64,000 nucleotides of DNA, taken from Polyangium aurulentum (GTDB lineage Bacteria; Myxococcota_A; Polyangia; Polyangiales; Polyangiaceae). This document shows positions 1-64,000 of this stretch, in pieces. Positions within the stretch are counted from its first letter, which is position 1. Each line of letters starts with the position of its first letter. The notes below the pieces were generated by a model. That model was given only the letters and a program-made list of their open reading frames with translations. It was not told the origin of the DNA and did not search any database. The translations under genes were made by a program, and so were the position numbers. The stretch spans positions 1 through 64,000 of the forward strand of contig CAMCKZ010000003.1 of the NCBI GenBank assembly GCA_945875545.1, read 5' to 3'.

Positions 1-155
1 GCGGGGTTGGAATTCACGAGAATAACCTCGTAACCCTCCTCGGAGAGAGCCTTCGCCCCCTGCGTTCCCGAGTAGTCAAACTCGCACGCCTGACCGATAA
101 CGATGGGCCCGGCGCCCAAGAGGAGAATTCGGCGAATATCGTCGCGACGCGGCAT
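1..155 (-). CDS. carB: Carbamoyl-phosphate synthase large subunit, N-terminal fragment
   Basis: Only the first 51 codons lie in the window; the gene continues past base 1. CarB makes carbamoyl phosphate from bicarbonate, ATP and glutamine-derived ammonia, for arginine and pyrimidine synthesis. The start codon is the complement of CAT at 153-155. The translated N-terminus contains [20 protein letters not shown] (residues 11-30) and ends VILVNSNP, the highly conserved opening of the first CarB ATP-grasp half. It lies about 100 bp downstream of argS on the same strand. Recognition is by characteristic sequence; the rest of the protein cannot be judged. Confidence 0.9.
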
Positions 156-257
156 GAGTGCGCCAGATAACAGCGCCGGGCCCCTACGACCAGAACGACG
201 TGCGATTCACGGGCGTTCGCGCGTTGCAGCACTCCAGCTGCGCGCGAATGCGGCGCG

Positions 258-1982
258 TCACATGCGTTCGATGGCCGTGAGGCCCAATAGCGTGAGCCCG
301 CATCGCAATTGTTCGGCGGTGGCCGCCGCGAGCCCCAGTCGGCTCTCGCGCGTCGGACCGTCTGCCTTTAGAACCGGGCAAGCCTCGTAAAACCCTGAGA
401 ATACCCTGGCAAGATCGTACAAGTGGTCGCACAGCAGATGCGGCTGCGACGTCTCGGCGGCGGCGTGAACCACGTCTCCGAACGCCGCCAGACGCTTGCC
501 GAGTTCGCGCTCCTCGGGCGTTTCAAGAAGTACCGCGCCGCCGAGGTAGTTCGCCTTCTCGAGCCCGCCCTTGCGAAAAATGGACAGCACGCGAGCATGT
601 GCATACTGCACGTATGGCCCGGAATTCCCCCTGAAGCTAATGAGCTTGTCCCAGGAAAAAACGTAATCGCTCGTGCGATTTTGCTTCAGATCGGCCCACT
701 TCACCGCGCCTATCCCGACCGCGCGCGCCGTCGCAGCAATCTCTTCTTCCGGCACGTCGAGTTCCTCTTCGCGAATGCGCGCGGCGGCCCGGGCCTCGGC
801 CTCGTCGAGCAACGAAGCCAGCGTGATGGCCTTTCCGTCGCGCGTTTTGAGAGGCTTGCCGTCTTCGCCGAGCACGCTCCCGAACGACACGTGGTCAAAC
901 CGCTGGGGCAAACCCAGAAGCTTGGCGACCGCGAAAACCTGTTTAAAATGAAGGGCTTGCCGCGCATCTACTACGTACACATTGCGCGTCGTCTTGAGCT
1001 CGCGGTCGCGGTAAAGGGCCGTTGCCACGTCCGTCGATGCGTACAAAAAAGCGCCGTCGCGCTTCTGGACAATGAACGGCTCTTTCACTTTCTTGAGGTC
1101 CGCGGGGGCTGCCTCGAGTTCCGCAAAAAAGATGCAGAGTGCACCTTCATCGTGCCGCGCAATGCCGCGCTCTTGGAGGAGCGTGCAAACGCCCGCGAGC
1201 ATCGGATCGAAAAACGATTCCCCCATCCACAGGTCGAAGGTGACGCCCAAACGCGCGTAGAGAACGTCCAAACTTTTGCGCGTAACCTCGATAAAACGCT
1301 GCCAAAGCGCGCGGTTTTGCGCGTCGCCGGATTGCAACTTCGCGAGCTCGGCGCGGGCCTCGGAAGCCACCGATTCGTCTTCTTTCGCCGCGGCCGTCGC
1401 GAGTTTGTAGACCCGCTCAAGCTCCTCGATTGGCGTCTGCTGAAGGGCCTCGTCGCTCCCGAACCGGCGCATACCGACGATGAGGAGGCCGAACTGCGTT
1501 CCCCAATCGCCCAAGTGATTGTCGCCGAGAACCTCGTGCCCGACGGCGCGAAAGAGGTTCACGACCGCCGCCCCAAGAATGGTGGAACGCAAGTGCCCCA
1601 CGTGCATTTGCTTGGCAATATTCGGGCTGGAATAGTCCACGACGATTTTTTCGCGCCGCTCCGCCGCCTCGACAACGGTGCCCAGCGCGTGCGCCTCAAG
1701 CTCCGCCCCGAGCCACGACGGCGCCAGGCGCAGGTTCACGAAGCCCGGCCCCGCGACCTCCACTTTCTCAAAGGCGCTTTCTTTTTCGAGCTCCCTCGCC
1801 ACGGCCTCCGCCAGCTCGCGCGGGTTCTTTTTCTCGCGCTTGGCAAACGGAAGAAGGCCGTTGAGCTGAAAATCTCCGTGTTTCGCGTCGGCCGTGGCGC
1901 GAACGATGGGGTCCACCTCCACCGCTAGGGCCGCGTGGATAGCTTTTCGGGCGAGGGCTTCGAGGGTCCGTTCAAGGCGCAT
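258..1982 (-). CDS. argS: Arginyl-tRNA synthetase
   Basis: Class I aminoacyl-tRNA synthetase that charges tRNA-Arg in the cytoplasm. The 574-residue product has the usual family length. An N-terminal Add1-like tRNA-binding region (about residues 1-90) precedes the catalytic core. The HIGH-type motif reads HVGH (127-130), preceded by VDYSSPNIAKQ. The KMSKS position has the degenerate ArgRS form KTRDG. The DALR anticodon-binding domain carries QYAHARVLSI, and the C-terminus ends in a typical ERM. The ATG at 1982 starts the conserved N-terminus; the frame stays open upstream into accC, but that part is not ArgRS-like. accC ends 85 bp upstream and carB follows. A copy of the TGCA-NNN-TGCA palindrome lies at 600-610. 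Confidence 0.95.
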   Translation of the reverse strand: MRLERTLEALARKAIHAALAVEVDPIVRATADAKHGDFQLNGLLPFAKREKKNPRELAEAVARELEKESAFEKVEVAGPGFVNLRLAPSWLGAELEAHALGTVVEAAERREKIVVDYSSPNIAKQMHVGHLRSTILGAAVVNLFRAVGHEVLGDNHLGDWGTQFGLLIVGMRRFGSDEALQQTPIEELERVYKLATAAAKEDESVASEARAELAKLQSGDAQNRALWQRFIEVTRKSLDVLYARLGVTFDLWMGESFFDPMLAGVCTLLQERGIARHDEGALCIFFAELEAAPADLKKVKEPFIVQKRDGAFLYASTDVATALYRDRELKTTRNVYVVDARQALHFKQVFAVAKLLGLPQRFDHVSFGSVLGEDGKPLKTRDGKAITLASLLDEAEARAAARIREEELDVPEEEIAATARAVGIGAVKWADLKQNRTSDYVFSWDKLISFRGNSGPYVQYAHARVLSIFRKGGLEKANYLGGAVLLETPEERELGKRLAAFGDVVHAAAETSQPHLLCDHLYDLARVFSGFYEACPVLKADGPTRESRLGLAAATAEQLRCGLTLLGLTAIERM

Positions 1983-2067
1983 GGCGTTGGACCGCGGATA
2001 ACACGACGCCGCGCGAAAAACGCGTTCACGCCACGCGAAAAACGGGGCCCCAAGCGAGGCGGCGTCG

Positions 2068-3486
2068 TTAGATTTTTGCCGCTGCCCACGCCCGCGCAAA
2101 CGATTCTGCAAACCGTGTGTCGTACTTGCCTGAGGCAAATTCCTCGCTCCGAAGCACGGCACGAACAAACTCGGTGTTCGTCGTGCATGGGCCGATGACG
2201 CTCGATTGCAGCGCGTTGGCGAGCGCCAGCAGGGCCTCCGGGCGACTCTCGGCCCAGGCGACAACCTTTGCCAACATGGGGTCGTAATACGGCGTCATTT
2301 TGTTCCCAGCGACGACTCCGGACTCAATGCGAATGCGTGCATTCTGCAGCTCTCCGGCGCCGCCGCACCACGACAGCGTGTCGATCGCTCCGGGCTTTGG
2401 GGCGAAACCCTTGGCCGGATCTTCCGCGTAGACGCGCGCCTCAATCGCATGCCCACGCCTCGGGAGCGTGGACCAATCTGGCAGCTTTTCTCCAGCGGAA
2501 ACCCGCAATTGCCACTCCACGAGGTCCAGCCCCGTGACCATTTCGGTCACCGGATGTTCCACTTGCAGGCGCGCATTGACCTCAAGAAAATAGAAGTCAC
2601 CGTGGTCATCGGCGATGAACTCGCACGTGCCGGCTCCCACGTAACCGACCTGCCGCACCACGCGAAGCGCGGCATCAATCAGCCGTGCCCGACGCGCATC
2701 GCCTTCGGCACCCTGAAAAAACCACGCCGGCGACGGCGACTCTTCGACGATCTTTTGATGCCTTCGTTGCAGACTGCACTCACGTTCGCCGAGGGCAAAA
2801 AGCTGCCCGTGGGTGTCGCCGAAAATCTGAACTTCGATGTGCCGAGGCTCGGGCACGTAGCGTTCCAGGTACACGCGATCATCGGAAAAAGACGCGGCAC
2901 CGCGATTTGAACAGCTCTCGAGCGCCTTGGCGAGGCCACCTGGCTCCTTCACGATCTGCATGCCGATGCCGCCCCCACCGCCAACGGCCTTCACCAAAAT
3001 CGGGTAGCCCACGCGGGCGGCCGCAGCGAACGCTTCGTCGCGGCCCTCCGGGGTGCCGAGAGCGATGGGCTCGTTCACCCCGGGCACCGGCAGCACACCC
3101 GCGGCGATTGCAACTTGCCGCGCCTTCATCTTGTCGCCGAAAGCCTCGAGCATGGCCGGCGTCGGACCCACAAACGCCGCACCGGCCTCGGCCACAGCTC
3201 GCGCAAATGCTGGTTTTTCGCTAAGAAAACCGTACCCCGGGTGAACAGCATCGGCGCCGGACTGCTTCAGCACGTCCAGCAACAAATCGATGCGCAGGTA
3301 GCTGTCTTTTGGGGCGGGCCCGCCGAGCGGAAACGCTTCGTCGGCTTCGCTCACGTGGGGCAAATCCGCGTCGGCCGGAGAATACACAGCGACCGTCTTC
3401 ACGCCGAGCCGCTTGCACGTGCGCATCACGCGGCGGGCGATCTCGCCCCGGTTCGCAACGAGAACTTTTTGAAAGGGCGCGGTCAT
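2068..3486 (-). CDS. accC: Biotin carboxylase (acetyl/propionyl-CoA carboxylase subunit)
   Basis: ATP-dependent carboxylation of biotin on a carrier protein, the first half-reaction of acyl-CoA carboxylases. At 472 residues it is a free-standing biotin carboxylase: the N-terminal fold opens with KVLVANRGEIARRV, the ATP-grasp glycine loop reads KAVGGGGGIGM, and catalytic/biotin-site motifs EVNARLQVEHPVTE and a C-terminal AEDP segment are present. There is no biotinyl (AMKM) domain, so the carrier is encoded elsewhere. It could serve acetyl-CoA or a propionyl/methylcrotonyl-type carboxylase; sequence alone does not decide. Two copies of the dispersed palindrome (2338-2348, 2768-2778) lie inside. 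It follows topoisomerase VI A after a 53-bp gap. Confidence 0.9.
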   Translation of the reverse strand: MTAPFQKVLVANRGEIARRVMRTCKRLGVKTVAVYSPADADLPHVSEADEAFPLGGPAPKDSYLRIDLLLDVLKQSGADAVHPGYGFLSEKPAFARAVAEAGAAFVGPTPAMLEAFGDKMKARQVAIAAGVLPVPGVNEPIALGTPEGRDEAFAAAARVGYPILVKAVGGGGGIGMQIVKEPGGLAKALESCSNRGAASFSDDRVYLERYVPEPRHIEVQIFGDTHGQLFALGERECSLQRRHQKIVEESPSPAWFFQGAEGDARRARLIDAALRVVRQVGYVGAGTCEFIADDHGDFYFLEVNARLQVEHPVTEMVTGLDLVEWQLRVSAGEKLPDWSTLPRRGHAIEARVYAEDPAKGFAPKPGAIDTLSWCGGAGELQNARIRIESGVVAGNKMTPYYDPMLAKVVAWAESRPEALLALANALQSSVIGPCTTNTEFVRAVLRSEEFASGKYDTRFAESFARAWAAAKI

Positions 3487-3539
3487 GGGCAGGGTCTCCG
3501 ATGAACGCCGTTAGCGCAATTCATTCGTGTACGAAAGAC

Positions 3540-4949
3540 CTAGACGATCCAGTCATTTTCCCTCAGTTTACGAGGGATATACTCTTCGGTGACGAAGCTG
3601 ATGCTTTTGGTCAGAAGGGCGTCGAGTTCCATCTTGAAGCCGTTCGAGAGGAGCTTGTCGATCTCGCGCTGCCATCGCTTTTCTTTGAACCACGGGTACG
3701 CCTTCATCTGTTCGGCGCGCGTGATGTCTTCCTTGGAAAGCTTGATGGTGGCGGCGGGGGTGAGCTTGAACTTGTCGTAATCGAAGGCGCTCATTCCGAG
3801 AAAGCGCACGCCCGGCACCGCGAGGCGCATGGACTCAAAGGCAAGGTTTATGGAGCCCTGTTTGAGGACCGAATAAATGTAGAGTCCCCACGGGTCGTTA
3901 TCGACGAGAATGTAGATGGGAAGTTTCAGTTCCATGGCCATTCGCTGGAGCAAACGCCGCGCACCCCGCGCCGCTTGCCCTTCGCTGGTCATGAGAATGC
4001 AGTCATTTTTTTCCCAAAATCGGTCTTCGTTGAGGCGGTGAAAGATGGCCTGCTTCTCGACGAGCATGATGAATTTCGCCGTCGTGCGCTTGAACTTCAG
4101 GTGCTCCTCTTCGCAAATACTTGGAATGCCCCATCCGCCTCGTCCCATGCGCGCCAGATCGATTTCATCGCCCGCGTCATCGACCACGAGGCGGCCCACG
4201 ACGAGGCCGCGCCGGTTGGCAAAGAGGTGAAGTTCTTCGCGAAGGGCGTCGATGGTGACCTCCAGGTCTTCGATCACCGGGTCGCTCTCGGCCTGATCAT
4301 CGAAGGTATTTTCCTGGGTTCCCTTGATGGTGTGCTTCGACATGTAGAACATCTGGCGGATGCTGATCGTCTTGCCCTCTTCGATCAGCGTCTTCACGCC
4401 GTTGGCGACGAGAAAGCTCTGCATGAATTTTTTCGCCATGTTGATGTTGAAAAATTCACGCGACAGGGTCTTGTCCCCAAGCTCGATGATCCCCCGTTTG
4501 GGGTTGTAGGCAATGTTCGAGAGCGAACGATGCTTCATCGTGAGGGAAGGTTGCCCACTCGCATCAAGCTCGGACAGAACCTTGCTCGCCATGCGCTCGA
4601 TTTTCTCCATCGTCCGCGCATCCACGCCCTTCAGGACTTTCACGGCGGTTTGCGTATCGGCAAGCATTTTTGCCTCCGTTAGCGCCTTGGCGCCGCGCTT
4701 CTTTGCCGCGGCAGGTGCAGACTGCACGGGTTCTACCGACGCGGCTTTTGCTCCACCTTTCTTTGCCGCGGCAGGTGCAGACTGCACGGGTTCTACCGAC
4801 GCGGCTTTTGCTCCGCCCTTCTTCGCCGCGGCGGGTGCAGGCGGTACGGCCTTTTCAGACTCGGTTTTTGTTGCGCGCGTCTTCGGCACGATGGGTGCAG
4901 ACTGCACGGTACTAGGCGGCGTCTTTCGGTCGGACTTTTTCATGGGCAT
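3540..4949 (-). CDS. DNA topoisomerase VI subunit A (Spo11-like)
   Basis: Cleavage subunit of the type IIB topoisomerase, an A2B2 enzyme that passes one DNA duplex through another. About 90 N-terminal residues are Lys/Ala-rich with 20-residue repeats. The winged-helix (CAP-like) domain follows, with SIRQMFYMSK; Tyr202 is the expected catalytic residue (R-x-x-F-Y pattern of Spo11/Top6A). The Toprim domain shows FIMLVEKQ (Glu297) and VDNDPWG (Asp349/Asp351). The C-terminus EYIPRKLRENDWIV is typical. Its ATG shares one base with the stop of subunit B (TGATG), so the two are translationally coupled. Topo VI is standard in Archaea and patchy in bacteria. The first methionine is used; Met3 is also possible. 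Confidence 0.93.
   Translation of the reverse strand: MPMKKSDRKTPPSTVQSAPIVPKTRATKTESEKAVPPAPAAAKKGGAKAASVEPVQSAPAAAKKGGAKAASVEPVQSAPAAAKKRGAKALTEAKMLADTQTAVKVLKGVDARTMEKIERMASKVLSELDASGQPSLTMKHRSLSNIAYNPKRGIIELGDKTLSREFFNINMAKKFMQSFLVANGVKTLIEEGKTISIRQMFYMSKHTIKGTQENTFDDQAESDPVIEDLEVTIDALREELHLFANRRGLVVGRLVVDDAGDEIDLARMGRGGWGIPSICEEEHLKFKRTTAKFIMLVEKQAIFHRLNEDRFWEKNDCILMTSEGQAARGARRLLQRMAMELKLPIYILVDNDPWGLYIYSVLKQGSINLAFESMRLAVPGVRFLGMSAFDYDKFKLTPAATIKLSKEDITRAEQMKAYPWFKEKRWQREIDKLLSNGFKMELDALLTKSISFVTEEYIPRKLRENDWIV
4699..4860 (-). repeat. 60-bp tandem repeat in the topoisomerase VI A gene
   Basis: Two almost identical 60-bp units (about 4699-4758 and 4759-4818), a partial third, and a diverged copy up to 4907. 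Each unit encodes a 20-residue Lys/Ala-rich block (APAAAKKGGAKAAS then VEPVQS). The good units and the diverged copy each carry an exact GTGCAGACTGCAC (4715-4727, 4775-4787, 4895-4907). The palindrome in the unit ending near 4860 has decayed. This looks like in-frame expansion by slippage or recombination. Confidence 0.9.
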
Positions 4950-6727
4950 CAGGCTCCCTCGCTCGCGCCGGAATCTCGTTTCGCCTTTTTGCCAGTCTTT
5001 TCGCTGCCTTTTAGGGCGAGGGGTTGCCGCTCCATGGGCGGCTGTGGCGGCTGTGGCGGCCTCAGACTTCCGCCGGACGCCCGCACGTCGGAGGGAAATA
5101 CGTCCGGCGGTGGCGGCACACTCTTCGATGCATCAACCGCGCCCTCCGCCTCTACGGCCGGCGACTGCTTGGCGAGCGCCGCGACAAAGCGGGGCAAGAC
5201 ATCTTCGCGCTTGTAACCAAGAATGTTCGCGATGGCTTGAGCGGTCTCCGGCATGTACCGCTGAAAGATGCCGAGGCGCTTTTGTGCCGACTGGGCTTTT
5301 TCCAATGCGCGCAGGTAAATCGCTAGCTTTCGGCCACATTCCTGGAGCGCCAAACGAAGCTCTTTGAGGAGATCGTCGTAGTGGGCCACCGCCTCTTTTG
5401 CCTCGCTCGTAAACGGCACCCACACGCTCGCCAGGTGAACGACAATCGCAATCGGGCCGACGGGCAGTCCGCCCTTGGGCTGCGTTATGTCATACGCTTT
5501 CCAGTTAACGTCGTACACAGCTTCACTGATGGCGCACGACTTCGGTTGGTATTGCAGCGGCACGCGGTTGGCGAGGCGCATGACGTCGGCGCTCTCGTCC
5601 GCCGGAAGGTCGCCGCCCCAGGCAATCGCCGCCTCCACGACGAAGGGATTTCCTCGGTAAACAGCAGGCGGCCGCGTCGTCGAGGTGTAGAAATCAGCTT
5701 TGAAGCGCCGCTTGAGACCCTCGACCAAAAGGGCTTCACCCACGGGCACGACACACGTCGCGGAGGGTGCCAAGAGCTTGACTTCGCCGAGGGCTTTGTG
5801 AAGGCGCTCGAGGCCTTCGTGGCGGAGGTGCGAGGCCAGGGTCTTCGCGCTCACTTTCGCCATCGCACAAATCTCGTGCGCGACATTCGTGCTCACCCGC
5901 GAAAAGTCGTCTTCAAGAACTTGTGCGACGGTCTTGCGCGGCGAATCGGCCATCATCATCTGGACCATGCCGAGCTCCACGCCATGCGGATGTGGCTTGA
6001 TTTCCAGTGCTTCACGCGGAAGTTCATTGGACACGCGCGGAAATACGCGAGCCTCCCCTTTGGGCCCTTTGAACGTGAGGGCGAGGTGCGGATTCGCGAC
6101 CACGGTTTGCTCGATGTACGCCTCGACACCCGTGCGCCCACCGCGCCAAGCTCCCGTGAGTTCGATTTCCACGCGCGTGCCGTGATCGCGTGGCCAGTCG
6201 ACGGTGGTCTCGCTCACAACCTCAGGCTCGTTCTTGCGCGTTTCAATGCGCACTTCGATCTTCCACGCGGGCCGCCCTTTGCCGATCTTGGAGATGATCG
6301 TCATGGGTTTTCCCGTGGTAAGCTGCCCGTAAAGACCCGCGGCGCTGATGCCGATTCCCTGCTGGCCGCGCGACTGTTTCAGCCGATGAAACTTCGACCC
6401 GTAGAGGAGCTTCGCAAAGATTTTTGGGATCTGCGGCTTCACAATTCCCGGGCCGCCGTCTTCGACGCCCACGCGGTAACGGCCTTCGCTGACTTCGTCG
6501 ATGGTGACGACGATCTCCGGTAGAATTCCGGCCTCCTCCGACGCATCGAGCGCGTTGTCCACGGCCTCTTTCACCGTCGTGAGCAGAGCCTTCGCCGGGT
6601 TATCAAACCCCAGCAAATGCCGGTTCTTTGTGAAGAACTCGCTCACAGAAATATCGCGCTGGCGGCTCGCCATGGTTTCGGCGCTCGCCCGCCGAGGTGG
6701 ATGCGAATCGGTGCTTTCGGAAACCAT
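4949..6727 (-). CDS. DNA topoisomerase VI subunit B (GHKL ATPase)
   Basis: ATPase/clamp subunit partnering the Spo11-like A subunit. The Bergerat fold is clear: N-box EAVDNALDA, G1 box EDGGPGI, and the lid motif QSRGQQGIGISAAGLYG, preceded by LLYGSKFHRLKQ. A transducer region follows and the C-terminus ends in a Pro/Lys-rich tail. Start is uncertain: ATG at 6727 is given here, ATG at 6673 (MASRQRDISVSEFF) fits archaeal N-termini better, and 6766 is also open. None has a convincing ribosome-binding site. The stop overlaps the A-subunit ATG by one base. The divergent MFS gene begins 120 bp away, so this gap should hold both promoters. Confidence 0.92.
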   Translation of the reverse strand: MVSESTDSHPPRRASAETMASRQRDISVSEFFTKNRHLLGFDNPAKALLTTVKEAVDNALDASEEAGILPEIVVTIDEVSEGRYRVGVEDGGPGIVKPQIPKIFAKLLYGSKFHRLKQSRGQQGIGISAAGLYGQLTTGKPMTIISKIGKGRPAWKIEVRIETRKNEPEVVSETTVDWPRDHGTRVEIELTGAWRGGRTGVEAYIEQTVVANPHLALTFKGPKGEARVFPRVSNELPREALEIKPHPHGVELGMVQMMMADSPRKTVAQVLEDDFSRVSTNVAHEICAMAKVSAKTLASHLRHEGLERLHKALGEVKLLAPSATCVVPVGEALLVEGLKRRFKADFYTSTTRPPAVYRGNPFVVEAAIAWGGDLPADESADVMRLANRVPLQYQPKSCAISEAVYDVNWKAYDITQPKGGLPVGPIAIVVHLASVWVPFTSEAKEAVAHYDDLLKELRLALQECGRKLAIYLRALEKAQSAQKRLGIFQRYMPETAQAIANILGYKREDVLPRFVAALAKQSPAVEAEGAVDASKSVPPPPDVFPSDVRASGGSLRPPQPPQPPMERQPLALKGSEKTGKKAKRDSGASEGA

Positions 6728-6846
6728 TGGCGGCGGGACGTACGGCCAAGTGCACCCGCTTGTCAACGCACGGCCGGCTCTGTTCGAGACAAGGGTCCAC
6801 GGTGCAAGACCATGACGCGGCGCCCGTGACCCGATAGGATTCGGGG

Positions 6847-8079
6847 GTGCCCTCGTCCGCCAATCGCTTTGTCGCCCTCCTGTCGCTGCTGAATTTGGTC
6901 AACTACGTCGACCGCTACGTGCTGGCGTCGGTGCTGCCTCGCGTTAAGGCCGACTTGGCCCTCACAGACGCGGATTGTGGGTGGCTCCAGACAGCATTTT
7001 TGATAGGCTATTTGCTCGCAAGTCCGATGTTTTCCGTCCTCGCGCGGTCGGTTCCGAGGCGCACCATTATTGGCTGGGGCATGGGCGTTCTTGGGGTCGC
7101 CACCGTGGCGTCTGGCTATGCCACGAACTTTTGGTCGCTCCTCGCGCTGCGTGCCGTCGTGGGCGTCGGTGAGGCGAGTTACGCGGCTCTTGCTCCGACC
7201 TTCATCGACGAGCTCGTTAAGCCCGCTTCCCGGGGCAAAGCGCTGGCTTCATTTTACGTCATGGCACCGGTCGGCGCGGCCATCGGTTTCATCGTGGGGT
7301 CGCAAGTCGAGAGGCATTTGGGCTGGCGCACAAGCTTTTACTTCACCGGAATTCCTGCAATTGCGCTGGCGATATCGGCGTTGACGTTGCCGGAAACGGG
7401 CCGCCCCGAAACGACCTCACGCTCCACTTTCGACGACTTTTCTACCCTGCTGCGCGAGCCCGTCTACCGCCTAAACGCCCTCGCCTACACCGCGTTTACG
7501 TTCACCATTGGCGGCTTCTCGTACTGGGTTCCAACCTACGTCTCGCGGCAATTCGGGCTCTCGCTGGCCAAGGCTTCTTCAACCTTTGGCGGCATCTTGG
7601 TCGTCGGCGGTTTGCTCGGGAGTGTCGTCGGCGGCATTCTCTACGACAGGTTCCAAAAGGCGTCAAAAGCACCTCGCCCCGACCTTTCCGTTGGGCTCGC
7701 GATCTGCGGATTTTCCACGTTGGCCGCGACGCCATTGGTCGCGATAATGTTTATGATTGAGAACGCCGGCGCGTTTTTTGCGCTCGCCCTGCCAGCCCTG
7801 GTCCTGCTGTTTACGTCGAACGCGCCGGTCAACGCGGTGATCCTTCGCGCGGCACCTCCGGGCCTCCGGCTCCAGTCCATGGGCGTGACCATTTCCGTGA
7901 TTCACCTCTTCGGCGATCTGTGGTCTCCGCCCCTCGTGGGCATCATCTCGGACGTCACCGGAAGCCTGCGTGCGGGCTGTCTTATCTTTCCTGGCGCACT
8001 TCTCTTGGCGGCGATTCTGTGGTGCCAGGCGCTGCGTCTGGGCCCGCGACTGAACGCAGAATCAGGGCCGTTGAAGTAA
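6847..8079 (+). CDS. MFS transporter, Spinster-like
   Basis: A 410-residue membrane transporter with about twelve hydrophobic segments. The N-terminal motif NLVNYVDRYVLASVLP and the run VGVGEASYAALAPTFI resemble the Spinster (Spns) branch of the major facilitator superfamily, proteins linked to lipid or organic-acid transport. The substrate cannot be read from sequence. GTG start at 6847. The BamA-like gene begins within a few bases of the stop, so the two are probably co-transcribed. Divergent from topoisomerase VI. Confidence 0.82.
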   Translation: MPSSANRFVALLSLLNLVNYVDRYVLASVLPRVKADLALTDADCGWLQTAFLIGYLLASPMFSVLARSVPRRTIIGWGMGVLGVATVASGYATNFWSLLALRAVVGVGEASYAALAPTFIDELVKPASRGKALASFYVMAPVGAAIGFIVGSQVERHLGWRTSFYFTGIPAIALAISALTLPETGRPETTSRSTFDDFSTLLREPVYRLNALAYTAFTFTIGGFSYWVPTYVSRQFGLSLAKASSTFGGILVVGGLLGSVVGGILYDRFQKASKAPRPDLSVGLAICGFSTLAATPLVAIMFMIENAGAFFALALPALVLLFTSNAPVNAVILRAAPPGLRLQSMGVTISVIHLFGDLWSPPLVGIISDVTGSLRAGCLIFPGALLLAAILWCQALRLGPRLNAESGPLK

Positions 8080-8085
8080 GGGGCT

Positions 8086-10674
8086 GTGTGGGGTAACGCC
8101 CAGCGGCGTGCGGCGCAAAGAGCGGCCGAACACCCTTTCATTCGCATGGCCCAGCACCGAATCTCGTCCGTCACCGTGCGCGCCATTGGCGGCGTTTCTG
8201 CTGCAATCGCGGTGTTCGCGGCCTCTCTAACGAGGCCTTCGCTGGCCCACGCCGACGACGTCGCCGCGCCCGATCACAGCCTCGTGTTGCCGGCCACAGA
8301 ACTCGAGCGCGTCGAGGGTCAAGCCGTGTTGCGCATCGATGTGGTCGGCTCGCGGCGCATCTCCAAAGACGACGTGCTGGCCTATTTGCGCACGCATGTT
8401 GGCGAGGTTGTCAGGCCCGGTCAACTCGGCAACGACGTGCGCGCCCTCTGGGATTCAGGCTTCTTCGACGACGTGCGCATCGAGGGAACCGTGCGCGATC
8501 GGGGTGTCGATCTTCGCTTTGTTGTTCACGAAAGGCCCACGGTCAAATCGATCAAGTTCAAGGGCAACGACGAAATCGAGAACGACAAACTGAAAGAAAT
8601 GTTGGAGCTGAAAGAGGGCTCCGTCATGGGCGTTCCCGCAGCCCAACGATGCCTCAAAAAGGTTCGCGATGCGTACGCAGAGAAGGGGTATTACCTCGCT
8701 CAGACGTCGTATACATCCGAGGCCTTGGCCGACGACGAAGTGGCCCTCACGTTCAAGATTGTTGAGAACGCGCAGGTCACGGTAAGACGCCTCCACTTCA
8801 TCGGAAACGCGGCGATTCCCTCGAGTGAGCTGCGTGGGTCCATGCTTACGGCGCAAAAATCGCTCTTGGGTTTCGGCTCCGGCGCGGCGTTCCGCCAAGA
8901 CATGTTCGAGCACGACGCCATGATGATCACGGCGCTCTACTACGACCGCGGATTTCTCGGCGTTCAGGTCGCCACGCCCCGCGCCGAACTCACGCCCGAT
9001 CGCGAAGGCGTCGAGCTGACGGTCTCCGTCGATGAGGGCCCGCGTTACAAAGTTCGCCAACTGAAACTCTACGAAGTCGACGGCGACGGCAAAGAGGTCG
9101 AGCCTCTTGGGGGCCGCAAAGCGCTCCGTTCCCTCCTCCGCACGAGCGCCGGCGACTACTTCAATCGCGCGGACTTGCTGAAGGATCTTCAGGGAATTCG
9201 CAGCCTTTACCGCGATGCTGGTTACGCCAACGTCGAGGCAGAACCGCAAACGCAGGTCGATGCGGCAACGCGCGAGGTCGATGTCTTTCTCCCCATTCGT
9301 CGCCACGAACTTGTGCGCATTGGTCGCATCGAGGTGCGCGGCAACGGCAAGACCCGCGACAAGGTCATTCGCCGCGAGCTCGAGATCGACGAGGGGCAAC
9401 CCTTTTCCGAGAGCGGCCTCGAGGTATCGAAGCGCCGCGTGCAGGCTCTCGGCTACTTCGATCGCGTCGACATCAGCACCGAGGCTGGCCGCGACAAATC
9501 CGTCGTCGATGTCATTCTCGATGTGGGCGAGCGGTCCACGGGCACGTTCCAGGTTGGCGCGGGTTTCAGCTCCCTTGAAAGCTTCATCGCGACAGCGCAA
9601 ATCCAGCAAGCCAACCTCCTCGGCAACGGCCAATCGCTGTCGGTGCAGGCCCAAATTTCGAGCCTCCGGCAGCTGATCAACCTTCGTCTTTTTGAACCGT
9701 ATTTTCTCGACTCCACCTGGTCGCTCTCCACCGAGCTCTACGACCAGATCTACGTCTTTCCGAACTTCACGCGGCGGTCCACCGGCGGGTCTGTCACGCT
9801 CGGTGAAGCCATCGTGCAGCCGTGGCTTCGCGTTGGCCTGACGGGAACCCTGCAATGGGATGCCATCAGTCAGCCTTCGAGTACGGGGTTTTTGGGGAGC
9901 TCTTTCGGAACCTCTGGCTCCCTGCCGCTGGCCAATCTTTTCAACGCCGGGCGCACGGTTTCTCTCCGCCCTGCCATCACCTACGACACGCGCGACAACC
10001 GCCTTTTTCCTACAAACGGTGCCTACGCGCAGCTTTCAACCGAGCTCGCATCCGGGCTTCTCGGGAGCGAACTTCTTTTCCTTCGTCACCGGTGGACGGG
10101 CCGCCTTTATTACAATCTCGGCGGCGCAAGTGGCCAGCCCGGCAGCGGCTTCGTCCTCAAAGCAAACTCCGAAATGGGCTTCATCACGAGCCCGTCGAGC
10201 GCGGGCGTGCCCGTCTTCAATCGCTTCTATTTGGGCGGAATTCTCGATGTCCGCGGCTACCGGCTCCGCACCCTCGGCGCGCGCCTTCCGCTCTCCGTGA
10301 GCCTCGACCCCAACTCCCAGTCGTTCCCCACGGGCTCGAACATCGGCGGCAACCTCCAGGCTTACAGCAACTTTGAATTCGAGTTTCCGATCCTCGATAA
10401 AGTTGGCATTCGAGGCGTGGCATTCTTCGACGCAGGCAACTCCTGGAACACCGAGGCGCAGTACTGCAAAACGACGCCCGCCCCGCAATTTTCCAAGGAA
10501 ATCAGTCCATGTTTCGATGCCTCAAGCCTGCTCGCACCCCGCCTCTCGACGGGCTTCGGCGTTCGATGGTTTTCGCCCCTCGGCCCCCTTCGCTTCGAGT
10601 GGGGCTATCCGCTCACGCGCATGCCCTGGGAAGAGACCTACGTCTTTGAATTCACCATCGGCAATTTCTTCTGA
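8086..10674 (+). CDS. bamA: BamA/Omp85-family outer membrane assembly protein
   Basis: Omp85 proteins insert beta-barrels into the outer membrane. The product shows a signal peptide ending around AHAD, then successive POTRA-type modules (ISKDDVLAYLR..., TVKSIKFKGN..., ITALYYDRGFLGVQV..., LVRIGRIEVRGN...), and a C-terminal barrel with the conserved loop signature VRGYR and a final aromatic residue (IGNFF), the usual beta-signal. Length, 862 residues, fits BamA. GTG at 8086 follows the MFS stop closely; ATG at 8146 would give a more compact signal peptide (MAQHRISSV...). The usual neighbours skp and lpxD are absent, so a BamA paralogue or TamA-like role is possible. Confidence 0.85.
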   Translation: MWGNAQRRAAQRAAEHPFIRMAQHRISSVTVRAIGGVSAAIAVFAASLTRPSLAHADDVAAPDHSLVLPATELERVEGQAVLRIDVVGSRRISKDDVLAYLRTHVGEVVRPGQLGNDVRALWDSGFFDDVRIEGTVRDRGVDLRFVVHERPTVKSIKFKGNDEIENDKLKEMLELKEGSVMGVPAAQRCLKKVRDAYAEKGYYLAQTSYTSEALADDEVALTFKIVENAQVTVRRLHFIGNAAIPSSELRGSMLTAQKSLLGFGSGAAFRQDMFEHDAMMITALYYDRGFLGVQVATPRAELTPDREGVELTVSVDEGPRYKVRQLKLYEVDGDGKEVEPLGGRKALRSLLRTSAGDYFNRADLLKDLQGIRSLYRDAGYANVEAEPQTQVDAATREVDVFLPIRRHELVRIGRIEVRGNGKTRDKVIRRELEIDEGQPFSESGLEVSKRRVQALGYFDRVDISTEAGRDKSVVDVILDVGERSTGTFQVGAGFSSLESFIATAQIQQANLLGNGQSLSVQAQISSLRQLINLRLFEPYFLDSTWSLSTELYDQIYVFPNFTRRSTGGSVTLGEAIVQPWLRVGLTGTLQWDAISQPSSTGFLGSSFGTSGSLPLANLFNAGRTVSLRPAITYDTRDNRLFPTNGAYAQLSTELASGLLGSELLFLRHRWTGRLYYNLGGASGQPGSGFVLKANSEMGFITSPSSAGVPVFNRFYLGGILDVRGYRLRTLGARLPLSVSLDPNSQSFPTGSNIGGNLQAYSNFEFEFPILDKVGIRGVAFFDAGNSWNTEAQYCKTTPAPQFSKEISPCFDASSLLAPRLSTGFGVRWFSPLGPLRFEWGYPLTRMPWEETYVFEFTIGNFF

Positions 10675-10770
10675 CCGCATTTATTGCCGGCCGCAGCCGT
10701 CACATAGACTGCGTATCGGTTACGTCATGTTTTCGGCTGCTTGCCACCCCGCGACCACCACAAAGCTCCC

Positions 10771-13395
10771 ATGCCCAACGAAACCTCGAACGCCCCGCTT
10801 CAAAAGGTTCCTGTCTCGATTCAAGACGAGCTGAAGACGAGCTACCTCGATTACGCGATGAGCGTCATCATCGGCCGCGCGATCCCCGACGTGCGCGACG
10901 GCTTGAAGCCCGTGCATCGCCGCATTTTGTTCTCGATGTACGAGCAAAAACTCGGGCCAACTGTTGCTCACCGCAAGAGTGCGAAGGTCGTCGGAGACGT
11001 GCTCGGCAAGTACCATCCCCACGGCGATTCCAGCGTCTACGACGCCATGGTGCGTTTGGCGCAGCACTTTTCGATGCGCTATCCCCTCGTCGACGGCCAG
11101 GGAAACTTCGGCTCCATCGACGGCGATTCGGCGGCCGCCTACCGCTACACCGAGGCACGTCTGTCACGCGCGGCGATGGAGCTGCTCCACGACCTCGAGA
11201 AAGATGCCGTTGACTTCGCGGAAAACTTCGATGGCTCCGAAGAAGAACCCACCGTTCTTCCGGCGCGCATTCCGAACCTCTTGGTGAACGGCTCCGGCGG
11301 CATCGCCGTCGGCATGGCGACGAACATTCCGCCGCATAATCTCAACGAAGTCGTGACGGCGGCCATCCACTTGGTCCGCCATCCGAATGCCTCCGTCGAC
11401 GACCTGATGACGTTCATTCCGGGCCCCGACTTCCCGACAGCCGGCCTCATTTACGGCCGTGCGGGCATCCTCAGCGCCTACCGCACGGGCCGCGGCTCCA
11501 TCATCATGCGCGCGCGCATTGAGGTCGAGCGCATTCCGGGCAAGGGCGAGCGCGAACAGCTTGTCGTCCACGAGTACCCGTACCAAGTCAACAAGGCGCG
11601 CGTCGCTGAGCGCATTGGCGAATGCGTCAAAGACAAGCGCATTGAGGGCATCTCAGAGATCCGCGACGAGTCCGACCGCGACGGCATTCGGTTCGTTCTC
11701 GAGCTGAAAAAAGACGTCATTCCGCAAGTTGTCATCAACCAGTTGTACCGCCTGACGGACCTCCAAAAGTCTTTCGGCGTCATCAATCTGGCCATCGTCG
11801 CCGGGCGTCCCGAGGTCCTCGATTTGAGGCAGACGCTCCAGTGTTTCGTCGACCACCGACGCGACGTCGTGACCCGCCGCACGCGCTTCGAGCTTCGCGA
11901 GGCGGAGTCTCTTCGCGAACTTGTGGAGGGCTTGGGCATGGCCACCACCGAGATCGATTTGGTCGTCCGAACGATTCGCCAGAGCCCCGATCCCGACACC
12001 GCGCGCCAGCGCCTGATGGCCCTGCCGCTCCACGGTCTTGAAGAGTTTGTGCGCCGTGCGGGCCGGCCAGAGAGCGAAATCGAAGAGGCCCTAAAGCAGC
12101 AAGATTACAGGCTTTCCGAGCGTCAGGCGAAGGCCATCTTGGAGATGCGCCTGTCGAAACTCACGGGTCTCGAACAAGAAAAACTCGCCACCGAATACGG
12201 CGAACTCTGCGAGCGCATCGCCTACCTCAAGGGCATTCTCGGTTCCGAGTCGAAGCTCATCGAGGTCATCATCGGCGAGCTCGAAGAGATTCGTGCAAAA
12301 TACACGGATCCACGCCGCACCGAAATCGTGGCACAGGGTGCCGAGATCGACGACGAAGACCTCATTCAAGAAGAAGAGATGGTCGTCACGATTTCGCACG
12401 CGGGGTATGTCAAGCGAACACCCGCGGCAACCTACGTCGCGCAAAAACGCGGCGGTCGCGGCAAAATCGGCATGGAAGCTCGCGAAGAAGATTGGGTGAC
12501 CCAGCTCTTCATCGCCTCCACGCACGCTTACGTTTTCTTCTTTTCGAACGTCGGCAAGGTCTACGTCAAGAAGGTCTACGAAATTCCCCTCGCGCCTCGC
12601 ACCTCCAAGGGCCGCGCGATCGTGAACTTCGTGGGCATGGAAGTGGGCGAAAAAGTAGCGGCGATCGTCGCGGTGCCCGTGATCGAAAAAGGAAAGTTCC
12701 TCGTCACCCTGACCCGCAAGGGCCAGATCAAAAAGACCGAGCTCGACGAGTACGAGAACTTCCGCGAAAAGGGCATTATTGGCGTTAAAATCGAGGGCGA
12801 CGACACGCTGCTTTCGGCCGCGCTTACAAACGGCTCGAACGAATTTCTCATCGCAACCAAGCACGGCATGTCGATACGCTTTTCGGAAGATCAGGTTCGT
12901 GCCACGGGCCGCGCCACGATGGGCGTGAAGGCCATCGAACTCGACGACACCGACGAAGTTGTGGGCTTCACCGCCACGGACGGCGAACGCAATCACATCT
13001 TGGCCGTGTGCGGACGAGGCTTCGGCAAGCGCACGCTTCTTGAGGAATTTCGCACACAAAATCGCGGCGGCAAGGGCATCATTCTCATCGATGCCTCGGA
13101 CCGCAACGGGCCCGTCGTTGACATCAAACTCGTCGGCCCCGGCGACGAAGTGATGTTCGTGACCGACCGCGGTCAGACCATTCGCACCCGCGTCGACGAG
13201 ATTCGCGAGACCGGCCGCAACGCTCAGGGCGTGCGCCTCATGACCCTCGACGAAGGCGAACGCATCGTGGCCTGCGAACGCCTCGCGGAGAAGGACGACG
13301 ACCTGCCCGCGGGCGAGGCCGGCACCGCCGGATCCCCAGACAATTCGCAGGCAGAAACCTCCAGCGACGCGGGCCCGGATCCCAAGCTGAACTGA
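10771..13395 (+). CDS. gyrA: DNA gyrase subunit A
   Basis: Cleavage subunit of gyrase, which introduces negative supercoils with GyrB. The N-terminal domain carries the quinolone-region motif [12 protein letters not shown] with Ser and Asp at the sensitive positions, and the catalytic tyrosine in [11 protein letters not shown] (Tyr126). The C-terminal beta-pinwheel has a GyrA-box, QKRGGRG, supporting gyrase rather than topoisomerase IV. The ATG at 10771 is chosen; a TTG at 10741 in frame is less likely. The C-terminal tail is Glu/Asp-rich. gyrB is not in the window. Its product coexists with topoisomerase VI encoded 4 kb away. Confidence 0.96.
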
Positions 13396-13409
13396 CCGGC
13401 GTCGCACCC

Positions 13410-14099
13410 GTGAAGACCTCCGTCGTCGACCCTTCGCGGGCCGCATGCCGCGTACTTGACGCCCTCAAGGAGCTTCACCCGGACGCGCACTGCGAGCTCG
13501 AGCACGCCAATGCTTTCGAGCTCCTGTGCGCGACGGTGCTGTCGGCCCAGACGACCGACGTCGCGGTCAACAAGCTAACACCGGGGCTATTTGCCAGGTA
13601 TTCATCGGCTGCGTCGCTCGCGAACGCGGACGCCATGCGCGACGTGGAGCCTCTGATTTCGACGATTGGCATGTTTCGTCAAAAATCGAAGAACCTCGTG
13701 GGCCTAGCGAAATTGCTGGTGGAAAAGTACGGAGGCGAGGTTCCGCGCACGCTGAAAGAACTCGTGGAACTGCCCGGCGTCGGCCGCAAGACGGCGAACG
13801 TCGTCCTCGGTGTCGCCTTCGGAGCGCCCGAGGGGGTGGTCGTCGATACGCACGTGCAACGCATCACCCAGCGACTGGGCTTGACCACCGAGACGGATCC
13901 GGAAGCGATAGAGCGCGCACTCTGCACCCTTTTGCCACGCGAACGCTGGGCGGAGACGAGCCACATTTTCATCTTCCACGGGCGACGCATTTGCGGCGCA
14001 GTCAAACCGAATTGCGAGGGCTGCGGCGTAAAAGACGTTTGCCCAAGCGCATTTCACGCGGAAAAAGTCGGAAGAAAGCCCCCGCGCCAACGGCGGTAG
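13410..14099 (+). CDS. nth: Endonuclease III (DNA glycosylase/AP lyase)
   Basis: Base-excision repair enzyme removing oxidised pyrimidines. The 229-residue product has the helix-hairpin-helix LPGVGRKTANVVL with the catalytic Lys, the catalytic Asp in VVDTHVQR, and a C-terminal iron-sulphur loop with four cysteines (C-x6-C-x2-C-x5-C) around GAVKPNCEGCGVKDVC. GTG start at 13410, 15 bp after gyrA, so probably the last gene of that transcript. queG converges on it 47 bp downstream. Confidence 0.95.
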   Translation: MKTSVVDPSRAACRVLDALKELHPDAHCELEHANAFELLCATVLSAQTTDVAVNKLTPGLFARYSSAASLANADAMRDVEPLISTIGMFRQKSKNLVGLAKLLVEKYGGEVPRTLKELVELPGVGRKTANVVLGVAFGAPEGVVVDTHVQRITQRLGLTTETDPEAIERALCTLLPRERWAETSHIFIFHGRRICGAVKPNCEGCGVKDVCPSAFHAEKVGRKPPRQRR

Positions 14100-14145
14100 A
14101 CACGTTAGAGCCGCGCCGTCAGCACGCCGTTTTTTTCGCCGCCAG

Positions 14146-15255
14146 CTACGCGCCTTCGGGACAAGACCTCCGCAACGCGCGCTTCGCGGTCTCGCGCACG
14201 ACTTCGTAAAGGTGGTGGGACGCAGCGTCTTTGAGCGCCCTTCTGTTGGCGTCGGCGTCGGCGTCCGCGTCTCCGCATCCCTGAGGGGCCCTCTCCTCGC
14301 CCATCGCGCGCGCGGCGTTGCGTGCGAGCCCTTCGGCCCCCGGTCTTCGCAGCGGCGTGGCCCCGGTGTACCCGAGCATTTCGTCGTCGTTTGCCTGCAA
14401 AAGATCACGAAGCCGGAGCTCGCGCCACGTGGGCAACGGCGTCAAACTTGACTCCCGCAGAGGCTCACGCGCGCCCCGTCCCGCGTTGTACGGGCACACC
14501 GTTTGGCAGTCGTCGCAGCCGAAAACATGCGCGCCCATCTGCCCCTCCAGTTCCTCCGGAAATGGCCCACGGTGCTCGATGGTCAGGTAGGCCACGCACC
14601 GCCTCGGATCGAGAATCCAAGGCCCGTCAAAGGCCTGCGTGGGGCAAGCATCGAGGCATCGCGTGCAGCTCCCGCATCGGTCTTCGAGGGGGGTGCCTTC
14701 TTGCACCTCCAGCGTCGTCACAACTTCGCCCAATAGGACGAGGGACCCGAGGCCCGGCACGATGATGAGCCCATTTTTCCCAACGAATCCAAGGCCGGAG
14801 CGGGCCGCCCACGCGCGTTCCAACATGGGAGCAGCGTCGACATAGCCGCGCGCGACGACCTCCTCGACGCCGTCGCCGAGGCCCCTCACAAAGCGCGCAA
14901 GCTTGCGAAGTTTTCGTCCCAAGGCGTTGTGGTAATCGCGCCCGCGGGCATAACGCGCAATGAGCGCCTCGAGCCCTTCGCCGTCGTCCGCGGTCGTTCG
15001 CGTGGCCGTGCAAATCACGGTCTTCGCGCCAGGTACAAAGCGCGGATTGTCGACGGTGCGGCGCGCCTCCGGGTCGTCCGCAAGAAAGCCCATGACCCCA
15101 TGGGCACCACGCGCAATGAAGGCCTCGTACCGATCAAATTCCGCGCCAAGCGGCCGCGCCGACGCGAACGAAACCGCATCAAAACCAAGGCGATACGCCT
15201 CTTCGCGAATGAGCTCGGCGCGCTGTGCGGGGGTCGGCGAAGACGGGTCGTTCAT
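14146..15255 (-). CDS. queG: Epoxyqueuosine reductase
   Basis: Last step of queuosine synthesis in tRNA: cobalamin-dependent reduction of epoxyqueuosine. The product has the DUF1730 N-terminal region (REEAYRLGFDAVSFASA), the conserved GRDYHNALGRKL, and two 4Fe-4S motifs, CGSCTRCLDACP and CDDCQTVCPYN. A C-terminal HEAT-like segment (RNAARAMGE...) follows, interrupted by a DADADADA run. ATG at 15255; a GTG at 15261 is also in frame. It stands alone on the minus strand, divergent from the TrmN6-like gene with an 83-bp gap. Confidence 0.92.
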   Translation of the reverse strand: MNDPSSPTPAQRAELIREEAYRLGFDAVSFASARPLGAEFDRYEAFIARGAHGVMGFLADDPEARRTVDNPRFVPGAKTVICTATRTTADDGEGLEALIARYARGRDYHNALGRKLRKLARFVRGLGDGVEEVVARGYVDAAPMLERAWAARSGLGFVGKNGLIIVPGLGSLVLLGEVVTTLEVQEGTPLEDRCGSCTRCLDACPTQAFDGPWILDPRRCVAYLTIEHRGPFPEELEGQMGAHVFGCDDCQTVCPYNAGRGAREPLRESSLTPLPTWRELRLRDLLQANDDEMLGYTGATPLRRPGAEGLARNAARAMGEERAPQGCGDADADADANRRALKDAASHHLYEVVRETAKRALRRSCPEGA

Positions 15256-15338
15256 GGCCACACCGTACCGCGAACACCCGCCCCATGGTCGCAGCTTCGC
15301 TCTTGCGACGGGGGCCTCGGAAAGGGCATGGTGCGGTT

Positions 15339-16112
15339 ATGGCTTCCGAACCTGCGATCATTTTCGCGGAGCGCACCGAGGGCGTCTACCCGATCAACGT
15401 CGATGCTGTTCTGCTCGGCGCATTTCTTTTCGACCTGAAAGCGCCCCGAACCCGCCGCCACGCGGTGGATCTCGGGTGCGGCTCCGGCGTCATCGGGCTT
15501 CAACTATTGGCCGCGTGCCGTTTCGATCGCGTGACGTTCGTGGACGTGCATTCTGCAAGCATCTCAAGTGCCATGGCCAGCGTAGAAGCTTCCGCATTCA
15601 GTCATCGTGCCGACTTCGTGGCGACCGATGCCCGCGCATACGCAGACACTCAGAAGGGCATAGCCAATCTCGTTGCTATCAATCCACCGTATTTCGAACC
15701 GCATACGGTAACACTTTCACCGTCAGCCGACAAAAACCGAGCGATCAGCGGTTCTCTTCCCCTTTTTCTGCGCGCAGCTCGTCAGCTTCTCGGGCGCGCC
15801 GGCCGCGTCGTGTTGGCCTATCCGGCCGCGCGTTTCGATGCGTTGCTCGTCGAATCGGTGCGCGTAGGCCTCGTGCCAAAGGTCGCGCGTTTCGTTCACG
15901 GACGCGCCGGAGAGCCCGCGCGCCTCGCGCTGGTAGCCTTTGCCGCGGGCGGGCTCGGCGGCCTGAGGGTGCTTGAGCCCCTCGTGGAGTGGGAGGCTAG
16001 CGGCGGAGACGCGAAGCTCCGCCCCGCAATGACCGGCGAATACCAGGCAATTCTCGCGCGGTGGCGCCGGTGGATTGGCGTTCCTCCGAACGAAAACCGC
16101 TCTATAGCCTGA
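15339..16112 (+). CDS. tRNA1(Val) (adenine37-N6)-methyltransferase-like protein
   Basis: Class I SAM-dependent methyltransferase of 257 residues. The SAM-binding motif reads VDLGCGSGVIGLQLL and the N6-adenine motif IV reads AINPPYF, the TrmN6/YfiC signature. The N-terminus YPINVDAVLLGAF matches the family form in which the start of the protein senses SAM and substrate. ATG at 15339 is chosen because conservation begins there; the open frame extends upstream to 15225. Its 3' end overlaps the convergent gene at 16102 by 11 bp. The N6-adenine activity is inferred from family; another RNA target is possible. A TGCATTCTGCA palindrome lies at 15547-15557. Confidence 0.78.
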   Translation: MASEPAIIFAERTEGVYPINVDAVLLGAFLFDLKAPRTRRHAVDLGCGSGVIGLQLLAACRFDRVTFVDVHSASISSAMASVEASAFSHRADFVATDARAYADTQKGIANLVAINPPYFEPHTVTLSPSADKNRAISGSLPLFLRAARQLLGRAGRVVLAYPAARFDALLVESVRVGLVPKVARFVHGRAGEPARLALVAFAAGGLGGLRVLEPLVEWEASGGDAKLRPAMTGEYQAILARWRRWIGVPPNENRSIA

Positions 16113-16845
16113 TTTTTCCGAGCAACGGACACACGGCGTCGATGAGGGCGCTCAACTTCGCCGCCGCGGCCATGCTCGTGATCTCGGGTTCTTCGAGGCT
16201 CACCTCGAAGGGCACCGTGAGGCGCGCTTCCGAGTCTCCGAAGTGGGAGCGAAGCCCGCGCAGGTATTCGTCTGTTGTCTTTTGAGCGGCCATCAACTTT
16301 TGGAGCTGGCCCACGTAACCGTGAGGAACGCGGTTCGTGCCAGAAAAGACGATCTCGACGGCCGGCCCGCGCTGAATATCAGGGGATTTACGGGCGAAAC
16401 GCACCAGAAACTGGGCCTGAAGGGCGCTCGGCCCCGTGGCGTGGACAAACACGTAGCCGCGCCGCTCAAACGGCAGTGAAACGAGCACCGGCAGATGGTG
16501 CTCAAACGACGCGCAAATGGCGTCAATCGCAGGGTCGAACGGCGCGACGGGCCGCTGGCTTGGCATCTTTTTTGGAGCGCCCGAGCCCAGCCCGCCGAGC
16601 GCACCCGGCGCGCCGGAAGCCCGTGGAGGGCCGCCCAACGCCGGTGGACGGGTGGAGTTTATGGGCAGCCGAGGGGGAGCGGGCGGCGGAGCCTTGAGGG
16701 AAGGCCGCGCAGGCGTGGCAACGACCCGGGCACCGGGGTTCATTGCGGTGGGACTGACCGGTGGCCGCCGCGCTTGCATGCCCGGGCCTGACGGGAGGGT
16801 GCCTACGGCCTGGGCCGGCTTTTTTTGAAAGTTACTGGTGCTCAT
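16102..16845 (-). CDS. Hypothetical protein, Pro/Ala-rich N-terminus
   Basis: Not recognised. The 247-residue product has about 95 disordered residues rich in Pro, Ala, Gly and Arg, then a compact domain from VAPFDPAIDAICASFEHHLPVLVSLPF to the end. It has no signal peptide or membrane segment, so it is probably cytoplasmic. The start ATG overlaps the stop of the preceding small gene in an ATGA arrangement, and its 3' end overlaps the convergent methyltransferase. It is the tail of the rpsP-trmD cluster, in the place where rplS might be expected, but it is not L19. Confidence 0.7.
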   Translation of the reverse strand: MSTSNFQKKPAQAVGTLPSGPGMQARRPPVSPTAMNPGARVVATPARPSLKAPPPAPPRLPINSTRPPALGGPPRASGAPGALGGLGSGAPKKMPSQRPVAPFDPAIDAICASFEHHLPVLVSLPFERRGYVFVHATGPSALQAQFLVRFARKSPDIQRGPAVEIVFSGTNRVPHGYVGQLQKLMAAQKTTDEYLRGLRSHFGDSEARLTVPFEVSLEEPEITSMAAAAKLSALIDAVCPLLGKIRL

Positions 16846-17045
16846 GAAACGGACTCCAAAGGCGCCCGGGACGCGGGCTTAAGACGGAAACGGTGGCTGT
16901 GGTCGTCGGGATTCTCGGCGCGGACGTGGCAGGCGAAACCCGGAAAGTAAGGTGCAGACTGCACGGACGTACACTGGCCGCGACCGGGCGCGTAAACCCA
17001 CATTTTTTCCTGGTCGACGTGATCGGCGCGCGGCCAAAAACTCAT
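16842..17045 (-). CDS. Small hypothetical protein coupled to the next gene
   Basis: A 67-residue frame starting MSFWPRADHVDQEKMW; a GTG-type extension to 17078 is possible. I do not recognise a family. Support for coding is threefold: its TGA overlaps the ATG of the next gene as ATGA, its third codon positions are mostly G or C like its neighbours, and it fills what would otherwise be a 240-bp gap inside a tightly packed operon. It contains two Cys and several His (QCTS, GFACHV, DDHSH), suggesting a possible metal site. An exact GTGCAGACTGCAC at 16952-16964 encodes part of SVQSAP. Confidence 0.55.
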   Translation of the reverse strand: MSFWPRADHVDQEKMWVYAPGRGQCTSVQSAPYFPGFACHVRAENPDDHSHRFRLKPASRAPLESVS

Positions 17046-17084
17046 GCTGAGTATAGCACGAACCGCAGGCGTTCGCACCGATGT

Positions 17085-17648
17085 TCAGTGATTGCCGCGC
17101 AGGCGGTCGAGGCTAATGGCTGCGGCAGCCCGAACGCTCAGGTGGTTGTACTCGCTGGCTGCACTGCCGATGGGCTCAATGAGCCGATCGCAGGCATCGA
17201 GAATGGACCTCGGCATGCCCCACCCGGTTCCAAAGAGCAGGACTACGGGCTTTCCATCGCCCTCGAGCAGGTTACGGGCATCCGCATACGTCGTGCATAC
17301 GATACCTTCACGCCGCGCACTCGTCGCCCATACGTCCACCTCGGAACGCCCGCCGTAGGGCGCAAAGACGTCGTCCAGGGTGGGCACGGTGACAACGATT
17401 GCCAGGGCAGTCTTTCGGTCGGGAATCCGCCGACCACTCGCCCCATCGCGCCAATGGCCCTGAATGCGCTCAACAAGTTCTCGCTGCGCAGCCACGGGAT
17501 GTACCAAGTAATACGAACCACAGCCGTAACTCAGCGCACTCCTCGCGATGTCGTGGATGTCGAGGTTGGTGATCGCCGTGGTGACGATTGCTCCCTGCGC
17601 ATCGAGAATTGGGTAATGCACGAGGGCCACATGCAGGGATCGGGTCAT
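17085..17648 (-). CDS. SPOUT-family RNA methyltransferase (TM1570/PF09936 type)
   Basis: Probable SAM-dependent RNA methyltransferase of 187 residues. The opening LHVALVHYPILDAQGAIVTT and AITNLDIHDIARSALSYG match the family commonly found beside trmD. The C-terminal LLFGTGWGMPRSILDACD with IGSAASEYNHLSVRAAAAI is the SPOUT knot with its cofactor loop. Start ATG at 17648 overlaps the trmD stop in an ATGA arrangement. The RNA target is unknown. In many bacteria rplS follows here; it does not in this window. Confidence 0.85.
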   Translation of the reverse strand: MTRSLHVALVHYPILDAQGAIVTTAITNLDIHDIARSALSYGCGSYYLVHPVAAQRELVERIQGHWRDGASGRRIPDRKTALAIVVTVPTLDDVFAPYGGRSEVDVWATSARREGIVCTTYADARNLLEGDGKPVVLLFGTGWGMPRSILDACDRLIEPIGSAASEYNHLSVRAAAAISLDRLRGNH

Positions 17649-18499
17649 GATTCCTCGTCCGGGTGAAACGTCGCGGTCGGGGCATGCGTCTGAGCATCTT
17701 CCGTGCAATCTACACGGATATCTCCGGCGCTTGTTGGGGGGCGTTTTCGCCTCGCCCGCTTCGCCGACTTTTCTGCCGCTATGGCTGCATCGGCTGCGGC
17801 TTTTGCCTGCGCGTAAGGTGCATACAAGTCGGGGCGTCGGGCCCGGGTGCGCTCCTCGGAGTCAGTCTTTCGCCACGCCAAAATGCGCCCGTGATGGCCG
17901 CCCGCAAGCACACTCGGCACCGCCGCACCGCGAAACTCCGTGGGCCTTGTGTACTGCGCGTATTCAAGCAACGGGCCGCCATAAGATTCTTCGACGACGG
18001 ATAATTCATTGCCCAAAACGCCGGGGCGAAGGCGCACGACGGCCTCACTGATCGCCATGGCCGCGACCTCGCCGCCGCAAAGAACGAAGTCGCCAAGAGA
18101 CAGCTCTTCGTCGACGTGGGCCTCGATGCGCGCATCGAAACCTTCGTAGCGCCCGCAGATGAAAGTGATGGAAGATTCCAGGGAAAGACGACGCGCGTCT
18201 GCTTGGCGAAACGGCGCTCCGCCCGGGGTCAGCAGGATGCGTCGCGGCCGTTCACCGAGCCGGGCCTCCAAGGCCTCAAGGGTTGCCACGAGGACGTCGA
18301 CGCGCAGCACCATGCCGCTTCCGCCGCCGTAGGGGGTGTCGTCTACGGACTTGTGACGACCAAGACCGTAATCGCGCGGGTTCTCAAAATGAAACGATAC
18401 GAGACCGTCGCGGACGGCCTGGCCGAGCAACGAGGCTTGGATAAAACTCTGGAAAATATCTGGGAAAAGCGTCACGAACGCCAGGCGCTGCGCACCCAT
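17645..18499 (-). CDS. trmD: tRNA (guanine37-N1)-methyltransferase
   Basis: Methylates G37 of tRNAs with a G at position 36, preventing frameshifts. The N-terminal SPOUT domain shows TLFPDIF, DDTPYGGGSGM, ICGRYEGFDARIEAHVDEE and LGDFVLCGGEVAAM, the TrmD knot and SAM loop. The C-terminal domain follows to about residue 230. A 50-residue Lys/Arg then polar tail extends past the usual family end. ATG at 18499 shares one base with the rimM stop; a GTG at 18502 giving GTGA coupling is also possible. Confidence 0.95.
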   Translation of the reverse strand: MGAQRLAFVTLFPDIFQSFIQASLLGQAVRDGLVSFHFENPRDYGLGRHKSVDDTPYGGGSGMVLRVDVLVATLEALEARLGERPRRILLTPGGAPFRQADARRLSLESSITFICGRYEGFDARIEAHVDEELSLGDFVLCGGEVAAMAISEAVVRLRPGVLGNELSVVEESYGGPLLEYAQYTRPTEFRGAAVPSVLAGGHHGRILAWRKTDSEERTRARRPDLYAPYAQAKAAADAAIAAEKSAKRARRKRPPTSAGDIRVDCTEDAQTHAPTATFHPDEES

Positions 18500-19041
18500 C
18501 ACGGGGTCATCTCTTCGAGAGCTCCTGCATGCAAAACAATGCGCGGAGCCGACGAATCCACCGACTCGACGTAGCGCTCCAGCAAAGGGACCTCCACGGA
18601 AGTCGCCGCGTCGCCCTCGCCACTCTGCACCGTTACGACATCGGTGGACGGGTAGCGCTCGAAGGCTGTGACCTTGCCCTTCGCCTCAAGGCCGCCTCCC
18701 GGGCTCCGCTCGAAGACCTCAGCGCCCAGCATATCTTCTATGTAAAACTCACCGGCCTCGAGCTCGGGGAGGTCTCGACGCAGCACCACAACGGTCAATC
18801 CGCGAAGAGATTCCCCGTCGGCCAAGTTGGCGATACCTGCAAACTGCACAGACATTGTTTTCGCGGCGCCGCGTACCTCAGCGACGACGAGGGTGCGCTG
18901 AACCTTGCCGTCGCGCTCCAAATCGCACGCGAGGCCGGGGCGCAGCGTGGTGCTTTGCGGGTCGTACAAATGAATGCGGACCGCACCGCGGAGGCCGTGG
19001 GGCTTGAGGAGAACACCTAGGGGAATGCGTCGGTCAGTCAT
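18499..19041 (-). CDS. rimM: Ribosome maturation factor RimM
   Basis: Assists 16S rRNA processing and 30S head assembly by binding S19. The 180-residue product has an N-terminal beta-barrel beginning IPLGVLLKPHGLRGAVRIHLY and a PRC-barrel from GEFYIEDMLGAEVF to PLLERYVESVD. Its stop is coupled to trmD. Upstream, 54 bp separate its start from the decayed TonB receptor remnant that splits it from khpA. The palindrome variant TGCAAACTGCA lies at 18838-18848. Confidence 0.94.
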   Translation of the reverse strand: MTDRRIPLGVLLKPHGLRGAVRIHLYDPQSTTLRPGLACDLERDGKVQRTLVVAEVRGAAKTMSVQFAGIANLADGESLRGLTVVVLRRDLPELEAGEFYIEDMLGAEVFERSPGGGLEAKGKVTAFERYPSTDVVTVQSGEGDAATSVEVPLLERYVESVDSSAPRIVLHAGALEEMTP

Positions 19042-19095
19042 GGGGCGAAATCAGGGAAAGAGGCGTCTGTGAACGGGTTTCGGTGCCCGCTTCAC

Positions 19096-19510
19096 CTACG
19101 CGAAGTTAATCGCGACGCGCGCCATGAGGGTTCGCGGCCAACCGGGCGTCATGTGAAGCCCGATCACGGCTTGCGGCTCATAGGCAACGCGCGAGGTCGT
19201 GACAACTTGAACCTCGCGCCAACGCCCATCCAGCACATTTTCGACGTCGAGGGCGGCCTCAATCCCTCGGTAACGAAGCCCGAGGCTGACGGCGAAATAG
19301 TGAATTCTTCCAGCCAGATAGACGTGCCTGCCCCCGTTTAGTGTGTTCTCAAATGCCTCACGCGCAGCGAGCACAAGGGCGTGTAGGCACCGAACGTGGG
19401 CCGGGCCCCGAAGCCCGCCGAAAACGTCGTTCGTGGTGCCATCGGAACCCTCGCGCCCGTGCTTGCAGAATGCACGTATGTGGCGTCGGTCACGGTCAGA
19501 TCCGCGGGTG
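19096..19510 (-). pseudogene. TonB-dependent receptor, C-terminal remnant with frameshift
   Basis: Two overlapping frames join into the end of an outer-membrane TonB-dependent receptor. The first carries ADLTVTDATYVHSASTGARV and RTTFSAGFGARPTFGAYTPL (about 19505-19374). After one frameshift near 19368-19374 the other continues AREAFENTLNGGRHVYLAGR, then GIEAALDVENVLDGRWREVQ and ends MARVAINFA, a typical terminal barrel strand. Only about 135 residues of a normally 600-plus-residue protein remain, with no start codon or plug domain. It sits between khpA and rimM, so it was inserted or left behind inside the S16 operon. The 19511-19770 stretch upstream shows nothing I can assign. TGCAGAATGCA lies at 19464-19474. 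Confidence 0.7.
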
Positions 19511-19770
19511 CACCGGATCTTGAAAACATTCCGCCAGGGCATCGACGGCCTTGCCTTCGTCGCGCCTCCAACCATGCAGCCGATGCGCAGCCCATAGATA
19601 GCCTACGAAATACGTTGTATGGTTCATGGGCCCGCCCCCCGTGCGCGAAAAGCGCGAAAACGCAAAAAGAAAACCGCAGGGTCAGCGGAGACGCTGAGGC
19701 TGCGGCTTGTTTCCACACGAACCACTCTGGTCACGACCACGAGGGACGCGGCACGGAGCGCTCACGGGCT

Positions 19771-20007
19771 TCAATCGACGATATCGAGATGAACTTTGCG
19801 CTGGTCTCGCGCGCCGGCGGCGGAGAGAACCGTGCGAATCGACTGGGCGGTGCGCCCATCTTTGCCAATGACTTTGCCGATGTCTGTGCGCGCGACCCGC
19901 AGTTCAAGCACCGTGGCGGAATCTTTGGCGTGCTCGGAAATCCGAACTTCTTCGGGCCTGTCGACGAGGCCCTGCACGATGGCCTCGAGAAGCGACTTGA
20001 GATCCAT
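19771..20007 (-). CDS. khpA: KH-domain RNA-binding protein KhpA
   Basis: A 78-residue single KH-domain protein. The RNA-binding GxxG loop is GKDG in IGKVIGKDGRTAQSIRTVL. The N-terminus MDLKSLLEAIVQGLVDRPEE and length match KhpA (YlqC), which pairs with KhpB and affects cell elongation or translation in Gram-positives; the role here is inferred. It follows rpsP by 8 bp, the normal order rpsP-khpA-rimM-trmD. Confidence 0.93.
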   Translation of the reverse strand: MDLKSLLEAIVQGLVDRPEEVRISEHAKDSATVLELRVARTDIGKVIGKDGRTAQSIRTVLSAAGARDQRKVHLDIVD

Positions 20008-20015
20008 CAGGATAC

Positions 20016-20273
20016 TCAGGCGCTCGCGCCAGCCTCACGGGCGCGGCGACGAAGGAGGTTCGCAACCGTGTCGGTTGGAAGCGCCCCAACGCCCTGCCAG
20101 TAGGCGAGGCGATCGGCCTTCAAATCAAGTTTGCCCGGGTTCTTCGAGGGGTCGAAGGTGCCTATCGTTTCGAGAAAACGACCATCGCGCGGTGAGCGCT
20201 GGTCGGTGACGACAACACGGTAAAACGGGTTCTTCTTGGAACCGTAGCGGGCGAGACGAATGTGAACGGCCAT
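20016..20273 (-). CDS. rpsP: 30S ribosomal protein S16
   Basis: Small-subunit ribosomal protein of 85 residues. The N-terminus [20 protein letters not shown], then [19 protein letters not shown] and the end [10 protein letters not shown] match S16. The ATG at 20273 is decided by this conservation although the frame is open to 20447. First gene of the S16 cluster on the minus strand. Its upstream gap holds one copy of the duplicated non-coding element described below, which may belong to its leader. Confidence 0.96.
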
Positions 20274-20361
20274 GGCAGCTTTTTGTACGTATTTCGTGCG
20301 TATTTGTTGCGTAATCAGCGCAGGAATCAGGTCCGAAGAACTGAGGTGGCAAAGGGGCGCC

Positions 20362-20556
20362 ACGGAAGGAGCGTGGTGGCTAGCCGAGGAGCGCGCCGTT
20401 GTCAAAGCCCATGGCTTACGCGGATGCTGGGAAACGCGAACCGCCACAAATCGTCGCTTGCCGTCGTCGAAATACAGAGCCCTCGTTTCTCAAACAGGCC
20501 TGCCTCCGACTGCACTGGCTTTGCGGCGGGCGCTGTCTCCCAGCGCATTTCTACGT
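20362..20556. other. Duplicated non-coding element, copy A (upstream of rpsP)
   Basis: This gap segment aligns with 24412-24594 in the same orientation. The best block, 20426-20477 against 24470-24520, matches at about 39 of 51 positions by eye (shared pieces AATCGTC, TTG, AAATACAG). Weaker matches extend from CGGAAG at 20362 to the TTTCTA that overlaps the stop of the next gene. No conserved reading frame explains it. It could be a structured leader, a small RNA or an old duplication. Confidence 0.5.
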
Positions 20557-21027
20557 GCCCACGGAGAGGATGCTCGTGAATCGCGCGAGCAGCAAATACC
20601 CTCGGTAATCATGCACCGTCGTGTGCACCTGGTGCGCAGAAATGACCACGCGCCAAGCGGCCATGGCCTCGCGGTCGGCGCCCGTCGCGGGGTTAAAAAT
20701 GGGCAGCTCCCAACGCGTACGCAGGGGCAATCGCGACATCGTGACAATGGCGTCGGAATCGGCCTCGATGGTGGCGTGAGCCCCGGGCAGCGCTCCGTCG
20801 TGAACGACGACCACTTCGCCTCGAAAGTCAAGGGTAATCGTGACGTCGGCGTCGCGCGCGCGCAGCACAAGGCGGCCGAGCATGGCCGCGCACCGCGATC
20901 GCGCAACGGGACGGGCCGCCAAATTTTGCCGCAACAATTCCGCCAACATATTGGCGAGGCCGTTGTCTTCGGCCTCCGGCGCGAGACGCACGTCGAAGGG
21001 CCCCGCAGGAGGGGCAGATGGCCTCAC
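20551..21027 (-). CDS. Hypothetical protein
   Basis: A 158-residue product not firmly recognised. The centre (ADVTITLDFRGEVVVVHDG, then HATIEADSDAIVTMSRLPL) resembles the beta-sheet/groove pattern of SCP2-type sterol-carrier domains, but this is a weak impression. No signal peptide or membrane segment. The GTG start at 21027 overlaps the stop of the PilZ gene as GTGA, so the two are translationally coupled and may act together. The stop lies at the edge of the duplicated non-coding element. Confidence 0.65.
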   Translation of the reverse strand: MRPSAPPAGPFDVRLAPEAEDNGLANMLAELLRQNLAARPVARSRCAAMLGRLVLRARDADVTITLDFRGEVVVVHDGALPGAHATIEADSDAIVTMSRLPLRTRWELPIFNPATGADREAMAAWRVVISAHQVHTTVHDYRGYLLLARFTSILSVGT

Positions 21028-21389
21028 GACAAGTCGTCTTCCTCGGCGTACGCGACGGCCCGTATCAGGTCTTTGAGGCGCTCTTTTGTGGCCGCATCGA
21101 GCCCGAGCAGGGCCACGCCCACGCCAGGATTTGCGGCCCCGGACGAGGCCGTATTCACCCAGCGAACCACAGCGCGGACCGCAAAAACCTCATGCCCCGG
21201 CGGCTGGAACGAAAGGTTCATGAGCGTGCCCTCGCTGAGGGGGACAGGCATGGAAATGAACAGACCAAGTTCGCTGACGTTCGAGACCGCAGCGTAGAGG
21301 AAATTGTCGCCGCATTGGACATCCACGACCCAACTGACCGGGTGACGGACGCTGCGGCGACGACTTATACGACTACTGGATGGGGGCAT
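21024..21389 (-). CDS. PilZ domain protein
   Basis: A 121-residue single-domain protein of the PilZ family, which often binds cyclic di-GMP. The N-terminal RRRSVRHPVSW supplies the RxxxR-type arginine cluster and VSNVSELGLFI the (D/N)xSxxG motif. The C-terminal part has VVRWVN and GVGVALLGLD, as in the myxobacterial-type PilZ proteins. It lies 23 bp downstream of a membrane glycosyltransferase and overlaps the next gene. Ligand binding is inferred from the motifs. Confidence 0.85.
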   Translation of the reverse strand: MPPSSSRISRRRSVRHPVSWVVDVQCGDNFLYAAVSNVSELGLFISMPVPLSEGTLMNLSFQPPGHEVFAVRAVVRWVNTASSGAANPGVGVALLGLDAATKERLKDLIRAVAYAEEDDLS

Positions 21390-21412
21390 GGTTACGACTA
21401 TTCAATGACTGG

Positions 21413-24238
21413 TTACTGCACGCGTAGCGTACCGCCGTTGATTCGGCCATCGGGATCGGCGGTGCCAGAGCGAACCTTCAACCGCTGATCCCCCAGGTAC
21501 AAGCCGAAGAATATCGTGTAATTTCCCGGGCCAAAGTTGGGCTCCAAGCTCGTCTCGAAGTCGTCAACGACGAGGTCTCCCGCTCGCCAGAGGGTCGTCG
21601 GGTACCGCCCCTTCGCGACCTTGTGATCGCCGTTGTGCCGCCGGCGATTGGCCCCGTCGATGTGCACAAAAAAATCGTAGTCGGCACCCACCGGCGCGAG
21701 AACCCTCATGAGCGTGCGGATGCGAAACTTTCGGCCGGGGCTCACCCCATCGAGGGGTTTGTTGTCCATGTCGAGGAGGTCAATTCCGACGACGGTCACG
21801 CGCCCATCGAGATCGACGTTGAGGGGTCTCTGGGGCACGGGGAGAGCCTCCGGCAAGACCGCATCGAGCGCATTATTGCTCACCTCGCCCGCGGTTAACG
21901 CACTCACCGCAAGCAAGACTTCGCTCGACCTGTCGTCGAGAATCGGAAGGTTGCGCATCGGGTTCGACTGGGCTCGCCAGAGGGCATCGAGGCGCGGCAA
22001 ATCGGCACCCTTGAACAGGAGAAATCGGCGATGACTTTGCGGCGCCGCAAGCCACCGCACCGATTCTTCGACCGTGGCAACCGAGTTGACCTCGCCCCCG
22101 GCGTAGTACGACGAGGCCCGCGTGCCGACGGCCAGCAGGGCCATTTCGTCCCCGGATTTTCGGGCTTTTGTGTAACGGTCGAAGACGCCCTTCGGCGAAA
22201 GTTGATCGCTCAACTTGGGGTAGACCACCGCGTTCATCGCAAATCCGGCGAGGGCCGCGCTCACCACAATGCCCGCAGCTCGGCTGCCCTGAAGCAGGTC
22301 TCCCGCAATGCCGAGAAGCACGAGCGGCGCAAGGCACGTCGGAATCGCCATCGCCACACTCAGGCCCCATTCCCTGCCCGATTGGTGCAGCAAAAACGCC
22401 ACGACCAGCGGCATCACCGCGAGAAGTGCGGGCAAAAAGAACGCGCCGACCACCACGCGCTCCGCGACAGGCCCCGGCGTCCGCACGCGAAGAAACATGG
22501 CTTCGAGCGGAGCAAGGCCCCGGGTTAGCGAAGCAAATCCCAACGGTTTCGCGTCGTCGAAAGCCCACGAAATCACATCGGTCATGAGGCGAGCCCCCAT
22601 CACGATGACTGCAAATGCCAGCGGAATCGCCCACCAAACATTCATCAAGGCTTGGCGCGCAGGCAACGGAACACCGAGGGCCCAGGCCGCCTTTTGGCCG
22701 ACGCCGTAACGCAGAACCACCGCCACGGCCGCCAGCATTCCCGAGAGACTCGCGAAGCCTTTGGCGACGCCCCACTCCCAGGTCGAGAGAACATTGCGTG
22801 CAAGCTGCACGTATCGCCGCGGGTCGAAAACCTCGCCCTCCGCGCGTGGCGAAAGCAGCGCCACCCAGAAGAGCGCCGCGGGCAAAAGAACGAGGCGCGT
22901 CAGGTCTCCAGAGAGCGCCTTGAAGGCCTCTGGAACCACGGCATTTCGCACATTAAATGCAAGAAACAGCTTCTCGGGCTGCTCACGAAAATCGTGCTGG
23001 ACGACAAGGACCAGCAACACTCCCGCGATGGCTACGATGAGGCTTGGTCTCGCTCCCTTTTCAATGTCGCGAAGGGCCATGCCGACGGCCATCGCGATGA
23101 GCGGCACGTGCAAAAATGGAACGGGTTCGAGGGAAGCAAGTCCAAGCGAATGAACAAAATACGCAACCCCAAGCCCCGTGACAACGAGGGTCCGAGCGCT
23201 GCGATTTCCTGAAGCCTCACCCATCGTCATGCGCCCGAGGGCGAACGGAGCGAGGCCCGCCCAAGGAACGATCGCGTGGCCCAGATCCGCAATAACGGCG
23301 TCAAACGTAGGTGCCGGTTTGACCATGCGCGGGAGCGAACCGAGCCAATAACTGAAGGTTCCGGATGGCGTATGACCGAGAGCATACGCTACACGGCCAC
23401 CGAGTAGGATGGTGGCCAATGCAGCGCAAATGACCAGGGCTACGCCCATGGCATCGAGCACGGCGGCTCCTTCTACGACCATCACGAAACCCGCCAAGGC
23501 CACGGTGGCGAGCGGGATGATGGCACCGAAGAAGACACCTCGAGACAAGACCGCAGCGGCGAGGGCCACAAGACCCAAAACGAGAGCGGTCGTGCGGACG
23601 CACTTGGAACACTCGCCCGCACCCATGCCAAAGGCCGCGGTTCCGAGACCCAGCGTGGCACCGGTCACCGCAACGATGGCGACGATATCGCCGATGAGCG
23701 CGTGCGCCTGCACGGCGAATAGAGGCATCGTCACAAGGCAGGCCACCGCGAAGACCGCCGCACGGCCGTCGGAGGCGCGGCGCACGACGGCATGAACGAT
23801 GAGAGCCCCGGCGATCGCGAGCAAAATAAAGGGCAGACGACCGGCCCACTCCCGGAGCCCAAAGGCTGCAAAGCCCCCCGCAGAAAGGATGAAGGGCAGT
23901 TCGCCGCGCCCGAGATCATCGAGGTGCGGCATGGTCGGATCGGCGTTCGCGAGAGCCAGGCCGTCGGCGTGAAAAAGATGGACCGCGAGGCGCCGTGCGA
24001 GCTCGGCGACGTTGAGCTCATAGGGGTCCCAAAGGCCCGCGCGCGAGGGGAACGGGACGACCAGGCACGCAATCACCGCGAGGCCCAGCGACACGAGCCA
24101 CGGGCGCGGAACGAGCGAATGCGCAGGCACCAGTTCCGCCGTCGCCTCACCGGGCGGCGAGTCTTCGGTCGAGGGTGGTAGCGCCCGAGAGTCCTCGGAT
24201 TCACACGGCAAAGGCTCAGCAGACGAAATTTCGGCCAT
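21413..24238 (-). CDS. Glycosyltransferase family 39-like integral membrane protein
   Basis: A 941-residue polytopic membrane protein with more than ten hydrophobic segments. The first periplasmic loop carries GLWDPYELNVAELARRLAVH, corresponding to the acidic (D-E) catalytic loop of PMT/ArnT-type GT-C enzymes, which transfer sugars from polyprenyl-phosphate donors to lipid or protein. A soluble C-terminal third includes RASSYYAGGEV and a beta-sandwich-like region ending GDQRLKVRSGTADPDGRING. Acceptor unknown. The first 45 residues are polar. Probably the first gene of the unit continuing through PilZ. TGCAAGCTGCA lies at 22799-22809. Confidence 0.75.
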   Translation of the reverse strand: MAEISSAEPLPCESEDSRALPPSTEDSPPGEATAELVPAHSLVPRPWLVSLGLAVIACLVVPFPSRAGLWDPYELNVAELARRLAVHLFHADGLALANADPTMPHLDDLGRGELPFILSAGGFAAFGLREWAGRLPFILLAIAGALIVHAVVRRASDGRAAVFAVACLVTMPLFAVQAHALIGDIVAIVAVTGATLGLGTAAFGMGAGECSKCVRTTALVLGLVALAAAVLSRGVFFGAIIPLATVALAGFVMVVEGAAVLDAMGVALVICAALATILLGGRVAYALGHTPSGTFSYWLGSLPRMVKPAPTFDAVIADLGHAIVPWAGLAPFALGRMTMGEASGNRSARTLVVTGLGVAYFVHSLGLASLEPVPFLHVPLIAMAVGMALRDIEKGARPSLIVAIAGVLLVLVVQHDFREQPEKLFLAFNVRNAVVPEAFKALSGDLTRLVLLPAALFWVALLSPRAEGEVFDPRRYVQLARNVLSTWEWGVAKGFASLSGMLAAVAVVLRYGVGQKAAWALGVPLPARQALMNVWWAIPLAFAVIVMGARLMTDVISWAFDDAKPLGFASLTRGLAPLEAMFLRVRTPGPVAERVVVGAFFLPALLAVMPLVVAFLLHQSGREWGLSVAMAIPTCLAPLVLLGIAGDLLQGSRAAGIVVSAALAGFAMNAVVYPKLSDQLSPKGVFDRYTKARKSGDEMALLAVGTRASSYYAGGEVNSVATVEESVRWLAAPQSHRRFLLFKGADLPRLDALWRAQSNPMRNLPILDDRSSEVLLAVSALTAGEVSNNALDAVLPEALPVPQRPLNVDLDGRVTVVGIDLLDMDNKPLDGVSPGRKFRIRTLMRVLAPVGADYDFFVHIDGANRRRHNGDHKVAKGRYPTTLWRAGDLVVDDFETSLEPNFGPGNYTIFFGLYLGDQRLKVRSGTADPDGRINGGTLRVQ

Positions 24239-24411
24239 CGGGGCGTGGCTCTATAACGCATTTGGTCCCGATGGAATCGGGCAGCCGCATGGAGCGCTAC
24301 GAACCGTTCGAATAGCCAAGAGCCGCCGCCGGACTAGTCCTGCTTAGGAAGCGAATTTCCTGCATTTATGCATTGTCGTTAGGCATTGCTTGCGGGAACA
24401 AAATGTGCGTC

Positions 24412-24594
24412 GGAAGAACGCTGCCGCTGCTTTCCATCGCCAAACGGAGCGCCGTGGGCTAGCGGCCATGCTGGAAACACGAGACGCCTCGAATCGTCAG
24501 TTGTTTTCCTCAAAATACAGGGGTTATTCCCACCCCAAACTGCCCTAGCTTCGAGAGCGTTCGCGTTTCCCCGCGCACTTCTAGCGGCGATCGA
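24412..24594. other. Duplicated non-coding element, copy B (upstream of era)
   Basis: The 372-bp gap 24239-24610, between the divergent glycosyltransferase and era, has no gene I can support. It contains the second copy of the element at 20362-20556, in the same orientation, ending about 17 bp before the era start. Shared pieces include CGGAAG, GAGCG-CCGT, GCTGG-AAAC, AATCGTC, AAATACAG and a TCCC-GCGCA-TTCTA block. West of it, 24360-24372 holds TGCATTTATGCA, a near-miss of the dispersed palindrome. Confidence 0.5.
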
Positions 24595-24610
24595 TCCCGC
24601 GAGACTGAAG

Positions 24611-26221
24611 ATGCCGACGCCCCGTTCTGCTGGCCCCAAGGCCGACAAATCCGAGAGAAAAGACCCGCGCCCCACTTCCAAGGGCAAGCCACCCGCAGCT
24701 CCGTCGAGGCCAGCGAGTTCCGCTGCAGCAAAGGTTCCCGCGGATCGCCCAGCGACCAAGAGCGGCGGCGAGCGTCGCGGAAAGACTTGGAAACGCCCAG
24801 GAAGAACGTCTCGCCCCACGGGCGCAAACGGGAGGACACATGGGCCCGCGACGGAAGAAATCTTGGAGCGCGCCAGTAAGTTCACCCGCCCCGGGTTCGA
24901 TCCGAAGGCCGAGAAGGGCACAAAACGCGCGCCCGCAGCCCTTGCCAAAGAGCCCCGCGACGCCAAGAAAAACGCGCCCGCAGCCCTTGCCAAAGAGCCC
25001 CGCGACGCCAAGAAAGGCCCGCCCGCAGCCCTTGCCAAAGAGCCCCGCGACGCCAAGAAAAACGCCTCCTCAGCCCTTGCCAAAGAGCCCCGCGACGCCA
25101 AGAAAAACGCCCCCGCAGCGGCTGCCACGAAGGCCGACAAGAAGGCCCCTGCTGCCCGGGCCCGCGGGCCAGTGGCGAGCCCGGCGGTCGACGAGAACAA
25201 CGAGAACGACGACGCCAAGAATGACAAAATGGCCGTCGGCGAAACGCGCCGCACCCCCACGCGCCGCCGCGCGATCACCGTCGTCACCGAAGGTCCGTTC
25301 AAGGCGGGCACCGTCGCCATCATCGGTCGCCCAAACGTGGGAAAATCCACGCTGGTGAACGCCATTCTTGGGGAGCAACTGACGATCGTGAGCTCACGGC
25401 CGCAGACCACACGAGACACGATTCTTGGGGTTCGCACGCTCGGGCAACGCCAGCTCGCGGTTCTCGATACGCCCGGCCTGCACAAGGCGTCATCGAAGCT
25501 CGGTGCCCACATGAACGCGGCGGTAACCGATGCCGTCGAGCGCGCGGACATCGTGCTCTTTGTGACCGAACCACCGGCCAGAGGTCACGCTGTGCGGCCC
25601 GCCGACCGCGCGATTTTGTCGCGCTTGCGGCCCGGTGCCAAGGTCGTTCTCGGGCTTAACAAAGTCGATACAGTCGTGCCGAAAGAGCGCCTCTTGCCGA
25701 TGCTCGAAGCGCTCTCGGAAGTGCGTGAATTTGTTTCGATTGTGCCGTTTTCTGCACGCGACGAAGACAACGTCGAACGCCTGTTCGCAGTCCTCGCCGA
25801 ACTCCTTCCCGAGGGCGAGGCGCTCTACGACGACGACACGCTGACCGATCGACCGTTGCGTTTCTTTGCCGCCGAATATGTGCGCGAGCAGCTCCTTCGA
25901 AAAATTCGCGACGAGATTCCCCACGGCGTCGGAGTCGTCGTCGATTCATGGGAGCCGCGCGAGACCCTCGATTACGTGGAACTCACGGTGCTCGTCGCGC
26001 GTGAATCGCACAAGCCCATCGTCCTCGGCGCGCGCGGTGAAATGCTCCAAAGCATCGGCACCGAGGCACGGGCGCGCCTCGAAAAACTCACGGGCCGCCA
26101 AGCCATGATCAAAATATTCGTCCGCGTCGAACCCGATTGGTTCGAGCGCCCGGACCGCCTTCGCGAACTCGGCTACGCCGCCGAGAGCACCATCGACCGC
26201 CTCCTCGTAGAACCATCATGA
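24611..26221 (+). CDS. era: GTPase Era with long Lys/Ala-rich N-terminal extension
   Basis: Era is a 30S assembly GTPase with an N-terminal G domain and a C-terminal KH domain. G1 is GRPNVGKS, followed by QTTRDTILG, DTPG, NKVD and SARD; the KH part has LGARGEMLQSIGTEARARLE. Normal Era has about 300 residues; this product has 536 because roughly 225 basic, repeat-containing residues precede the G domain. The extension contains four 15-residue repeats and then an Asn/Asp/Glu run. ATG at 24611 is chosen; the frame is open to 24386, through the non-coding element. The stop overlaps der (ATGA). Confidence 0.92.
   Translation: MPTPRSAGPKADKSERKDPRPTSKGKPPAAPSRPASSAAAKVPADRPATKSGGERRGKTWKRPGRTSRPTGANGRTHGPATEEILERASKFTRPGFDPKAEKGTKRAPAALAKEPRDAKKNAPAALAKEPRDAKKGPPAALAKEPRDAKKNASSALAKEPRDAKKNAPAAAATKADKKAPAARARGPVASPAVDENNENDDAKNDKMAVGETRRTPTRRRAITVVTEGPFKAGTVAIIGRPNVGKSTLVNAILGEQLTIVSSRPQTTRDTILGVRTLGQRQLAVLDTPGLHKASSKLGAHMNAAVTDAVERADIVLFVTEPPARGHAVRPADRAILSRLRPGAKVVLGLNKVDTVVPKERLLPMLEALSEVREFVSIVPFSARDEDNVERLFAVLAELLPEGEALYDDDTLTDRPLRFFAAEYVREQLLRKIRDEIPHGVGVVVDSWEPRETLDYVELTVLVARESHKPIVLGARGEMLQSIGTEARARLEKLTGRQAMIKIFVRVEPDWFERPDRLRELGYAAESTIDRLLVEPS
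24928..25107 (+). repeat. 45-bp tandem repeat encoding a Lys-rich linker in Era
   Basis: Four consecutive 45-bp units (24928-24972, 24973-25017, 25018-25062, 25063-25107) encode APAALAKEPRDAKKN with small changes (last residue G in unit 2, first residues PP in unit 3 and ASS in unit 4). A degenerate fifth follows. Units keep frame and near-identical DNA, indicating recent expansion. Confidence 0.95.
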
Positions 26222-27699
26222 CCCGCCACCGTCGGCGCGCTGCGCCCTCTTCCCTTCCCGCTTCCGCGAGCGGTCACCCGATTGTCGTCATCGTTGGCCG
26301 CCCAAATGTGGGCAAATCAACGCTGTTTAATCGTCTGGCGCGCCAAAAACTCGCCATCGTCCATGACGAGCCCGGGGTCACCCGCGACAGGCATTACGCT
26401 GCCACTATGCTGTATGGCCGTCATATAGTCGTCGTTGATACCGGGGGATACGATCCCGAGGACGAAGACCCGATGAAAACGGGCATCGCTCGCCACGTGC
26501 GCGAGGCGATTGCGGAGGCCCACATCATCGTATTTGTGAGCGACGCCACGATGGATCTCACCCACGCGGATCGCGCCGCCGTCGATCTGCTGCGCCGCAC
26601 GTCGAAGCCCGTCATTTACGTGGCAAACAAGGCCGACTCACCGCGCGTCGACAGCGACGCCTTTGACCTTTACCGCATGGGCGTCAAAGAGGTCATTCCT
26701 GTCAGCGCGTTGCATGGGCGCGGCATGCAAGATCTCGAACTTCAGGTCTTTCGAAACCTGCCCGACGACGCCCCGCTTCCGGAAGAAGAGCCCGAAGAGC
26801 GAATTCCCCGGATTGCACTTATTGGCAGGCCAAATGCTGGTAAATCGAGTTTGCTCAATCGCCTTCTCGGCGAAGACCGCATGCTCGTCGACTCCATGCC
26901 CGGCACCACGCGCGACTCCATCGACGCGCTCGTGGAGTTTCAGGGGCAACGCTTCATCATCATCGACACCGCGGGCCTTCGTCGAAAAGCGAAAGTGGTA
27001 TCCGGCGGCGACGAAGTGGAGAGCATGTCCACGCACGCCACGATCGAGACCATCGAGCGCGCCGACATCACCATTCTCGTGAGCGACGCGAGCGAAGGGG
27101 TGGCCGAACAAGATGCTAAAATCATGGGCCTCGCCGCCGACCGCGGCCGAGCGCTCATTATTGCCATCAACAAATGCGACCTCTTGCAGCGCGATGCGTT
27201 GGCCAAAGCCGAGGTCGATGCGCGCGATAAACTCAGTTTCGCACCTTGGGCGCCGCTTCTACGCATCAGCGCAAAAACAGGCCGCGGCCTCAAAGAACTC
27301 GCCGAAATGATTGCCACCGTGGACGCCGCGTACCATCGGCGCGTCACCACGGGCGCCCTCAACCGATTCTTCGCCGCCGTGCTCGAACACCGCAGTCCGC
27401 CCACCAAAGACGGCCGCGCCCCGCGCATTTACTTCCTCACGCAAGTGCAGTCTGCACCGCCCAAATTCGTCATCATTTCGAACGCGCCGGAGCACATTCA
27501 CTTCAGCTACCAGCGCTACGTTCAGAACCAAATCCGCAAGGCTTTTGACTTCACGGGCGCACCGCTCTTCGTCAAGTACAAAGAGAAACGAAAACGCGCG
27601 AAGGGCGCACCGAAGACGGTCAACGAAGACGCCCCCGCGACGGATTCGGATCGCGACGACGACGACGACGACTCGGACGATTTCGACGACGATAATTGA
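26218..27699 (+). CDS. der: Ribosome biogenesis GTPase Der (EngA) with acidic tail
   Basis: Double-GTPase required for 50S assembly. Two G domains in tandem: first GRPNVGKS, DTGG, NKAD; second GRPNAGKS, DTAG, NKCD. The C-terminal KH-like domain includes PRIYFLTQVQSAPPKFVIISN. About 25 residues of Asp-rich tail (DDDDDDSDDFDDDN) follow the normal end, and the N-terminus carries about 20 basic residues before the first G domain. ATG at 26218 overlaps the era stop as ATGA, so the two GTPases are coupled. An exact GTGCAGTCTGCAC (27445-27457) encodes part of VQSA. Confidence 0.95.
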   Translation: MTRHRRRAAPSSLPASASGHPIVVIVGRPNVGKSTLFNRLARQKLAIVHDEPGVTRDRHYAATMLYGRHIVVVDTGGYDPEDEDPMKTGIARHVREAIAEAHIIVFVSDATMDLTHADRAAVDLLRRTSKPVIYVANKADSPRVDSDAFDLYRMGVKEVIPVSALHGRGMQDLELQVFRNLPDDAPLPEEEPEERIPRIALIGRPNAGKSSLLNRLLGEDRMLVDSMPGTTRDSIDALVEFQGQRFIIIDTAGLRRKAKVVSGGDEVESMSTHATIETIERADITILVSDASEGVAEQDAKIMGLAADRGRALIIAINKCDLLQRDALAKAEVDARDKLSFAPWAPLLRISAKTGRGLKELAEMIATVDAAYHRRVTTGALNRFFAAVLEHRSPPTKDGRAPRIYFLTQVQSAPPKFVIISNAPEHIHFSYQRYVQNQIRKAFDFTGAPLFVKYKEKRKRAKGAPKTVNEDAPATDSDRDDDDDDSDDFDDDN

Positions 27700-27720
27700 A
27701 GCAGTTTTGCTGCGTTCAAG

Positions 27721-27752
27721 GGGGTGCGTGCATCATGCATGCACCTCTTTTT
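27721..27752 (+). terminator. Rho-independent terminator after der, formed by the dispersed palindrome
   Basis: The stem pairs 27721-27731 with 27737-27747 (two G-T pairs) around a 5-base loop and is followed by TTTTT. It lies 22 bp after the der stop and 33 bp before the end of the convergent ArsA-like gene. The core TGCATCATGCA belongs to the dispersed TGCA-NNN-TGCA family. Confidence 0.7.
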
Positions 27753-27784
27753 CGTGTAGACGGCGCGTTTTTTGCCCGCCCGAT

Positions 27785-28966
27785 CTACGCGCCGACGACG
27801 GGTTGCGCTTGCAACAAAAACTCGCTGACCTGACCGAGCAGTTTCACGTCATGCACGTCTTGGGCGAGGCGCGGAATCGCCAAGATGGGCATGAGCGCGG
27901 ACCATTCGCTCGTGAGCTTCTGAAGAACGCCCGCGTCGTGTTTCGCGATGCGATGCGCACCGGCGTACGCCTCCGCCAAACGCGCCGGCAGGTCGTCGTC
28001 GAGGGGACTCGGAGCGCCTCCGCGAAGGGCTTGCGCGTAGCCCTCGGCGACCTCACCCAAACGGGGAGAACCCGGGTCACCCGCCGGGGCCATGTGCACC
28101 TGATTGAGGATAAACGCTGCGCATCGCATGCGAGAAGCCCGCAGTCGGTCGGCGAAGAAAAGACCCTCTTGAATCGCGACGGGCGAGGGCGAAGCGACCA
28201 ACACAAAACAAACTTCAGAGCTCGCGAGAAACGCCTGAACGAGGGCTGCTCGCTCTTTGAAGCCACCGAAAAGTTCGTCGAGTTGAGACAGCACTTGAGC
28301 CATATCGCCAAGGAATTCGCCGCCGGTGATCTTTCCGAGGCCCCGCAGAACGACGCTCGCACTCTTGGCCAAAAGGTTCAGCGAGAACTTTCCAGAACTC
28401 TCGAAGGCCTCAATAAACCAGCGCATGGCGGCCGAATCGAGGGCGTCCACGAGCTTCTGCGGCGCATCGAGAAAATCCAGAGCATTGGCCGTTGGCGGGG
28501 TGTCGAGAATGATGAGATCGAAGCGCGGATCGCCCTGCACCGCGAGGAGTTTTTCCATCGCCATGTATTCCTGCGTACCCGCTAGAGACGAGGATATTTG
28601 CTGGTAAATCTTGTTGGCCAAGAGCTTTTCTGCGCGCTCCGGGCTCGACGAATGCTTCAGGACCAGACCGTCAAATGTGCGCTTCGTGTCCAACATCATG
28701 GCGGTGAGCTGGCCTGTCGCCGGATACCCCGCCTCCTCAAAACGAGCCGGCTCCACGCTCATCGCCTCCGCCGACTGCATGTCGATGCCCAATGCCTCCG
28801 CCAGACGCCGCGCAGGGTCGATGGTGAGCACGAGAACGCGCTTTCCCCGCCTGGCCGCCGCAACACCCAGGGCGGCGGCGGTCGTCGTTTTACCGACCCC
28901 TCCAGCGCCGCAGCTGACGATGACCCGATGAGACGAGAGCAGGGCGGCGAGAGGTCCGTCGGTCAT
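27785..28966 (-). CDS. ArsA-family ATPase
   Basis: A 393-residue P-loop ATPase of the ArsA/GET3/MinD class. The deviant Walker A is CGAGGVGKTTTAAALG at about residues 19-34, Walker B region LIILDTPPTANALDFLDAP. A single ATPase half is present and the arsenite-binding cysteines of true ArsA are not evident, so arsenic transport is unlikely. Myxobacteria often encode such ATPases in pairs; only one is here. It follows dnaB by 19 bp as the last gene of the prs-dnaB unit. Confidence 0.82.
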   Translation of the reverse strand: MTDGPLAALLSSHRVIVSCGAGGVGKTTTAAALGVAAARRGKRVLVLTIDPARRLAEALGIDMQSAEAMSVEPARFEEAGYPATGQLTAMMLDTKRTFDGLVLKHSSSPERAEKLLANKIYQQISSSLAGTQEYMAMEKLLAVQGDPRFDLIILDTPPTANALDFLDAPQKLVDALDSAAMRWFIEAFESSGKFSLNLLAKSASVVLRGLGKITGGEFLGDMAQVLSQLDELFGGFKERAALVQAFLASSEVCFVLVASPSPVAIQEGLFFADRLRASRMRCAAFILNQVHMAPAGDPGSPRLGEVAEGYAQALRGGAPSPLDDDLPARLAEAYAGAHRIAKHDAGVLQKLTSEWSALMPILAIPRLAQDVHDVKLLGQVSEFLLQAQPVVGA

Positions 28967-28985
28967 AAAAGTCCTTCTGGCACGG

Positions 28986-30440
28986 TCATTCCATGTACTC
29001 GCCTTCGGGCAAATTCGAAAACTTGGTGTACTCGCGCTCGAAGCGGACCTTCACCGTATCGGTCGCTCCATTCCGGTGTTTCGCGAGAATTAGCTCGGCG
29101 ATGCCCGGCTCCCCGGAGTCCTCTTTGTTGTAATAGTCGTCGCGGTAAATGAAGATGATGTTGTCGGCATCTTGTTCGATCGCGCCCGACTCGCGAAGGT
29201 CGCTGAGCATGGGTCGCTTGGCTTTGTCGGTGCGGGACTCCACCGCTCGATTGAGCTGCGAAAGCGCGATGACCGGGAGCATCAGCTCCTTCGAAAGGCC
29301 CTTCAGTCCGCGGGATATCTCGCTTATTTCCTGCTCCCGTGAGGTCGCGCCGTCGCGGCCCTTCATGAGCTGCAAGTAGTCAATAATGACGAGCCCAACC
29401 CGCGAGCCGTCATTCTTGCGCTCGTACTCGGCGATCAAACGCCGCATCTTGGCGCGCACCTCGAGCAACGTGACGCTCGGCGTGTCGTCGATGTAAATCG
29501 GCAGGCGACTTAGCAGCGAGGCGGCGGCGGTGAGTTTCGTCCAGTCTTCGGTGGTGAGAGCGCGGCTACGCATCTTGCTGACGTCGACGCGAGCCTCGCT
29601 GGCGAGCATGCGATTGGTGAGCTGTTCCCTGGGCATTTCCAGGGAAAAGACCATAACAGCTACGCCCGGAACCTCGGCCCGCTTCCCCGGATGCTCCGGA
29701 TTCTCAATGATGCGCGGGCGGGCCACATTTTGGGCGATGTTGAGAACGAACGAGGTCTTGCCCATACCTGGGCGCGCCGCGACAATCGTGAGATCACCCT
29801 CGTGCAACCCGCTGGTCAAACGGTCGTAGCGATCGAAGCCCGTGGGTACGCCGGTTATCCAGCTGCCCGCGAGAGCTGCAGACTGCATCTTTTCGAACGA
29901 GCGAATCAGAATGGGCTTGATGTGCTCAACGCTCGACGAGCTGCCCGTGCGCGCAATCTGGTAAATGGCCTGCTCTGCGCGATCGATAAACGGCTGCGCC
30001 TCGCCGTAATCGATGTAGCCCTCCGCGGCGATGCGCTGGGCCGCTACGATAATTTGACGCACGCGCGCCTTCTCGAAAACGGTGGTCGCGTAGGCCTCAA
30101 CGTTCGCGAGGGCCGGTGCCACATTGAGCAGCTCCGTCAAGAACGGCATGCCGCCCACCTGCTGCAAGCGCTCGCGGTCGCGGAGCCAAGAGCTCACTTG
30201 AATGTAGTCTACAGGTTGCCCGCGTTCGCGAAGCTCGAGAGCGGCCTCGAAAATGCGGCGATGGGCCTCGGAATAGAAGTGCTCCGCCTTGAGGTATTCC
30301 AGTACTTTATCGATCGCGGAGGGATCGATAAGCACGGCACTCAAGATGGCGGCCTCCGCGTCGAGGTCACTCGGGGGAATGCGGCCGTCGGAAGGGGGAA
30401 GCTCCTTTTGCCGTTCGCGTCGCGTGTAGTCTGCAGCCAT
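28986..30440 (-). CDS. dnaB: Replicative DNA helicase DnaB
   Basis: Hexameric 5'-3' helicase of the replication fork. The N-terminal collar domain begins PPSDLDAEAAILSAVLIDPS. The RecA-like motor contains Walker A ARPGMGKTS, VFSLEMPREQL, Walker B LVIIDYLQLM and SQLNRAVESR, ending DNIIFIYRDDYYN and VRFEREYTKF. At 484 residues it is uninterrupted; there is no intein. ATG at 30440. A terminator separates it from rplI. The palindrome TGCAGACTGCA is at 29877-29887. Confidence 0.97.
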   Translation of the reverse strand: MAADYTRRERQKELPPSDGRIPPSDLDAEAAILSAVLIDPSAIDKVLEYLKAEHFYSEAHRRIFEAALELRERGQPVDYIQVSSWLRDRERLQQVGGMPFLTELLNVAPALANVEAYATTVFEKARVRQIIVAAQRIAAEGYIDYGEAQPFIDRAEQAIYQIARTGSSSSVEHIKPILIRSFEKMQSAALAGSWITGVPTGFDRYDRLTSGLHEGDLTIVAARPGMGKTSFVLNIAQNVARPRIIENPEHPGKRAEVPGVAVMVFSLEMPREQLTNRMLASEARVDVSKMRSRALTTEDWTKLTAAASLLSRLPIYIDDTPSVTLLEVRAKMRRLIAEYERKNDGSRVGLVIIDYLQLMKGRDGATSREQEISEISRGLKGLSKELMLPVIALSQLNRAVESRTDKAKRPMLSDLRESGAIEQDADNIIFIYRDDYYNKEDSGEPGIAELILAKHRNGATDTVKVRFEREYTKFSNLPEGEYME

Positions 30441-30489
30441 ATTAACCCTTCCTCACGATGCCAGGTTGGACCCCGTTAGCCGCCAAATG

Positions 30490-30523
30490 AAAAGAGCCCC
30501 GGAATGGATTCCAGAGCTCTTTT
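30490..30523 (-). terminator. Terminator-like hairpin between rplI and dnaB
   Basis: AAAAGAGC at 30490-30497 pairs with GCTCTTTT at 30516-30523, with an inner GGAAT/ATTCC stem. It lies in the 181-bp gap downstream of rplI and about 50 bp before the dnaB start. It should limit readthrough so that dnaB has separate expression, or act as an attenuator. Confidence 0.7.
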
Positions 30524-30621
30524 GTTTGCCCGCGTGCCGTTCACCCTACCTTGGGATTGGCTGGGGAAAGGCTGGCGAAAGCCTGCCGGAACGCACGTGG
30601 GCGCGCCGGCCGTCCATCGTC

Positions 30622-31077
30622 TTAGGCCTTGGCGATCTCGACCTTGATCGTGGCGACCACGTCGTGGTGAAGTTGAACCTTGACCTCGTGGCTGCCGAGA
30701 CTGCGAAGAGCCTCGCCGATTTGCAGCTTTTTGCGGTCTACGGCGAAGCCGAGGGCCTTGAGGGAGGCCTCAAGGTCTTTGGCCGTCACGGAGCCGAAAA
30801 GGCGGCCGTCAGAACCGGCTCGTTGCGTGAGGTTAACCGTGACGCCCGAGAGCTTCGTGGCGAACGCGCCGGCCTCTTGCTTGGTGCGTTCAGCCCGCGC
30901 CGCGGCGATTGCCTTGTCGTGGGCAACCCGCTTGACAGCGCTCGCCGACGCCGGGACGGCGAAAGAGCGGGGCAGCAAGAAGTTGCGGGCAAAACCTGGA
31001 CGAACACGAACAAGGTCGCCGGCTTTGCCGAGATTCTTGACGTCTTGGTGGAGAATGACTTGAAGGGTGGATGGCAT
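30622..31077 (-). CDS. rplI: 50S ribosomal protein L9
   Basis: A 151-residue L9. The start MPSTLQVILHQDVKNLGKAG and RPGFARNFLLP match the N-terminal rRNA-binding domain; the long helix and C-terminal domain follow (GSVTAKDLEASLKALG, HEVKVQLHHDV). It lies 24 bp after rpsF. In most bacteria rpsR (S18) sits between S6 and L9; it is absent here. Confidence 0.96.
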   Translation of the reverse strand: MPSTLQVILHQDVKNLGKAGDLVRVRPGFARNFLLPRSFAVPASASAVKRVAHDKAIAAARAERTKQEAGAFATKLSGVTVNLTQRAGSDGRLFGSVTAKDLEASLKALGFAVDRKKLQIGEALRSLGSHEVKVQLHHDVVATIKVEIAKA

Positions 31078-31101
31078 GGTCGTGCTCTTAAAGAAAGAGG
31101 G

Positions 31102-31638
31102 TCAGGCCCCGGGCGCTTCTTCAGCGTCGGGAGCGGGTTCTTCTTCAACCCGGTGGCGGGCATCCGACGGGGGATCGACGAAACCCAAGGACCGCTCGCG
31201 CGACTCTTTGTTGTCGTCTTCGTCTGTGGCGAGCTCGAGGCGGGCCAGCTTGATCTCTTCTGGGTCGATCTGCACAGTGGAAACGTCGACGCGGTCGCGG
31301 AGCTTTACCGTGATAAATTTCAGGACAAAGTCTGCGATGCGGAGGTTTCGCTCGAGCTCGGCGACGAGGCCGCCACCACCCAGGTACTTCATGTAAATGT
31401 AGACACCACGGCGCTGCTTGGCGACCGGGTACGCAAGCTTACGACGACCCCAAGATTCAACCTTAAGGAGCTTGCCCTTTTCGCGGTCGATGATCTCGTT
31501 CAGGCGATTTTGAAGCTTCTCCGCCGCGTCGGGATCGACGTCGGGACGGAGGACGAAAATCGTCTCGTACTCGGTGGCTCGGACTGGGCGGGCTGCAGTA
31601 GATGCGCTGGCGGCCGGTGCGCTGGTGATGACGCTCAT
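31102..31638 (-). CDS. rpsF: 30S ribosomal protein S6 with acidic C-terminal tail
   Basis: S6 core YETIFVLRPDVDPDAAEKLQ, GRRKLAYPVAKQRRGVYIYM and IADFVLKFITVKL. Normal S6 has about 100 residues; here the product has 178, with a 22-residue Ala/Ser/Thr-rich start and roughly 55 extra residues ending in an acidic stretch (VEEEPAPDAEEAPGA). The ATG at 31638 is chosen; the frame extends to 31710. First of the S6-L9 pair. Confidence 0.94.
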   Translation of the reverse strand: MSVITSAPAASASTAARPVRATEYETIFVLRPDVDPDAAEKLQNRLNEIIDREKGKLLKVESWGRRKLAYPVAKQRRGVYIYMKYLGGGGLVAELERNLRIADFVLKFITVKLRDRVDVSTVQIDPEEIKLARLELATDEDDNKESRERSLGFVDPPSDARHRVEEEPAPDAEEAPGA

Positions 31639-31740
31639 GAATGACCTTTTGGGGGACGCCCACGAAAAGATGTCGTGAGCAAGGTTCCGTAGGACGGGCG
31701 GGGCTAGCAAGGAACCAGCTCGCCCGCAAGGGAATACGGT

Positions 31741-32325
31741 CTACGGGATCGACGAAGGCGCGGCGTTGGCGAGGGCCGTCGCGCGTGCGACTTTTCCCTC
31801 GATAAATGCCTCGACGATCGGCTGCACGCGCCCGAGAACGCGGTCCATTTCGCCGCGCTCGTAGGCATCGAAGCGCGCCAGGACCCAATCGGCCACGGAG
31901 CCGGTGAAGCCCGCGGGGGCGCGCCCAATGCCGATGCGGACCCGCGCGAAATCGGCCGTTCCAAGTTTGGCCTGAATGTCGCGAAGGCCGTTGTGGCCCG
32001 CGTGACCTCCGCCAACTTTCGCCCGGAGCTGGCCCAGCGGCACGTCCAGTTCGTCGTGGAGCACCACAATCTGCGCTGCGGCGACCTTAAAAAAAGCCGA
32101 TGCAGTCTGCACGCATTGCCCGGAGAGATTCATGAAAGTCAGGGGCCGCAATAAAACGACCGGCTCGCCCGCGAGGGTGCCGGTCGCGTATTCGCCGTTG
32201 AACTTTTCGCGAAATGCCGTGGCATTCGACGCGCCCGCAAGGACGCGCAGGGCATCGAAGCCTGCATTGTGCCGCGTGGATTCGTATTCCCGTCCGGGAT
32301 TGCCGAGGCCAACGAGCAAATGCAC
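31741..32325 (-). CDS. pth: Peptidyl-tRNA hydrolase
   Basis: Releases tRNA from peptidyl-tRNAs dropped by ribosomes. The N-terminus LLVGLGNPGREYESTRHNAG holds the catalytic His; LLRPLTFMNLSGQ, LHDELDVPLG and GGGHAGHNGLRD are the family motifs. 194 residues. It lies 6 bp after rplY, the common rplY-pth pairing. TGCAGTCTGCA at 32101-32111 encodes part of VQTAS. Confidence 0.95.
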   Translation of the reverse strand: MHLLVGLGNPGREYESTRHNAGFDALRVLAGASNATAFREKFNGEYATGTLAGEPVVLLRPLTFMNLSGQCVQTASAFFKVAAAQIVVLHDELDVPLGQLRAKVGGGHAGHNGLRDIQAKLGTADFARVRIGIGRAPAGFTGSVADWVLARFDAYERGEMDRVLGRVQPIVEAFIEGKVARATALANAAPSSIP

Positions 32326-32331
32326 GCGGAA

Positions 32332-33027
32332 CTACTTCTTCTTCGCGGGGGCCTTCGCGGCGGGAGAAGCCTTGGCCGCAGGTGCGCCCTTGGCACCGGC
32401 TTTTGCGTCTTTTCCGGCTGGAGCGGCTGCTCCGGCCACTGGCGCTGCGTCCGCATCGGTATCGGCTTCAGGTGCCGCGACGTGAATGACGGTCTGCTCT
32501 GGCGGCAAACGAATGGTGACGCCCGCGCCGAGGTCAAAGTCTTTGGCGGCCACGTGAGCACTGAGCTCGAGGGCGCTGACGTCGTAGGTGACCCTCAATG
32601 GGATGAGGTCGGGGGTGCAGCGAACGGGGAGCGTGCGGAAGACCTGGCGAAGAACGCCGCCCTTCACAACGCCAACGCATTTGCCCGTGGTGACGAGCAG
32701 AATCTCCGCATCGACCTCGCGATCGAGCTTCACTTCGATGAAATCGACGTGCTCAATTTGCCGCGAAAGAGGGTGAATTTGGAAAGAACGGACCATCGCG
32801 AGGATGTCGCTCTTGCCTTCGACTTCAAGCTTCACGACGGTGTTCTTGCCGCGCTCGCTGGAAAGGATCTTGTGCACTTCTTTTGGATCAACCGCGACGG
32901 CAAGCGCCGCGAGGTCTTTGCCGTAAGCCACGGCGGGAAGCGAACCTGCCGCGCGTAGGCGACGTGCCTCGGGCGAACCGTTCGTGTGGCGGACCTTGGC
33001 GGGAAGGACGTGAATGTTCGTGCTCAT
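32332..33027 (-). CDS. rplY: 50S ribosomal protein L25/CTC with Lys/Ala-rich tail
   Basis: Two-domain (CTC-type) L25 that binds 5S rRNA. The 5S-binding half has RRLRAAGSLPAVAYGKD and PLSRQIEHVDFIEV; the second domain follows to about residue 180. The last 50 residues are Ala/Lys/Pro-rich (GAAAPAGKDAKAG..., ending APAKKK), an unusual basic tail. 231 residues. Upstream 183 bp to prs hold no gene I can identify. Confidence 0.95.
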   Translation of the reverse strand: MSTNIHVLPAKVRHTNGSPEARRLRAAGSLPAVAYGKDLAALAVAVDPKEVHKILSSERGKNTVVKLEVEGKSDILAMVRSFQIHPLSRQIEHVDFIEVKLDREVDAEILLVTTGKCVGVVKGGVLRQVFRTLPVRCTPDLIPLRVTYDVSALELSAHVAAKDFDLGAGVTIRLPPEQTVIHVAAPEADTDADAAPVAGAAAPAGKDAKAGAKGAPAAKASPAAKAPAKKK

Positions 33028-33210
33028 CGGGGACGACCTCGGCGCGGCCCAAGATGGAGCCGCAAAATCAGGACGGTGGGCTATGCCAGAATCCGTGCCT
33101 GTTGACTAGTGACTTTCGTCGAAGGATTCGACTGGAGGGGAAAGGCCCGCGGCAACGAAATGCCTTGGGCGTGGAAACTACCTCGCAAAACGCGCCTCGG
33201 TAAGGGCCCG

Positions 33211-34155
33211 TTATGCGAACAAACGGCTGATGGAGTCGCCGGATACAATGGCCTTGATGGCTTCGGAAAGAAGCTTGGAGACCGTGAGTTGCTTGATCTT
33301 TGGGCAGGCGCGGGCCGCGTCGGTCAGGGGGTGGGTGTCGGTGACGATGACCTCTGTGAGGGGCGACGCGGCAATGCGTTCGATCGCCGGGCCCGACAAC
33401 ACGCCGTGGCACGAGACCGCAGAAACGCTGGACGCGCCCGCGGCCATAAGCGCCTGCGCGGCGCCGCACAGGGTGCCCGCCGTGTCGATCAGGTCGTCGA
33501 CGATGACGCAGCGCTTGCCTCGCACGTCGCCAATGACGTTCATCACTTCGCTCACGTTGGCGCGTTCGCGGCGTTTGTCGATGATGGCGAGACCACCGCC
33601 TAGGCGCTTGGAATAAGCCCGCGCGCGCTCGACGCCGCCCGCATCGGGCGAGACCACCATGGAGTCTTCGCCGAACTTCGGACGAAGGTATTCGAGCATG
33701 ACGGGCATGGCGTAAAGGTGGTCGAAGGGAATGTTGAAAAACCCTTGTATTTGCCCGGCGTGAAGGTCAACGGAGACCACGCGATTGACGCCCGCTGCGG
33801 TCAGCAAATCGGCCACGAGCTTGGAGGTGATGGGCGACCGCGGATGCACTTTTCGGTCTTGGCGCGCGTACCCGTAATAGGGAATCACGGCGGTAATAGA
33901 GCCCACCGACGCTCGGCGAAGGGCGTCGCAGAGAATGAGCAGCTCCATCACGTTGTCGTTCACCGGTCGGCAGGTGGACTGGATGATGAAGGCGTCAACG
34001 CCACGCACGTTTTCGCGAATTTCGCAATAGGATTCGCCATCGCTGAAACGCTTGAAATCCACCTTCGACAGACTCATGTCGAGGTGGGTGGCAATGCTTT
34101 CGGCCAGGGGGAGATTCGCTGCGCCGGAAAGAAGGCGGTAATCTTTTTTGAACAT
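33211..34155 (-). CDS. prs: Ribose-phosphate pyrophosphokinase
   Basis: Makes PRPP from ribose 5-phosphate and ATP for nucleotide, His and Trp synthesis. The 314-residue product has the usual length. Motifs include the flexible loop [19 protein letters not shown], the PRPP-binding [12 protein letters not shown] and [16 protein letters not shown] near the N-terminus. ATG at 34155. Its 5' leader contains a 22-bp tandem repeat beginning 5 bp before the start. prs heads the minus-strand unit with rplY and pth. Confidence 0.96.
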
Positions 34156-34159
34156 GGCT

Positions 34160-34203
34160 GACGCTCCGAGGGTGTGTCGCCGACGCTCCGAGGGTGTGTC
34201 GAC
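34160..34203 (-). repeat. 22-bp tandem repeat in the prs leader
   Basis: Two copies, 34160-34181 and 34182-34203, differing at one base, with a decayed third to about 34224. They abut the prs start codon, where a ribosome-binding site would be, so they are in the mRNA leader if transcribed. The rest of the 250-bp gap to 34405 shows no gene. Confidence 0.85.
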
Positions 34204-34405
34204 GACGCGCCGAGGCGTCTACCGACGCGGCGCGGGCGTGTCAACGTGACCGCGGCTTTACGCCGCGACGCCATCGAATCTTCAGGCCATTTGCCAAAAA
34301 AATCTTTCACTCCCAGACACGCGTGGACCGGCCCTCGCCCCGGATCTGTTAACTATTCGTGACACGTCCGTTGTATGTCGTACGGATGCTTTACGTACTG
34401 CTGTC

Positions 34406-35659
34406 GTGAAGTCGGGGTCCGTCCTGTGCAACAGGGGTGGGCGACGAAGGCCCAAACGCGCTACGGCGCTGCGCGTGCCCCCGTCCCCTGCCCTGCCCGA
34501 TCTCCAGCCCTCGAACGCCGCGATTGACGCCATTCGCCGCGGCCATCCATGGCTTTGGCGCGATGCCCTCGGGCGCCAAGGCGCGAGTCTCGCGCATGGC
34601 ACCGTCGTGCGCATCGTCGACGAAAAACGTGACGCCGTCGCCGTCGCGGTCTTCGCGTCCGAGGGGCCCATCGCGGCGCGCGTCTGGGGGTCACAGCCCG
34701 GGGAGACGGCGATCGAGGGGTTGCTCGCAACGCGCCTGGACGCTGCTTTTTTGCGTCGCAAACGCATGATCGCAGAAGACACCAATGCCTACCGCTTGGT
34801 GCACGGCGAGGGTGATGGCCTCGGCGGATTCATCGTCGATCGTTACGGACAGGTTTTGGTCATCGAGGCGGAAGGGGGCGCCACGGCCCACGTGCCGGCC
34901 CTCGTCGACGCCCTGTGGCGGCGCGGTGAAGGCATGGGCATCGCCTCCATTCTGTTCAAGAATACGCGGTCCACCTCGCCAGAAAAAGTGGAGCTCCTTC
35001 GAGGCACCCCGGTCACCGAACCTCTCGTCGTGATGGAGTACGGCACCGCTTTCGAGGTGGATGTTCTGCACGGACAGAAGACGGGAACCTTCCTGGATCA
35101 GAGGGAAAACAGGCAGATCGTGCGCCGACTCGCGTTGGGCAAACGCGTCTTGAATTTGTTTTCCTACGCCGGTGGTTTTTCGATTCAGGCGGCATTGGGC
35201 GGTGCCACGCAGGTCACCAGCGTGGACCTCGCGGGCAAGGCGCACGCCACGGCCTCGCGCAACGTGAAGCTCGCGGGACTCACGGGCGAGCGCTTTTCGT
35301 TCATCACCGCCGACGTCTTCACATGGCTCGCGGCGGCCCGCCAACGCGCCGAGCGCTTCGACGTCATCATCTGCGATCCGCCATCCATGGCGCCATCCGA
35401 AAAAGCCGTTCCGAAAGCAACGAAGGCCTACCGTGATTTGCATGCAGGTTGCATAGAACTGCTCGCACCCGAGGGTATTTTCTGTGCTGCATCGTGTTCG
35501 AGTCACATGAACTTGGAGCGTTTTCTTGAAACCCTCGACGCACGCGCCCTCGGAGCGAGAGCCCTTTCGATCGTTCAGATCGCCGGTGCCCCGCCGTGCC
35601 ATCCGGTGAAGCCCGCCTTCCCCGAGGGGGCCTATTTGAAGTTCGTTGTGCTTACCTGA
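34406..35659 (+). CDS. RlmI-like rRNA (cytosine-C5) methyltransferase
   Basis: Class I SAM methyltransferase of 417 residues related to RlmI, which methylates C1962 of 23S rRNA. An N-terminal PUA-like domain (NAAIDAIRRGHPWLWRDAL) precedes a linker (YRLVHGEGDGLGGFIVDRY) and the catalytic domain: HGQKTGTFLDQRENR, VLNLFSYAGGFSI and VIICDPPSMAPS. GTG start at 34406; a GTG at 34475 would remove a basic stretch. Its 3' end overlaps the convergent hemG by 8 bp. The exact base is inferred from family. TGCAGGTTGCA at 35443-35453. Confidence 0.86.
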   Translation: MKSGSVLCNRGGRRRPKRATALRVPPSPALPDLQPSNAAIDAIRRGHPWLWRDALGRQGASLAHGTVVRIVDEKRDAVAVAVFASEGPIAARVWGSQPGETAIEGLLATRLDAAFLRRKRMIAEDTNAYRLVHGEGDGLGGFIVDRYGQVLVIEAEGGATAHVPALVDALWRRGEGMGIASILFKNTRSTSPEKVELLRGTPVTEPLVVMEYGTAFEVDVLHGQKTGTFLDQRENRQIVRRLALGKRVLNLFSYAGGFSIQAALGGATQVTSVDLAGKAHATASRNVKLAGLTGERFSFITADVFTWLAAARQRAERFDVIICDPPSMAPSEKAVPKATKAYRDLHAGCIELLAPEGIFCAASCSSHMNLERFLETLDARALGARALSIVQIAGAPPCHPVKPAFPEGAYLKFVVLT

Positions 35660-37070
35660 ACGCAACGTGGATGCTGGGAAACGGCGGGCCGCCCCAGCGC
35701 GCCAACCCTTCGTGCACCGACCGCAGCGCGTCGCCCAGGCCCACGCCGCTGTAGCCCGCCCCGACGAGGGCGAGCCACGGGTGCTGGTCTTGCAATGCGC
35801 GTGCAGAATACATGCGTGCAATATGACCAACAACAGGTTGCGGCGTGGCGCGAGGAAACCGCCGGACCCAGTCTTTTTCCGGGTTTCCGCTCAGTCCAAG
35901 CAAGGGCGTCAGCTCCTCAAGGCCTCGCGCAGCAAGTTCCGCGTCCGTGGCCGCGTTCGCGTCGAAGTGCGTTCCGGAGGCAAGAAAGGCTCTCACGAAT
36001 ACGAAGCCCTCGGGCTTTCTTCCGGGCCATTTTGACGACAGAAAACTCGCCGCGACAACCCCTCCCGCACGGCGATCGATGGCGATAAAGCCGCTGGCGT
36101 CGAGGGTGTGCGCCACATGTTTTTCCGCGAGGGCGTAGATCACGACGTGCGCCGATCCGTGAGGAATCTCCTCGAGCTTAGCCGCCAAGGCGGGCGCACC
36201 CGCCCCCAGCAACTGGGCACCGACGCGCGGCCCCGTGGCGACGACAACCCGCGATGTATCGAGGATTTCCCCTGATAGAAGCTCCACGCGCGCGCGGCCT
36301 GCGCCCGCCCCTTCGACACCGCGAACCGGGTCGTTTAGGCGAAGGTCACCCGCCGCCGCCGCCGCTTCCACGAGCGCATTCACAAGCTGCCCAAGTCCGC
36401 CGCGCAGCGACAGAAACGTGCCCGCCTCGCCCGCTCGCCGGCGCGCGACGGCCTGGCCCAAAAGGGACCTCCCCGCTGCTTCCGCTTCGACGAACTGGGG
36501 AAAGGCCGCGCGCACCGAGAGCTCGTCGGGGTCGCCGGAATGGATGCCCGCCAAAATGGGAAGCGATACTTCGCGTGCCCAACGCGCTCCCATGCGGCGG
36601 CGGAGAAAATCGCCGATCGACTCGTCGGTGTGGGAATCTCCCCAGTTTTTCCTCGTGACGAGAGGCTCCAAGAGAACCCGGCGCGCCATGCCTTTGTCGC
36701 GCGCGGCGATGCCCAGCGCCGCGCGCGCGGTCGTTGGAATGGTGAGCTTCAGGCCGCGAGGCATGGGCTCAAGACCATTGCGAACGCGCGCCAATAGTTT
36801 TTTTGCCGCAGGCTGGGGCTCTACGACCTCGGCACCGAGACCCAGTTCTATGCACAGTGCACGCATCTGTGGCTTCGCTGCGACCCACCCGTCGGGGCCC
36901 ACATCCAGAACCGCGCCGCGCCACGTATCGCTGCGCACGATGCCCCCGAAGCGGTCTGTCGCCTCGAGCAGAACGCCGCCGGGCTCTGAAATACCCAGGA
37001 GACGCGCTGCCTCGAGGCCAGCGATGCCGCCCCCAATAACGACCCACGGAACTTCACGAGGCGCGCCCAC
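35652..37070 (-). CDS. hemG: Protoporphyrinogen oxidase, HemY type
   Basis: FAD-dependent oxidation of protoporphyrinogen IX to protoporphyrin IX, the penultimate haem step. The Rossmann FAD motif is VVIGGGIAGLEAARLL; GGIVRSDTWRG and GPDGW follow, and the C-terminal FAD segment is LVGAGYSGVGLGDALRS. The 472-residue length fits the oxygen-dependent HemY/PPOX family rather than the flavodoxin-like HemG, despite the symbol used in databases. It follows hemH by 85 bp in hemE-hemH-hemG order. TGCACAGTGCA is at 36851-36861. Confidence 0.9.
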   Translation of the reverse strand: MGAPREVPWVVIGGGIAGLEAARLLGISEPGGVLLEATDRFGGIVRSDTWRGAVLDVGPDGWVAAKPQMRALCIELGLGAEVVEPQPAAKKLLARVRNGLEPMPRGLKLTIPTTARAALGIAARDKGMARRVLLEPLVTRKNWGDSHTDESIGDFLRRRMGARWAREVSLPILAGIHSGDPDELSVRAAFPQFVEAEAAGRSLLGQAVARRRAGEAGTFLSLRGGLGQLVNALVEAAAAAGDLRLNDPVRGVEGAGAGRARVELLSGEILDTSRVVVATGPRVGAQLLGAGAPALAAKLEEIPHGSAHVVIYALAEKHVAHTLDASGFIAIDRRAGGVVAASFLSSKWPGRKPEGFVFVRAFLASGTHFDANAATDAELAARGLEELTPLLGLSGNPEKDWVRRFPRATPQPVVGHIARMYSARALQDQHPWLALVGAGYSGVGLGDALRSVHEGLARWGGPPFPSIHVAFR

Positions 37071-37155
37071 ACGACCTCGTTAGCACCGGTCGCCCGCCGG
37101 ATCGGATCCATCCAGAACGGCGCGCGACAATGCGCGCGTCGCCATTGCTAGGCGG

Positions 37156-38109
37156 TCACGGCGATGCGTCTTGGAGGGCCCGGAGCACCATTCCCTCGAC
37201 CACGCGCACGAGGTCGTCGTCGTCGTTGAGGGACGCGGTTCGCGATACGGAAAGCCCCGCTGCCTGCGCCAACGCTCGCGCCTCGATGTCAAGATCGTAG
37301 AGGATTTCCACGTGATCCGCGAGAAATCCCAGCGGGGCGAAAACAAGATGGGTCACTCCGTCGGCCTTGGCTTCGGCAATCGCTGACGGCAAATCAGGAC
37401 CAAGCCACTCCGCGGGCTTCCCGCCGGGCCCCAGACTTTGACCCTGCGACTGGAAGACCACGCGGCACGAATCGACGAGCGGAAGAAGCGCCGCGGCGAA
37501 GCGATCGGCGGCGCGACGAAACTCGCGTTCGTAGGCGTCGCCGGCCCGAATGACCGCCATGGGCAGCGAGTGCGCGGTGACCAAAATGCGCACTTTGGAG
37601 CCGTCCTGGGGGAGCGTCGCTAGGTGCGTGCGCGCGCGATGAACGAATGCATGATGCAAGCAATCGTCGCTGCCCCAGTCGGGAACCGAGACGAATTCGA
37701 CCTTCGACAGCCCGGCGACCTGCGCCCGCGTTTTCGCATGTTCGCAGTAAATCAACGAGGAAAACTGCGCCATCGGCACGAGCACCACGCGAGAAGCCCC
37801 CGCGGCGACGAGCTCCCCGAGCTGCTGGTCGACGGTGGGCCTCCAGAGTCGCGCCGCGAAACGCACGGGCATCGACAACGCGCATTCGACCTTTTTGGCC
37901 AAGCGCGCCGTGATTTCGTTCAGCGGTGAGCGGCCTCCAATGACCTCGTACCGGTGAGCCATCTCCTGAACGAGGGCCTCGGGTGGCGCGTGACCTCGGC
38001 GAATATTCGTGAGGAATACACGCAAGTCGCCGAGGTCATCGACGGTGCCATGGGTCAACAGAAGTACGCCCGTCTTCATCGTGATGTCCTGTGGAGCGCC
38101 TGTATTCAT
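37156..38109 (-). CDS. hemH: Ferrochelatase
   Basis: Inserts Fe2+ into protoporphyrin IX. The 317-residue product shows GVLLLTHGTVDDLGDLRVFL, YEVIGGRSPLNEIT, VTAHSLPMAVI (catalytic His) and FVSVPDWGSDD. FQSQGQSLGPGGKPAEWLGP is the conserved ferrochelatase stretch and FAPLGFLADHVEILYDLDIE carries the acidic metal path. ATG at 38109 overlaps the hemE stop (ATGA); the frame extends upstream but is not conserved. Substrate could be coproporphyrin in other lineages, but hemG next door supports the protoporphyrin route. TGCATGATGCA at 37648-37658. Confidence 0.93.
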   Translation of the reverse strand: MNTGAPQDITMKTGVLLLTHGTVDDLGDLRVFLTNIRRGHAPPEALVQEMAHRYEVIGGRSPLNEITARLAKKVECALSMPVRFAARLWRPTVDQQLGELVAAGASRVVLVPMAQFSSLIYCEHAKTRAQVAGLSKVEFVSVPDWGSDDCLHHAFVHRARTHLATLPQDGSKVRILVTAHSLPMAVIRAGDAYEREFRRAADRFAAALLPLVDSCRVVFQSQGQSLGPGGKPAEWLGPDLPSAIAEAKADGVTHLVFAPLGFLADHVEILYDLDIEARALAQAAGLSVSRTASLNDDDDLVRVVEGMVLRALQDASP

Positions 38110-39134
38110 AGGCGCCGCGAGGCTTCGTGAACGTGGTCCACGAGGGCGCGCACGACCTCTGGGCACGTTTCGGGAACGATGCCGTGGCCAACATTGAAGA
38201 TGTGCCCGTTGCGCCCGTTGGCCTCCGCGAGAATGCGGTCGGCTGCCGCAAATAGTGCTTTTTCCGGCGCGAGAAGCATGCAGGGGTCGAGATTGCCTTG
38301 GCAGGCGCGGTCGTGGCCGATGCGCTGCCACCCCTCGGCCAAGGGCATGCGCCAATCGAGCCCGAGGGCCGAGCCACCGGCTTCTGCCATCGCCTCGAGA
38401 AGCGTCGCGGTGCCCGTGCCGAAGTGAATGCTGGGCACGTTGCGCGCCTTCAGCTTGTCAAAAATTCCTTTTACATGCGGCTGCACCGACGTTCGGTAGT
38501 CGTGGGGAGAGAGCTGCCCAACCCACGAGTCGAAGAGTTGCACGGCGTCGGCGCCTGCATCGATCTGAGCGATCAAGAGGTCTGCCACCACGATCGAAAG
38601 CTTCTCCATCAACGCGTGCCACGCCTGCGGATGCTCGATCATGAAACGCTTGGTCTTCAAAAAGTTGGCGCTCTTGCCACCCTCCAAGAGGTAGCTCGCG
38701 AGCGTAAATGGCGCGCCGGCGAAGGCGATGAGCGGAACTTTTCCGCCGAGCGCTTGCTTAGAAAGGCGAATACCTTCAAGTACATAGGCGAGGCTCTCGC
38801 GCGGGTCGATGACGCGAAGGCGGTCCACATCGGCGACCTCGCGAATGGGCGCGTGAAGAACGGGCCCCTCGCCTTTCTCGAAACTGAAGGGGCACCCCAT
38901 GGGGTCCAGCGGCAAGAGAATGTCGGCGAAGAGAATGCACGCATCGACGCCCAAACGGAGCGGCTGGAGCGTCACCTCCGCGGCAAGTTCCGGCTGTTTG
39001 CAAATTTCTAGAAGCGTGTAGTTTGCACGTATCGCTCGGTACTCGGGCATGTAGCGCCCGGCCTGCCGCATGAACCAGACGGGCGTGGCATCGACGGGCT
39101 CGCGGCGAAGAGCACGGAGGAATCGATCGTTCAT
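38106..39134 (-). CDS. hemE: Uroporphyrinogen decarboxylase
   Basis: Decarboxylates uroporphyrinogen III to coproporphyrinogen III. The 342-residue product opens PVWFMRQAGRYMPEYR, then ILFADILLPLDPMG, FAGAPFTLASYLLEGG, QLFDSWVGQLSP and FNVGHGIVPETCPE, all signatures of the family. First gene of the hemE-hemH-hemG unit, coupled to hemH. Confidence 0.96.
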   Translation of the reverse strand: MNDRFLRALRREPVDATPVWFMRQAGRYMPEYRAIRANYTLLEICKQPELAAEVTLQPLRLGVDACILFADILLPLDPMGCPFSFEKGEGPVLHAPIREVADVDRLRVIDPRESLAYVLEGIRLSKQALGGKVPLIAFAGAPFTLASYLLEGGKSANFLKTKRFMIEHPQAWHALMEKLSIVVADLLIAQIDAGADAVQLFDSWVGQLSPHDYRTSVQPHVKGIFDKLKARNVPSIHFGTGTATLLEAMAEAGGSALGLDWRMPLAEGWQRIGHDRACQGNLDPCMLLAPEKALFAAADRILAEANGRNGHIFNVGHGIVPETCPEVVRALVDHVHEASRRL

Positions 39135-39238
39135 AGCCTGGGGCGGCTAGCGCGAAGGGAGCGCAGAGACGAGAGGAATACTCGGCGATTTCGGTAGCGG
39201 CCGATACGCACGTTCCAGACGCGCGAAGTCGTGCTTTT

Positions 39239-41398
39239 TTACGTACGGTTGTAGTTCGTGTCTTCGAGCAAAATCTTGTTGGTGGGCGACCGACTCTCGC
39301 CCACGTTCGTGATGTAGACCGCCGGTTGATCTTGCACCGGGCAAACCTTCTCGCACGCGCCACAACCAATGCACAAACTCGGGTCGACGTGCGGGCGCTG
39401 GAGCTTAATAAGCTTCATGGCCGGAGATTCGCCGCCCGGCCCGGGCTGGCTCGCGCGCACGGGGACTTCCACTTCTTCGACCCAAATAGCCTTCGGCGAC
39501 GTCGGGCAAAACTCTTCGCAGACAATGCAGGGAGTCTGCATCGACCACGGCAGGCACCGTCCGTGGTCGTAAAAAGCGGTACCGATTTTTACCGGTGCGA
39601 CCCCAAGCCCGAGCTTCTCTTTCTCGGTAATTTTCTGGATCGCGCCCGTCGGGCACACCTGGCCACAAAGCACGCACGAGTGCTCGCAGTAACCGATGCG
39701 CGCGATAAGAATGGGCGTCCACAGGCCCTCGACCCCAGCCTCAAAGAACGCCGGATGCAGCGCGTTGTTCGGGCAAACTTTCATGCATTCTGCACATCGA
39801 ATGCATCGTTCCAGGAACGCACGCTCCTCGACCGCGCCCGGGGGCCGAATCACCTTCGACGAGTAGTTGGTGTCGATGACGTCGCTGCCGCGAAGGGCTG
39901 GCAGTGCGACCGCAGACGCCGCGATGGAGGCGAGGGCCGTGCGACGCTCCACAATGGGGGCGGCGATGGTGCTGCGGCGGCTAGGCAAAAAGCGGAACTT
40001 GATGACGTCTTCGGGGCACGCGGCCTCGCAGTTCATGCACATGTGGCATTCGTCTTGCCGCCACTTCACGCCGCCTTGCGGACTGTCGGCACCTTGGCAG
40101 CTCACAAGGCACAAATTGCAATCGGTGCACTTTGCATGGTCTTTCTCCATGCCGAAAAGAGAGAATCGCGAGAACACACCGAGGAATGCGCCAAGCGGGC
40201 AAAGCACGCGGCACCAAAATCTCGGAATGAAACGGTTCATGAAAATGACCGCGGCGAAGAGCGCGACGATGAACCACGTTTGGTGAAAATAGAACTGCTT
40301 CGACTGCCACACAACTTGGGCCAGCGAGTCTTGGAGGGCGTCGGCACCCTGCTGAACGGGCCTAATTGGCAGGGTTTGCGCGTACCCGAGGCCGCGCGAG
40401 GCGACGTATTGGGCGGCGGGCATCACGCCGAGCCCAATGGCCCGCACCGCGACGCAGATGGGGTCGAAAAGACCGCCGATGGCGCTGCCAAAAAGGGCGG
40501 CAACCAAGAATGCATACAGCAGGTAATATTTTACGGCTTGCGCGCCGCGCGTCTTGTTCGCCTCGACACGGGATGAACCGCGTCCGTGCCGCGACGGGAG
40601 CAGCCAGCCGAAAAAATGGTGGATGGTTCCGAAGGGGCACATCCATCCGCAAAAAACGCGGCCGACGACGAGCGTGATCGCGAGAAGACCAAGACTCCAC
40701 GCGAGACCTCGGTAGACCGTGTGCGTCGACAAAAGGGTCATCGCCGCGACAAAAGGATCGGCCAAAAGAAAGCCCTCGACGGGCATGGCGAGGCGGACCG
40801 GTGTGTCTGAATTTGCAGCGAAATTGCCACGAAACGTGGTTTCAAAAAGCCAGTACAGAAAGAGGCTCAAAAACCCAACCTGGGAGACGCGACGAAGGCC
40901 CACCAGAAAGCGAATGACGGGCCGCGCCGGAAGGCCACTGCCCGAACGCTTTTTGGCTTTTCCAAAACCCGAGAGACCAAGCATCGACGCCACGTCGCCC
41001 ATGCGCGACGACTCCGCCGCAGCCATCGCCTTTACCACGGCATTGTCACGGCTTACTTCGGCTCGTTTTGGTATGGCCTCGGGCTGCTTTGCGGTCTCGC
41101 CCTTGCAGCCGCAACTTCCGGACGCACATCCAGACGTTGCTGCGCCTTGTTCGAGAACGGGCGACTGCGCATTGGCACGCGCAGGCACCTCGCCGGCTGG
41201 GCGCGCGGCGGCAATCGACTGGGCTGGGCGCGGCTGAAACGACTGCACTTCGTCGAGGGCAAGAACGGGCCCAACGCGTCCATTTCCCCAGGGAATTGGC
41301 TGGATTCCGTCGAATGCGTCGATGGCAGCCGCGGGCCCGCGCGAGGCTCGTGAGGCGGCCAAAACCTCGGGGTCGATCGCCACGCCCGCGTGACTCAC
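39239..41398 (-). CDS. NapH/MauN-like membrane 4Fe-4S protein fused to ferredoxin domains
   Basis: A 719-residue probable electron-transfer protein. Domains in order: Cys/Pro/Ala-rich start with GCASGSCGCKGE, several membrane helices, the paired NapH-type motifs CGWMCPFGTIHHFFGW and CRVLCPLGAFLGVFSR, then soluble ferredoxin clusters including CTDCNLCLVSCQ, CHMCMNCEAACPE, CIRCAECMKVCPN and CIGCGACEKVCPV. A hydrophobic segment with ERRTALASIAASAVALPAL lies between clusters. It would carry electrons between membrane quinol and periplasmic or cytoplasmic partners. GTG at 41398 overlaps the DUF362 stop (GTGA); the frame stays open to 41722 without conservation. Palindromes at 39784 and 40126 fall inside ferredoxin coding. 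Confidence 0.85.
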   Translation of the reverse strand: MSHAGVAIDPEVLAASRASRGPAAAIDAFDGIQPIPWGNGRVGPVLALDEVQSFQPRPAQSIAAARPAGEVPARANAQSPVLEQGAATSGCASGSCGCKGETAKQPEAIPKRAEVSRDNAVVKAMAAAESSRMGDVASMLGLSGFGKAKKRSGSGLPARPVIRFLVGLRRVSQVGFLSLFLYWLFETTFRGNFAANSDTPVRLAMPVEGFLLADPFVAAMTLLSTHTVYRGLAWSLGLLAITLVVGRVFCGWMCPFGTIHHFFGWLLPSRHGRGSSRVEANKTRGAQAVKYYLLYAFLVAALFGSAIGGLFDPICVAVRAIGLGVMPAAQYVASRGLGYAQTLPIRPVQQGADALQDSLAQVVWQSKQFYFHQTWFIVALFAAVIFMNRFIPRFWCRVLCPLGAFLGVFSRFSLFGMEKDHAKCTDCNLCLVSCQGADSPQGGVKWRQDECHMCMNCEAACPEDVIKFRFLPSRRSTIAAPIVERRTALASIAASAVALPALRGSDVIDTNYSSKVIRPPGAVEERAFLERCIRCAECMKVCPNNALHPAFFEAGVEGLWTPILIARIGYCEHSCVLCGQVCPTGAIQKITEKEKLGLGVAPVKIGTAFYDHGRCLPWSMQTPCIVCEEFCPTSPKAIWVEEVEVPVRASQPGPGGESPAMKLIKLQRPHVDPSLCIGCGACEKVCPVQDQPAVYITNVGESRSPTNKILLEDTNYNRT

Positions 41399-42426
41399 GT
41401 GACCTCCCGGATGATCAAACTTTCGAGCTTGGTGGTGCCAATGCCGCGCTCTTCGGCCATCGCGAGGTACGGCAGATTTTCGGGGCGCTGCCCAATGAAG
41501 CGGCACGCGTACGCATCGGCCGCGACTTGATCGACGCTGGCCAGCACCGTGTTCAAGATGCGCGTGTCGTCGATGTTGCCGCCCTGCGGCCCGTTTCGAA
41601 TGAGCACGCGCGTGGCATCGATCACCGTGAGGGTTGGCCGCATGAACGTGGAGAGGTCGGCGATGGAGACGTCGATGTTCTGATGAAGGCGGTTTCGGCG
41701 CCCACCCAAAACTCCGTACCAATTCTTCATAGCGGCAGTAAATTTGGCCAGATTGTGATGTTTGGCGACGGGCACGTTGATGACTTTATCGGCCTCAACG
41801 AGGGTGGTGAAAATGGGCCATTCGTCGAGGACTTCTCCCTTGAGCCGCATGGTGCGAAAGCGATGCTCGGCGGGCAAGACCACATCGGCACCAAGCGCAT
41901 GCGCGCGCTTCCAAATGCCGGAACGCTGAAAACAGCGATGAGGATCGTTGCACGAGCCATCGGCGACAACGACCCGTTTGGCACCGGCCTCCCACGCCAA
42001 TTCGATGACCGCCGCGACCACTTCGGGCGACGTATTGGCCGCGTGCAAAGGCATGCGATCCCAGCCGATATTGGGCTTGATAACCACGATATCGCCTCGC
42101 GAAATGAAGCGACCCATGCCGCCCATCGCCGCCAGCGCTTTTTCGACCAGCGGCTTCGCGAGCGCCAAACCCGTTACGCCGATGGGGGCCCGCGCAATGG
42201 CCATGTGCACCGCGTTCGCATCGGTTTTCAGCGTAAAATCGCGCACTTGCCGCTGGCCTTGCGCGGCCTGAAAACCGAACCCGCCCGCGTCGTACGAAAG
42301 CTTTGTGACGAGCGATGCACCACCGAGAACCGCGCCCATCGACGCAAGACGTACGAGCGCCTCGCGTCGCGGAACCGCGGGCTCCACGGAACCTCCGGGG
42401 TCCTTTGGGAGTGGAGCGTCTGCCAT
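41395..42426 (-). CDS. DUF362 domain protein with Tat-like N-terminus
   Basis: A 343-residue DUF362 protein. The N-terminus has PRREALVRLASMGAVLGGAS, a twin-arginine-like export signal. The DUF362 core shows VVIKPNIGWDRMP, VVVADGSCNDPHRC, VINVPVAKHHNLAKF and TAAMKNWYGVLGGRRNRLHQ. DUF362 proteins often accompany 4Fe-4S proteins in redox clusters; the precise chemistry is unknown. It is translationally coupled to the NapH/ferredoxin fusion downstream, so the two probably form one exported redox system. Confidence 0.83.
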   Translation of the reverse strand: MADAPLPKDPGGSVEPAVPRREALVRLASMGAVLGGASLVTKLSYDAGGFGFQAAQGQRQVRDFTLKTDANAVHMAIARAPIGVTGLALAKPLVEKALAAMGGMGRFISRGDIVVIKPNIGWDRMPLHAANTSPEVVAAVIELAWEAGAKRVVVADGSCNDPHRCFQRSGIWKRAHALGADVVLPAEHRFRTMRLKGEVLDEWPIFTTLVEADKVINVPVAKHHNLAKFTAAMKNWYGVLGGRRNRLHQNIDVSIADLSTFMRPTLTVIDATRVLIRNGPQGGNIDDTRILNTVLASVDQVAADAYACRFIGQRPENLPYLAMAEERGIGTTKLESLIIREVT

Positions 42427-42593
42427 GGATATTTCCTAGCCTTGACGACGTGTGTCGCGCAACTCTTAGGGCTCCATTTTTGTGGAATTGCCCGTCCCGC
42501 CTCACGAGCAAGCCCCCGCCGTTCGGGCCATTGAACCGTGTCGCGGCAGGCGCAGTGCGCACCAACGCCGAAGACAGCGCGCGCGCTACCGCA

Positions 42594-43066
42594 GTTTGAT
42601 GACCTCCAGGCCCAACTCAACGCGGGCCGCGAAGACCCGATTTTCCGTCGAAGACCGCGTGGATTGCGTAGGGCCCGCCGCGCAGGGTCGGACCGCCGCT
42701 ACGGGCCGGGACAGCGCTCGACGTGTCGTAGACCGCGAGTGTACCGGGACGATTGAGCACGAATCGTGCCCGACGCATGAACTCACGCACCTGGGTGGGA
42801 CTGGGCTCGATCCCAGTGAGTCGCACGATCTCACTCCGCGCGTCAACGGACGATACGGGTGGGTTCGCTCGAAAATGTGCTTTCAGCGTCGATTGATGCG
42901 TATCCAGCTTGCTGTTCGTGCCTTCGAACGGAATCACTTTAAGCGCTTCAACACCGCCGTCCACAAATTCCTTCAAGTGGGCGCGATCCGTGTTCTCCGT
43001 GATGCCAACGAAGCGACACGGATCATGATGGGGCACGTCGCTGAATTTCAGCCATAACGTCGACAT
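42594..43066 (-). pseudogene. IS630-type transposase remnant
   Basis: The frame from 43066 reads like the N-terminal helix-turn-helix of IS630-family transposases: HLKEFVDGGVEALKVIPFEG, LDTHQSTLKAHFRANPP and DARSEIVRLTGIEPSPTQV, then REFMRRARFVLNRPG. After about 115 residues the match stops, and another frame carries ARVELGLEVIKLR before a stop near 42594. The catalytic DDE region is missing and no terminal inverted repeats were seen. This is a broken mobile element. Confidence 0.68.
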
Positions 43067-43352
43067 CTTCTGCCGAACCCGCGGGTGCGGATGCCGCGTT
43101 CGCTCGCACTTTCACGCTTCGATGGTTTCCGGTTCGAACGCGATTCTGACGATAGCGCCACGTTCGTCACGCCCCCCAACGCCCCGGGCCAAGAAACACG
43201 CAGAAGCTGCCCGTTCTCAGTATATTCATCGCTTTGCTTGGCCGAGCGTGGCAGGCTTCCCTGTTACGGGCTGCGCCTTTGGCTGGAGGGCCGAGAGACC
43301 TCCGCGCCCGACGAGGCCGCGATACTGAGTCGATTTACCATCGGATTTTCAT
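43067..43352. other. Intergenic region with no assignable gene
   Basis: About 286 bp between the transposase remnant and the NTF2-like gene. No reading frame with protein-like character, RNA gene or clear repeat was seen. It presumably holds the promoter of the downstream gene; an AT-rich patch lies just before its start (43340-43352). Confidence 0.4.
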
Positions 43353-43814
43353 ATGAATAACAACCAGCAACTCATTGAAACATTTTATACCGCGTTCCAG
43401 AAGAGAGACGGCAAAACCATGACCGCGTGTTACCACCCGGAGGCCCAGTTTTCCGATGCCGTGTTCACCGATCTCAGGGGCCAGGACGTTGGCCGCATGT
43501 GGCGAATGCTGTGCGCTGGGGCCACGGATCTGCGGGTTGAGCCGTCCGCGATACAGACCCAGGGCGACAAGGTTACGGGGCACTGGGATGCGTATTACAC
43601 CTTCAGCCTCACGGGCAAAGCGGTGCACAACAGCATCGATTGCACGTTTGAATTCAAAGACGAATTGATCCACCGTCATCACGATGAATTCAGCTTCTAT
43701 CGCTGGGCCGGCCAAGCGCTGGGCCTTGGGGGAAAACTGCTCGGTTGGACGCCCATCGTCCGCGGCAGGGTGCGCAAAATGGCTGCCAGCAATCTCGCAA
43801 AATTTATCGGCTAA
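43353..43814 (+). CDS. SnoaL/NTF2-like domain protein
   Basis: A 153-residue small alpha-beta cone protein: QLIETFYTAFQKRDGKTMTA, CYHPEAQFSDAVF and a C-terminal beta part HRHHDEFSFYRWAGQALG. The SnoaL/NTF2-like fold covers many small enzymes and binding proteins, so no reaction can be assigned. Its first codons use A/T-ending triplets (AAT, CAA, ATT, GAA, ACA, TTT, TAT) more than its neighbours, and it sits beside a transposase remnant, suggesting acquisition. It converges with the cytochrome gene. Confidence 0.8.
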   Translation: MNNNQQLIETFYTAFQKRDGKTMTACYHPEAQFSDAVFTDLRGQDVGRMWRMLCAGATDLRVEPSAIQTQGDKVTGHWDAYYTFSLTGKAVHNSIDCTFEFKDELIHRHHDEFSFYRWAGQALGLGGKLLGWTPIVRGRVRKMAASNLAKFIG

Positions 43815-43818
43815 ACCT

Positions 43819-43851
43819 CGCCGCAGGAAAAAACCTGCGCCGTCTGCGGCG
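43819..43851. terminator. Possible bidirectional terminator hairpin
   Basis: CGCCGCAG (43819-43826) pairs with CTGCGGCG (43844-43851), with an alternative inner GCAGG/CCTGC stem over AAAAAA. It lies between convergent genes ending at 43814 and 43874. There is no run of T, so its strength is uncertain. Confidence 0.4.
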
Positions 43852-43873
43852 TGAGACACACAATTCGAGCGAG

Positions 43874-45370
43874 CTACGGCCTGCCGTGCCCGTGACCAAG
43901 AATCTTTGGCCACGCATCTTCCACGCGCCATGACTTGTCGACGTGCGGTTCGTGATGGCAACCCGTGCAGACTGCAACATCGGGTTTGCGAACGATCGCA
44001 CTCTTCAGGCCGCCGCCTTCAACGTGTTTGGAGCCCGGGCCGTGGCAAGACTCACACTGCACATTTTCCAGGTTTTTTGCGTGCGTAACCGTACTGCCGC
44101 CGGGCTTGTCGTAGCCGGTCACGTGGCACCCTACGCAGTCGAGATCGAAGGCTTTGTGCCTCGTAGTTAGCGTAGCGTATGCGTCTGCGTGACGTGTGCC
44201 TCGCCACACCGATGCGGGCTCCGTGTGGCAGCCGGTGCAGACGTCGACGCCCAGGTAGTGCGCCTCGCCCGCGGCAACGGAAACGGGCACGCGGCCTGCG
44301 TAGCGCACGCGGTTTTGGCCGTCGAGGCGCTCGTCGTAGGCGGAGAGAATGGCCCCAATTCCTTGGCTTTTTGCTCGCGCTGCGCCCATGGGCTCCGTGC
44401 GAACGCTGAAGCGACTCCCCTCTTCGGCCAGGCCGCCTTCGCGAAAAACCCCGCCCCGGTCGACCAGCTCCACCACGACAACCGATTGAAGCCTGCTCGC
44501 GGGCTGGAGCACGACCGTGTGCTCAATGCGCCCGAGGGGTACATCGTCGCGAATCACCTCTCCACGCACCGCGTCTGTGCCCACGAGCAGCAGATCGATG
44601 CCCGGCGCGCGGTCGACGATGCGCTGCGCCTCGCCTCGCGAACCTGAGGCCAAAAGCACGACAAACCGCGCGCCCGCCGCCCGAAGCGTTTCCACGTTCT
44701 TCGCAAGGGCCGCTCCATCGGCGCCGCCCTCTGCGCCAAATTGGACGCCCGCCACGTCGGCCACGGAGGCGTCGCGGGACCTTCCGCTGTAACCGAGAAA
44801 AGCGACTTTTGTTGGGCCCATGTCAACGACACCGGGCGCCCCAAATGCCTGGCCGGCGACCGTCAGCGCGCCGGAAACGGCCTTGCCCCGCGAGGTGTTC
44901 ACAAGCTCGCGGAGTCTCTCAACGCCCCCCGCAAAATCGCTTCGGGACGGCGCAAAGAAGAACGGGGTTCGGGCCAAAACTCCCGCCACCGCTTGGGCCT
45001 TTTCCGTATCTTGCGCCGCCCGCGAGGTGTCGAGATCGACGCAATCGAAGAACGTTGGACCCGCCGCCGCAACCGCGACGGGAAAAGGATTCCCCTCGGT
45101 GAAAGCGCCGAGTCGCGCAAGGCCGCCGCGCTGATCGGCCACGCAACCACAGGGCTCCAAAGCCGCACCCAAATCACTCAACAGAACGAGGCGCGCAGTC
45201 GGCGTTGCCGGCGTAATATCCTGCGTTTTTACTGGCTTCGTCGCCTTGCAACCCTCGCAGGCCGCGGCCCATCCTGCCAGCACAAGAGCCGCTGCGAGGA
45301 GCCCTTTTGGAACCGCAATAGCCCCATGGATTCGGCCCCAGGCCCACCGCTTTTTCGTTGCATCATGCAT
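43874..45370 (-). CDS. Tetrahaem cytochrome fused to a nucleotidase-like domain
   Basis: A 498-residue exported protein. The N-terminus has a hydrophobic signal ending near AAACEGC (possibly a lipoprotein). Residues about 55-350 resemble the metallophosphatase/5'-nucleotidase fold seen in bacterial cytochrome fusions (LVLLSDLGAALEPCGC, VAFLGYSGRSRD, GIDLLLVGTDAV). The C-terminus has four CxxCH haem sites: CTGCH, CVGCH, CESCH, CTGCH, as in cytochrome c554-type proteins. Role in periplasmic electron transfer is inferred; the N-terminal domain lacks a clear full metal-binding set. It follows the repeat lipoprotein by 12 bp. A palindrome overlaps its start codon. Confidence 0.8.
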   Translation of the reverse strand: MHDATKKRWAWGRIHGAIAVPKGLLAAALVLAGWAAACEGCKATKPVKTQDITPATPTARLVLLSDLGAALEPCGCVADQRGGLARLGAFTEGNPFPVAVAAAGPTFFDCVDLDTSRAAQDTEKAQAVAGVLARTPFFFAPSRSDFAGGVERLRELVNTSRGKAVSGALTVAGQAFGAPGVVDMGPTKVAFLGYSGRSRDASVADVAGVQFGAEGGADGAALAKNVETLRAAGARFVVLLASGSRGEAQRIVDRAPGIDLLLVGTDAVRGEVIRDDVPLGRIEHTVVLQPASRLQSVVVVELVDRGGVFREGGLAEEGSRFSVRTEPMGAARAKSQGIGAILSAYDERLDGQNRVRYAGRVPVSVAAGEAHYLGVDVCTGCHTEPASVWRGTRHADAYATLTTRHKAFDLDCVGCHVTGYDKPGGSTVTHAKNLENVQCESCHGPGSKHVEGGGLKSAIVRKPDVAVCTGCHHEPHVDKSWRVEDAWPKILGHGHGRP

Positions 45371-45382
45371 GCACTTTCTCCG

Positions 45383-47065
45383 TCAGCGAGCGTACCAAAC
45401 CTTCCAGTAAGCGCCCGCCGAGTCGGTGAAAACAAAGAGACCAGGCCTCGCGGGATCGCTTGTTTGCACGAGGTCGGGCTTGGCGTCGCCGTTCATGTCG
45501 CGGAGTATCCAGCTGCGCGAACCCGGGGGGCTGTCCATCCAGCTCGCAGTGAAAAACCCGTCGCTGAGCCCACTCGCAGGCACGGCGAAACGTTCGACCA
45601 GCGGTACAGCGGTGCCCTCGCGGAGGCGATACACCTTCCAATATGGGCCTTGCGGATCGGAAAAAACCTGGCCTCCCGTTTGGGCTGGATCGGCGGTCTG
45701 CACGACCTCCAATCGCCGGTCGCCGTCCAGGTCTTGGAGCATCCAGTAACGCGAACCGTTGGAGCCTGCCCACGACACATAACTCGACGCGAAAAAACCG
45801 TCGCTGAGCCCCGACGCCGGAAGGCGAACCCGACCTTCAATGCTTGAAAAACCGCCGGCCTCGCCGCGAAAAATCTTCCAGTAGGGGCCGGTGGAGTCCG
45901 TCCAAATGAAGCCGCCGTTCACCTGCGGGTCGGCTGTCTGAATCAGATCCGGACGCCCGTCGCCGGTTACGTCGGTGGTCACCCAAAAGCGCGTGCCGGG
46001 TGCCGCACTTGTGTACGCAAAGGAAAAAAATCCGTCGGATAGGCCCGATGGGGGAACGGAAAAACGCTCGTGTGTGCCGGAAAAACCCGTGGAAGACGCC
46101 CGATAGACCTTCCAGTAAGCGCCCACGGTGTCGCTAAAAACAATGCCGCCGGCCCGCGCGGGATTCGCCGTTTGCACAAGCTCCTGAAGACCGTCTCCGT
46201 CGACGTCAAAGACGAGCCAATACCGCGTATCTATTCCGTAATACGCTGCAAAAAAGCCGTCTCCGAGGCCACTAGCGGGCACGGAAAAGCGCGTGAAGGC
46301 GAGAGCAAATCCGGTGCCGGTGTTCTTGAAAACCTTCCAGTACGGGCCTGCCCCGTCGGACCAAACGTAGCCCCCGGCGCGCGCGCTATCGGCGGTTTGC
46401 ACGAGGTCGGGTTTCTTGTCGCCATCAACATCGAGCAGCGTCCAGCACCGCAAATCGTTCGTGTAGGCCGTCGAAAAAAAGCCGTCGGTCTGGCCCGAGG
46501 TAGGTACGCGAAATACGACAGATGTACTGGAAAAACCCTGGCGAGAACCCTTGTACAGCTTCCAGTACGGGCCCTGTGCGTCGGAAAAAACGATGGAGCC
46601 CGCGCGCGCTGGGTCGGACGTTTGCACGAGGTCTAGAACGCCGTCGCCGTCGAGATCGACGGTGGACCAAACGCGTTTATCGAGGGTGTACGCCGAACTA
46701 AAATAGCCGCCGCCGTCGGGAAGCTCGGGAAACGGCGGGACCGAAAACCGCGTGAAAGCGCTCTGCAAACCGCTCTGCACGCCGCCGTCGGTGGCCGCGT
46801 CGGAAGGTGCTCCGTCCGTTCCCGCGTCGCCGCCGTCACGGGCCGCATCACCGACTTTCGCGTCAGCGCCCGCGTCGCGCCCCGCATCGACGCTCGCATC
46901 GGTGCCTGCGTCGGTGACGGTCGCAAACGGGTCGTCCGGGGGCAGCTCGCCGCTTGGCACCTCGCCCGGGATGCCACTGGCGCGCGAACCTACGGGCGTG
47001 GAGCACGCTGCGCTCAGAAACGTGAGGCCAAGTGCCAGCGAAATAAGAATGTATTTTGCAGGCAT
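45383..47065 (-). CDS. Lipoprotein with six VCBS/FG-GAP-like repeats
   Basis: A 560-residue surface lipoprotein. The signal ends in lipobox LSAAC (about residues 17-21). An Asp/Ala/Gly-rich linker (DAGTDASVDAGRDAGADAK) of the kind frequent in Polyangiales lipoproteins follows. Six tandem units of about 75 residues then fill the rest, each with SDGFF, a calcium-type DxDGDG loop, DLVQTxDPARAG and GPYWKVY. This resembles a beta-propeller of six to seven blades. No enzyme motif. Probably co-transcribed with the cytochrome fusion 12 bp downstream. Confidence 0.82.
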   Translation of the reverse strand: MPAKYILISLALGLTFLSAACSTPVGSRASGIPGEVPSGELPPDDPFATVTDAGTDASVDAGRDAGADAKVGDAARDGGDAGTDGAPSDAATDGGVQSGLQSAFTRFSVPPFPELPDGGGYFSSAYTLDKRVWSTVDLDGDGVLDLVQTSDPARAGSIVFSDAQGPYWKLYKGSRQGFSSTSVVFRVPTSGQTDGFFSTAYTNDLRCWTLLDVDGDKKPDLVQTADSARAGGYVWSDGAGPYWKVFKNTGTGFALAFTRFSVPASGLGDGFFAAYYGIDTRYWLVFDVDGDGLQELVQTANPARAGGIVFSDTVGAYWKVYRASSTGFSGTHERFSVPPSGLSDGFFSFAYTSAAPGTRFWVTTDVTGDGRPDLIQTADPQVNGGFIWTDSTGPYWKIFRGEAGGFSSIEGRVRLPASGLSDGFFASSYVSWAGSNGSRYWMLQDLDGDRRLEVVQTADPAQTGGQVFSDPQGPYWKVYRLREGTAVPLVERFAVPASGLSDGFFTASWMDSPPGSRSWILRDMNGDAKPDLVQTSDPARPGLFVFTDSAGAYWKVWYAR

Positions 47066-47116
47066 ATGCGTGACCTCACAAGAACGAACGGAAAGGGTAT
47101 CGACGGCGCGTTCTTT

Positions 47117-49165
47117 TCAGCGCGAAGCCCGACGAGCGCGTTCCGCACTGACGGCGCGCCCGTTAACGACTTGGCGAGAAAGGGCTTCAATAACCTTCTC
47201 CGCCGAGGCTGTGCGCACCGCCACAAAACTCGAGGTGTCGCGCACCCGCACGTGACCTACGTCGGCGGCACTTACGCCGCCCTCGCCGGTGATGAGGGCC
47301 ACAAGCTCGGTGCCTTTGAGGCCATCGCGGCGGCCCACATTCACGAAGAGTTCTTGGAAGTCTTCGGCGCCGCCCGCGGGCGATTCGGCCTGCGCGCCGG
47401 CGTCGTCGAGGCGCATAGGTTCCGCTTCGCCCTCGATTCGAGCTGTGATCGCGAAGGGCTCGGCGCTCTGGTCATTTGCAGGGAATGCGCGTTCGCGTGG
47501 CCTGCGTGCGGGCCGCTCTGCGCCTTCGGATCGCTCGCGCGGCAAACGCTCTCGGCGCTCCTTAACGGGCGGCGCTGCAGGACGTGCTGGCGAGGCGTGC
47601 CCCGCCGTGAACAGCGCGGCTGCCGCTGAGGGCGGCTGTTGTGGCGGTGGCGCTCCAACGCGGCCCCTCGGCGACGCTCCGCGCCTTGGTGCCTCAAGGG
47701 CGCCGCCACCACCACCACCACCCTCCTTGGTGCCATCTGTGGCCTCCACGGCCTCGCTGGGCGGCGGCAAACGGGCACGGCGAGCCTCGGTGGCCTCCGT
47801 CTGAACTTCGCGCCCCATGGCCGCCTTGGCGCCCAAATGTTCGCGGAGCAATGCGGCCACCACGCGCTCGGCGTCGTCGTGGCTAAGGAGGCGCCGCGCG
47901 AGGGCCAAGTCGCCGTCTTCCAAGCGATTTTCGGCGTACGCATCGACGAAGAAACGCATGAGATCCGCCTCTGCGCGCGTCGCCATGTCGTGGGCCGACG
48001 GGAGCTGCTTTTCGACGGGGCGAAGCTTGTACACCAGACGCAACGCATACAGGTGCTGGATGTCTTTGGCCCCGATGAGCGAGATGGCCGTTCCGGTGCG
48101 GCCCGCGCGCCCGGTGCGCCCGGTGCGATGCACATAGGCCTCGGGACTCTCTGGAAAGTCGGCGTTCACGACGTGCGTGACATGCGAAACATCGATGCCG
48201 CGCGCGGCCACATCGGTGGCCACGAGAAATCGCGTTTTGCCCTCTCGAAGGCGGCCCATAACCCGTTCACGCTCTTTCTGCTCCAGATCGCCGTTTAGCC
48301 AATCTGCCGAGTACCCGGCCTTGCGCAAGCTCTCGGCGATGCGCTCGGTTTCGTCTTTGGTGTTGCAGAATACAATCGCGCTTTCCGGGTCTTCGATTTC
48401 CAAAACACGCAGCAAATCGCTGCGTTTATCGCTGAGCGCCATGTAGACGATGTGCGTGATGGAGAGGGCTGCGGCGTGATCGCCCGAGAGCGTGAGGAAC
48501 TCCGGATTGCGCAGCTTTGATTTCGCCATGCGCTCGATTTCGGGAGGCACCGTGGCGCTAAAAAGCAGCGTCTGACGACTCGCGGGGAGGCGCTCTTGAA
48601 TCGACTCGAGTTCGCGCGCGAAGCCCATGGAGAGCATTTCGTCGGACTCGTCGAGGACGAGCACGCGCAGCTCTTTGGGTTCAAATGTTCCGCGCCGAAG
48701 GTGATCGAGCACGCGGCCCGGGGTGCCAACGACGATGGCGACGCCTTGCTCCAAATCGGAAACCTGTTTGCCCATCGCCGCGCCGCCGTAAAGGAGTGCG
48801 AGACGCGTGCCCTTGAACTGCGCCAAGCGCTCGATCTCGCCCGCGACTTGAATGGCCAATTCGCGCGTGGGGCAAAGGATCAGCGCCTGGGGCAGTGAGG
48901 CCTCGGGGCGCACCAATCGGTCGATCAGCGGCATGGCGAAAGCCGTGGTTTTTCCCGTGCCGGTGCGCGATTGCACCAGCATGTCGCGGCCCGCCGTGGC
49001 CACCGCCCACACGTCGCGTTGGACGTCGGTGGGCGTCTCGTAGCCCATCGCGTCGAGGGCCTTCAAGACCTCGGCAGAAAGCCCAAGCGAAGCGAAGGTA
49101 GCGGGGGGCGAAACAGGGGCCGCAGCGGGCGGGGTGGACGGGACGGACGAAGATTCTAGCGACAT
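47117..49165 (-). CDS. DEAD-box RNA helicase with DbpA-type RNA-binding domain
   Basis: ATP-dependent RNA helicase of 682 residues. Motifs: Q motif at FASLGLSAEVLKALDAMGYE, Walker A SRTGTGKTT, Ia PTRELA, motif II DESD (variant of DEAD), SAT, and the C-terminal lobe motif VI HRTGRTGRAGR. A Gly/Pro/Arg-rich disordered region follows, then a C-terminal RNA-binding domain (LFVNVGRRDGLKGTELVALI) like DbpA/CsdA. Cold-shock or ribosome-assembly roles are inferred from family. Start ATG at 49165; it overlaps the end of a small membrane-protein gene by 10 bp. Confidence 0.88.
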   Translation of the reverse strand: MSLESSSVPSTPPAAAPVSPPATFASLGLSAEVLKALDAMGYETPTDVQRDVWAVATAGRDMLVQSRTGTGKTTAFAMPLIDRLVRPEASLPQALILCPTRELAIQVAGEIERLAQFKGTRLALLYGGAAMGKQVSDLEQGVAIVVGTPGRVLDHLRRGTFEPKELRVLVLDESDEMLSMGFARELESIQERLPASRQTLLFSATVPPEIERMAKSKLRNPEFLTLSGDHAAALSITHIVYMALSDKRSDLLRVLEIEDPESAIVFCNTKDETERIAESLRKAGYSADWLNGDLEQKERERVMGRLREGKTRFLVATDVAARGIDVSHVTHVVNADFPESPEAYVHRTGRTGRAGRTGTAISLIGAKDIQHLYALRLVYKLRPVEKQLPSAHDMATRAEADLMRFFVDAYAENRLEDGDLALARRLLSHDDAERVVAALLREHLGAKAAMGREVQTEATEARRARLPPPSEAVEATDGTKEGGGGGGGALEAPRRGASPRGRVGAPPPQQPPSAAAALFTAGHASPARPAAPPVKERRERLPRERSEGAERPARRPRERAFPANDQSAEPFAITARIEGEAEPMRLDDAGAQAESPAGGAEDFQELFVNVGRRDGLKGTELVALITGEGGVSAADVGHVRVRDTSSFVAVRTASAEKVIEALSRQVVNGRAVSAERARRASR

Positions 49166-49383
49166 GGACTCCACTCTGATGAGCCGTGTGGGGCGCTTTC
49201 CGGCGGGCCTGCGTAGGCCTGCGAAATCACGAGCCACGTGCTCTGAACGATGAACGGTATGACGAAAGCGAAGAAGGCGATTTGCAAGGCGCGCAGGATG
49301 CGTCGCTCAAGGTCGCCTGCGCGCCCACCAACGACGGAGTCCGTGGATCGGCCCGATTCGTCGGCATCAGCGCGGTCGCTCAT
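49156..49383 (-). CDS. Small single-pass membrane protein
   Basis: A 75-residue frame starting MSDRADADESGRSTDSVVGG with one hydrophobic helix, RALQIAFFAFVIPFIVQSTW, and a short polar tail. Not recognised. Coding is supported by the clean membrane segment, ATG at 49383 and overlap with the helicase start by 10 bp, the same close packing used by other genes here. Function unknown. Confidence 0.6.
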   Translation of the reverse strand: MSDRADADESGRSTDSVVGGRAGDLERRILRALQIAFFAFVIPFIVQSTWLVISQAYAGPPESAPHGSSEWSPCR

Positions 49384-49530
49384 AGGATTTTCCCGTTCTG
49401 CCCGCACTTACGCAAGAGCGCAAGGAAAAGCCCCTGAAAGCGTCTGCTCATTCGAGACGCGCCGACTGACCCCTGGAAGACCTGAAAATAGGCGATGCGG
49501 CCCGGGGTGGGTCTGGTATGCCGCGAACGC

Positions 49531-50694
49531 ATGTCGCCGTTCGAACTGCCAGCCATTGGAAGTCAGAATGAACGGGGTTCGGGCGTCGAATCCGCGAGCG
49601 ATCGCCGTCCAACCGCATCACCTGCCTTGCCAGAACCTGCCTTGCGAGAACCTGCGTTGCCAATGACCGCGGCCCCACTTCATGCGCTGGGTTCCGTCGG
49701 AACCACCGCGCGCATTGGTGCCGCCGCCGCGCAACGACTCGTCGAGGTGATGAACGCCGTGGGCCCTGATTTGGCGCTGGTTGAACGCATTTTGGAAGAG
49801 ACTTGCGCAACGGGTGCCGCTCCGGGAACGGACGCCGCGGCGCATTTGATGGGCGCGGGCGGCAAGCGCATTCGCCCGGTGGCACTGCTTTTGGCCGCGT
49901 CCATTTACGAAAAGCCTCGCCACGAAACCCACGAACTCGCCGCCGTCGCGGAACTTGTGCACGGCGCAACGCTGCTTCACGACGACGTCATCGACGACGC
50001 GCTCGAGCGCCGCGGGCAGTCCGCCGCGCGAACCGTTTGGGGCAACGCGGTGAGCGTTCTCGGCGGCGATTTGATGCTCACGCACGCCCTCGCGCGATGC
50101 CACGAAGTTGGCCATTCCGCAGTGTTTTCGCACCTCCTGCGCACGCTCCGAACCCTCGTCGAGGGCGAGATCGTCCAGCTGCGGAGCCGCACCGTTCTCG
50201 ACCTGAGCGAAGAAACCTACTTTCACATCGCGAACGCGAAAACAGCTTCGCTCTTTGATTGGGCCACGACCTCCGGCGCGCGGATCGCGGGCGCTCCCGA
50301 AGCCGACGCCCTTGCCCTCGGCCGTTTTGGCGTGAACCTGGGCCTCGCGTTTCAGCTCGTCGACGACGTTCTCGACTACGCGGGCACCTCGGAGGTTACG
50401 GGAAAGGCTCTCTACACCGACTTGCGCGAGGGCAAAGTCACGCTGCCTTTGGTGTACGCCCTCGAACGCGATGCATCCATCGCCGACCATGTCAAGGCTA
50501 TTCGCGCCGGAGACGAATTGTCAGCGCTGCGCCTGGGCCCCGCCATCCGTCAAACCGATGCTTGCGAGCGCGTGAAAGCCCTTGCGGAGGCCTGTACCTC
50601 CCGCGCGCTCACGGAGCTAGCGCCCTTGCCCCGAAGCCCGTCGCGGGACCTTTTGGCCGCCGTAGCGCGCGATCTTGTCGCACGCGTGGGGTGA
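49531..50694 (+). CDS. Polyprenyl synthetase (trans-isoprenyl diphosphate synthase)
   Basis: Chain-elongating prenyltransferase. First Asp-rich motif LLHDDVIDDA, second LVDDVLDYA, with GGKRIRPVALLLAA before and TGKALYTDLREGKVTLPLVY after. The pattern fits long-chain (octaprenyl-like) synthases for quinones, but product length cannot be read. The first 40-50 residues are low-complexity, with three copies of a 15-bp element just before an in-frame ATG at 49663, which may be the true start. ATG at 49531 is given; 49495 is also open. It follows a divergent gap from the small membrane protein. Confidence 0.85.
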   Translation: MSPFELPAIGSQNERGSGVESASDRRPTASPALPEPALREPALPMTAAPLHALGSVGTTARIGAAAAQRLVEVMNAVGPDLALVERILEETCATGAAPGTDAAAHLMGAGGKRIRPVALLLAASIYEKPRHETHELAAVAELVHGATLLHDDVIDDALERRGQSAARTVWGNAVSVLGGDLMLTHALARCHEVGHSAVFSHLLRTLRTLVEGEIVQLRSRTVLDLSEETYFHIANAKTASLFDWATTSGARIAGAPEADALALGRFGVNLGLAFQLVDDVLDYAGTSEVTGKALYTDLREGKVTLPLVYALERDASIADHVKAIRAGDELSALRLGPAIRQTDACERVKALAEACTSRALTELAPLPRSPSRDLLAAVARDLVARVG

Positions 50695-50772
50695 ATTTTT
50701 CCGCCGCTTGGTCACGACGCGATTGGCTCGCGACTCTTTTCGCCCAGCGGCAAGCAAGGTAGGGTTCGCGGC

Positions 50773-52176
50773 ATGCAACAGCGCGTGGGGGTACAGTCTC
50801 AGCTTTGCTGGAAATTGGCAGGTATTCGCGCGTACACCGTCGCCGCCGCGGCCCTTGTTTTCGCAGCGGCGCCGGCCGCCGTGGGGCAGGCTCTCAACCT
50901 CAAAATGGTTCTTGACCTCGCGGAGAAGAATCACCCCGCGATAGCGGCTTCGCGCGCGCGCCTCGGCGTGTCGTTGGGCCAGCTCGACGAAGCCGTGACG
51001 ACTCCGTGGTTCCAGTGGTCCATGTCCGGCGGAGCGGGGGTTCTTCCGCCCATCGTTGGCACGCCAATTTACTCGTCGGCCACGCAGCTCGTCTTGAATC
51101 CCACGCTTCAATCTCTCAACAGCCCGTCGATTCGCGTCGACCTCAATGGCACGGTGCCGCTCTACACTTTCGGCAAGATTGACGCCGGCGCCGAGGCCGC
51201 GAGGGCTGGGGTTCGTGTGAGCGAGTGGGATGTGGAAAAGCAGCGTCTTTCCGTGCGAAACGACGTACGGCGCGCTTGGTACGGCGTGCTTTTCGCCCGC
51301 GATGTTCGCTACGTCGGCCGAGAAATTTTGGAACGCCTCGATCAAAACGTCGACAAGATCGCACGCAAGCTCGACGACGGCGACGACTCGGTTACCGAGG
51401 TCGACAAGCTTCGGTCGGAGGTCTACCGCGAAGATGTGCGCGCGCGCATGTGGGAGCCCGTCAAGGGAGAAGCCATGGCGCTCGCGGCACTGCGTTTTCT
51501 CGCGGGCAGGAGTGACGAACTCCAAATCCCCGACATGCCCTTGAAGCGCCCCGACTTCGCGTTGCTTCCGGTCACGAGTTGGCTCGAAGCCGCGCGCCTT
51601 TCGAGGCCCGATCTCAAGATGGCGCAGGCCGGTCTCGAAGCCCGTTCTCGCCTCGTCGATTTGGCGCGAGCCCGCCTCATGCCCGATTTTGGTCTAAGTC
51701 TCAGTTCCAGTTATGCCTTCAGCCCATCGGCTGAAAGGCAGCAAAATCCCTGGGTTGGCGACCCGTTTAATCACTTTTTCTACGGCTTCGCAATCGGCTT
51801 TCGTTGGAACCTCGACCTCCTGCCCCAGGTCGCGCGCATCGCTCAGGCGCGCGCCCAACTCGAAGAGGTTCAGGCGAATCTTCGCCTCGCGCTTGGGGGC
51901 GTGGGCGTCGAGGTCGAGCATGCCCACGCCGTCGCCACAGATGCCAACGGGAGACTCGAGGCCTACGAGCGCTCGGAACGACGCGCGAAGCAATGGGTCT
52001 CCAAAATTCAAAGCGGCATCGACCTCGGCACCGAAGACGAAAAGGCCCTCATGGAGCCCCTCCGCGCCTACGTGACAGCTCGCATCAATCGACTCCAGGC
52101 AACCTACGATTACCTAAGCGCCATGTCGCAACTCGTCTTCGTGACGGGCTGGGAACCGGAGGGCCTTTTTCAATAG
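50773..52176 (+). CDS. TolC-family outer membrane efflux protein
   Basis: A 467-residue outer-membrane channel component for efflux or type I secretion. The signal peptide covers roughly residues 15-40 (VAAAALVFAAAPAAVGQA). The rest is the TolC-type alternation of long helices and beta strands, including NPTLQSLNSPSIRVDLNGTV and EVQANLRLALGGVGVEVEHA. The substrate and inner-membrane partner are not in the window. It ends 7 bp inside a second TolC-family gene on the other strand. Confidence 0.8.
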   Translation: MQQRVGVQSQLCWKLAGIRAYTVAAAALVFAAAPAAVGQALNLKMVLDLAEKNHPAIAASRARLGVSLGQLDEAVTTPWFQWSMSGGAGVLPPIVGTPIYSSATQLVLNPTLQSLNSPSIRVDLNGTVPLYTFGKIDAGAEAARAGVRVSEWDVEKQRLSVRNDVRRAWYGVLFARDVRYVGREILERLDQNVDKIARKLDDGDDSVTEVDKLRSEVYREDVRARMWEPVKGEAMALAALRFLAGRSDELQIPDMPLKRPDFALLPVTSWLEAARLSRPDLKMAQAGLEARSRLVDLARARLMPDFGLSLSSSYAFSPSAERQQNPWVGDPFNHFFYGFAIGFRWNLDLLPQVARIAQARAQLEEVQANLRLALGGVGVEVEHAHAVATDANGRLEAYERSERRAKQWVSKIQSGIDLGTEDEKALMEPLRAYVTARINRLQATYDYLSAMSQLVFVTGWEPEGLFQ

Positions 52177-53534
52177 TTGCAGACTGCACGGGCAAGGCGC
52201 GCGCCAAGGCGAGCCCGGGCCACATCGAATTCGCGAACAGCGAGGGAAATTTCAGCCTGTCTGCGCGCCGCGGCTGCCGTCACAATCTCCAGACTTGACC
52301 CCCGACCCTCTTCCAATCCGCGCGTCGTGAGGGCTTCAAGTTCCGCTGCGAGGTCGCGGCTTTTGGTGGCCACTTGGAGCGAAGTTTCTGCCACGCCGAC
52401 CGCACGCTGAGCCTGCGCCACTTGAATCGTGGCCTGACGCGTGACGAGCTCCCGGGTGACTCGCGACGACGCCTCGAGGGCCAGCGCCGAAGCTTTGGCC
52501 CCGTAGCGCGCGCCCCCATCCCAGAAAGACCACGCGACCATTGCTTGTACATTCCACGTAGTATTGGGAAGCGTCGGTTGCTCCAGGCTCGTGGTGGCCA
52601 CCTGCGACTGCGCTGAAAGCGTTGGCAACCATTGAAGGCCGACGGCCGTAACGGCGCGATGGGCAATGACTTCATCGAGGGTTGCCGCCGCGATATCCGG
52701 GCGCATTTCCAGGGAACCATCCGTACATACGGCGGCTGCTGCCGTCTCCAGATCCTCGATCCGAAGGGCATCGTCCACGCCCACCGGAACCTCCAGACCA
52801 AGAGCCAGTCCGAGCGCCTCGCGTGTTTGCCGCAACTGCTCGTCGCCGGTCACCCAGGTCGCGCGCGCCGCCTCCACATCTTGCTCCACGCGCAAAACAT
52901 CGAGGCCACTCGCTGCTCCCATTTCGGCCCTGCGCCTGACGAGCGAAAGGCGATCACGTGCAGACTGCACGCCATTGCGATTGAGCTCGCTGACACGCTC
53001 CGCGGTGACGACGGAGAGAATCGCCTGCGCCGCATTTGTGAGCACCACGCGCCGCGCGTCTTCTTCCGCGAGACGCGCACTGTCTTCCTGACGAGACGCG
53101 GTTCCGATCTGGAAAATCGCTGGTGCCGAGAGCAGCGGCCAGCTCGCCACGAGCGCCACTTGGGCGTAGTTTTTCGTGGGCTGCTCGAGGATGATGACCG
53201 TCGGATTTCCCGCAGCATCGAGACGCCCGAGCGGCATCGTTTTGGTCACAAGTTGGTGAACGCCGGCCGACGTGCCCTGAAGTGACGGAAGAACTCCGGC
53301 CCACGCGCTGCGCACCAGACCACGCTGCTGATCGACGCGTGCCCTGGCCCGCCCAAGCTCGGCGGAGTGGGTGCGGATCAAGGTCAGAGCCTCGGACCAT
53401 TGGCGCAACATTCGAGCCGGCGGAGGCACCGCGGGCAACGTCTCGTCGGTCGCCTGGGCCTCGCGCGGACTCGGCGGTGCAGCCAGGGAAAACGCACACG
53501 AGATGGAAGCCAACAAGAAAACCGACACGCGCAT
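52170..53534 (-). CDS. TolC-family outer membrane efflux protein (second)
   Basis: A 454-residue paralogue of the convergent gene. Signal peptide MRVSVFLLASISCAFSLAAP; then ALTLIRTHSAELGRARARVD and the internal repeat with LVRRRAEMGAASGLDVLRVE, typical of TolC. The C-terminus RAVCNY is encoded across an exact TGCAGACTGCA palindrome (52178-52188) that also sits at the end of the opposite gene; a second exact copy is at 52959-52969. The two proteins are diverged, so they are probably separate channels. Confidence 0.8.
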   Translation of the reverse strand: MRVSVFLLASISCAFSLAAPPSPREAQATDETLPAVPPPARMLRQWSEALTLIRTHSAELGRARARVDQQRGLVRSAWAGVLPSLQGTSAGVHQLVTKTMPLGRLDAAGNPTVIILEQPTKNYAQVALVASWPLLSAPAIFQIGTASRQEDSARLAEEDARRVVLTNAAQAILSVVTAERVSELNRNGVQSARDRLSLVRRRAEMGAASGLDVLRVEQDVEAARATWVTGDEQLRQTREALGLALGLEVPVGVDDALRIEDLETAAAAVCTDGSLEMRPDIAAATLDEVIAHRAVTAVGLQWLPTLSAQSQVATTSLEQPTLPNTTWNVQAMVAWSFWDGGARYGAKASALALEASSRVTRELVTRQATIQVAQAQRAVGVAETSLQVATKSRDLAAELEALTTRGLEEGRGSSLEIVTAAAARRQAEISLAVREFDVARARLGARLARAVCNY

Positions 53535-53552
53535 AGGCGTGCCCTACTCCAA

Positions 53553-55376
53553 TCAACTCCCGAAGGAGCGAAGCATCTGCGCTGCCCGCTCAAGCTGCGG
53601 CAAGAGGAGCTTCAGCTTGCCCGGATCGCGCCCATCGCCGAGCACTTTGGCCTGCGTCAGCACGGCCTCAATGCCTGCCATCGTGGCGCCAAGAACCGAG
53701 CTATCGCCCGCCGAAGAACGCAAAGATTCGAGCAGCCGTTCGACCTCGCTCACGAGAGACTGGGCTGCCTGCCGCTCGGACTCAATGGCCTCGCCGTGAC
53801 GACGTTCGGCCATGGCGTGCGCCGCTGAAATTTGCATTTCTTGGAGTTCGGCGGCGGTGAGACCGCTCGATGCCTGCACCGTAATCGCTGCTTTTCTCCT
53901 GCTCTCCTGCCCTACTGCCTCGACCGCCACGATGCCGTTTGCGTCGATGCTGAACGACACCTCGACGACGATGGCGCCCTTGGGTTTGGACTCCAGGCCC
54001 TCGAGTGCGAAATCGCCGAGGTCCACGCGTTCGCCATTTCTGTCTTTCGCCACCTGCTGCACCACGATCGACATTCGCGTTTGGCCATCGCGACTCGTGG
54101 TGAAGGTCTTGACCCGCGTCGTGGGGACCGTGGTGTTGGCGGGAACCAGTTCATCAAAACCGCCACCGTGGGTCATGATGCCGAGGGCCAGCGGCGTGAC
54201 GTCGAGAAGGACGATGGGCTTTCGCCCGGCCTCGGCGAGCAGCGCCGCACCGTGCATCGCCGCACCGATGGCCACGCACTCATCGGGGTGAACCGACCTG
54301 TTGGGCTCTTGCCCAAAAACAGCTGTGATTTTGCGCTGAATCGCTGGCATTCGCGTCATGCCGCCTACGAGAATAACGTCGTCGATGTCGCCCTTGGCCA
54401 AGCCCGCATCTGCGAGCGCCTCAAGGCAGATGTCAATCGAACGATCGATGAGATCGGCCGTCAGCTCTTCGAGCTTCACTCTCGTCAGGGTGCGTTGAAG
54501 GTGAAGAGACTCGCCCCTTTCGTTCGAGATGATGAAGGGCAAGTTGAGGTCGGAAGTGGTGACCGTCGAGAGCTCGCACTTGGCCTTTTCAGCCGCATCT
54601 TTTAGGCGCTGCCGGGCCATGCGGTCTTTACGAAGGTCGGTCTTGTGTTCCGTCTGAAACTCGCCCACGAGCCATTCGACGATGCGCTCATCGACGTCTT
54701 CGCCGCCCAGGAATGTGTCGCCGGCGGTGCCCAAAACCTTGAAAATACCGCCCTTTCCGAGCTCCAAGATGGATACGTCGAAGGTTCCACCGCCGAAGTC
54801 ATAGACGGCCACCGTGGACCCCTCACGCGCCGCTGTTCCGTAACTGATGGCCGCCGCGGTGGGCTCGTTGACGATGCGAATGACGTCGAGGCCGGCGATG
54901 AGGCCCGCGTCTTTCGTGGCCTGGCGCTGGTTGTCGTTGAAGTACGCAGGCACGGTGATGACCGCTTGTTCGACCGGCTCACCGAGAAAATCTTCGGCAA
55001 CAATTTTTAGTTCTTGGAGAATGAACGCGGAGATTTCGGGAATGCTGAGGGTGTCGGAACGGAGCGCTATTCTTGCCTCGCCATGCGGCCCTTCTACGAT
55101 GCGGTAGCTCGCTTGCCGCAGGGCGCTTGCCACCTGGGGAGAAGCAAATTTGCGCCCAATGAGCCGCTTGGCGGCGTAGACCGTGTTCTCGGCGTTGGTG
55201 ATCGCTTGCCGCTTCGCAATGTGGCCCACGAGCTTACGCCCGGTCTCGGTAATGGCCACCATCGAGGGGGTGGTCTTGTACCCGCCACGATTGGCGATGA
55301 CCTGCGCGGTTGCCCCATCAAGAACCGCGACGCACGAGTTCGTCGTTCCGAGATCGATACCGATGACCCTCTTCAT
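53553..55376 (-). CDS. dnaK: Hsp70-family chaperone (DnaK-like)
   Basis: A 607-residue Hsp70. The nucleotide-binding domain starts MKRVIGIDLGTTNSCVAVLD and contains VYDFGGGTFDVSIL, IRIVNEPTAAAISYG and GDTFLGGEDVDERI. The substrate domain shows TPLALGIMTHGGGFD. The C-terminal lid is shorter than in canonical DnaK (about 638 residues) and lacks the acidic EEVD-like tail, so this may be a paralogue. ATG at 55376 has AGGA about 9 bp upstream. A GTG at 55397 would overlap the stop of the J-domain gene (GTGA). The neighbour is its likely co-chaperone. Confidence 0.9.
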   Translation of the reverse strand: MKRVIGIDLGTTNSCVAVLDGATAQVIANRGGYKTTPSMVAITETGRKLVGHIAKRQAITNAENTVYAAKRLIGRKFASPQVASALRQASYRIVEGPHGEARIALRSDTLSIPEISAFILQELKIVAEDFLGEPVEQAVITVPAYFNDNQRQATKDAGLIAGLDVIRIVNEPTAAAISYGTAAREGSTVAVYDFGGGTFDVSILELGKGGIFKVLGTAGDTFLGGEDVDERIVEWLVGEFQTEHKTDLRKDRMARQRLKDAAEKAKCELSTVTTSDLNLPFIISNERGESLHLQRTLTRVKLEELTADLIDRSIDICLEALADAGLAKGDIDDVILVGGMTRMPAIQRKITAVFGQEPNRSVHPDECVAIGAAMHGAALLAEAGRKPIVLLDVTPLALGIMTHGGGFDELVPANTTVPTTRVKTFTTSRDGQTRMSIVVQQVAKDRNGERVDLGDFALEGLESKPKGAIVVEVSFSIDANGIVAVEAVGQESRRKAAITVQASSGLTAAELQEMQISAAHAMAERRHGEAIESERQAAQSLVSEVERLLESLRSSAGDSSVLGATMAGIEAVLTQAKVLGDGRDPGKLKLLLPQLERAAQMLRSFGS

Positions 55377-55393
55377 GCTCTCTGTCCTAGGTG

Positions 55394-56875
55394 TCACCGC
55401 AGCGGCGAACGCGAGGTCAACTCACGCCGCAGCTCGGTCAGTTCACTGCACTCTGCATCGATCGCAGCGGCCGAAGCCGCCTCACGTTCCGCGTTCCGCA
55501 GCATACCCTGACGCAAGTACGCCCGCCCAAGAAGTGCGCGAAATGCTGCATTTTTTGGGTCCAAAAGGACCGCCCGGCTTGCACAGCGGAGGGCCGCGCT
55601 GCCGTCGACGATGCCTGCCGCCTCCTCCATTCGCAGAATCGCGGCTGCCGCGTCGCCCTGCACCACGGCGTCATCGGGTGCCCGCTGGGCGGCCTCTTCC
55701 CAAAAGGTCAGCGCCTCGGCGGGATGGTTTGCGTATTCCGCCCGCTTGGCGAAGTATGTGTAGTGTTTCCCGACCTCGCTTCCGCCGAGACTCTCGGCTT
55801 TGGCGAGGCCACGAATGACGTCGGCGCTCTCAGGTTCAAGGCCTTGTGCCAGTCGAAAAAATTGCAGCGCTTCCGCCCCTTGTGAAGCGGCGAGCGAGGC
55901 TTCGCCCTGAAGCACGAGGGTGCGCACTTTCTCGGCTTTTGCCAGGGGAATAATACCTTCGTAGCGGCGCCGTAGGTCGGCTATCGCCTGCGCGGTCGCC
56001 TCCTCGTTGGGTGCCGAACCCGGAGCCCACAGGGCCGGCGGAGGCGAACTTGGAGGCGACCCGGAGAGCGCCGGGGCCGACCCCGCGTTGCGACCCAATT
56101 TTCGCGCGAGGGTGAGACCCGAAGGCGGACCCGACACGTCAGTGATTCGCCCCGACGCGGCGTCGAGGACGTCCGTGATGCGTTCCGACGGGGAAGCGTC
56201 GTCGAGGGCTGGGGCGGAGGCCCGTTCGGCGACCACCACCGGCCGCGTGCGCGTTGAACCGGACGACGTTGCCACAGCGCGGGGATTCGTTGCGGGCTCG
56301 TCGCCTTCGTCCAAAGATGCGTCGTAGTGGGCTCGCCTTTCCACGTGCGAAAGCGTAAAGTGAGCATCTTCGATGGCAGCAAAAAGCCTAGTGATAGTGT
56401 CGCCGTCGGCGCCCAGCGAGCGACCGAAAAACCTGTCTGGATGGAGCGACGCAACGAGCTCGTAGTAGGCGTCTTTGATGGCCCGACGCTCGGCACCGAT
56501 GGGCACGCCAAGGAGCACATAGTGGTTCGCCAAGAGCAGGCGCGCTTCAAGGCAATCGAGCAACGTGCGTTCTTCGGCACTGATCTGACTCGGGGCGGCG
56601 GCATGAAGCTCCGCAAGGGTCGGCTTCGCTGGGTGGGCGCCGGAAGGCCTCGCCGCGGGCATCAGCGAAGAACTGCCGAAGACCTGTATGGCCCCAAGTT
56701 TCATCAGGAGGTCAAGAGCCGATCGCACGACCTCTTCGCCGAGACCCGTGCCCATCACGATATCGTCTTCGGTGCAGTCTGCATCAACACGTGACAGCAC
56801 AAAACCCTCGAGAGGAGTGAGGGGCAGGGCCTTGAGAACGGGGCCAGAAAGGGCGGTCGACGCGTATCTCTTCAC
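55394..56875 (-). CDS. J-domain protein with TPR-like C-terminus
   Basis: A 493-residue co-chaperone-like protein. A winged-helix-like N-terminus (PLEGFVLSRVDADCTEDDIV) is followed by a J-domain around residues 115-190: HYVLLGVPIGAERRAIKDAY and the HPD motif in SLHPDRFFG. A disordered Ser/Pro/Thr region follows, then helical repeats (SDVIRGLAKAESLGG, YANHPAEALTFWEEAAQRAP) like TPRs. It precedes the Hsp70 gene with a likely GTGA coupling, so it probably delivers clients to that Hsp70. Two palindromes lie inside (55447, 56773). Confidence 0.82.
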   Translation of the reverse strand: MKRYASTALSGPVLKALPLTPLEGFVLSRVDADCTEDDIVMGTGLGEEVVRSALDLLMKLGAIQVFGSSSLMPAARPSGAHPAKPTLAELHAAAPSQISAEERTLLDCLEARLLLANHYVLLGVPIGAERRAIKDAYYELVASLHPDRFFGRSLGADGDTITRLFAAIEDAHFTLSHVERRAHYDASLDEGDEPATNPRAVATSSGSTRTRPVVVAERASAPALDDASPSERITDVLDAASGRITDVSGPPSGLTLARKLGRNAGSAPALSGSPPSSPPPALWAPGSAPNEEATAQAIADLRRRYEGIIPLAKAEKVRTLVLQGEASLAASQGAEALQFFRLAQGLEPESADVIRGLAKAESLGGSEVGKHYTYFAKRAEYANHPAEALTFWEEAAQRAPDDAVVQGDAAAAILRMEEAAGIVDGSAALRCASRAVLLDPKNAAFRALLGRAYLRQGMLRNAEREAASAAAIDAECSELTELRRELTSRSPLR

Positions 56876-56878
56876 GGG

Positions 56879-57961
56879 CTAGCCATCTCGGTGAAGGTAA
56901 AAGTGCGAACGCAAGTAGGCCAGACGAAGCCTACGCAAAATGACTTTTACCGATGCTCCGATTGGCACCGCAAAGAGCAGTCCGAGAAACCCGAAAGCGG
57001 CGCCGCAAGCGACCAGGGCAACGATGACCTCCACGGGCTCAAGGCCGACGCTGCGGCCCACGATGCGCGGGGTGATGTAACCAACGTCGATAAAGTGCAC
57101 CACGGTCATGACTGCGAGCGCGGCGACAATCATGGCGAGGCCTCCGCCGGCGAGGAAGGCCACCATCAGAGCGAGAGCCAAACCCGTGAGAAAACCCACG
57201 TAAGGAACGAATGAGAGCATGCCCGACAGGAGCCCGATCGCCAAAGCCAACGGCACGTGCGCCACGTAAAGACCGAGCGAATAGAGAGCTCCCAGCACGA
57301 CGTTCGCCGTCAGTTGCCCGCGCGCATAGCCCGCCAACATGCCTTGAAGTTCGGCGCCCGATGAACTCACGGAGCGAAACCAGCGACGCGGCACAAGGCG
57401 CGCCGCACCGGCCACGATGCGTTGCAGGTCGATCAAAAAATAAAGCGCAAGAAGCAGCACGATGACGGTTTCGCCGGCCACGCCGACGACGTTCACAGCC
57501 CCTCCCAAGGCGGACCCAAAGGCGTCCGAGGAACCAAAGATCGTCTTGAGGGCCAAGCGTCGCAAGTCCTCGAAAGAATGAGGCAAAACGAGCCGCGCGG
57601 CGGCCCCGCCAAACGATGAAATGCCCCGCTCCAGATCGGCCATGCGCGCCGGAAGGTTAGCCCCCAAAACGCCGAGTTCTTCGAGGAGGCTCGGAATGCC
57701 CCAAAGAAAAAGGGCGCATAGGGCGGCAACCAAAACGGCCATCACGAGCGACGCGGCGACGCGGCGATGGAGGCGCCACCGCTCCAGGGCTGAAACGAAG
57801 GGGTTCAGAGCGTAAGCGAGGACGAAGGCCAAGATTAGCGGCGACAGCACGCCGCGAAGAAACCAAACGCCCATCACGACCAAAACGAGCGAAAACACAG
57901 CGTACGGGGGCCCCGGCTTGCCGACCTCGTAGGGTGCCGATTCCTCGGGACGCGCGACCAT
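56879..57961 (-). CDS. AI-2E family (PerM-type) membrane permease
   Basis: A 360-residue protein with about eight membrane segments. FVLAYALNPFVSALERWRLHRR, YVAHVPLALAIGLLSGMLSF and PYVGFLTGL with PRIVGRSVGLEPV are family marks (UPF0118/AI-2E). Despite the name, substrates are mostly unproven; members have been tied to Na+/H+ exchange and signal export. The J-domain gene follows after 3 bp, so the three genes form one unit. Divergent from the kinase gene over a 148-bp gap. Confidence 0.82.
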   Translation of the reverse strand: MVARPEESAPYEVGKPGPPYAVFSLVLVVMGVWFLRGVLSPLILAFVLAYALNPFVSALERWRLHRRVAASLVMAVLVAALCALFLWGIPSLLEELGVLGANLPARMADLERGISSFGGAAARLVLPHSFEDLRRLALKTIFGSSDAFGSALGGAVNVVGVAGETVIVLLLALYFLIDLQRIVAGAARLVPRRWFRSVSSSGAELQGMLAGYARGQLTANVVLGALYSLGLYVAHVPLALAIGLLSGMLSFVPYVGFLTGLALALMVAFLAGGGLAMIVAALAVMTVVHFIDVGYITPRIVGRSVGLEPVEVIVALVACGAAFGFLGLLFAVPIGASVKVILRRLRLAYLRSHFYLHRDG

Positions 57962-58109
57962 TGCTGCAACAATACACGAGAAGCGTTCCCATCACGGCCT
58001 TCGTGGTGGCACGCGCGAGGACGGGCCCACGATGCCACGAAAACCTCGCGCAAGGCCGCATTTTTCTCCGCGGGTCGTGCGAGGAGTTCCGCTACACTTC
58101 GCCGGGCAC

Positions 58110-61100
58110 ATGTCGAAAAATAGCGGTGTTCCATCCGGAGTCAATGCGCCCGCCAGCGAGATCGGAACGATTCTCGCGCAACGCTACGAAGTGATGCGCG
58201 AGGTCGGGCGCGGCGGCATGGGCGTTGTGTACCTGTGCCGCGACCTGGTGACCGGCGAGCGCGTGGCGCTGAAACGCCTGCGAAAACCCGAGGGCGACGC
58301 CCAGACGCGCCCGGAAGAAACGTGGTGGTTCCAGCAAGAAGCGCGCGCCGTCGCGTCGCTCGATCACCCGTGTGTCGTCGGTGCCCGCGACTTTGGCAGC
58401 CTCGAAGATGGGTCGCCTTACCTCGCCATGGATCTTCTTCCGGGAAGAAGTGTTCACGAGTGGATGTATATTACACATATGACGTGGCCGGTGATTTGGT
58501 TCCTGATGGACCAATCTCTCGCGGGCCTCGCGCATGCGCATGCCCGCGGCATCATTCACGGAGACTTGAAGCCGTCGAATATCATGCTCGATATCCCCAC
58601 GAGCGATCGCGCACCGCGAGCATTTCTACTGGATATGGGCCTTGCTTGGCTCCGTCGCACCGGCCATGATCCGCGCCTCGATGGGGCCCAAGCTCCGAAG
58701 GTGATGGTGCATGCAGGTGCCGGAACGGTGGGGTGGGTTGCGCCGGAACAGATTCGAAAAGCCGTCACCCTCGTGGGGCCTCCCACCGACCTCTACGCGC
58801 TTGGGTGCATTCTCTATCGAATTCTCGTCGGAAAAGAGGTCTTCGAGGGCGAGGCCCAAGAGGTGCTTCGCGCCCATAAAAGAGCACCGATTGCGGAGTT
58901 TGTGTTGCCGCCCGAAGTGCCCGCGGGTGTCGACACATTCATCCGCCGACTGCTCGCGAAAAAGCCCTGGGACCGCTACGAATTCGCCGCCGACGCTCGG
59001 CGAGACTGGTGGCATTTGCGCCCCGAGCTGCCTGCCACATGGGAGGCCGCGAGCTTGGCGCTTGGCCAAGAAAAGCCCGCAGACCGCGAAGCCCGCGCTG
59101 TGCGTGCCGCGCGTTCCCTCGCGCCGGGTCTCTTGTCGCTTCGCCCCGCGCCAATGATCGGACGCCGCGTGGAGCGCGAGCTGCTCCTGCGCGAAGTCAC
59201 TGAAATGGTTGAAGATCCACGGGCCGCCCTTAAGCTGTTTATCCTCGTCGGCGACGCGGGGGTTGGCAAAAGTCGGGTGGCCGAATGGCTTTGCGAAACC
59301 GTTCACGAGCAAGGCCTGATGCACCCGCTTCGCGCCCGTTACGGCCGCGTACCGAGCCCGATCGACGGCATCACTTCGGCCGTGAGTGCACACTACAACC
59401 TCGAGGGTGCAGACCGCGTGGTGCTCGAACAGTCGCTCATGGGGCGATGGAGCGTGGACCTCGACGACAACGAGGCCCTGACGTGGGTAGCGGCCACCGC
59501 GGAGTGGCTGCGCCCCAGCGTTCCAGGCCAGTTTGAGCCTGTCGGCCCCACAGGCAAACGCTTCGTCCTCGACCGACCTGAACTGCGTTGGCTCGTCGCT
59601 CGCCGCGTATTTGAACGCATCGGAAAAGATCGCCCCGTACTCCTTTGGCTCGACGACCTTTTTCAGGCCTCGTCGACCACATTCGACATGCTGACGCGGC
59701 TGCGAAAAGACAACCCCGCTATCCGATTGCTGGTCGTCGCAACGGCGCGCCGCGAAGCGCTCTTGAGCGACATCGATATCGCCCTACGGATGGAGGCCCT
59801 CCGCGCCGATTGGCAAGGCGAAGTCCTGGAGATGGAGCCCCTCGACGCCGAGGAAACCAACACGCTTTTGCGCGCCACCCTGCCCCTCCACGACGAGGCC
59901 ACGGAACGCGCCGCGAGCTCGAGTGGGGGCAATCCGCTGTTCGCCCTCCAGCTCCTTCACGCGTGGTCCGGAGGCGGCTACTTGCGCCTTGAAAAGGGCC
60001 AGTACCGCGTGCCTGAAGAGGCCCTTGAGGGGCGCGCGATGACCACCACGGAGCTCTGGGATGAACGCCTTCGCGCCGTGCCCACCGAGCAGCGAATTGG
60101 TGCCTACGCAACGGCCTCCATCGGCGACGATATTCGCGGTGTGGTGCTGCGGCCGCTGCTCTCTGCACTGGGCCTTGACCCGCATGAAACCCTGCTTTCC
60201 CTCACGCGCGCGCAAATTCTCATTGCGTCCGGTGCCGACCGTTTTCGCTGGCCCCATGCCCTCCTGCAGGAGCACCTTTCGGGGCGCCTCACGGAGCGCG
60301 CCGATGCGCCCGCGATCTACCGCCTCGCGGCCAACGCGCTTGAAGCCCATCCCACCGTGGGTTCGCGCCGCATCATGAAACTTCGCGTGAGCAACTTGCT
60401 CCGGGCGGGCGACGACGAACTCGCGGCATCGTTGATGCTGAAGTTCACCGCCGATTCGTGGAGTCGTTCGCGGGATGCGCGGGCAGTCCTCAAGGATCTC
60501 GACATCTTGTCGTCGCGTGTGAGTGGCGCGAACGAAGCCGAATACAACCACTGGCGGGCCGAGGCATTGCGCCACGCGGGCCGTGTGATTGAGGCACGCG
60601 ACGCAGCGAAAAAGGCCCTAATCGTGTGGGAAAGAATGGCCCAGACCGCGAAGGCGGCGGCCACGCGAAGGCTCCTCGGGCACATCTCCTCCGACCTCGG
60701 CGCGCCGGGCCAGGGCCGCGACGACGTAACCGATGCGATCAAGACTTTCGAGAAGCTCGGCGACACGCGCGGGCTCATTGGGGCCATGGTCGTCCTCGGC
60801 GAAATTGATTACCTCCTCGGCGAGCATGCGCGCGCGCGTGAAACGATCCGCGATTGCATGCGCAAAGCGGAAACCGTCGGCGACAGACTTGTGCGCGCCC
60901 AGGGGCTCTTGCTCCTCGCTCTCATCGAGACCGCGGCGGGGCGTCACGAGCAAGCCTCGCGCTACACCCTCGATGCGCGCGAATCGTTCGAGAGCATCGG
61001 TTACCGCCTCGGAATGGCGCAGTCCGATGTGGTCCTCGCGCACGCAGAATTCCGGGCATTTCGCTACGATTCCGCGCGCTCGCGGGCAGAACAAGCGCGC

Positions 61101-61622
61101 GATTCAATGCGCGAACTGCAAAACCCACGCGGCGAAGCGGCGGCCCTTCGGCTTCTCGCAATGCTCGCCATCGTCGCCGCCGACACGGTGAGTGCGCGGG
61201 GCCACGCGCTCGCCGCGAAAGAAATCTACGACCTCCTGAAAGATGCTTGGGGCCAGATCGAAACCCGTTTGCTCTTGGCCCAAGCCGACCTCCTGCGGGG
61301 GTCCTCAACGGCCCGCGGCGTCATCGACGAGGCCGACGGCTACGACCCCGAGGAGCCGGAGCCAAGGCAGCATCGGCACCTCGTTCACGCGTGGCTCGCG
61401 CATGCGGAGGGCCGGTGGAGCGATGCCGCAACCCACATCGATGGCGCGCGGGCAGCATACGGCCGCTCCAATCGCACGGGAGACGCTACCCCGCACATGT
61501 TGGCCCGTTTCGCAACCATGGTCTGGGTTGGGCCCTCGACGGCCAAAATCGACGGTTGGCGCAAGGCCCTCGAAACCGACGCTGCAACCACGGCAAGTGT
61601 GCGTCCTCCGGCTATTTCTTGA
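58110..61622 (+). CDS. Serine/threonine kinase with ATPase and TPR-like regions
   Basis: A 1170-residue signalling protein. An N-terminal protein kinase domain (residues about 25-300) has GRGGMGVVYLCR, the ATP lysine in VALKRLRK (Lys55), HGDLKPSNIML as catalytic loop (HGD instead of HRD, Asp kept) and DMG in place of DFG. An ATPase region follows at about residue 380 (VGDAGVGKSRVAEWL, Walker A). The C-terminal half consists of helical repeats (LIGAMVVLGEIDYLLGEHAR, AQSDVVLAHAEFRAFRYDSA) like TPRs. This layout is characteristic of myxobacterial STAND-type kinases. Start ATG at 58110 is set by conservation; the frame is open to 58032. Substrates unknown. Confidence 0.87.
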   Translation: MSKNSGVPSGVNAPASEIGTILAQRYEVMREVGRGGMGVVYLCRDLVTGERVALKRLRKPEGDAQTRPEETWWFQQEARAVASLDHPCVVGARDFGSLEDGSPYLAMDLLPGRSVHEWMYITHMTWPVIWFLMDQSLAGLAHAHARGIIHGDLKPSNIMLDIPTSDRAPRAFLLDMGLAWLRRTGHDPRLDGAQAPKVMVHAGAGTVGWVAPEQIRKAVTLVGPPTDLYALGCILYRILVGKEVFEGEAQEVLRAHKRAPIAEFVLPPEVPAGVDTFIRRLLAKKPWDRYEFAADARRDWWHLRPELPATWEAASLALGQEKPADREARAVRAARSLAPGLLSLRPAPMIGRRVERELLLREVTEMVEDPRAALKLFILVGDAGVGKSRVAEWLCETVHEQGLMHPLRARYGRVPSPIDGITSAVSAHYNLEGADRVVLEQSLMGRWSVDLDDNEALTWVAATAEWLRPSVPGQFEPVGPTGKRFVLDRPELRWLVARRVFERIGKDRPVLLWLDDLFQASSTTFDMLTRLRKDNPAIRLLVVATARREALLSDIDIALRMEALRADWQGEVLEMEPLDAEETNTLLRATLPLHDEATERAASSSGGNPLFALQLLHAWSGGGYLRLEKGQYRVPEEALEGRAMTTTELWDERLRAVPTEQRIGAYATASIGDDIRGVVLRPLLSALGLDPHETLLSLTRAQILIASGADRFRWPHALLQEHLSGRLTERADAPAIYRLAANALEAHPTVGSRRIMKLRVSNLLRAGDDELAASLMLKFTADSWSRSRDARAVLKDLDILSSRVSGANEAEYNHWRAEALRHAGRVIEARDAAKKALIVWERMAQTAKAAATRRLLGHISSDLGAPGQGRDDVTDAIKTFEKLGDTRGLIGAMVVLGEIDYLLGEHARARETIRDCMRKAETVGDRLVRAQGLLLLALIETAAGRHEQASRYTLDARESFESIGYRLGMAQSDVVLAHAEFRAFRYDSARSRAEQARDSMRELQNPRGEAAALRLLAMLAIVAADTVSARGHALAAKEIYDLLKDAWGQIETRLLLAQADLLRGSSTARGVIDEADGYDPEEPEPRQHRHLVHAWLAHAEGRWSDAATHIDGARAAYGRSNRTGDATPHMLARFATMVWVGPSTAKIDGWRKALETDAATTASVRPPAIS

Positions 61623-61643
61623 CGACGGGTGCGCCGGCGCGGT

Positions 61644-61675
61644 TTTTTTCGGGCCTCCATTTTTTCGGGCCTCCA
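61644..61675 (+). repeat. 16-bp direct tandem repeat after the kinase gene
   Basis: Two copies of a 16-bp unit containing TTTTTTCGGGCCTCCA, at 61644-61659 and 61660-61675, 20 bp after the kinase stop. It lacks a clear hairpin; its role, if any, is unknown. It may be part of a weak termination region. Confidence 0.7.
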
Positions 61676-61720
61676 AAGGGCTTGAAAAACGGTGAATCCT
61701 GGGCTATGGGGCGTGGGACT

Positions 61721-61882
61721 ATGTCGACCCCGCAAAATCCTGCCGTTCGCCGCAAGCAAAAGGCCCGTCGTACGAAGCAACTCGCTGCTTGGCGCGTACT
61801 CGATGCCGCCGACGCCTCGAATGCCGCAATCGCTGCATCTCCAGTCGCAGCAGCGCCCGCCGAGCAGGCGTCCCAGTCTTAG
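61721..61882 (+). CDS. Small basic protein of 53 residues
   Basis: Frame starting MSTPQNPAVRRKQKARRTKQ followed by LAAWRVLDAADASNAAIAAS and ending EQASQS. The N-terminal half is strongly basic and the C-terminal half Ala/Ser-rich. It is flanked by terminator-like hairpins and lies in the kinase orientation, suggesting a separate short transcript. No family recognised; a DNA- or RNA-binding role is only suggested by charge. Confidence 0.55.
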   Translation: MSTPQNPAVRRKQKARRTKQLAAWRVLDAADASNAAIAASPVAAAPAEQASQS

Positions 61883-61917
61883 ACGGCGTAAACGGCCTAA
61901 ACCGCCGAGCCTTTTGG

Positions 61918-61938
61918 CCTAGGTGGGCTAGGTTTTTT
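61918..61938 (+). terminator. Terminator-like hairpin after the 53-residue gene
   Basis: CCTAG (61918-61922) pairs with CTAGG (61928-61932) around GTGGG and is followed by TTTTTT (61933-61938). The 5-bp stem is short, so strength is modest. Confidence 0.5.
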
Positions 61939-61972
61939 AGCGTGAGCGTTTCTCCCAGAGAAATGACTCAAT

Positions 61973-62005
61973 AAAGCGACGAGCGCAGGTTCGTCGCTTT
62001 TTTTT
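61973..62005 (+). terminator. Strong rho-independent terminator
   Basis: AAAGCGACGA (61973-61982) pairs perfectly with TCGTCGCTTT (61991-62000) and the T run continues to 62005. It is the second terminator after the small basic gene and lies 25 bp before the end of the convergent cysteine desulfurase. Confidence 0.88.
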
Positions 62006-62029
62006 GTGGCCCCATTTCCTAGCGTCGAT

Positions 62030-63154
62030 CTACCGCCGCGGCCGACCAGCGATACGAGAAATAGCCTGCAACGCGCCGTCAACAATACGGTCCGTCGTGC
62101 CCGGGCCTAGGCTCATACGAATACTGCTCTTGGCGCGCGCCACACTGTGCATCGCCGCGATCACGGGGGAAGGCTCCAGCGTCCCCGCGCTGCAGGCGCT
62201 TCCGCTCGATACCGCGACGCCTTCCACGTCAAGGGCCACGACGAGTTCCGCGCCGTCGAGCCCCGCGACCGCCACGTTGCTCACGTGCGCGAGGCGCAGC
62301 GCCGGATCCCCGTTGACCTCACTGCCCGGAAACGCCGACAGCACGTGGGCCTCCAGTCGGTCGCGCGACGCTCGCTGGGCTGCGAACCCCGCACGGCATC
62401 GATGGCGCTCTTGGAGAGCCGCCAGGAAGCCCGCGGCGGCCATCGGATCGAGTGTGCCGGGCCGCAGTCCCTTCTCTTGAGCGCCGCCCAAAAGCACCGG
62501 GTGAAGGCGATGACCGCAGGAGCTCACCACGGCACCAATACCCTTGGGCCCTTGGAATTTGTGCGCTGCCAGCGTTCGCGTTGTTCCGAGTAACGGAACT
62601 TCCATACGACCAAAAGCCTGCACCGCATCCACGTGAATGGGCACCCCGGCATGCATGCACTCTGCATGCATTTCTTGCACCGGCTGCACCACGCCCGTCT
62701 CCTGGTTCACCGCTTGCAACGTCACGAGGCGCACGCCCCCGCGCCGGAGCACCTCGCGCACGTTGCCCACATCAATGAGGCCCGCGGCGCTGACGGGCGC
62801 CCAGTGGACCTGCGCGCGCCCTTCGCGTTCGAGCGCCTCGGCGACGCGGGTGACCGACGGGTGTTCCAATCGGCTCGTGATGAGCACCCCGCGCGCCTCA
62901 ACAAATGGGGAACGAATCGCGATGTTGTTCGCCTCGGTGCCGCTTCCGGTGAAGAGCACATCTTGCGGCGCAGCCTCCATGACTTGCGCAATTTTTTCCC
63001 GCAAATCTTCAAGGATTCGTCGCGCCAAACGCCCGGCGCGGTGCACGCTCGACGGGTTCGCCCCGGCCCTTTGACTGGCCGCGACCATCGCCGCAAGCAC
63101 GCCCTCCCCGAGCGGCGTTGTGGCGTTCCAATCAAGGTACGCGAAATCATCCAT
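62030..63154 (-). CDS. Cysteine desulfurase (NifS/IscS-like)
   Basis: PLP enzyme that takes sulphur from cysteine for Fe-S clusters or thio-nucleosides. The 374-residue product starts YLDWNATTPLGEGVL. PLP Lys lies in LAAHKFQGPKGIGAV, the catalytic Cys in SSGSACSAGTLEPSPV, and FTGSGTEANNIAI is the cofactor cup. No scaffold (iscU) is adjacent, so the client pathway is unknown. ATG at 63154 overlaps the end of the histidine kinase gene by 8 bp. A 19-bp palindrome at 62652-62670 encodes part of EMHAECMHAG. Confidence 0.9.
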   Translation of the reverse strand: MDDFAYLDWNATTPLGEGVLAAMVAASQRAGANPSSVHRAGRLARRILEDLREKIAQVMEAAPQDVLFTGSGTEANNIAIRSPFVEARGVLITSRLEHPSVTRVAEALEREGRAQVHWAPVSAAGLIDVGNVREVLRRGGVRLVTLQAVNQETGVVQPVQEMHAECMHAGVPIHVDAVQAFGRMEVPLLGTTRTLAAHKFQGPKGIGAVVSSCGHRLHPVLLGGAQEKGLRPGTLDPMAAAGFLAALQERHRCRAGFAAQRASRDRLEAHVLSAFPGSEVNGDPALRLAHVSNVAVAGLDGAELVVALDVEGVAVSSGSACSAGTLEPSPVIAAMHSVARAKSSIRMSLGPGTTDRIVDGALQAISRIAGRPRR

Positions 63155-64000
63155 GGGCGAGGCGCGACGCGAACGTGGCAGCTTTTGGAATGGTGACGAC
63201 GAAAACGGCACCGGCGAAAGACACGCCGCCGATGATGGCACCGCGCGAGATTCGGATCGTGCCGCCGTGACCCTCGACTACTTTTTTCGCGATGGCGAGG
63301 CCCACGCCGACGCCTCCGTGAGTCCGCGTCGCGCTGCCATCGCCTTGCACAAAGGGCTCAAATATTTGCGTGTACTTTGCCTCATCGACGCCCTGCCCCT
63401 CATCGGCCACCGACACTTCAAAAGTCTCGTCCACGGCGCGAACGCAGATGCCAACACGGCCCGACTCTTTGGTAAATTTCACTGCATTTTCAATGATTTG
63501 AATCATCGCCCGATGCAGGCGGTCCGGGTCGCCTAGGGCTCCGAGTGGTCCCCGAGAAAGCTCCTCGACGAGGGTCACGCCCTTGTCCGAGAACGCGCCC
63601 TGCAGCACCGAGGTGGAGCGCTTCACGACCTCGAGAATGTCGTAGTCGCGATGGTGAAGGCGCATGCGGCCCGTCTCGATGGCGGTGATGTCCGTGAGGT
63701 TGTCGAGGGTTGTGCGGAGGCGCCGAACGCAATCATCCATTGCGCGAAGGGCTTTTTTTTGGGGCTTGTCGAGGGGACCGAGGTCGTCGTCCAAGAGCAT
63801 GCGCAGGTAGCCAACGATGGGTGTCATGGGGGTCGCGAGTTCGTGCGACATGTTTCGGTAGAACTCGGTGCGCAAGCGATCGAGTTCGCGCAAGCGAGAA
63901 TTCATGCGCTCAAGTTCTTCGACCTTCGCCTCGAGCCGCGCCACAATGCGCCCACCCTGGGAACGAAGCACGGCCTCCGTTGTGTCGACCGTCGAGGTGA
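63147..64000 (-). CDS. Sensor histidine kinase, C-terminal part (cut by window)
   Basis: The frame is open to base 64000, so the N-terminal sensor or receiver part is missing. What remains is the transmitter: coiled coil (VEELERMNSRLRELDRLR), H-box FYRNMSHELATPMTPIVGYL, N-box IIENAVKFTKESG, G1 VADEGQGVD and G2 GGVGVGLAIAKKVVEGHGGT. An internal GTG at 63971 is not the likely start. The cognate regulator is not in the window. It is coupled to the cysteine desulfurase by an 8-bp overlap. Confidence 0.9.
   Translation of the reverse strand, partial: TSTVDTTEAVLRSQGGRIVARLEAKVEELERMNSRLRELDRLRTEFYRNMSHELATPMTPIVGYLRMLLDDDLGPLDKPQKKALRAMDDCVRRLRTTLDNLTDITAIETGRMRLHHRDYDILEVVKRSTSVLQGAFSDKGVTLVEELSRGPLGALGDPDRLHRAMIQIIENAVKFTKESGRVGICVRAVDETFEVSVADEGQGVDEAKYTQIFEPFVQGDGSATRTHGGVGVGLAIAKKVVEGHGGTIRISRGAIIGGVSFAGAVFVVTIPKAATFASRLAHG

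Follow-up and report, generated by a model that had tools for sequence, protein, structure and literature searches.

To our knowledge, few lineages carry words in thousand-copy numbers that reshape their coding sequence, and what HIP1 does is still a matter of debate. At sites read by known proteins, matS (bound by MatP) has the sequence GTGACRNYGTCAC and is limited to the terminus domain, and Fis sites follow GNNYR-N5-YRNNC. The HIPs of cyanobacteria are described as palindromes found genome-wide about once per kb and absent or replaced in some relatives (PMC4390886); HIP1 itself is a contiguous octamer, GCGATCGC, linked to methylases acting on its inner sequences. DUS are described as occupying permissive locations, yet as conserved words, with neisserial DUS mostly intergenic (PMC2397512). 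The USS of Pasteurellaceae are quoted with A/T segments approximately one turn from the core (PMC1626085), and for DUES the fall between perfect and one-mismatch forms is put at 82- to 92-fold, with one-mismatch forms staying over-represented (PMC1939737).

The motif described here, TGYA-N3-TRCA, resembles each of these in part, and the HIP1-like or uptake-sequence-like behaviour proposed in the first-pass annotation of this DNA is upheld. As in the HIP1 account, it is a genome-wide iterated palindrome, patchy among relatives. It differs in being a spaced dyad of Myxococcota whose A/T flanks reach 12 bp and whose specificity is graded, with no matching methylase shown. It shares with DUS (Neisseriaceae) and USS (Pasteurellaceae) its density, permissive placement combined with conservation, a steep one-mismatch drop and, for USS, A/T segments one turn off; however, the cores quoted for those systems are asymmetric, whereas the motif is a dyad consensus with independent symmetric halves. 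The 5+3+5 dyad geometry and GTG...CAC ends recall matS, but the motif is spread uniformly (over the 36% of the genome sampled) and MatP was found in none of 108 family genomes. The Fis half-site GNNYR accommodates GTGYA, and both sites have an A/T centre and flanks, but the motif has an N3 spacer and fixed TG and A.

A spaced palindrome enriched throughout the genome

The window (the whole 64-kb stretch of DNA that was analysed) contains 28 exact copies of TGCANNNTGCA where dinucleotide shuffles average 0.94 (maximum of 100: 5), in agreement with the at least 27 copies of TGCA-NNN-TGCA, about one by chance, noted in the first-pass annotation. When TGCA pairs in the window are counted at gaps of 0 to 40, N3 accounts for 28, and no other gap for more than 8. 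The word as originally given is real but incomplete: either half can depart from TGCA, and the site extends to about 23–25 bp. With the motif defined as TGYANNNTRCA, the window count becomes 38 sites, 28 being of TGCA form (Table 1). The preferred form of the TGCA-type site is GTGCAGACTGCAC, with GTGCAGTCTGCAC its complement. Its three reported copies in topoisomerase VI A are present, but are not independent, belonging to one 60-bp tandem repeat. Matches of this protein to relatives start at residue 82 at the earliest, leaving the repeat-bearing N-terminal part uncovered.

Table 1 Motif sites and associated tandem repeat in the window
Feature	Position	Strand	Context
TGCANNNTGCA site	600..610		called gene 258-1982 (-)
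TGCANNNTGCA site	1133..1143		called gene 258-1982 (-)
TGCANNNTGCA site	2338..2348		biotin carboxylase gene
TGCANNNTGCA site	2768..2778		biotin carboxylase gene
60-bp tandem repeat, 3.6 units	4693..4909	-	N-terminal extension of topoisomerase VI A open frame; holds three sites
GTGCAGACTGCAC-form site	4716..4726		tandem repeat, topoisomerase VI A open frame
GTGCAGACTGCAC-form site	4776..4786		tandem repeat, topoisomerase VI A open frame
GTGCAGACTGCAC-form site	4896..4906		tandem repeat, topoisomerase VI A open frame
Y/R-form TGYANNNTRCA site	12294..12304		called gene 10771-13395 (+)
TGCANNNTGCA site	15547..15557		called gene 15339-16112 (+)
GTGCAGACTGCAC-form site	16953..16963		outside called genes; within open frame 16893-17666 (+), without Pfam match
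Y/R-form site	17704..17714		called gene 17645-18499 (-)
TGCANNNTGCA site	18838..18848		called gene 18499-19041 (-)
TGCANNNTGCA site	19464..19474		outside called genes
TGCANNNTGCA site	22799..22809		called gene 21413-24094 (-)
GTGCAGTCTGCAC site (complement of preferred form)	27446..27456		Der/EngA GTPase gene
TGCANNNTGCA site	27729..27739		outside called genes
TGCANNNTGCA site	29877..29887		DnaB helicase gene
Y/R-form site	30203..30213		DnaB helicase gene
Y/R-form site	30425..30435		DnaB helicase gene
TGCANNNTGCA site	32101..32111		called gene 31741-32325 (-)
TGCANNNTGCA site	35443..35453		SAM methyltransferase gene (PF10672)
Y/R-form site	35802..35812		amine oxidase gene
TGCANNNTGCA site	36851..36861		amine oxidase gene
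TGCANNNTGCA site	37648..37658		called gene 37156-38109 (-)
Y/R-form site	39017..39027		called gene 38106-39134 (-)
TGCANNNTGCA site	39784..39794		4Fe-4S protein gene
TGCANNNTGCA site	40126..40136		4Fe-4S protein gene
TGCANNNTGCA site	43966..43976		cytochrome c554-like gene
TGCANNNTGCA site	45359..45369		outside called genes
Y/R-form site	47050..47060		FG-GAP protein gene
Y/R-form site	48364..48374		called gene 47117-49174 (-)
TGCANNNTGCA site	52178..52188		TolC-type outer membrane efflux gene
GTGCAGACTGCAC-form site	52959..52969		TolC-type outer membrane efflux gene
TGCANNNTGCA site	55447..55457		DnaJ-domain gene
TGCANNNTGCA site	56773..56783		DnaJ-domain gene
Y/R-form site	58465..58475		protein kinase gene
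Y/R-form site	59387..59397		protein kinase gene
TGCANNNTGCA site	62656..62666		class V aminotransferase gene

The motif enrichment is real and genome-wide. The whole genome contains 796 copies of TGCANNNTGCA versus 42 of the reversed pattern, and 1682 copies of TGYA-N3-TRCA in 3.52 Mb versus 58 with a 6-base spacer. In 1.254 Mb (36% of the genome), 605 copies of TGYANNNTRCA were counted where Markov models of orders 3, 4 and 5 (6 simulations apiece) average 27–31; the sampled chromosome has approximately 1 site every 2 kb, about twenty times chance. The first-pass annotation had proposed a Markov comparison, and held that a count near expectation or an excess confined to the window would speak against its claim; given the Markov excess and genome-wide spread, neither applies. 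Within-gene synonymous-codon shuffles predict 30.4 coding copies (maximum of 20: 40), whereas 503 are seen, and coding sites are distributed over the frames as 86/82/9 (n=177). These two observations support the earlier proposal that the force acts on DNA rather than protein.

Like a HIP, the motif is a palindrome that exceeds its Markov expectation by far across the genome, but it is interrupted by N3 where HIPs are contiguous. The top contiguous 6-base palindromes of this genome (G000) are merely 1.1- to 1.7-fold over Markov. Other iterated palindromes seen in relatives, ACCC-N5-GGGT (G129) and GCCA-N4-TGGC (G026), owed 16/20 and 11/20 of their copies to one tandem array each. A literature search found no description of the motif in print, as the first-pass annotation had supposed, and none with TGCANNNTGCA. 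Among the matches listed for TGCAGACTGCA the titles were unrelated, and work on Vibrio anguillarum appeared as a match for 'TGCA-N3-TGCA'.

Anatomy of the site and its predicted reader

The TGYA-N3-TRCA core sits in a 23–25 bp dyad consensus, AATGCGTGCA-KWM-TGCACGCATT. The logo holds 18.9 bits over 25 bp, ~8 bits above the 11.0 needed for marking that many places. It displays W at position 0 and A/T-preferring positions 9–12 bp either side of the centre, the flank leaning to A on the left and to T on the right; farther than about 12 bp from the centre it is nearly flat. Three more samples, from genus g5, from G013 and from the remaining two g1 genomes, gave the core and outer flanks again; the central W preference is weaker in g5 and not seen in G013.

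At the Y/R position, the base in one half does not depend on that in the other (298/133/119/55; p 0.93 by chi-square test), as expected if each half is read by one subunit of a protein dimer. A hairpin in RNA, or an element like a terminator, with a TGYA/TRCA stem and a 3-nt loop, would account for the inverted repeat and its A- and T-leaning flanks. It is nevertheless highly improbable, given that independent halves leave no covariation and argue against an RNA or cruciform hairpin, that sites oriented to give a C-A mismatch when read along the coding strand (147) are more numerous than those giving a T-G wobble (60), and that sites lie mostly inside genes.

Specificity is graded. Outer flank scores are -1.7 to -3.3, near the background of -3.0, for near-words altered at T(-5) or G(-4); those with TGAA, TGGA or TGYG have intermediate scores of 1.5, 1.2 and 0.7 (p = 2e-6, 3e-4 and 2e-18) versus 3.0 at true sites, revealing some real sites among these three kinds. 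One-mismatch forms amount to 0.78, 1.12, 1.10 and 0.88 of control in four samples, a steep fall from the exact word. What first looked like a depletion of near-cognates faded under better baselines. Outer flank scores of 3.37, 2.80 and 2.11 for cores with 0, 1 and 2 T-halves show that strong cores go with strong flanks, with no compensation, a pairing that fits drive toward consensus as well as binding.

The motif is probably a docking site for a putative DNA-binding protein, and its logo suggests a homodimeric helix-turn-helix protein as reader. The word would form the core of a 23–25 bp dyad-symmetric site read in double-stranded DNA, with contacts to GTGYA in two successive major grooves along a single face of the DNA, and with A/T-preferring minor-groove positions at the centre and, on either side, about one turn away. 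Such a reader would probably bend the DNA.

Placement and turnover of sites

Called genes contain 503 of the 605 sites, 10 are partly inside and 92 outside; 'mostly coding' as first described is therefore correct, but close to proportional, 88.2% of this 1.254 Mb being called coding. No bias is evident along the gene (deciles of 13 to 24 out of 177 sites, 10 within 100 bp of starts), and weakly codon-biased genes are densest in sites, the density falling from 639 per Mb in the lowest codon-score quintile to 294 per Mb in the highest. Extragenic sites are slightly denser (92/605 in ~12% of DNA) and slightly higher in score (19.40 vs 18.78, p 0.015). The latter observations, and an operator-like anatomy, would suit operators of an ordinary global transcription regulator, but with so many sites intragenic and unbiased along the gene this is quite improbable.

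Inter-site spacing is exponential, as for a Poisson process (KS p 0.19), and density is homogeneous over 25 contigs covering 36% of the genome (chi-square 28.6, 24 df, p 0.24), with no sign in these contigs of the macrodomain confinement typical of matS. Viral contigs scanned with the strict long form gave 8 stretches with 1 to 6 sites each, and no saturated phage.

Sites are conserved between relatives beyond controls, although numbers are small. In comparisons at 75% DNA identity (HSPs <150 bases and overlapping HSPs removed), 12/24 and 10/21 occurrences were kept, whereas 0/22 control-gap pairs and 0/18 other palindromes were kept across all four comparisons. An indel was found at 1/24, 1/21, 4/23 and 0/5 aligned occurrences (6/73 overall), and sites turn over mainly through substitution, mostly gap-free. 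The self-spreading micro-repeat suggested in the first-pass annotation, or an inserting MITE, is thus very unlikely despite the high copy number and the three copies in a single tandem repeat: insertions facing empty sites are not the pattern seen, and little sequence preference extends past ~12 bp from the centre.

High, even copy number and gain without insertion are also hallmarks of DUS and USS, and on density behaviour alone an architectural site and an uptake signal look alike. Were the motif a signal for DNA uptake or self-recognition, motif-bearing DNA would be favoured by competent cells and recombination would multiply copies. By analogy, this would account for a density near 1 per 2 kb with even spread, for A/T-preferring flanks about a helical turn away as in the USS description (PMC1626085), and for a steep one-mismatch fall as quoted for DUES (PMC1939737). 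Sites in permissive places yet conserved likewise recall the DUS account (PMC2397512), and unshared sites often differ at ≥3 of 8 positions (7/11 in G002, 5/10 in G001), as reported for many recent DUS. ComEC was found in 100/108 family genomes, but equally in motif-poor ones, and so does not track the motif. The motif is also an exact dyad where the quoted DUS and USS cores are non-palindromic, its one-mismatch forms lack the over-representation quoted for DUES (PMC1939737), and it lies mostly in genes where neisserial DUS are given as mostly intergenic (PMC2397512). Uptake is thus a possible but unlikely explanation.

Candidate proteins and distribution over the family

Elhai's model for HIPs reportedly has a methylase, with a repair or selective process, accumulating sites. 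A similar by-product or function of a palindrome-specific methylase would suit a motif that is palindromic, mostly intragenic and, like HIPs, patchy among relatives. A beta-class N6A methylase (C1:48822-49766 in G000) is conserved in the family. Its top NCBIfam match, PRK11524, which we take to be YhdJ, scores 83 bits, well below the cut-off of 292. E. coli YhdJ methylates ATGCAT, which includes TGCA. In the g19, g68 and g58 genomes, all motif-null, matches to the YhdJ-like methylase are weak at best (E 1e-28 to 1e-32; none in G135). Against this, close orthologs are present in motif-null G114 (with the same putative recognition stretch), G032 and G004, so this enzyme is not sufficient and was rejected as sole cause, and ATGCAT is at 0.88 of Markov in G000, not over-represented. 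A gene tree of the 30 best orthologs (all loci via tblastn) requires 4 changes of the motif-rich label, which is clustered (0/500 shuffles as low) but not a single clean clade; G003 (ratio 1.985) was labelled weak there and falls below 2 in the genome survey. Recognition stretches were compared using a simple-rule ORF for 21/30 loci, with G122 apparently in the wrong frame. MethyltransfD12 matches occur in 108/108 family genomes (weak in G066, G123 and G025), and both methylase types are present in motif-rich and motif-null genomes alike. The survey covered these two types, and the methylase regex 36% of G000. Graded specificity and flanks to 12 bp suit a binding protein better, and a methylation origin appears possible but rather unlikely.

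Other candidates fared no better: none of Fis-type proteins, MatP, D12 methylases and ComEC tracks the motif. MatP (PF06303) was found in 0/108 family genomes with a positive E. coli control. G000 has no stand-alone Fis-type protein, all 11 HTH_8 matches lying in frames of at least 468 aa; in motif-rich G027 a frame of 130 aa has one weak HTH_8 match. Among the small basic proteins in G000 (27/907; stretch-end proteins excluded; the catalogue covered about a third of the genome), most looked ribosomal by eye and none was a convincing reader.

We favour a chromosome-wide architectural protein reading the motif, at a probability of roughly 45%, a reading drawn from the sequence evidence and for which no candidate emerged among the Fis-type, MatP and small basic proteins examined. 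We also know of no nucleoid protein with thousands of high-information sites. Selection, or a biased process, would hold site density at ~1 per 2 kb rather than particular locations, sites being gained and lost through base substitution where coding sequence permits. The role would most likely be that of a site-specific nucleoid or chromosome-organising protein in one group of Polyangiaceae-like myxobacteria.

Among the 108 family genomes, 27 are rich (5- to 37-fold, ratio 5 or more), 9 weak (2–5) and 72 null (below 2); G115 has a whole-genome ratio of 3.4, yet a 60-kb sample without visible excess (4 at N3, 0 to 5 at other gaps). Outside the family, no genome exceeds 489 copies (377 phylum genomes sampled). 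The motif may constitute a new class of chromosome-wide landmark, with ~1,700–2,000 operator-grade 25-bp dyads per genome, mostly intragenic, through which a putative dimeric protein would organise or mark the entire chromosome in a single group of myxobacteria. The motif may have arisen and been amplified inside one family, with many related genera at background. We advance this joint proposal tentatively. The motif is a further case of a thousand-copy word, in another phylum, with a distinct architecture and a graded 25-bp logo. Together with the natural comparison set of rich, weak and null genomes inside one family, these features make the cause findable, and the motif could help to decide between chromosome architecture, self-DNA recognition and methylation-linked repair as the use of such words.

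Abundance of the gapped word

The first-pass annotation reported at least 27 copies of TGCA-NNN-TGCA in the window where about one would be expected by chance, and direct counting bears this out: TGCANNNTGCA occurs 28 times against 0.94 expected, compared with 0–8 occurrences of TGCA pairs at each of the other spacers from 0 to 40. When every combination of two four-base words spaced by 3 was ranked over 461 kb of G000 (the genome holding the window), TGCA/TGCA (113 vs 6.5), TGCA/TACA (84 vs 3.9) and TGTA/TACA (19 vs 0.5) headed the list. Hence, the excess is real but the true word is broader than first described, namely TGYANNNTRCA, of which the window contains 38 sites.

A 1.254-Mb sample of G000 contains 605 sites; the mean number in Markov simulations is 30.8 at order 3, 26.8 at order 4 and 29.7 at order 5. 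Within coding sequence, 503 sites compare with 30.4 after synonymous-codon shuffling (maximum 40 in 20 shuffles). The excess thus withstands both the Markov and the codon comparison proposed with the original observation, and it extends well beyond the window: the whole genome carries 1682 copies, compared with 81 of the reversed pattern and 58 of the identical halves at N6. In the same 1.254-Mb sample, the PstI word CTGCAG is found at 0.50 of Markov expectation, the lowest among the 64 six-base palindromes.

Placement and anatomy of the sites

Site spacing in the sample is Poisson (580 gaps, CV 1.04, KS p 0.19) and density is homogeneous over 25 contigs (p 0.24). Of the 605 sites, 503 lie within called genes, 10 partially so and 92 outside, although gene calls derive from a simple codon-score script and other 'outside' labels may err as they do at topoisomerase VI A. 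There, three sites were labelled intergenic because the script cut the gene start; they fall within the long open frame, in a tandem repeat of which one unit carries a diverged copy of the site. Relatives of this topoisomerase are mostly from 'Deltaproteobacteria', Planctomycetota and Myxococcota MAGs. The frames of 177 coding sites are distributed 86/82/9, with the frame forcing Cys avoided, and density falls from 639/Mb in the lowest codon-score quintile to 294/Mb in the highest.

Features of the window and of G000 contigs C1 and C2
Location	Feature	Sites
window 3540-6766	topoisomerase VI A + B pair, bacterial	
window 4693-4909	60-bp tandem repeat, 3.6 units; N-terminal extension of topoisomerase VI A	3
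window 52170-56875	DnaJ-domain and TolC-type genes; intervening HSP70 gene	2 in each; 0 in HSP70
C1:48822-49766 (L152)	YhdJ/CcrM-like beta-class N6A methylase	
C2:68000-80000 (L113 and neighbours)	probable ribosomal-protein genes, by reading of the sequences	0 in 12 kb

Aligned sites form a 23–25 bp dyad of 18.9 bits in total. Each half leans to A/T at 9–12 from the centre, followed by C at -7, G at -6 and then TGYA; the other half mirrors it across a KWM centre whose W is at 0. The weaker excess of TGCA pairs at gaps 0, 7 and 11 would follow from a flank reading T(-9) G C R. Scored with the full weight matrix, 681 positions reach at least 12, compared with 23 in reversed sequence.

A selected RNA stem was considered and ruled out: the Y/R base of one half is independent of that of the other (p 0.93), and among sites read as mRNA a C-A mismatch (147) is commoner than a T-G wobble (60).

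One-mismatch words show no enrichment in count (0.78, 1.12, 1.10 and 0.88 in four samples). When their flanks are scored, with a matrix trained on the true sites themselves, words altered at T(-5) or G(-4) lie near background, with CGYA and GGYA slightly above it (p 0.03 and 0.02), while TGAA, TGGA and TGYG fall between background and true sites.

Site turnover and spread among relatives

One-to-one alignments were used to follow individual sites, counting those common to both genomes from both sides. At ~75% identity, 12/24 occurrences are conserved in G002 and 10/21 in G001, and at ~69% identity 6/23 in genus g5 and 2/5 in G013, all small numbers. None of 22 control pairs, in which these halves stand at a different spacing, and none of 18 other palindromes is conserved. 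For a lone TGYA the conserved fraction is 0.41 in both G001 and G002, so that a pair would be retained by chance at ~0.17. Indels touch only 1 (G002), 1 (G001), 4 (g5) and 0 (G013) occurrences, and at least 3 of 8 positions differ in 7/11, 5/10, 14/15 and 3/3 of the unshared gap-free sites, respectively. The core and outer flanks recur in g5, G013 and the other genomes of g1, the genus of G000; the preference for W at the centre, however, is lost in G013 and reduced in g5.

The lineage carrying the motif is one family of Myxococcota, probably Polyangiaceae. Its 108 genomes comprise 27 with an N3/N6 ratio of at least 5 (motif-rich; maximum 37), 9 at 2–5 and 72 below 2 (motif-null). The null genomes mostly lie at 0.5–1.5, near background, so gap 3 carries no inherent excess. 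In a sample of 377 genomes from the phylum, no genome from another family exceeds the 489 copies of G351, judged against the reversed pattern alone; G351 and its relatives in family f45 show a moderate excess on that comparison (489 vs 154).

Candidate factors and interpretation

None of the genes tested explains the motif. ComEC is present in 100/108 family genomes, rich and null alike. Conservation of the YhdJ-like methylase extends to most of the family, 107/108 genomes giving a match at E 1e-20 or better; the matches in two g68 genomes and in g58 and g19 (probably Sorangium), all null, are weak (~E 1e-28 to 1e-32), and no match was found in G135 (g68, null). Close orthologs occur in the null genomes G114, G032 and G004, that of G114 having the same putative recognition stretch as in G000. 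In a gene tree built from 30 orthologs of this methylase, rich genomes cluster, the label changing 4 times. MethyltransfD12 (Dam-type) matches occur in 108/108 genomes, weak in three and numbering 12 in G017, a family-wide presence that suggests core adenine methylation. MatP was found in 0/108 genomes and no stand-alone Fis-type protein in G000; G027 has one weak Fis-type match in a 130-aa frame.

Open-access literature matches listed for the motif, including TGCAGACTGCA, contained nothing relevant; the string 'TGCA-N3-TGCA' occurs in one Vibrio anguillarum paper (title-level match). A reading akin to the highly iterated palindrome of cyanobacteria draws on Elhai 2015 (PMC4390886). An uptake signal of the DUS/USS kind is a serious rival, given that conserved words in permissive places, a steep fall at the first mismatch and A/T segments one turn away have all been reported for such sequences (PMC2397512, PMC1939737, PMC1626085). 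In those papers, however, one-mismatch DUS/USS forms stay enriched, unlike here, and neisserial DUS are mostly intergenic, whereas the present sites lie mostly in genes.

We favour binding of the sites by a putative dimeric architectural protein, because the site is a dyad with a graded 25-bp logo, its halves vary independently and its density is uniform. Major-groove contacts flanked by A/T preferences, one at the centre and another a helical turn away, would be expected for a bending HTH dimer.
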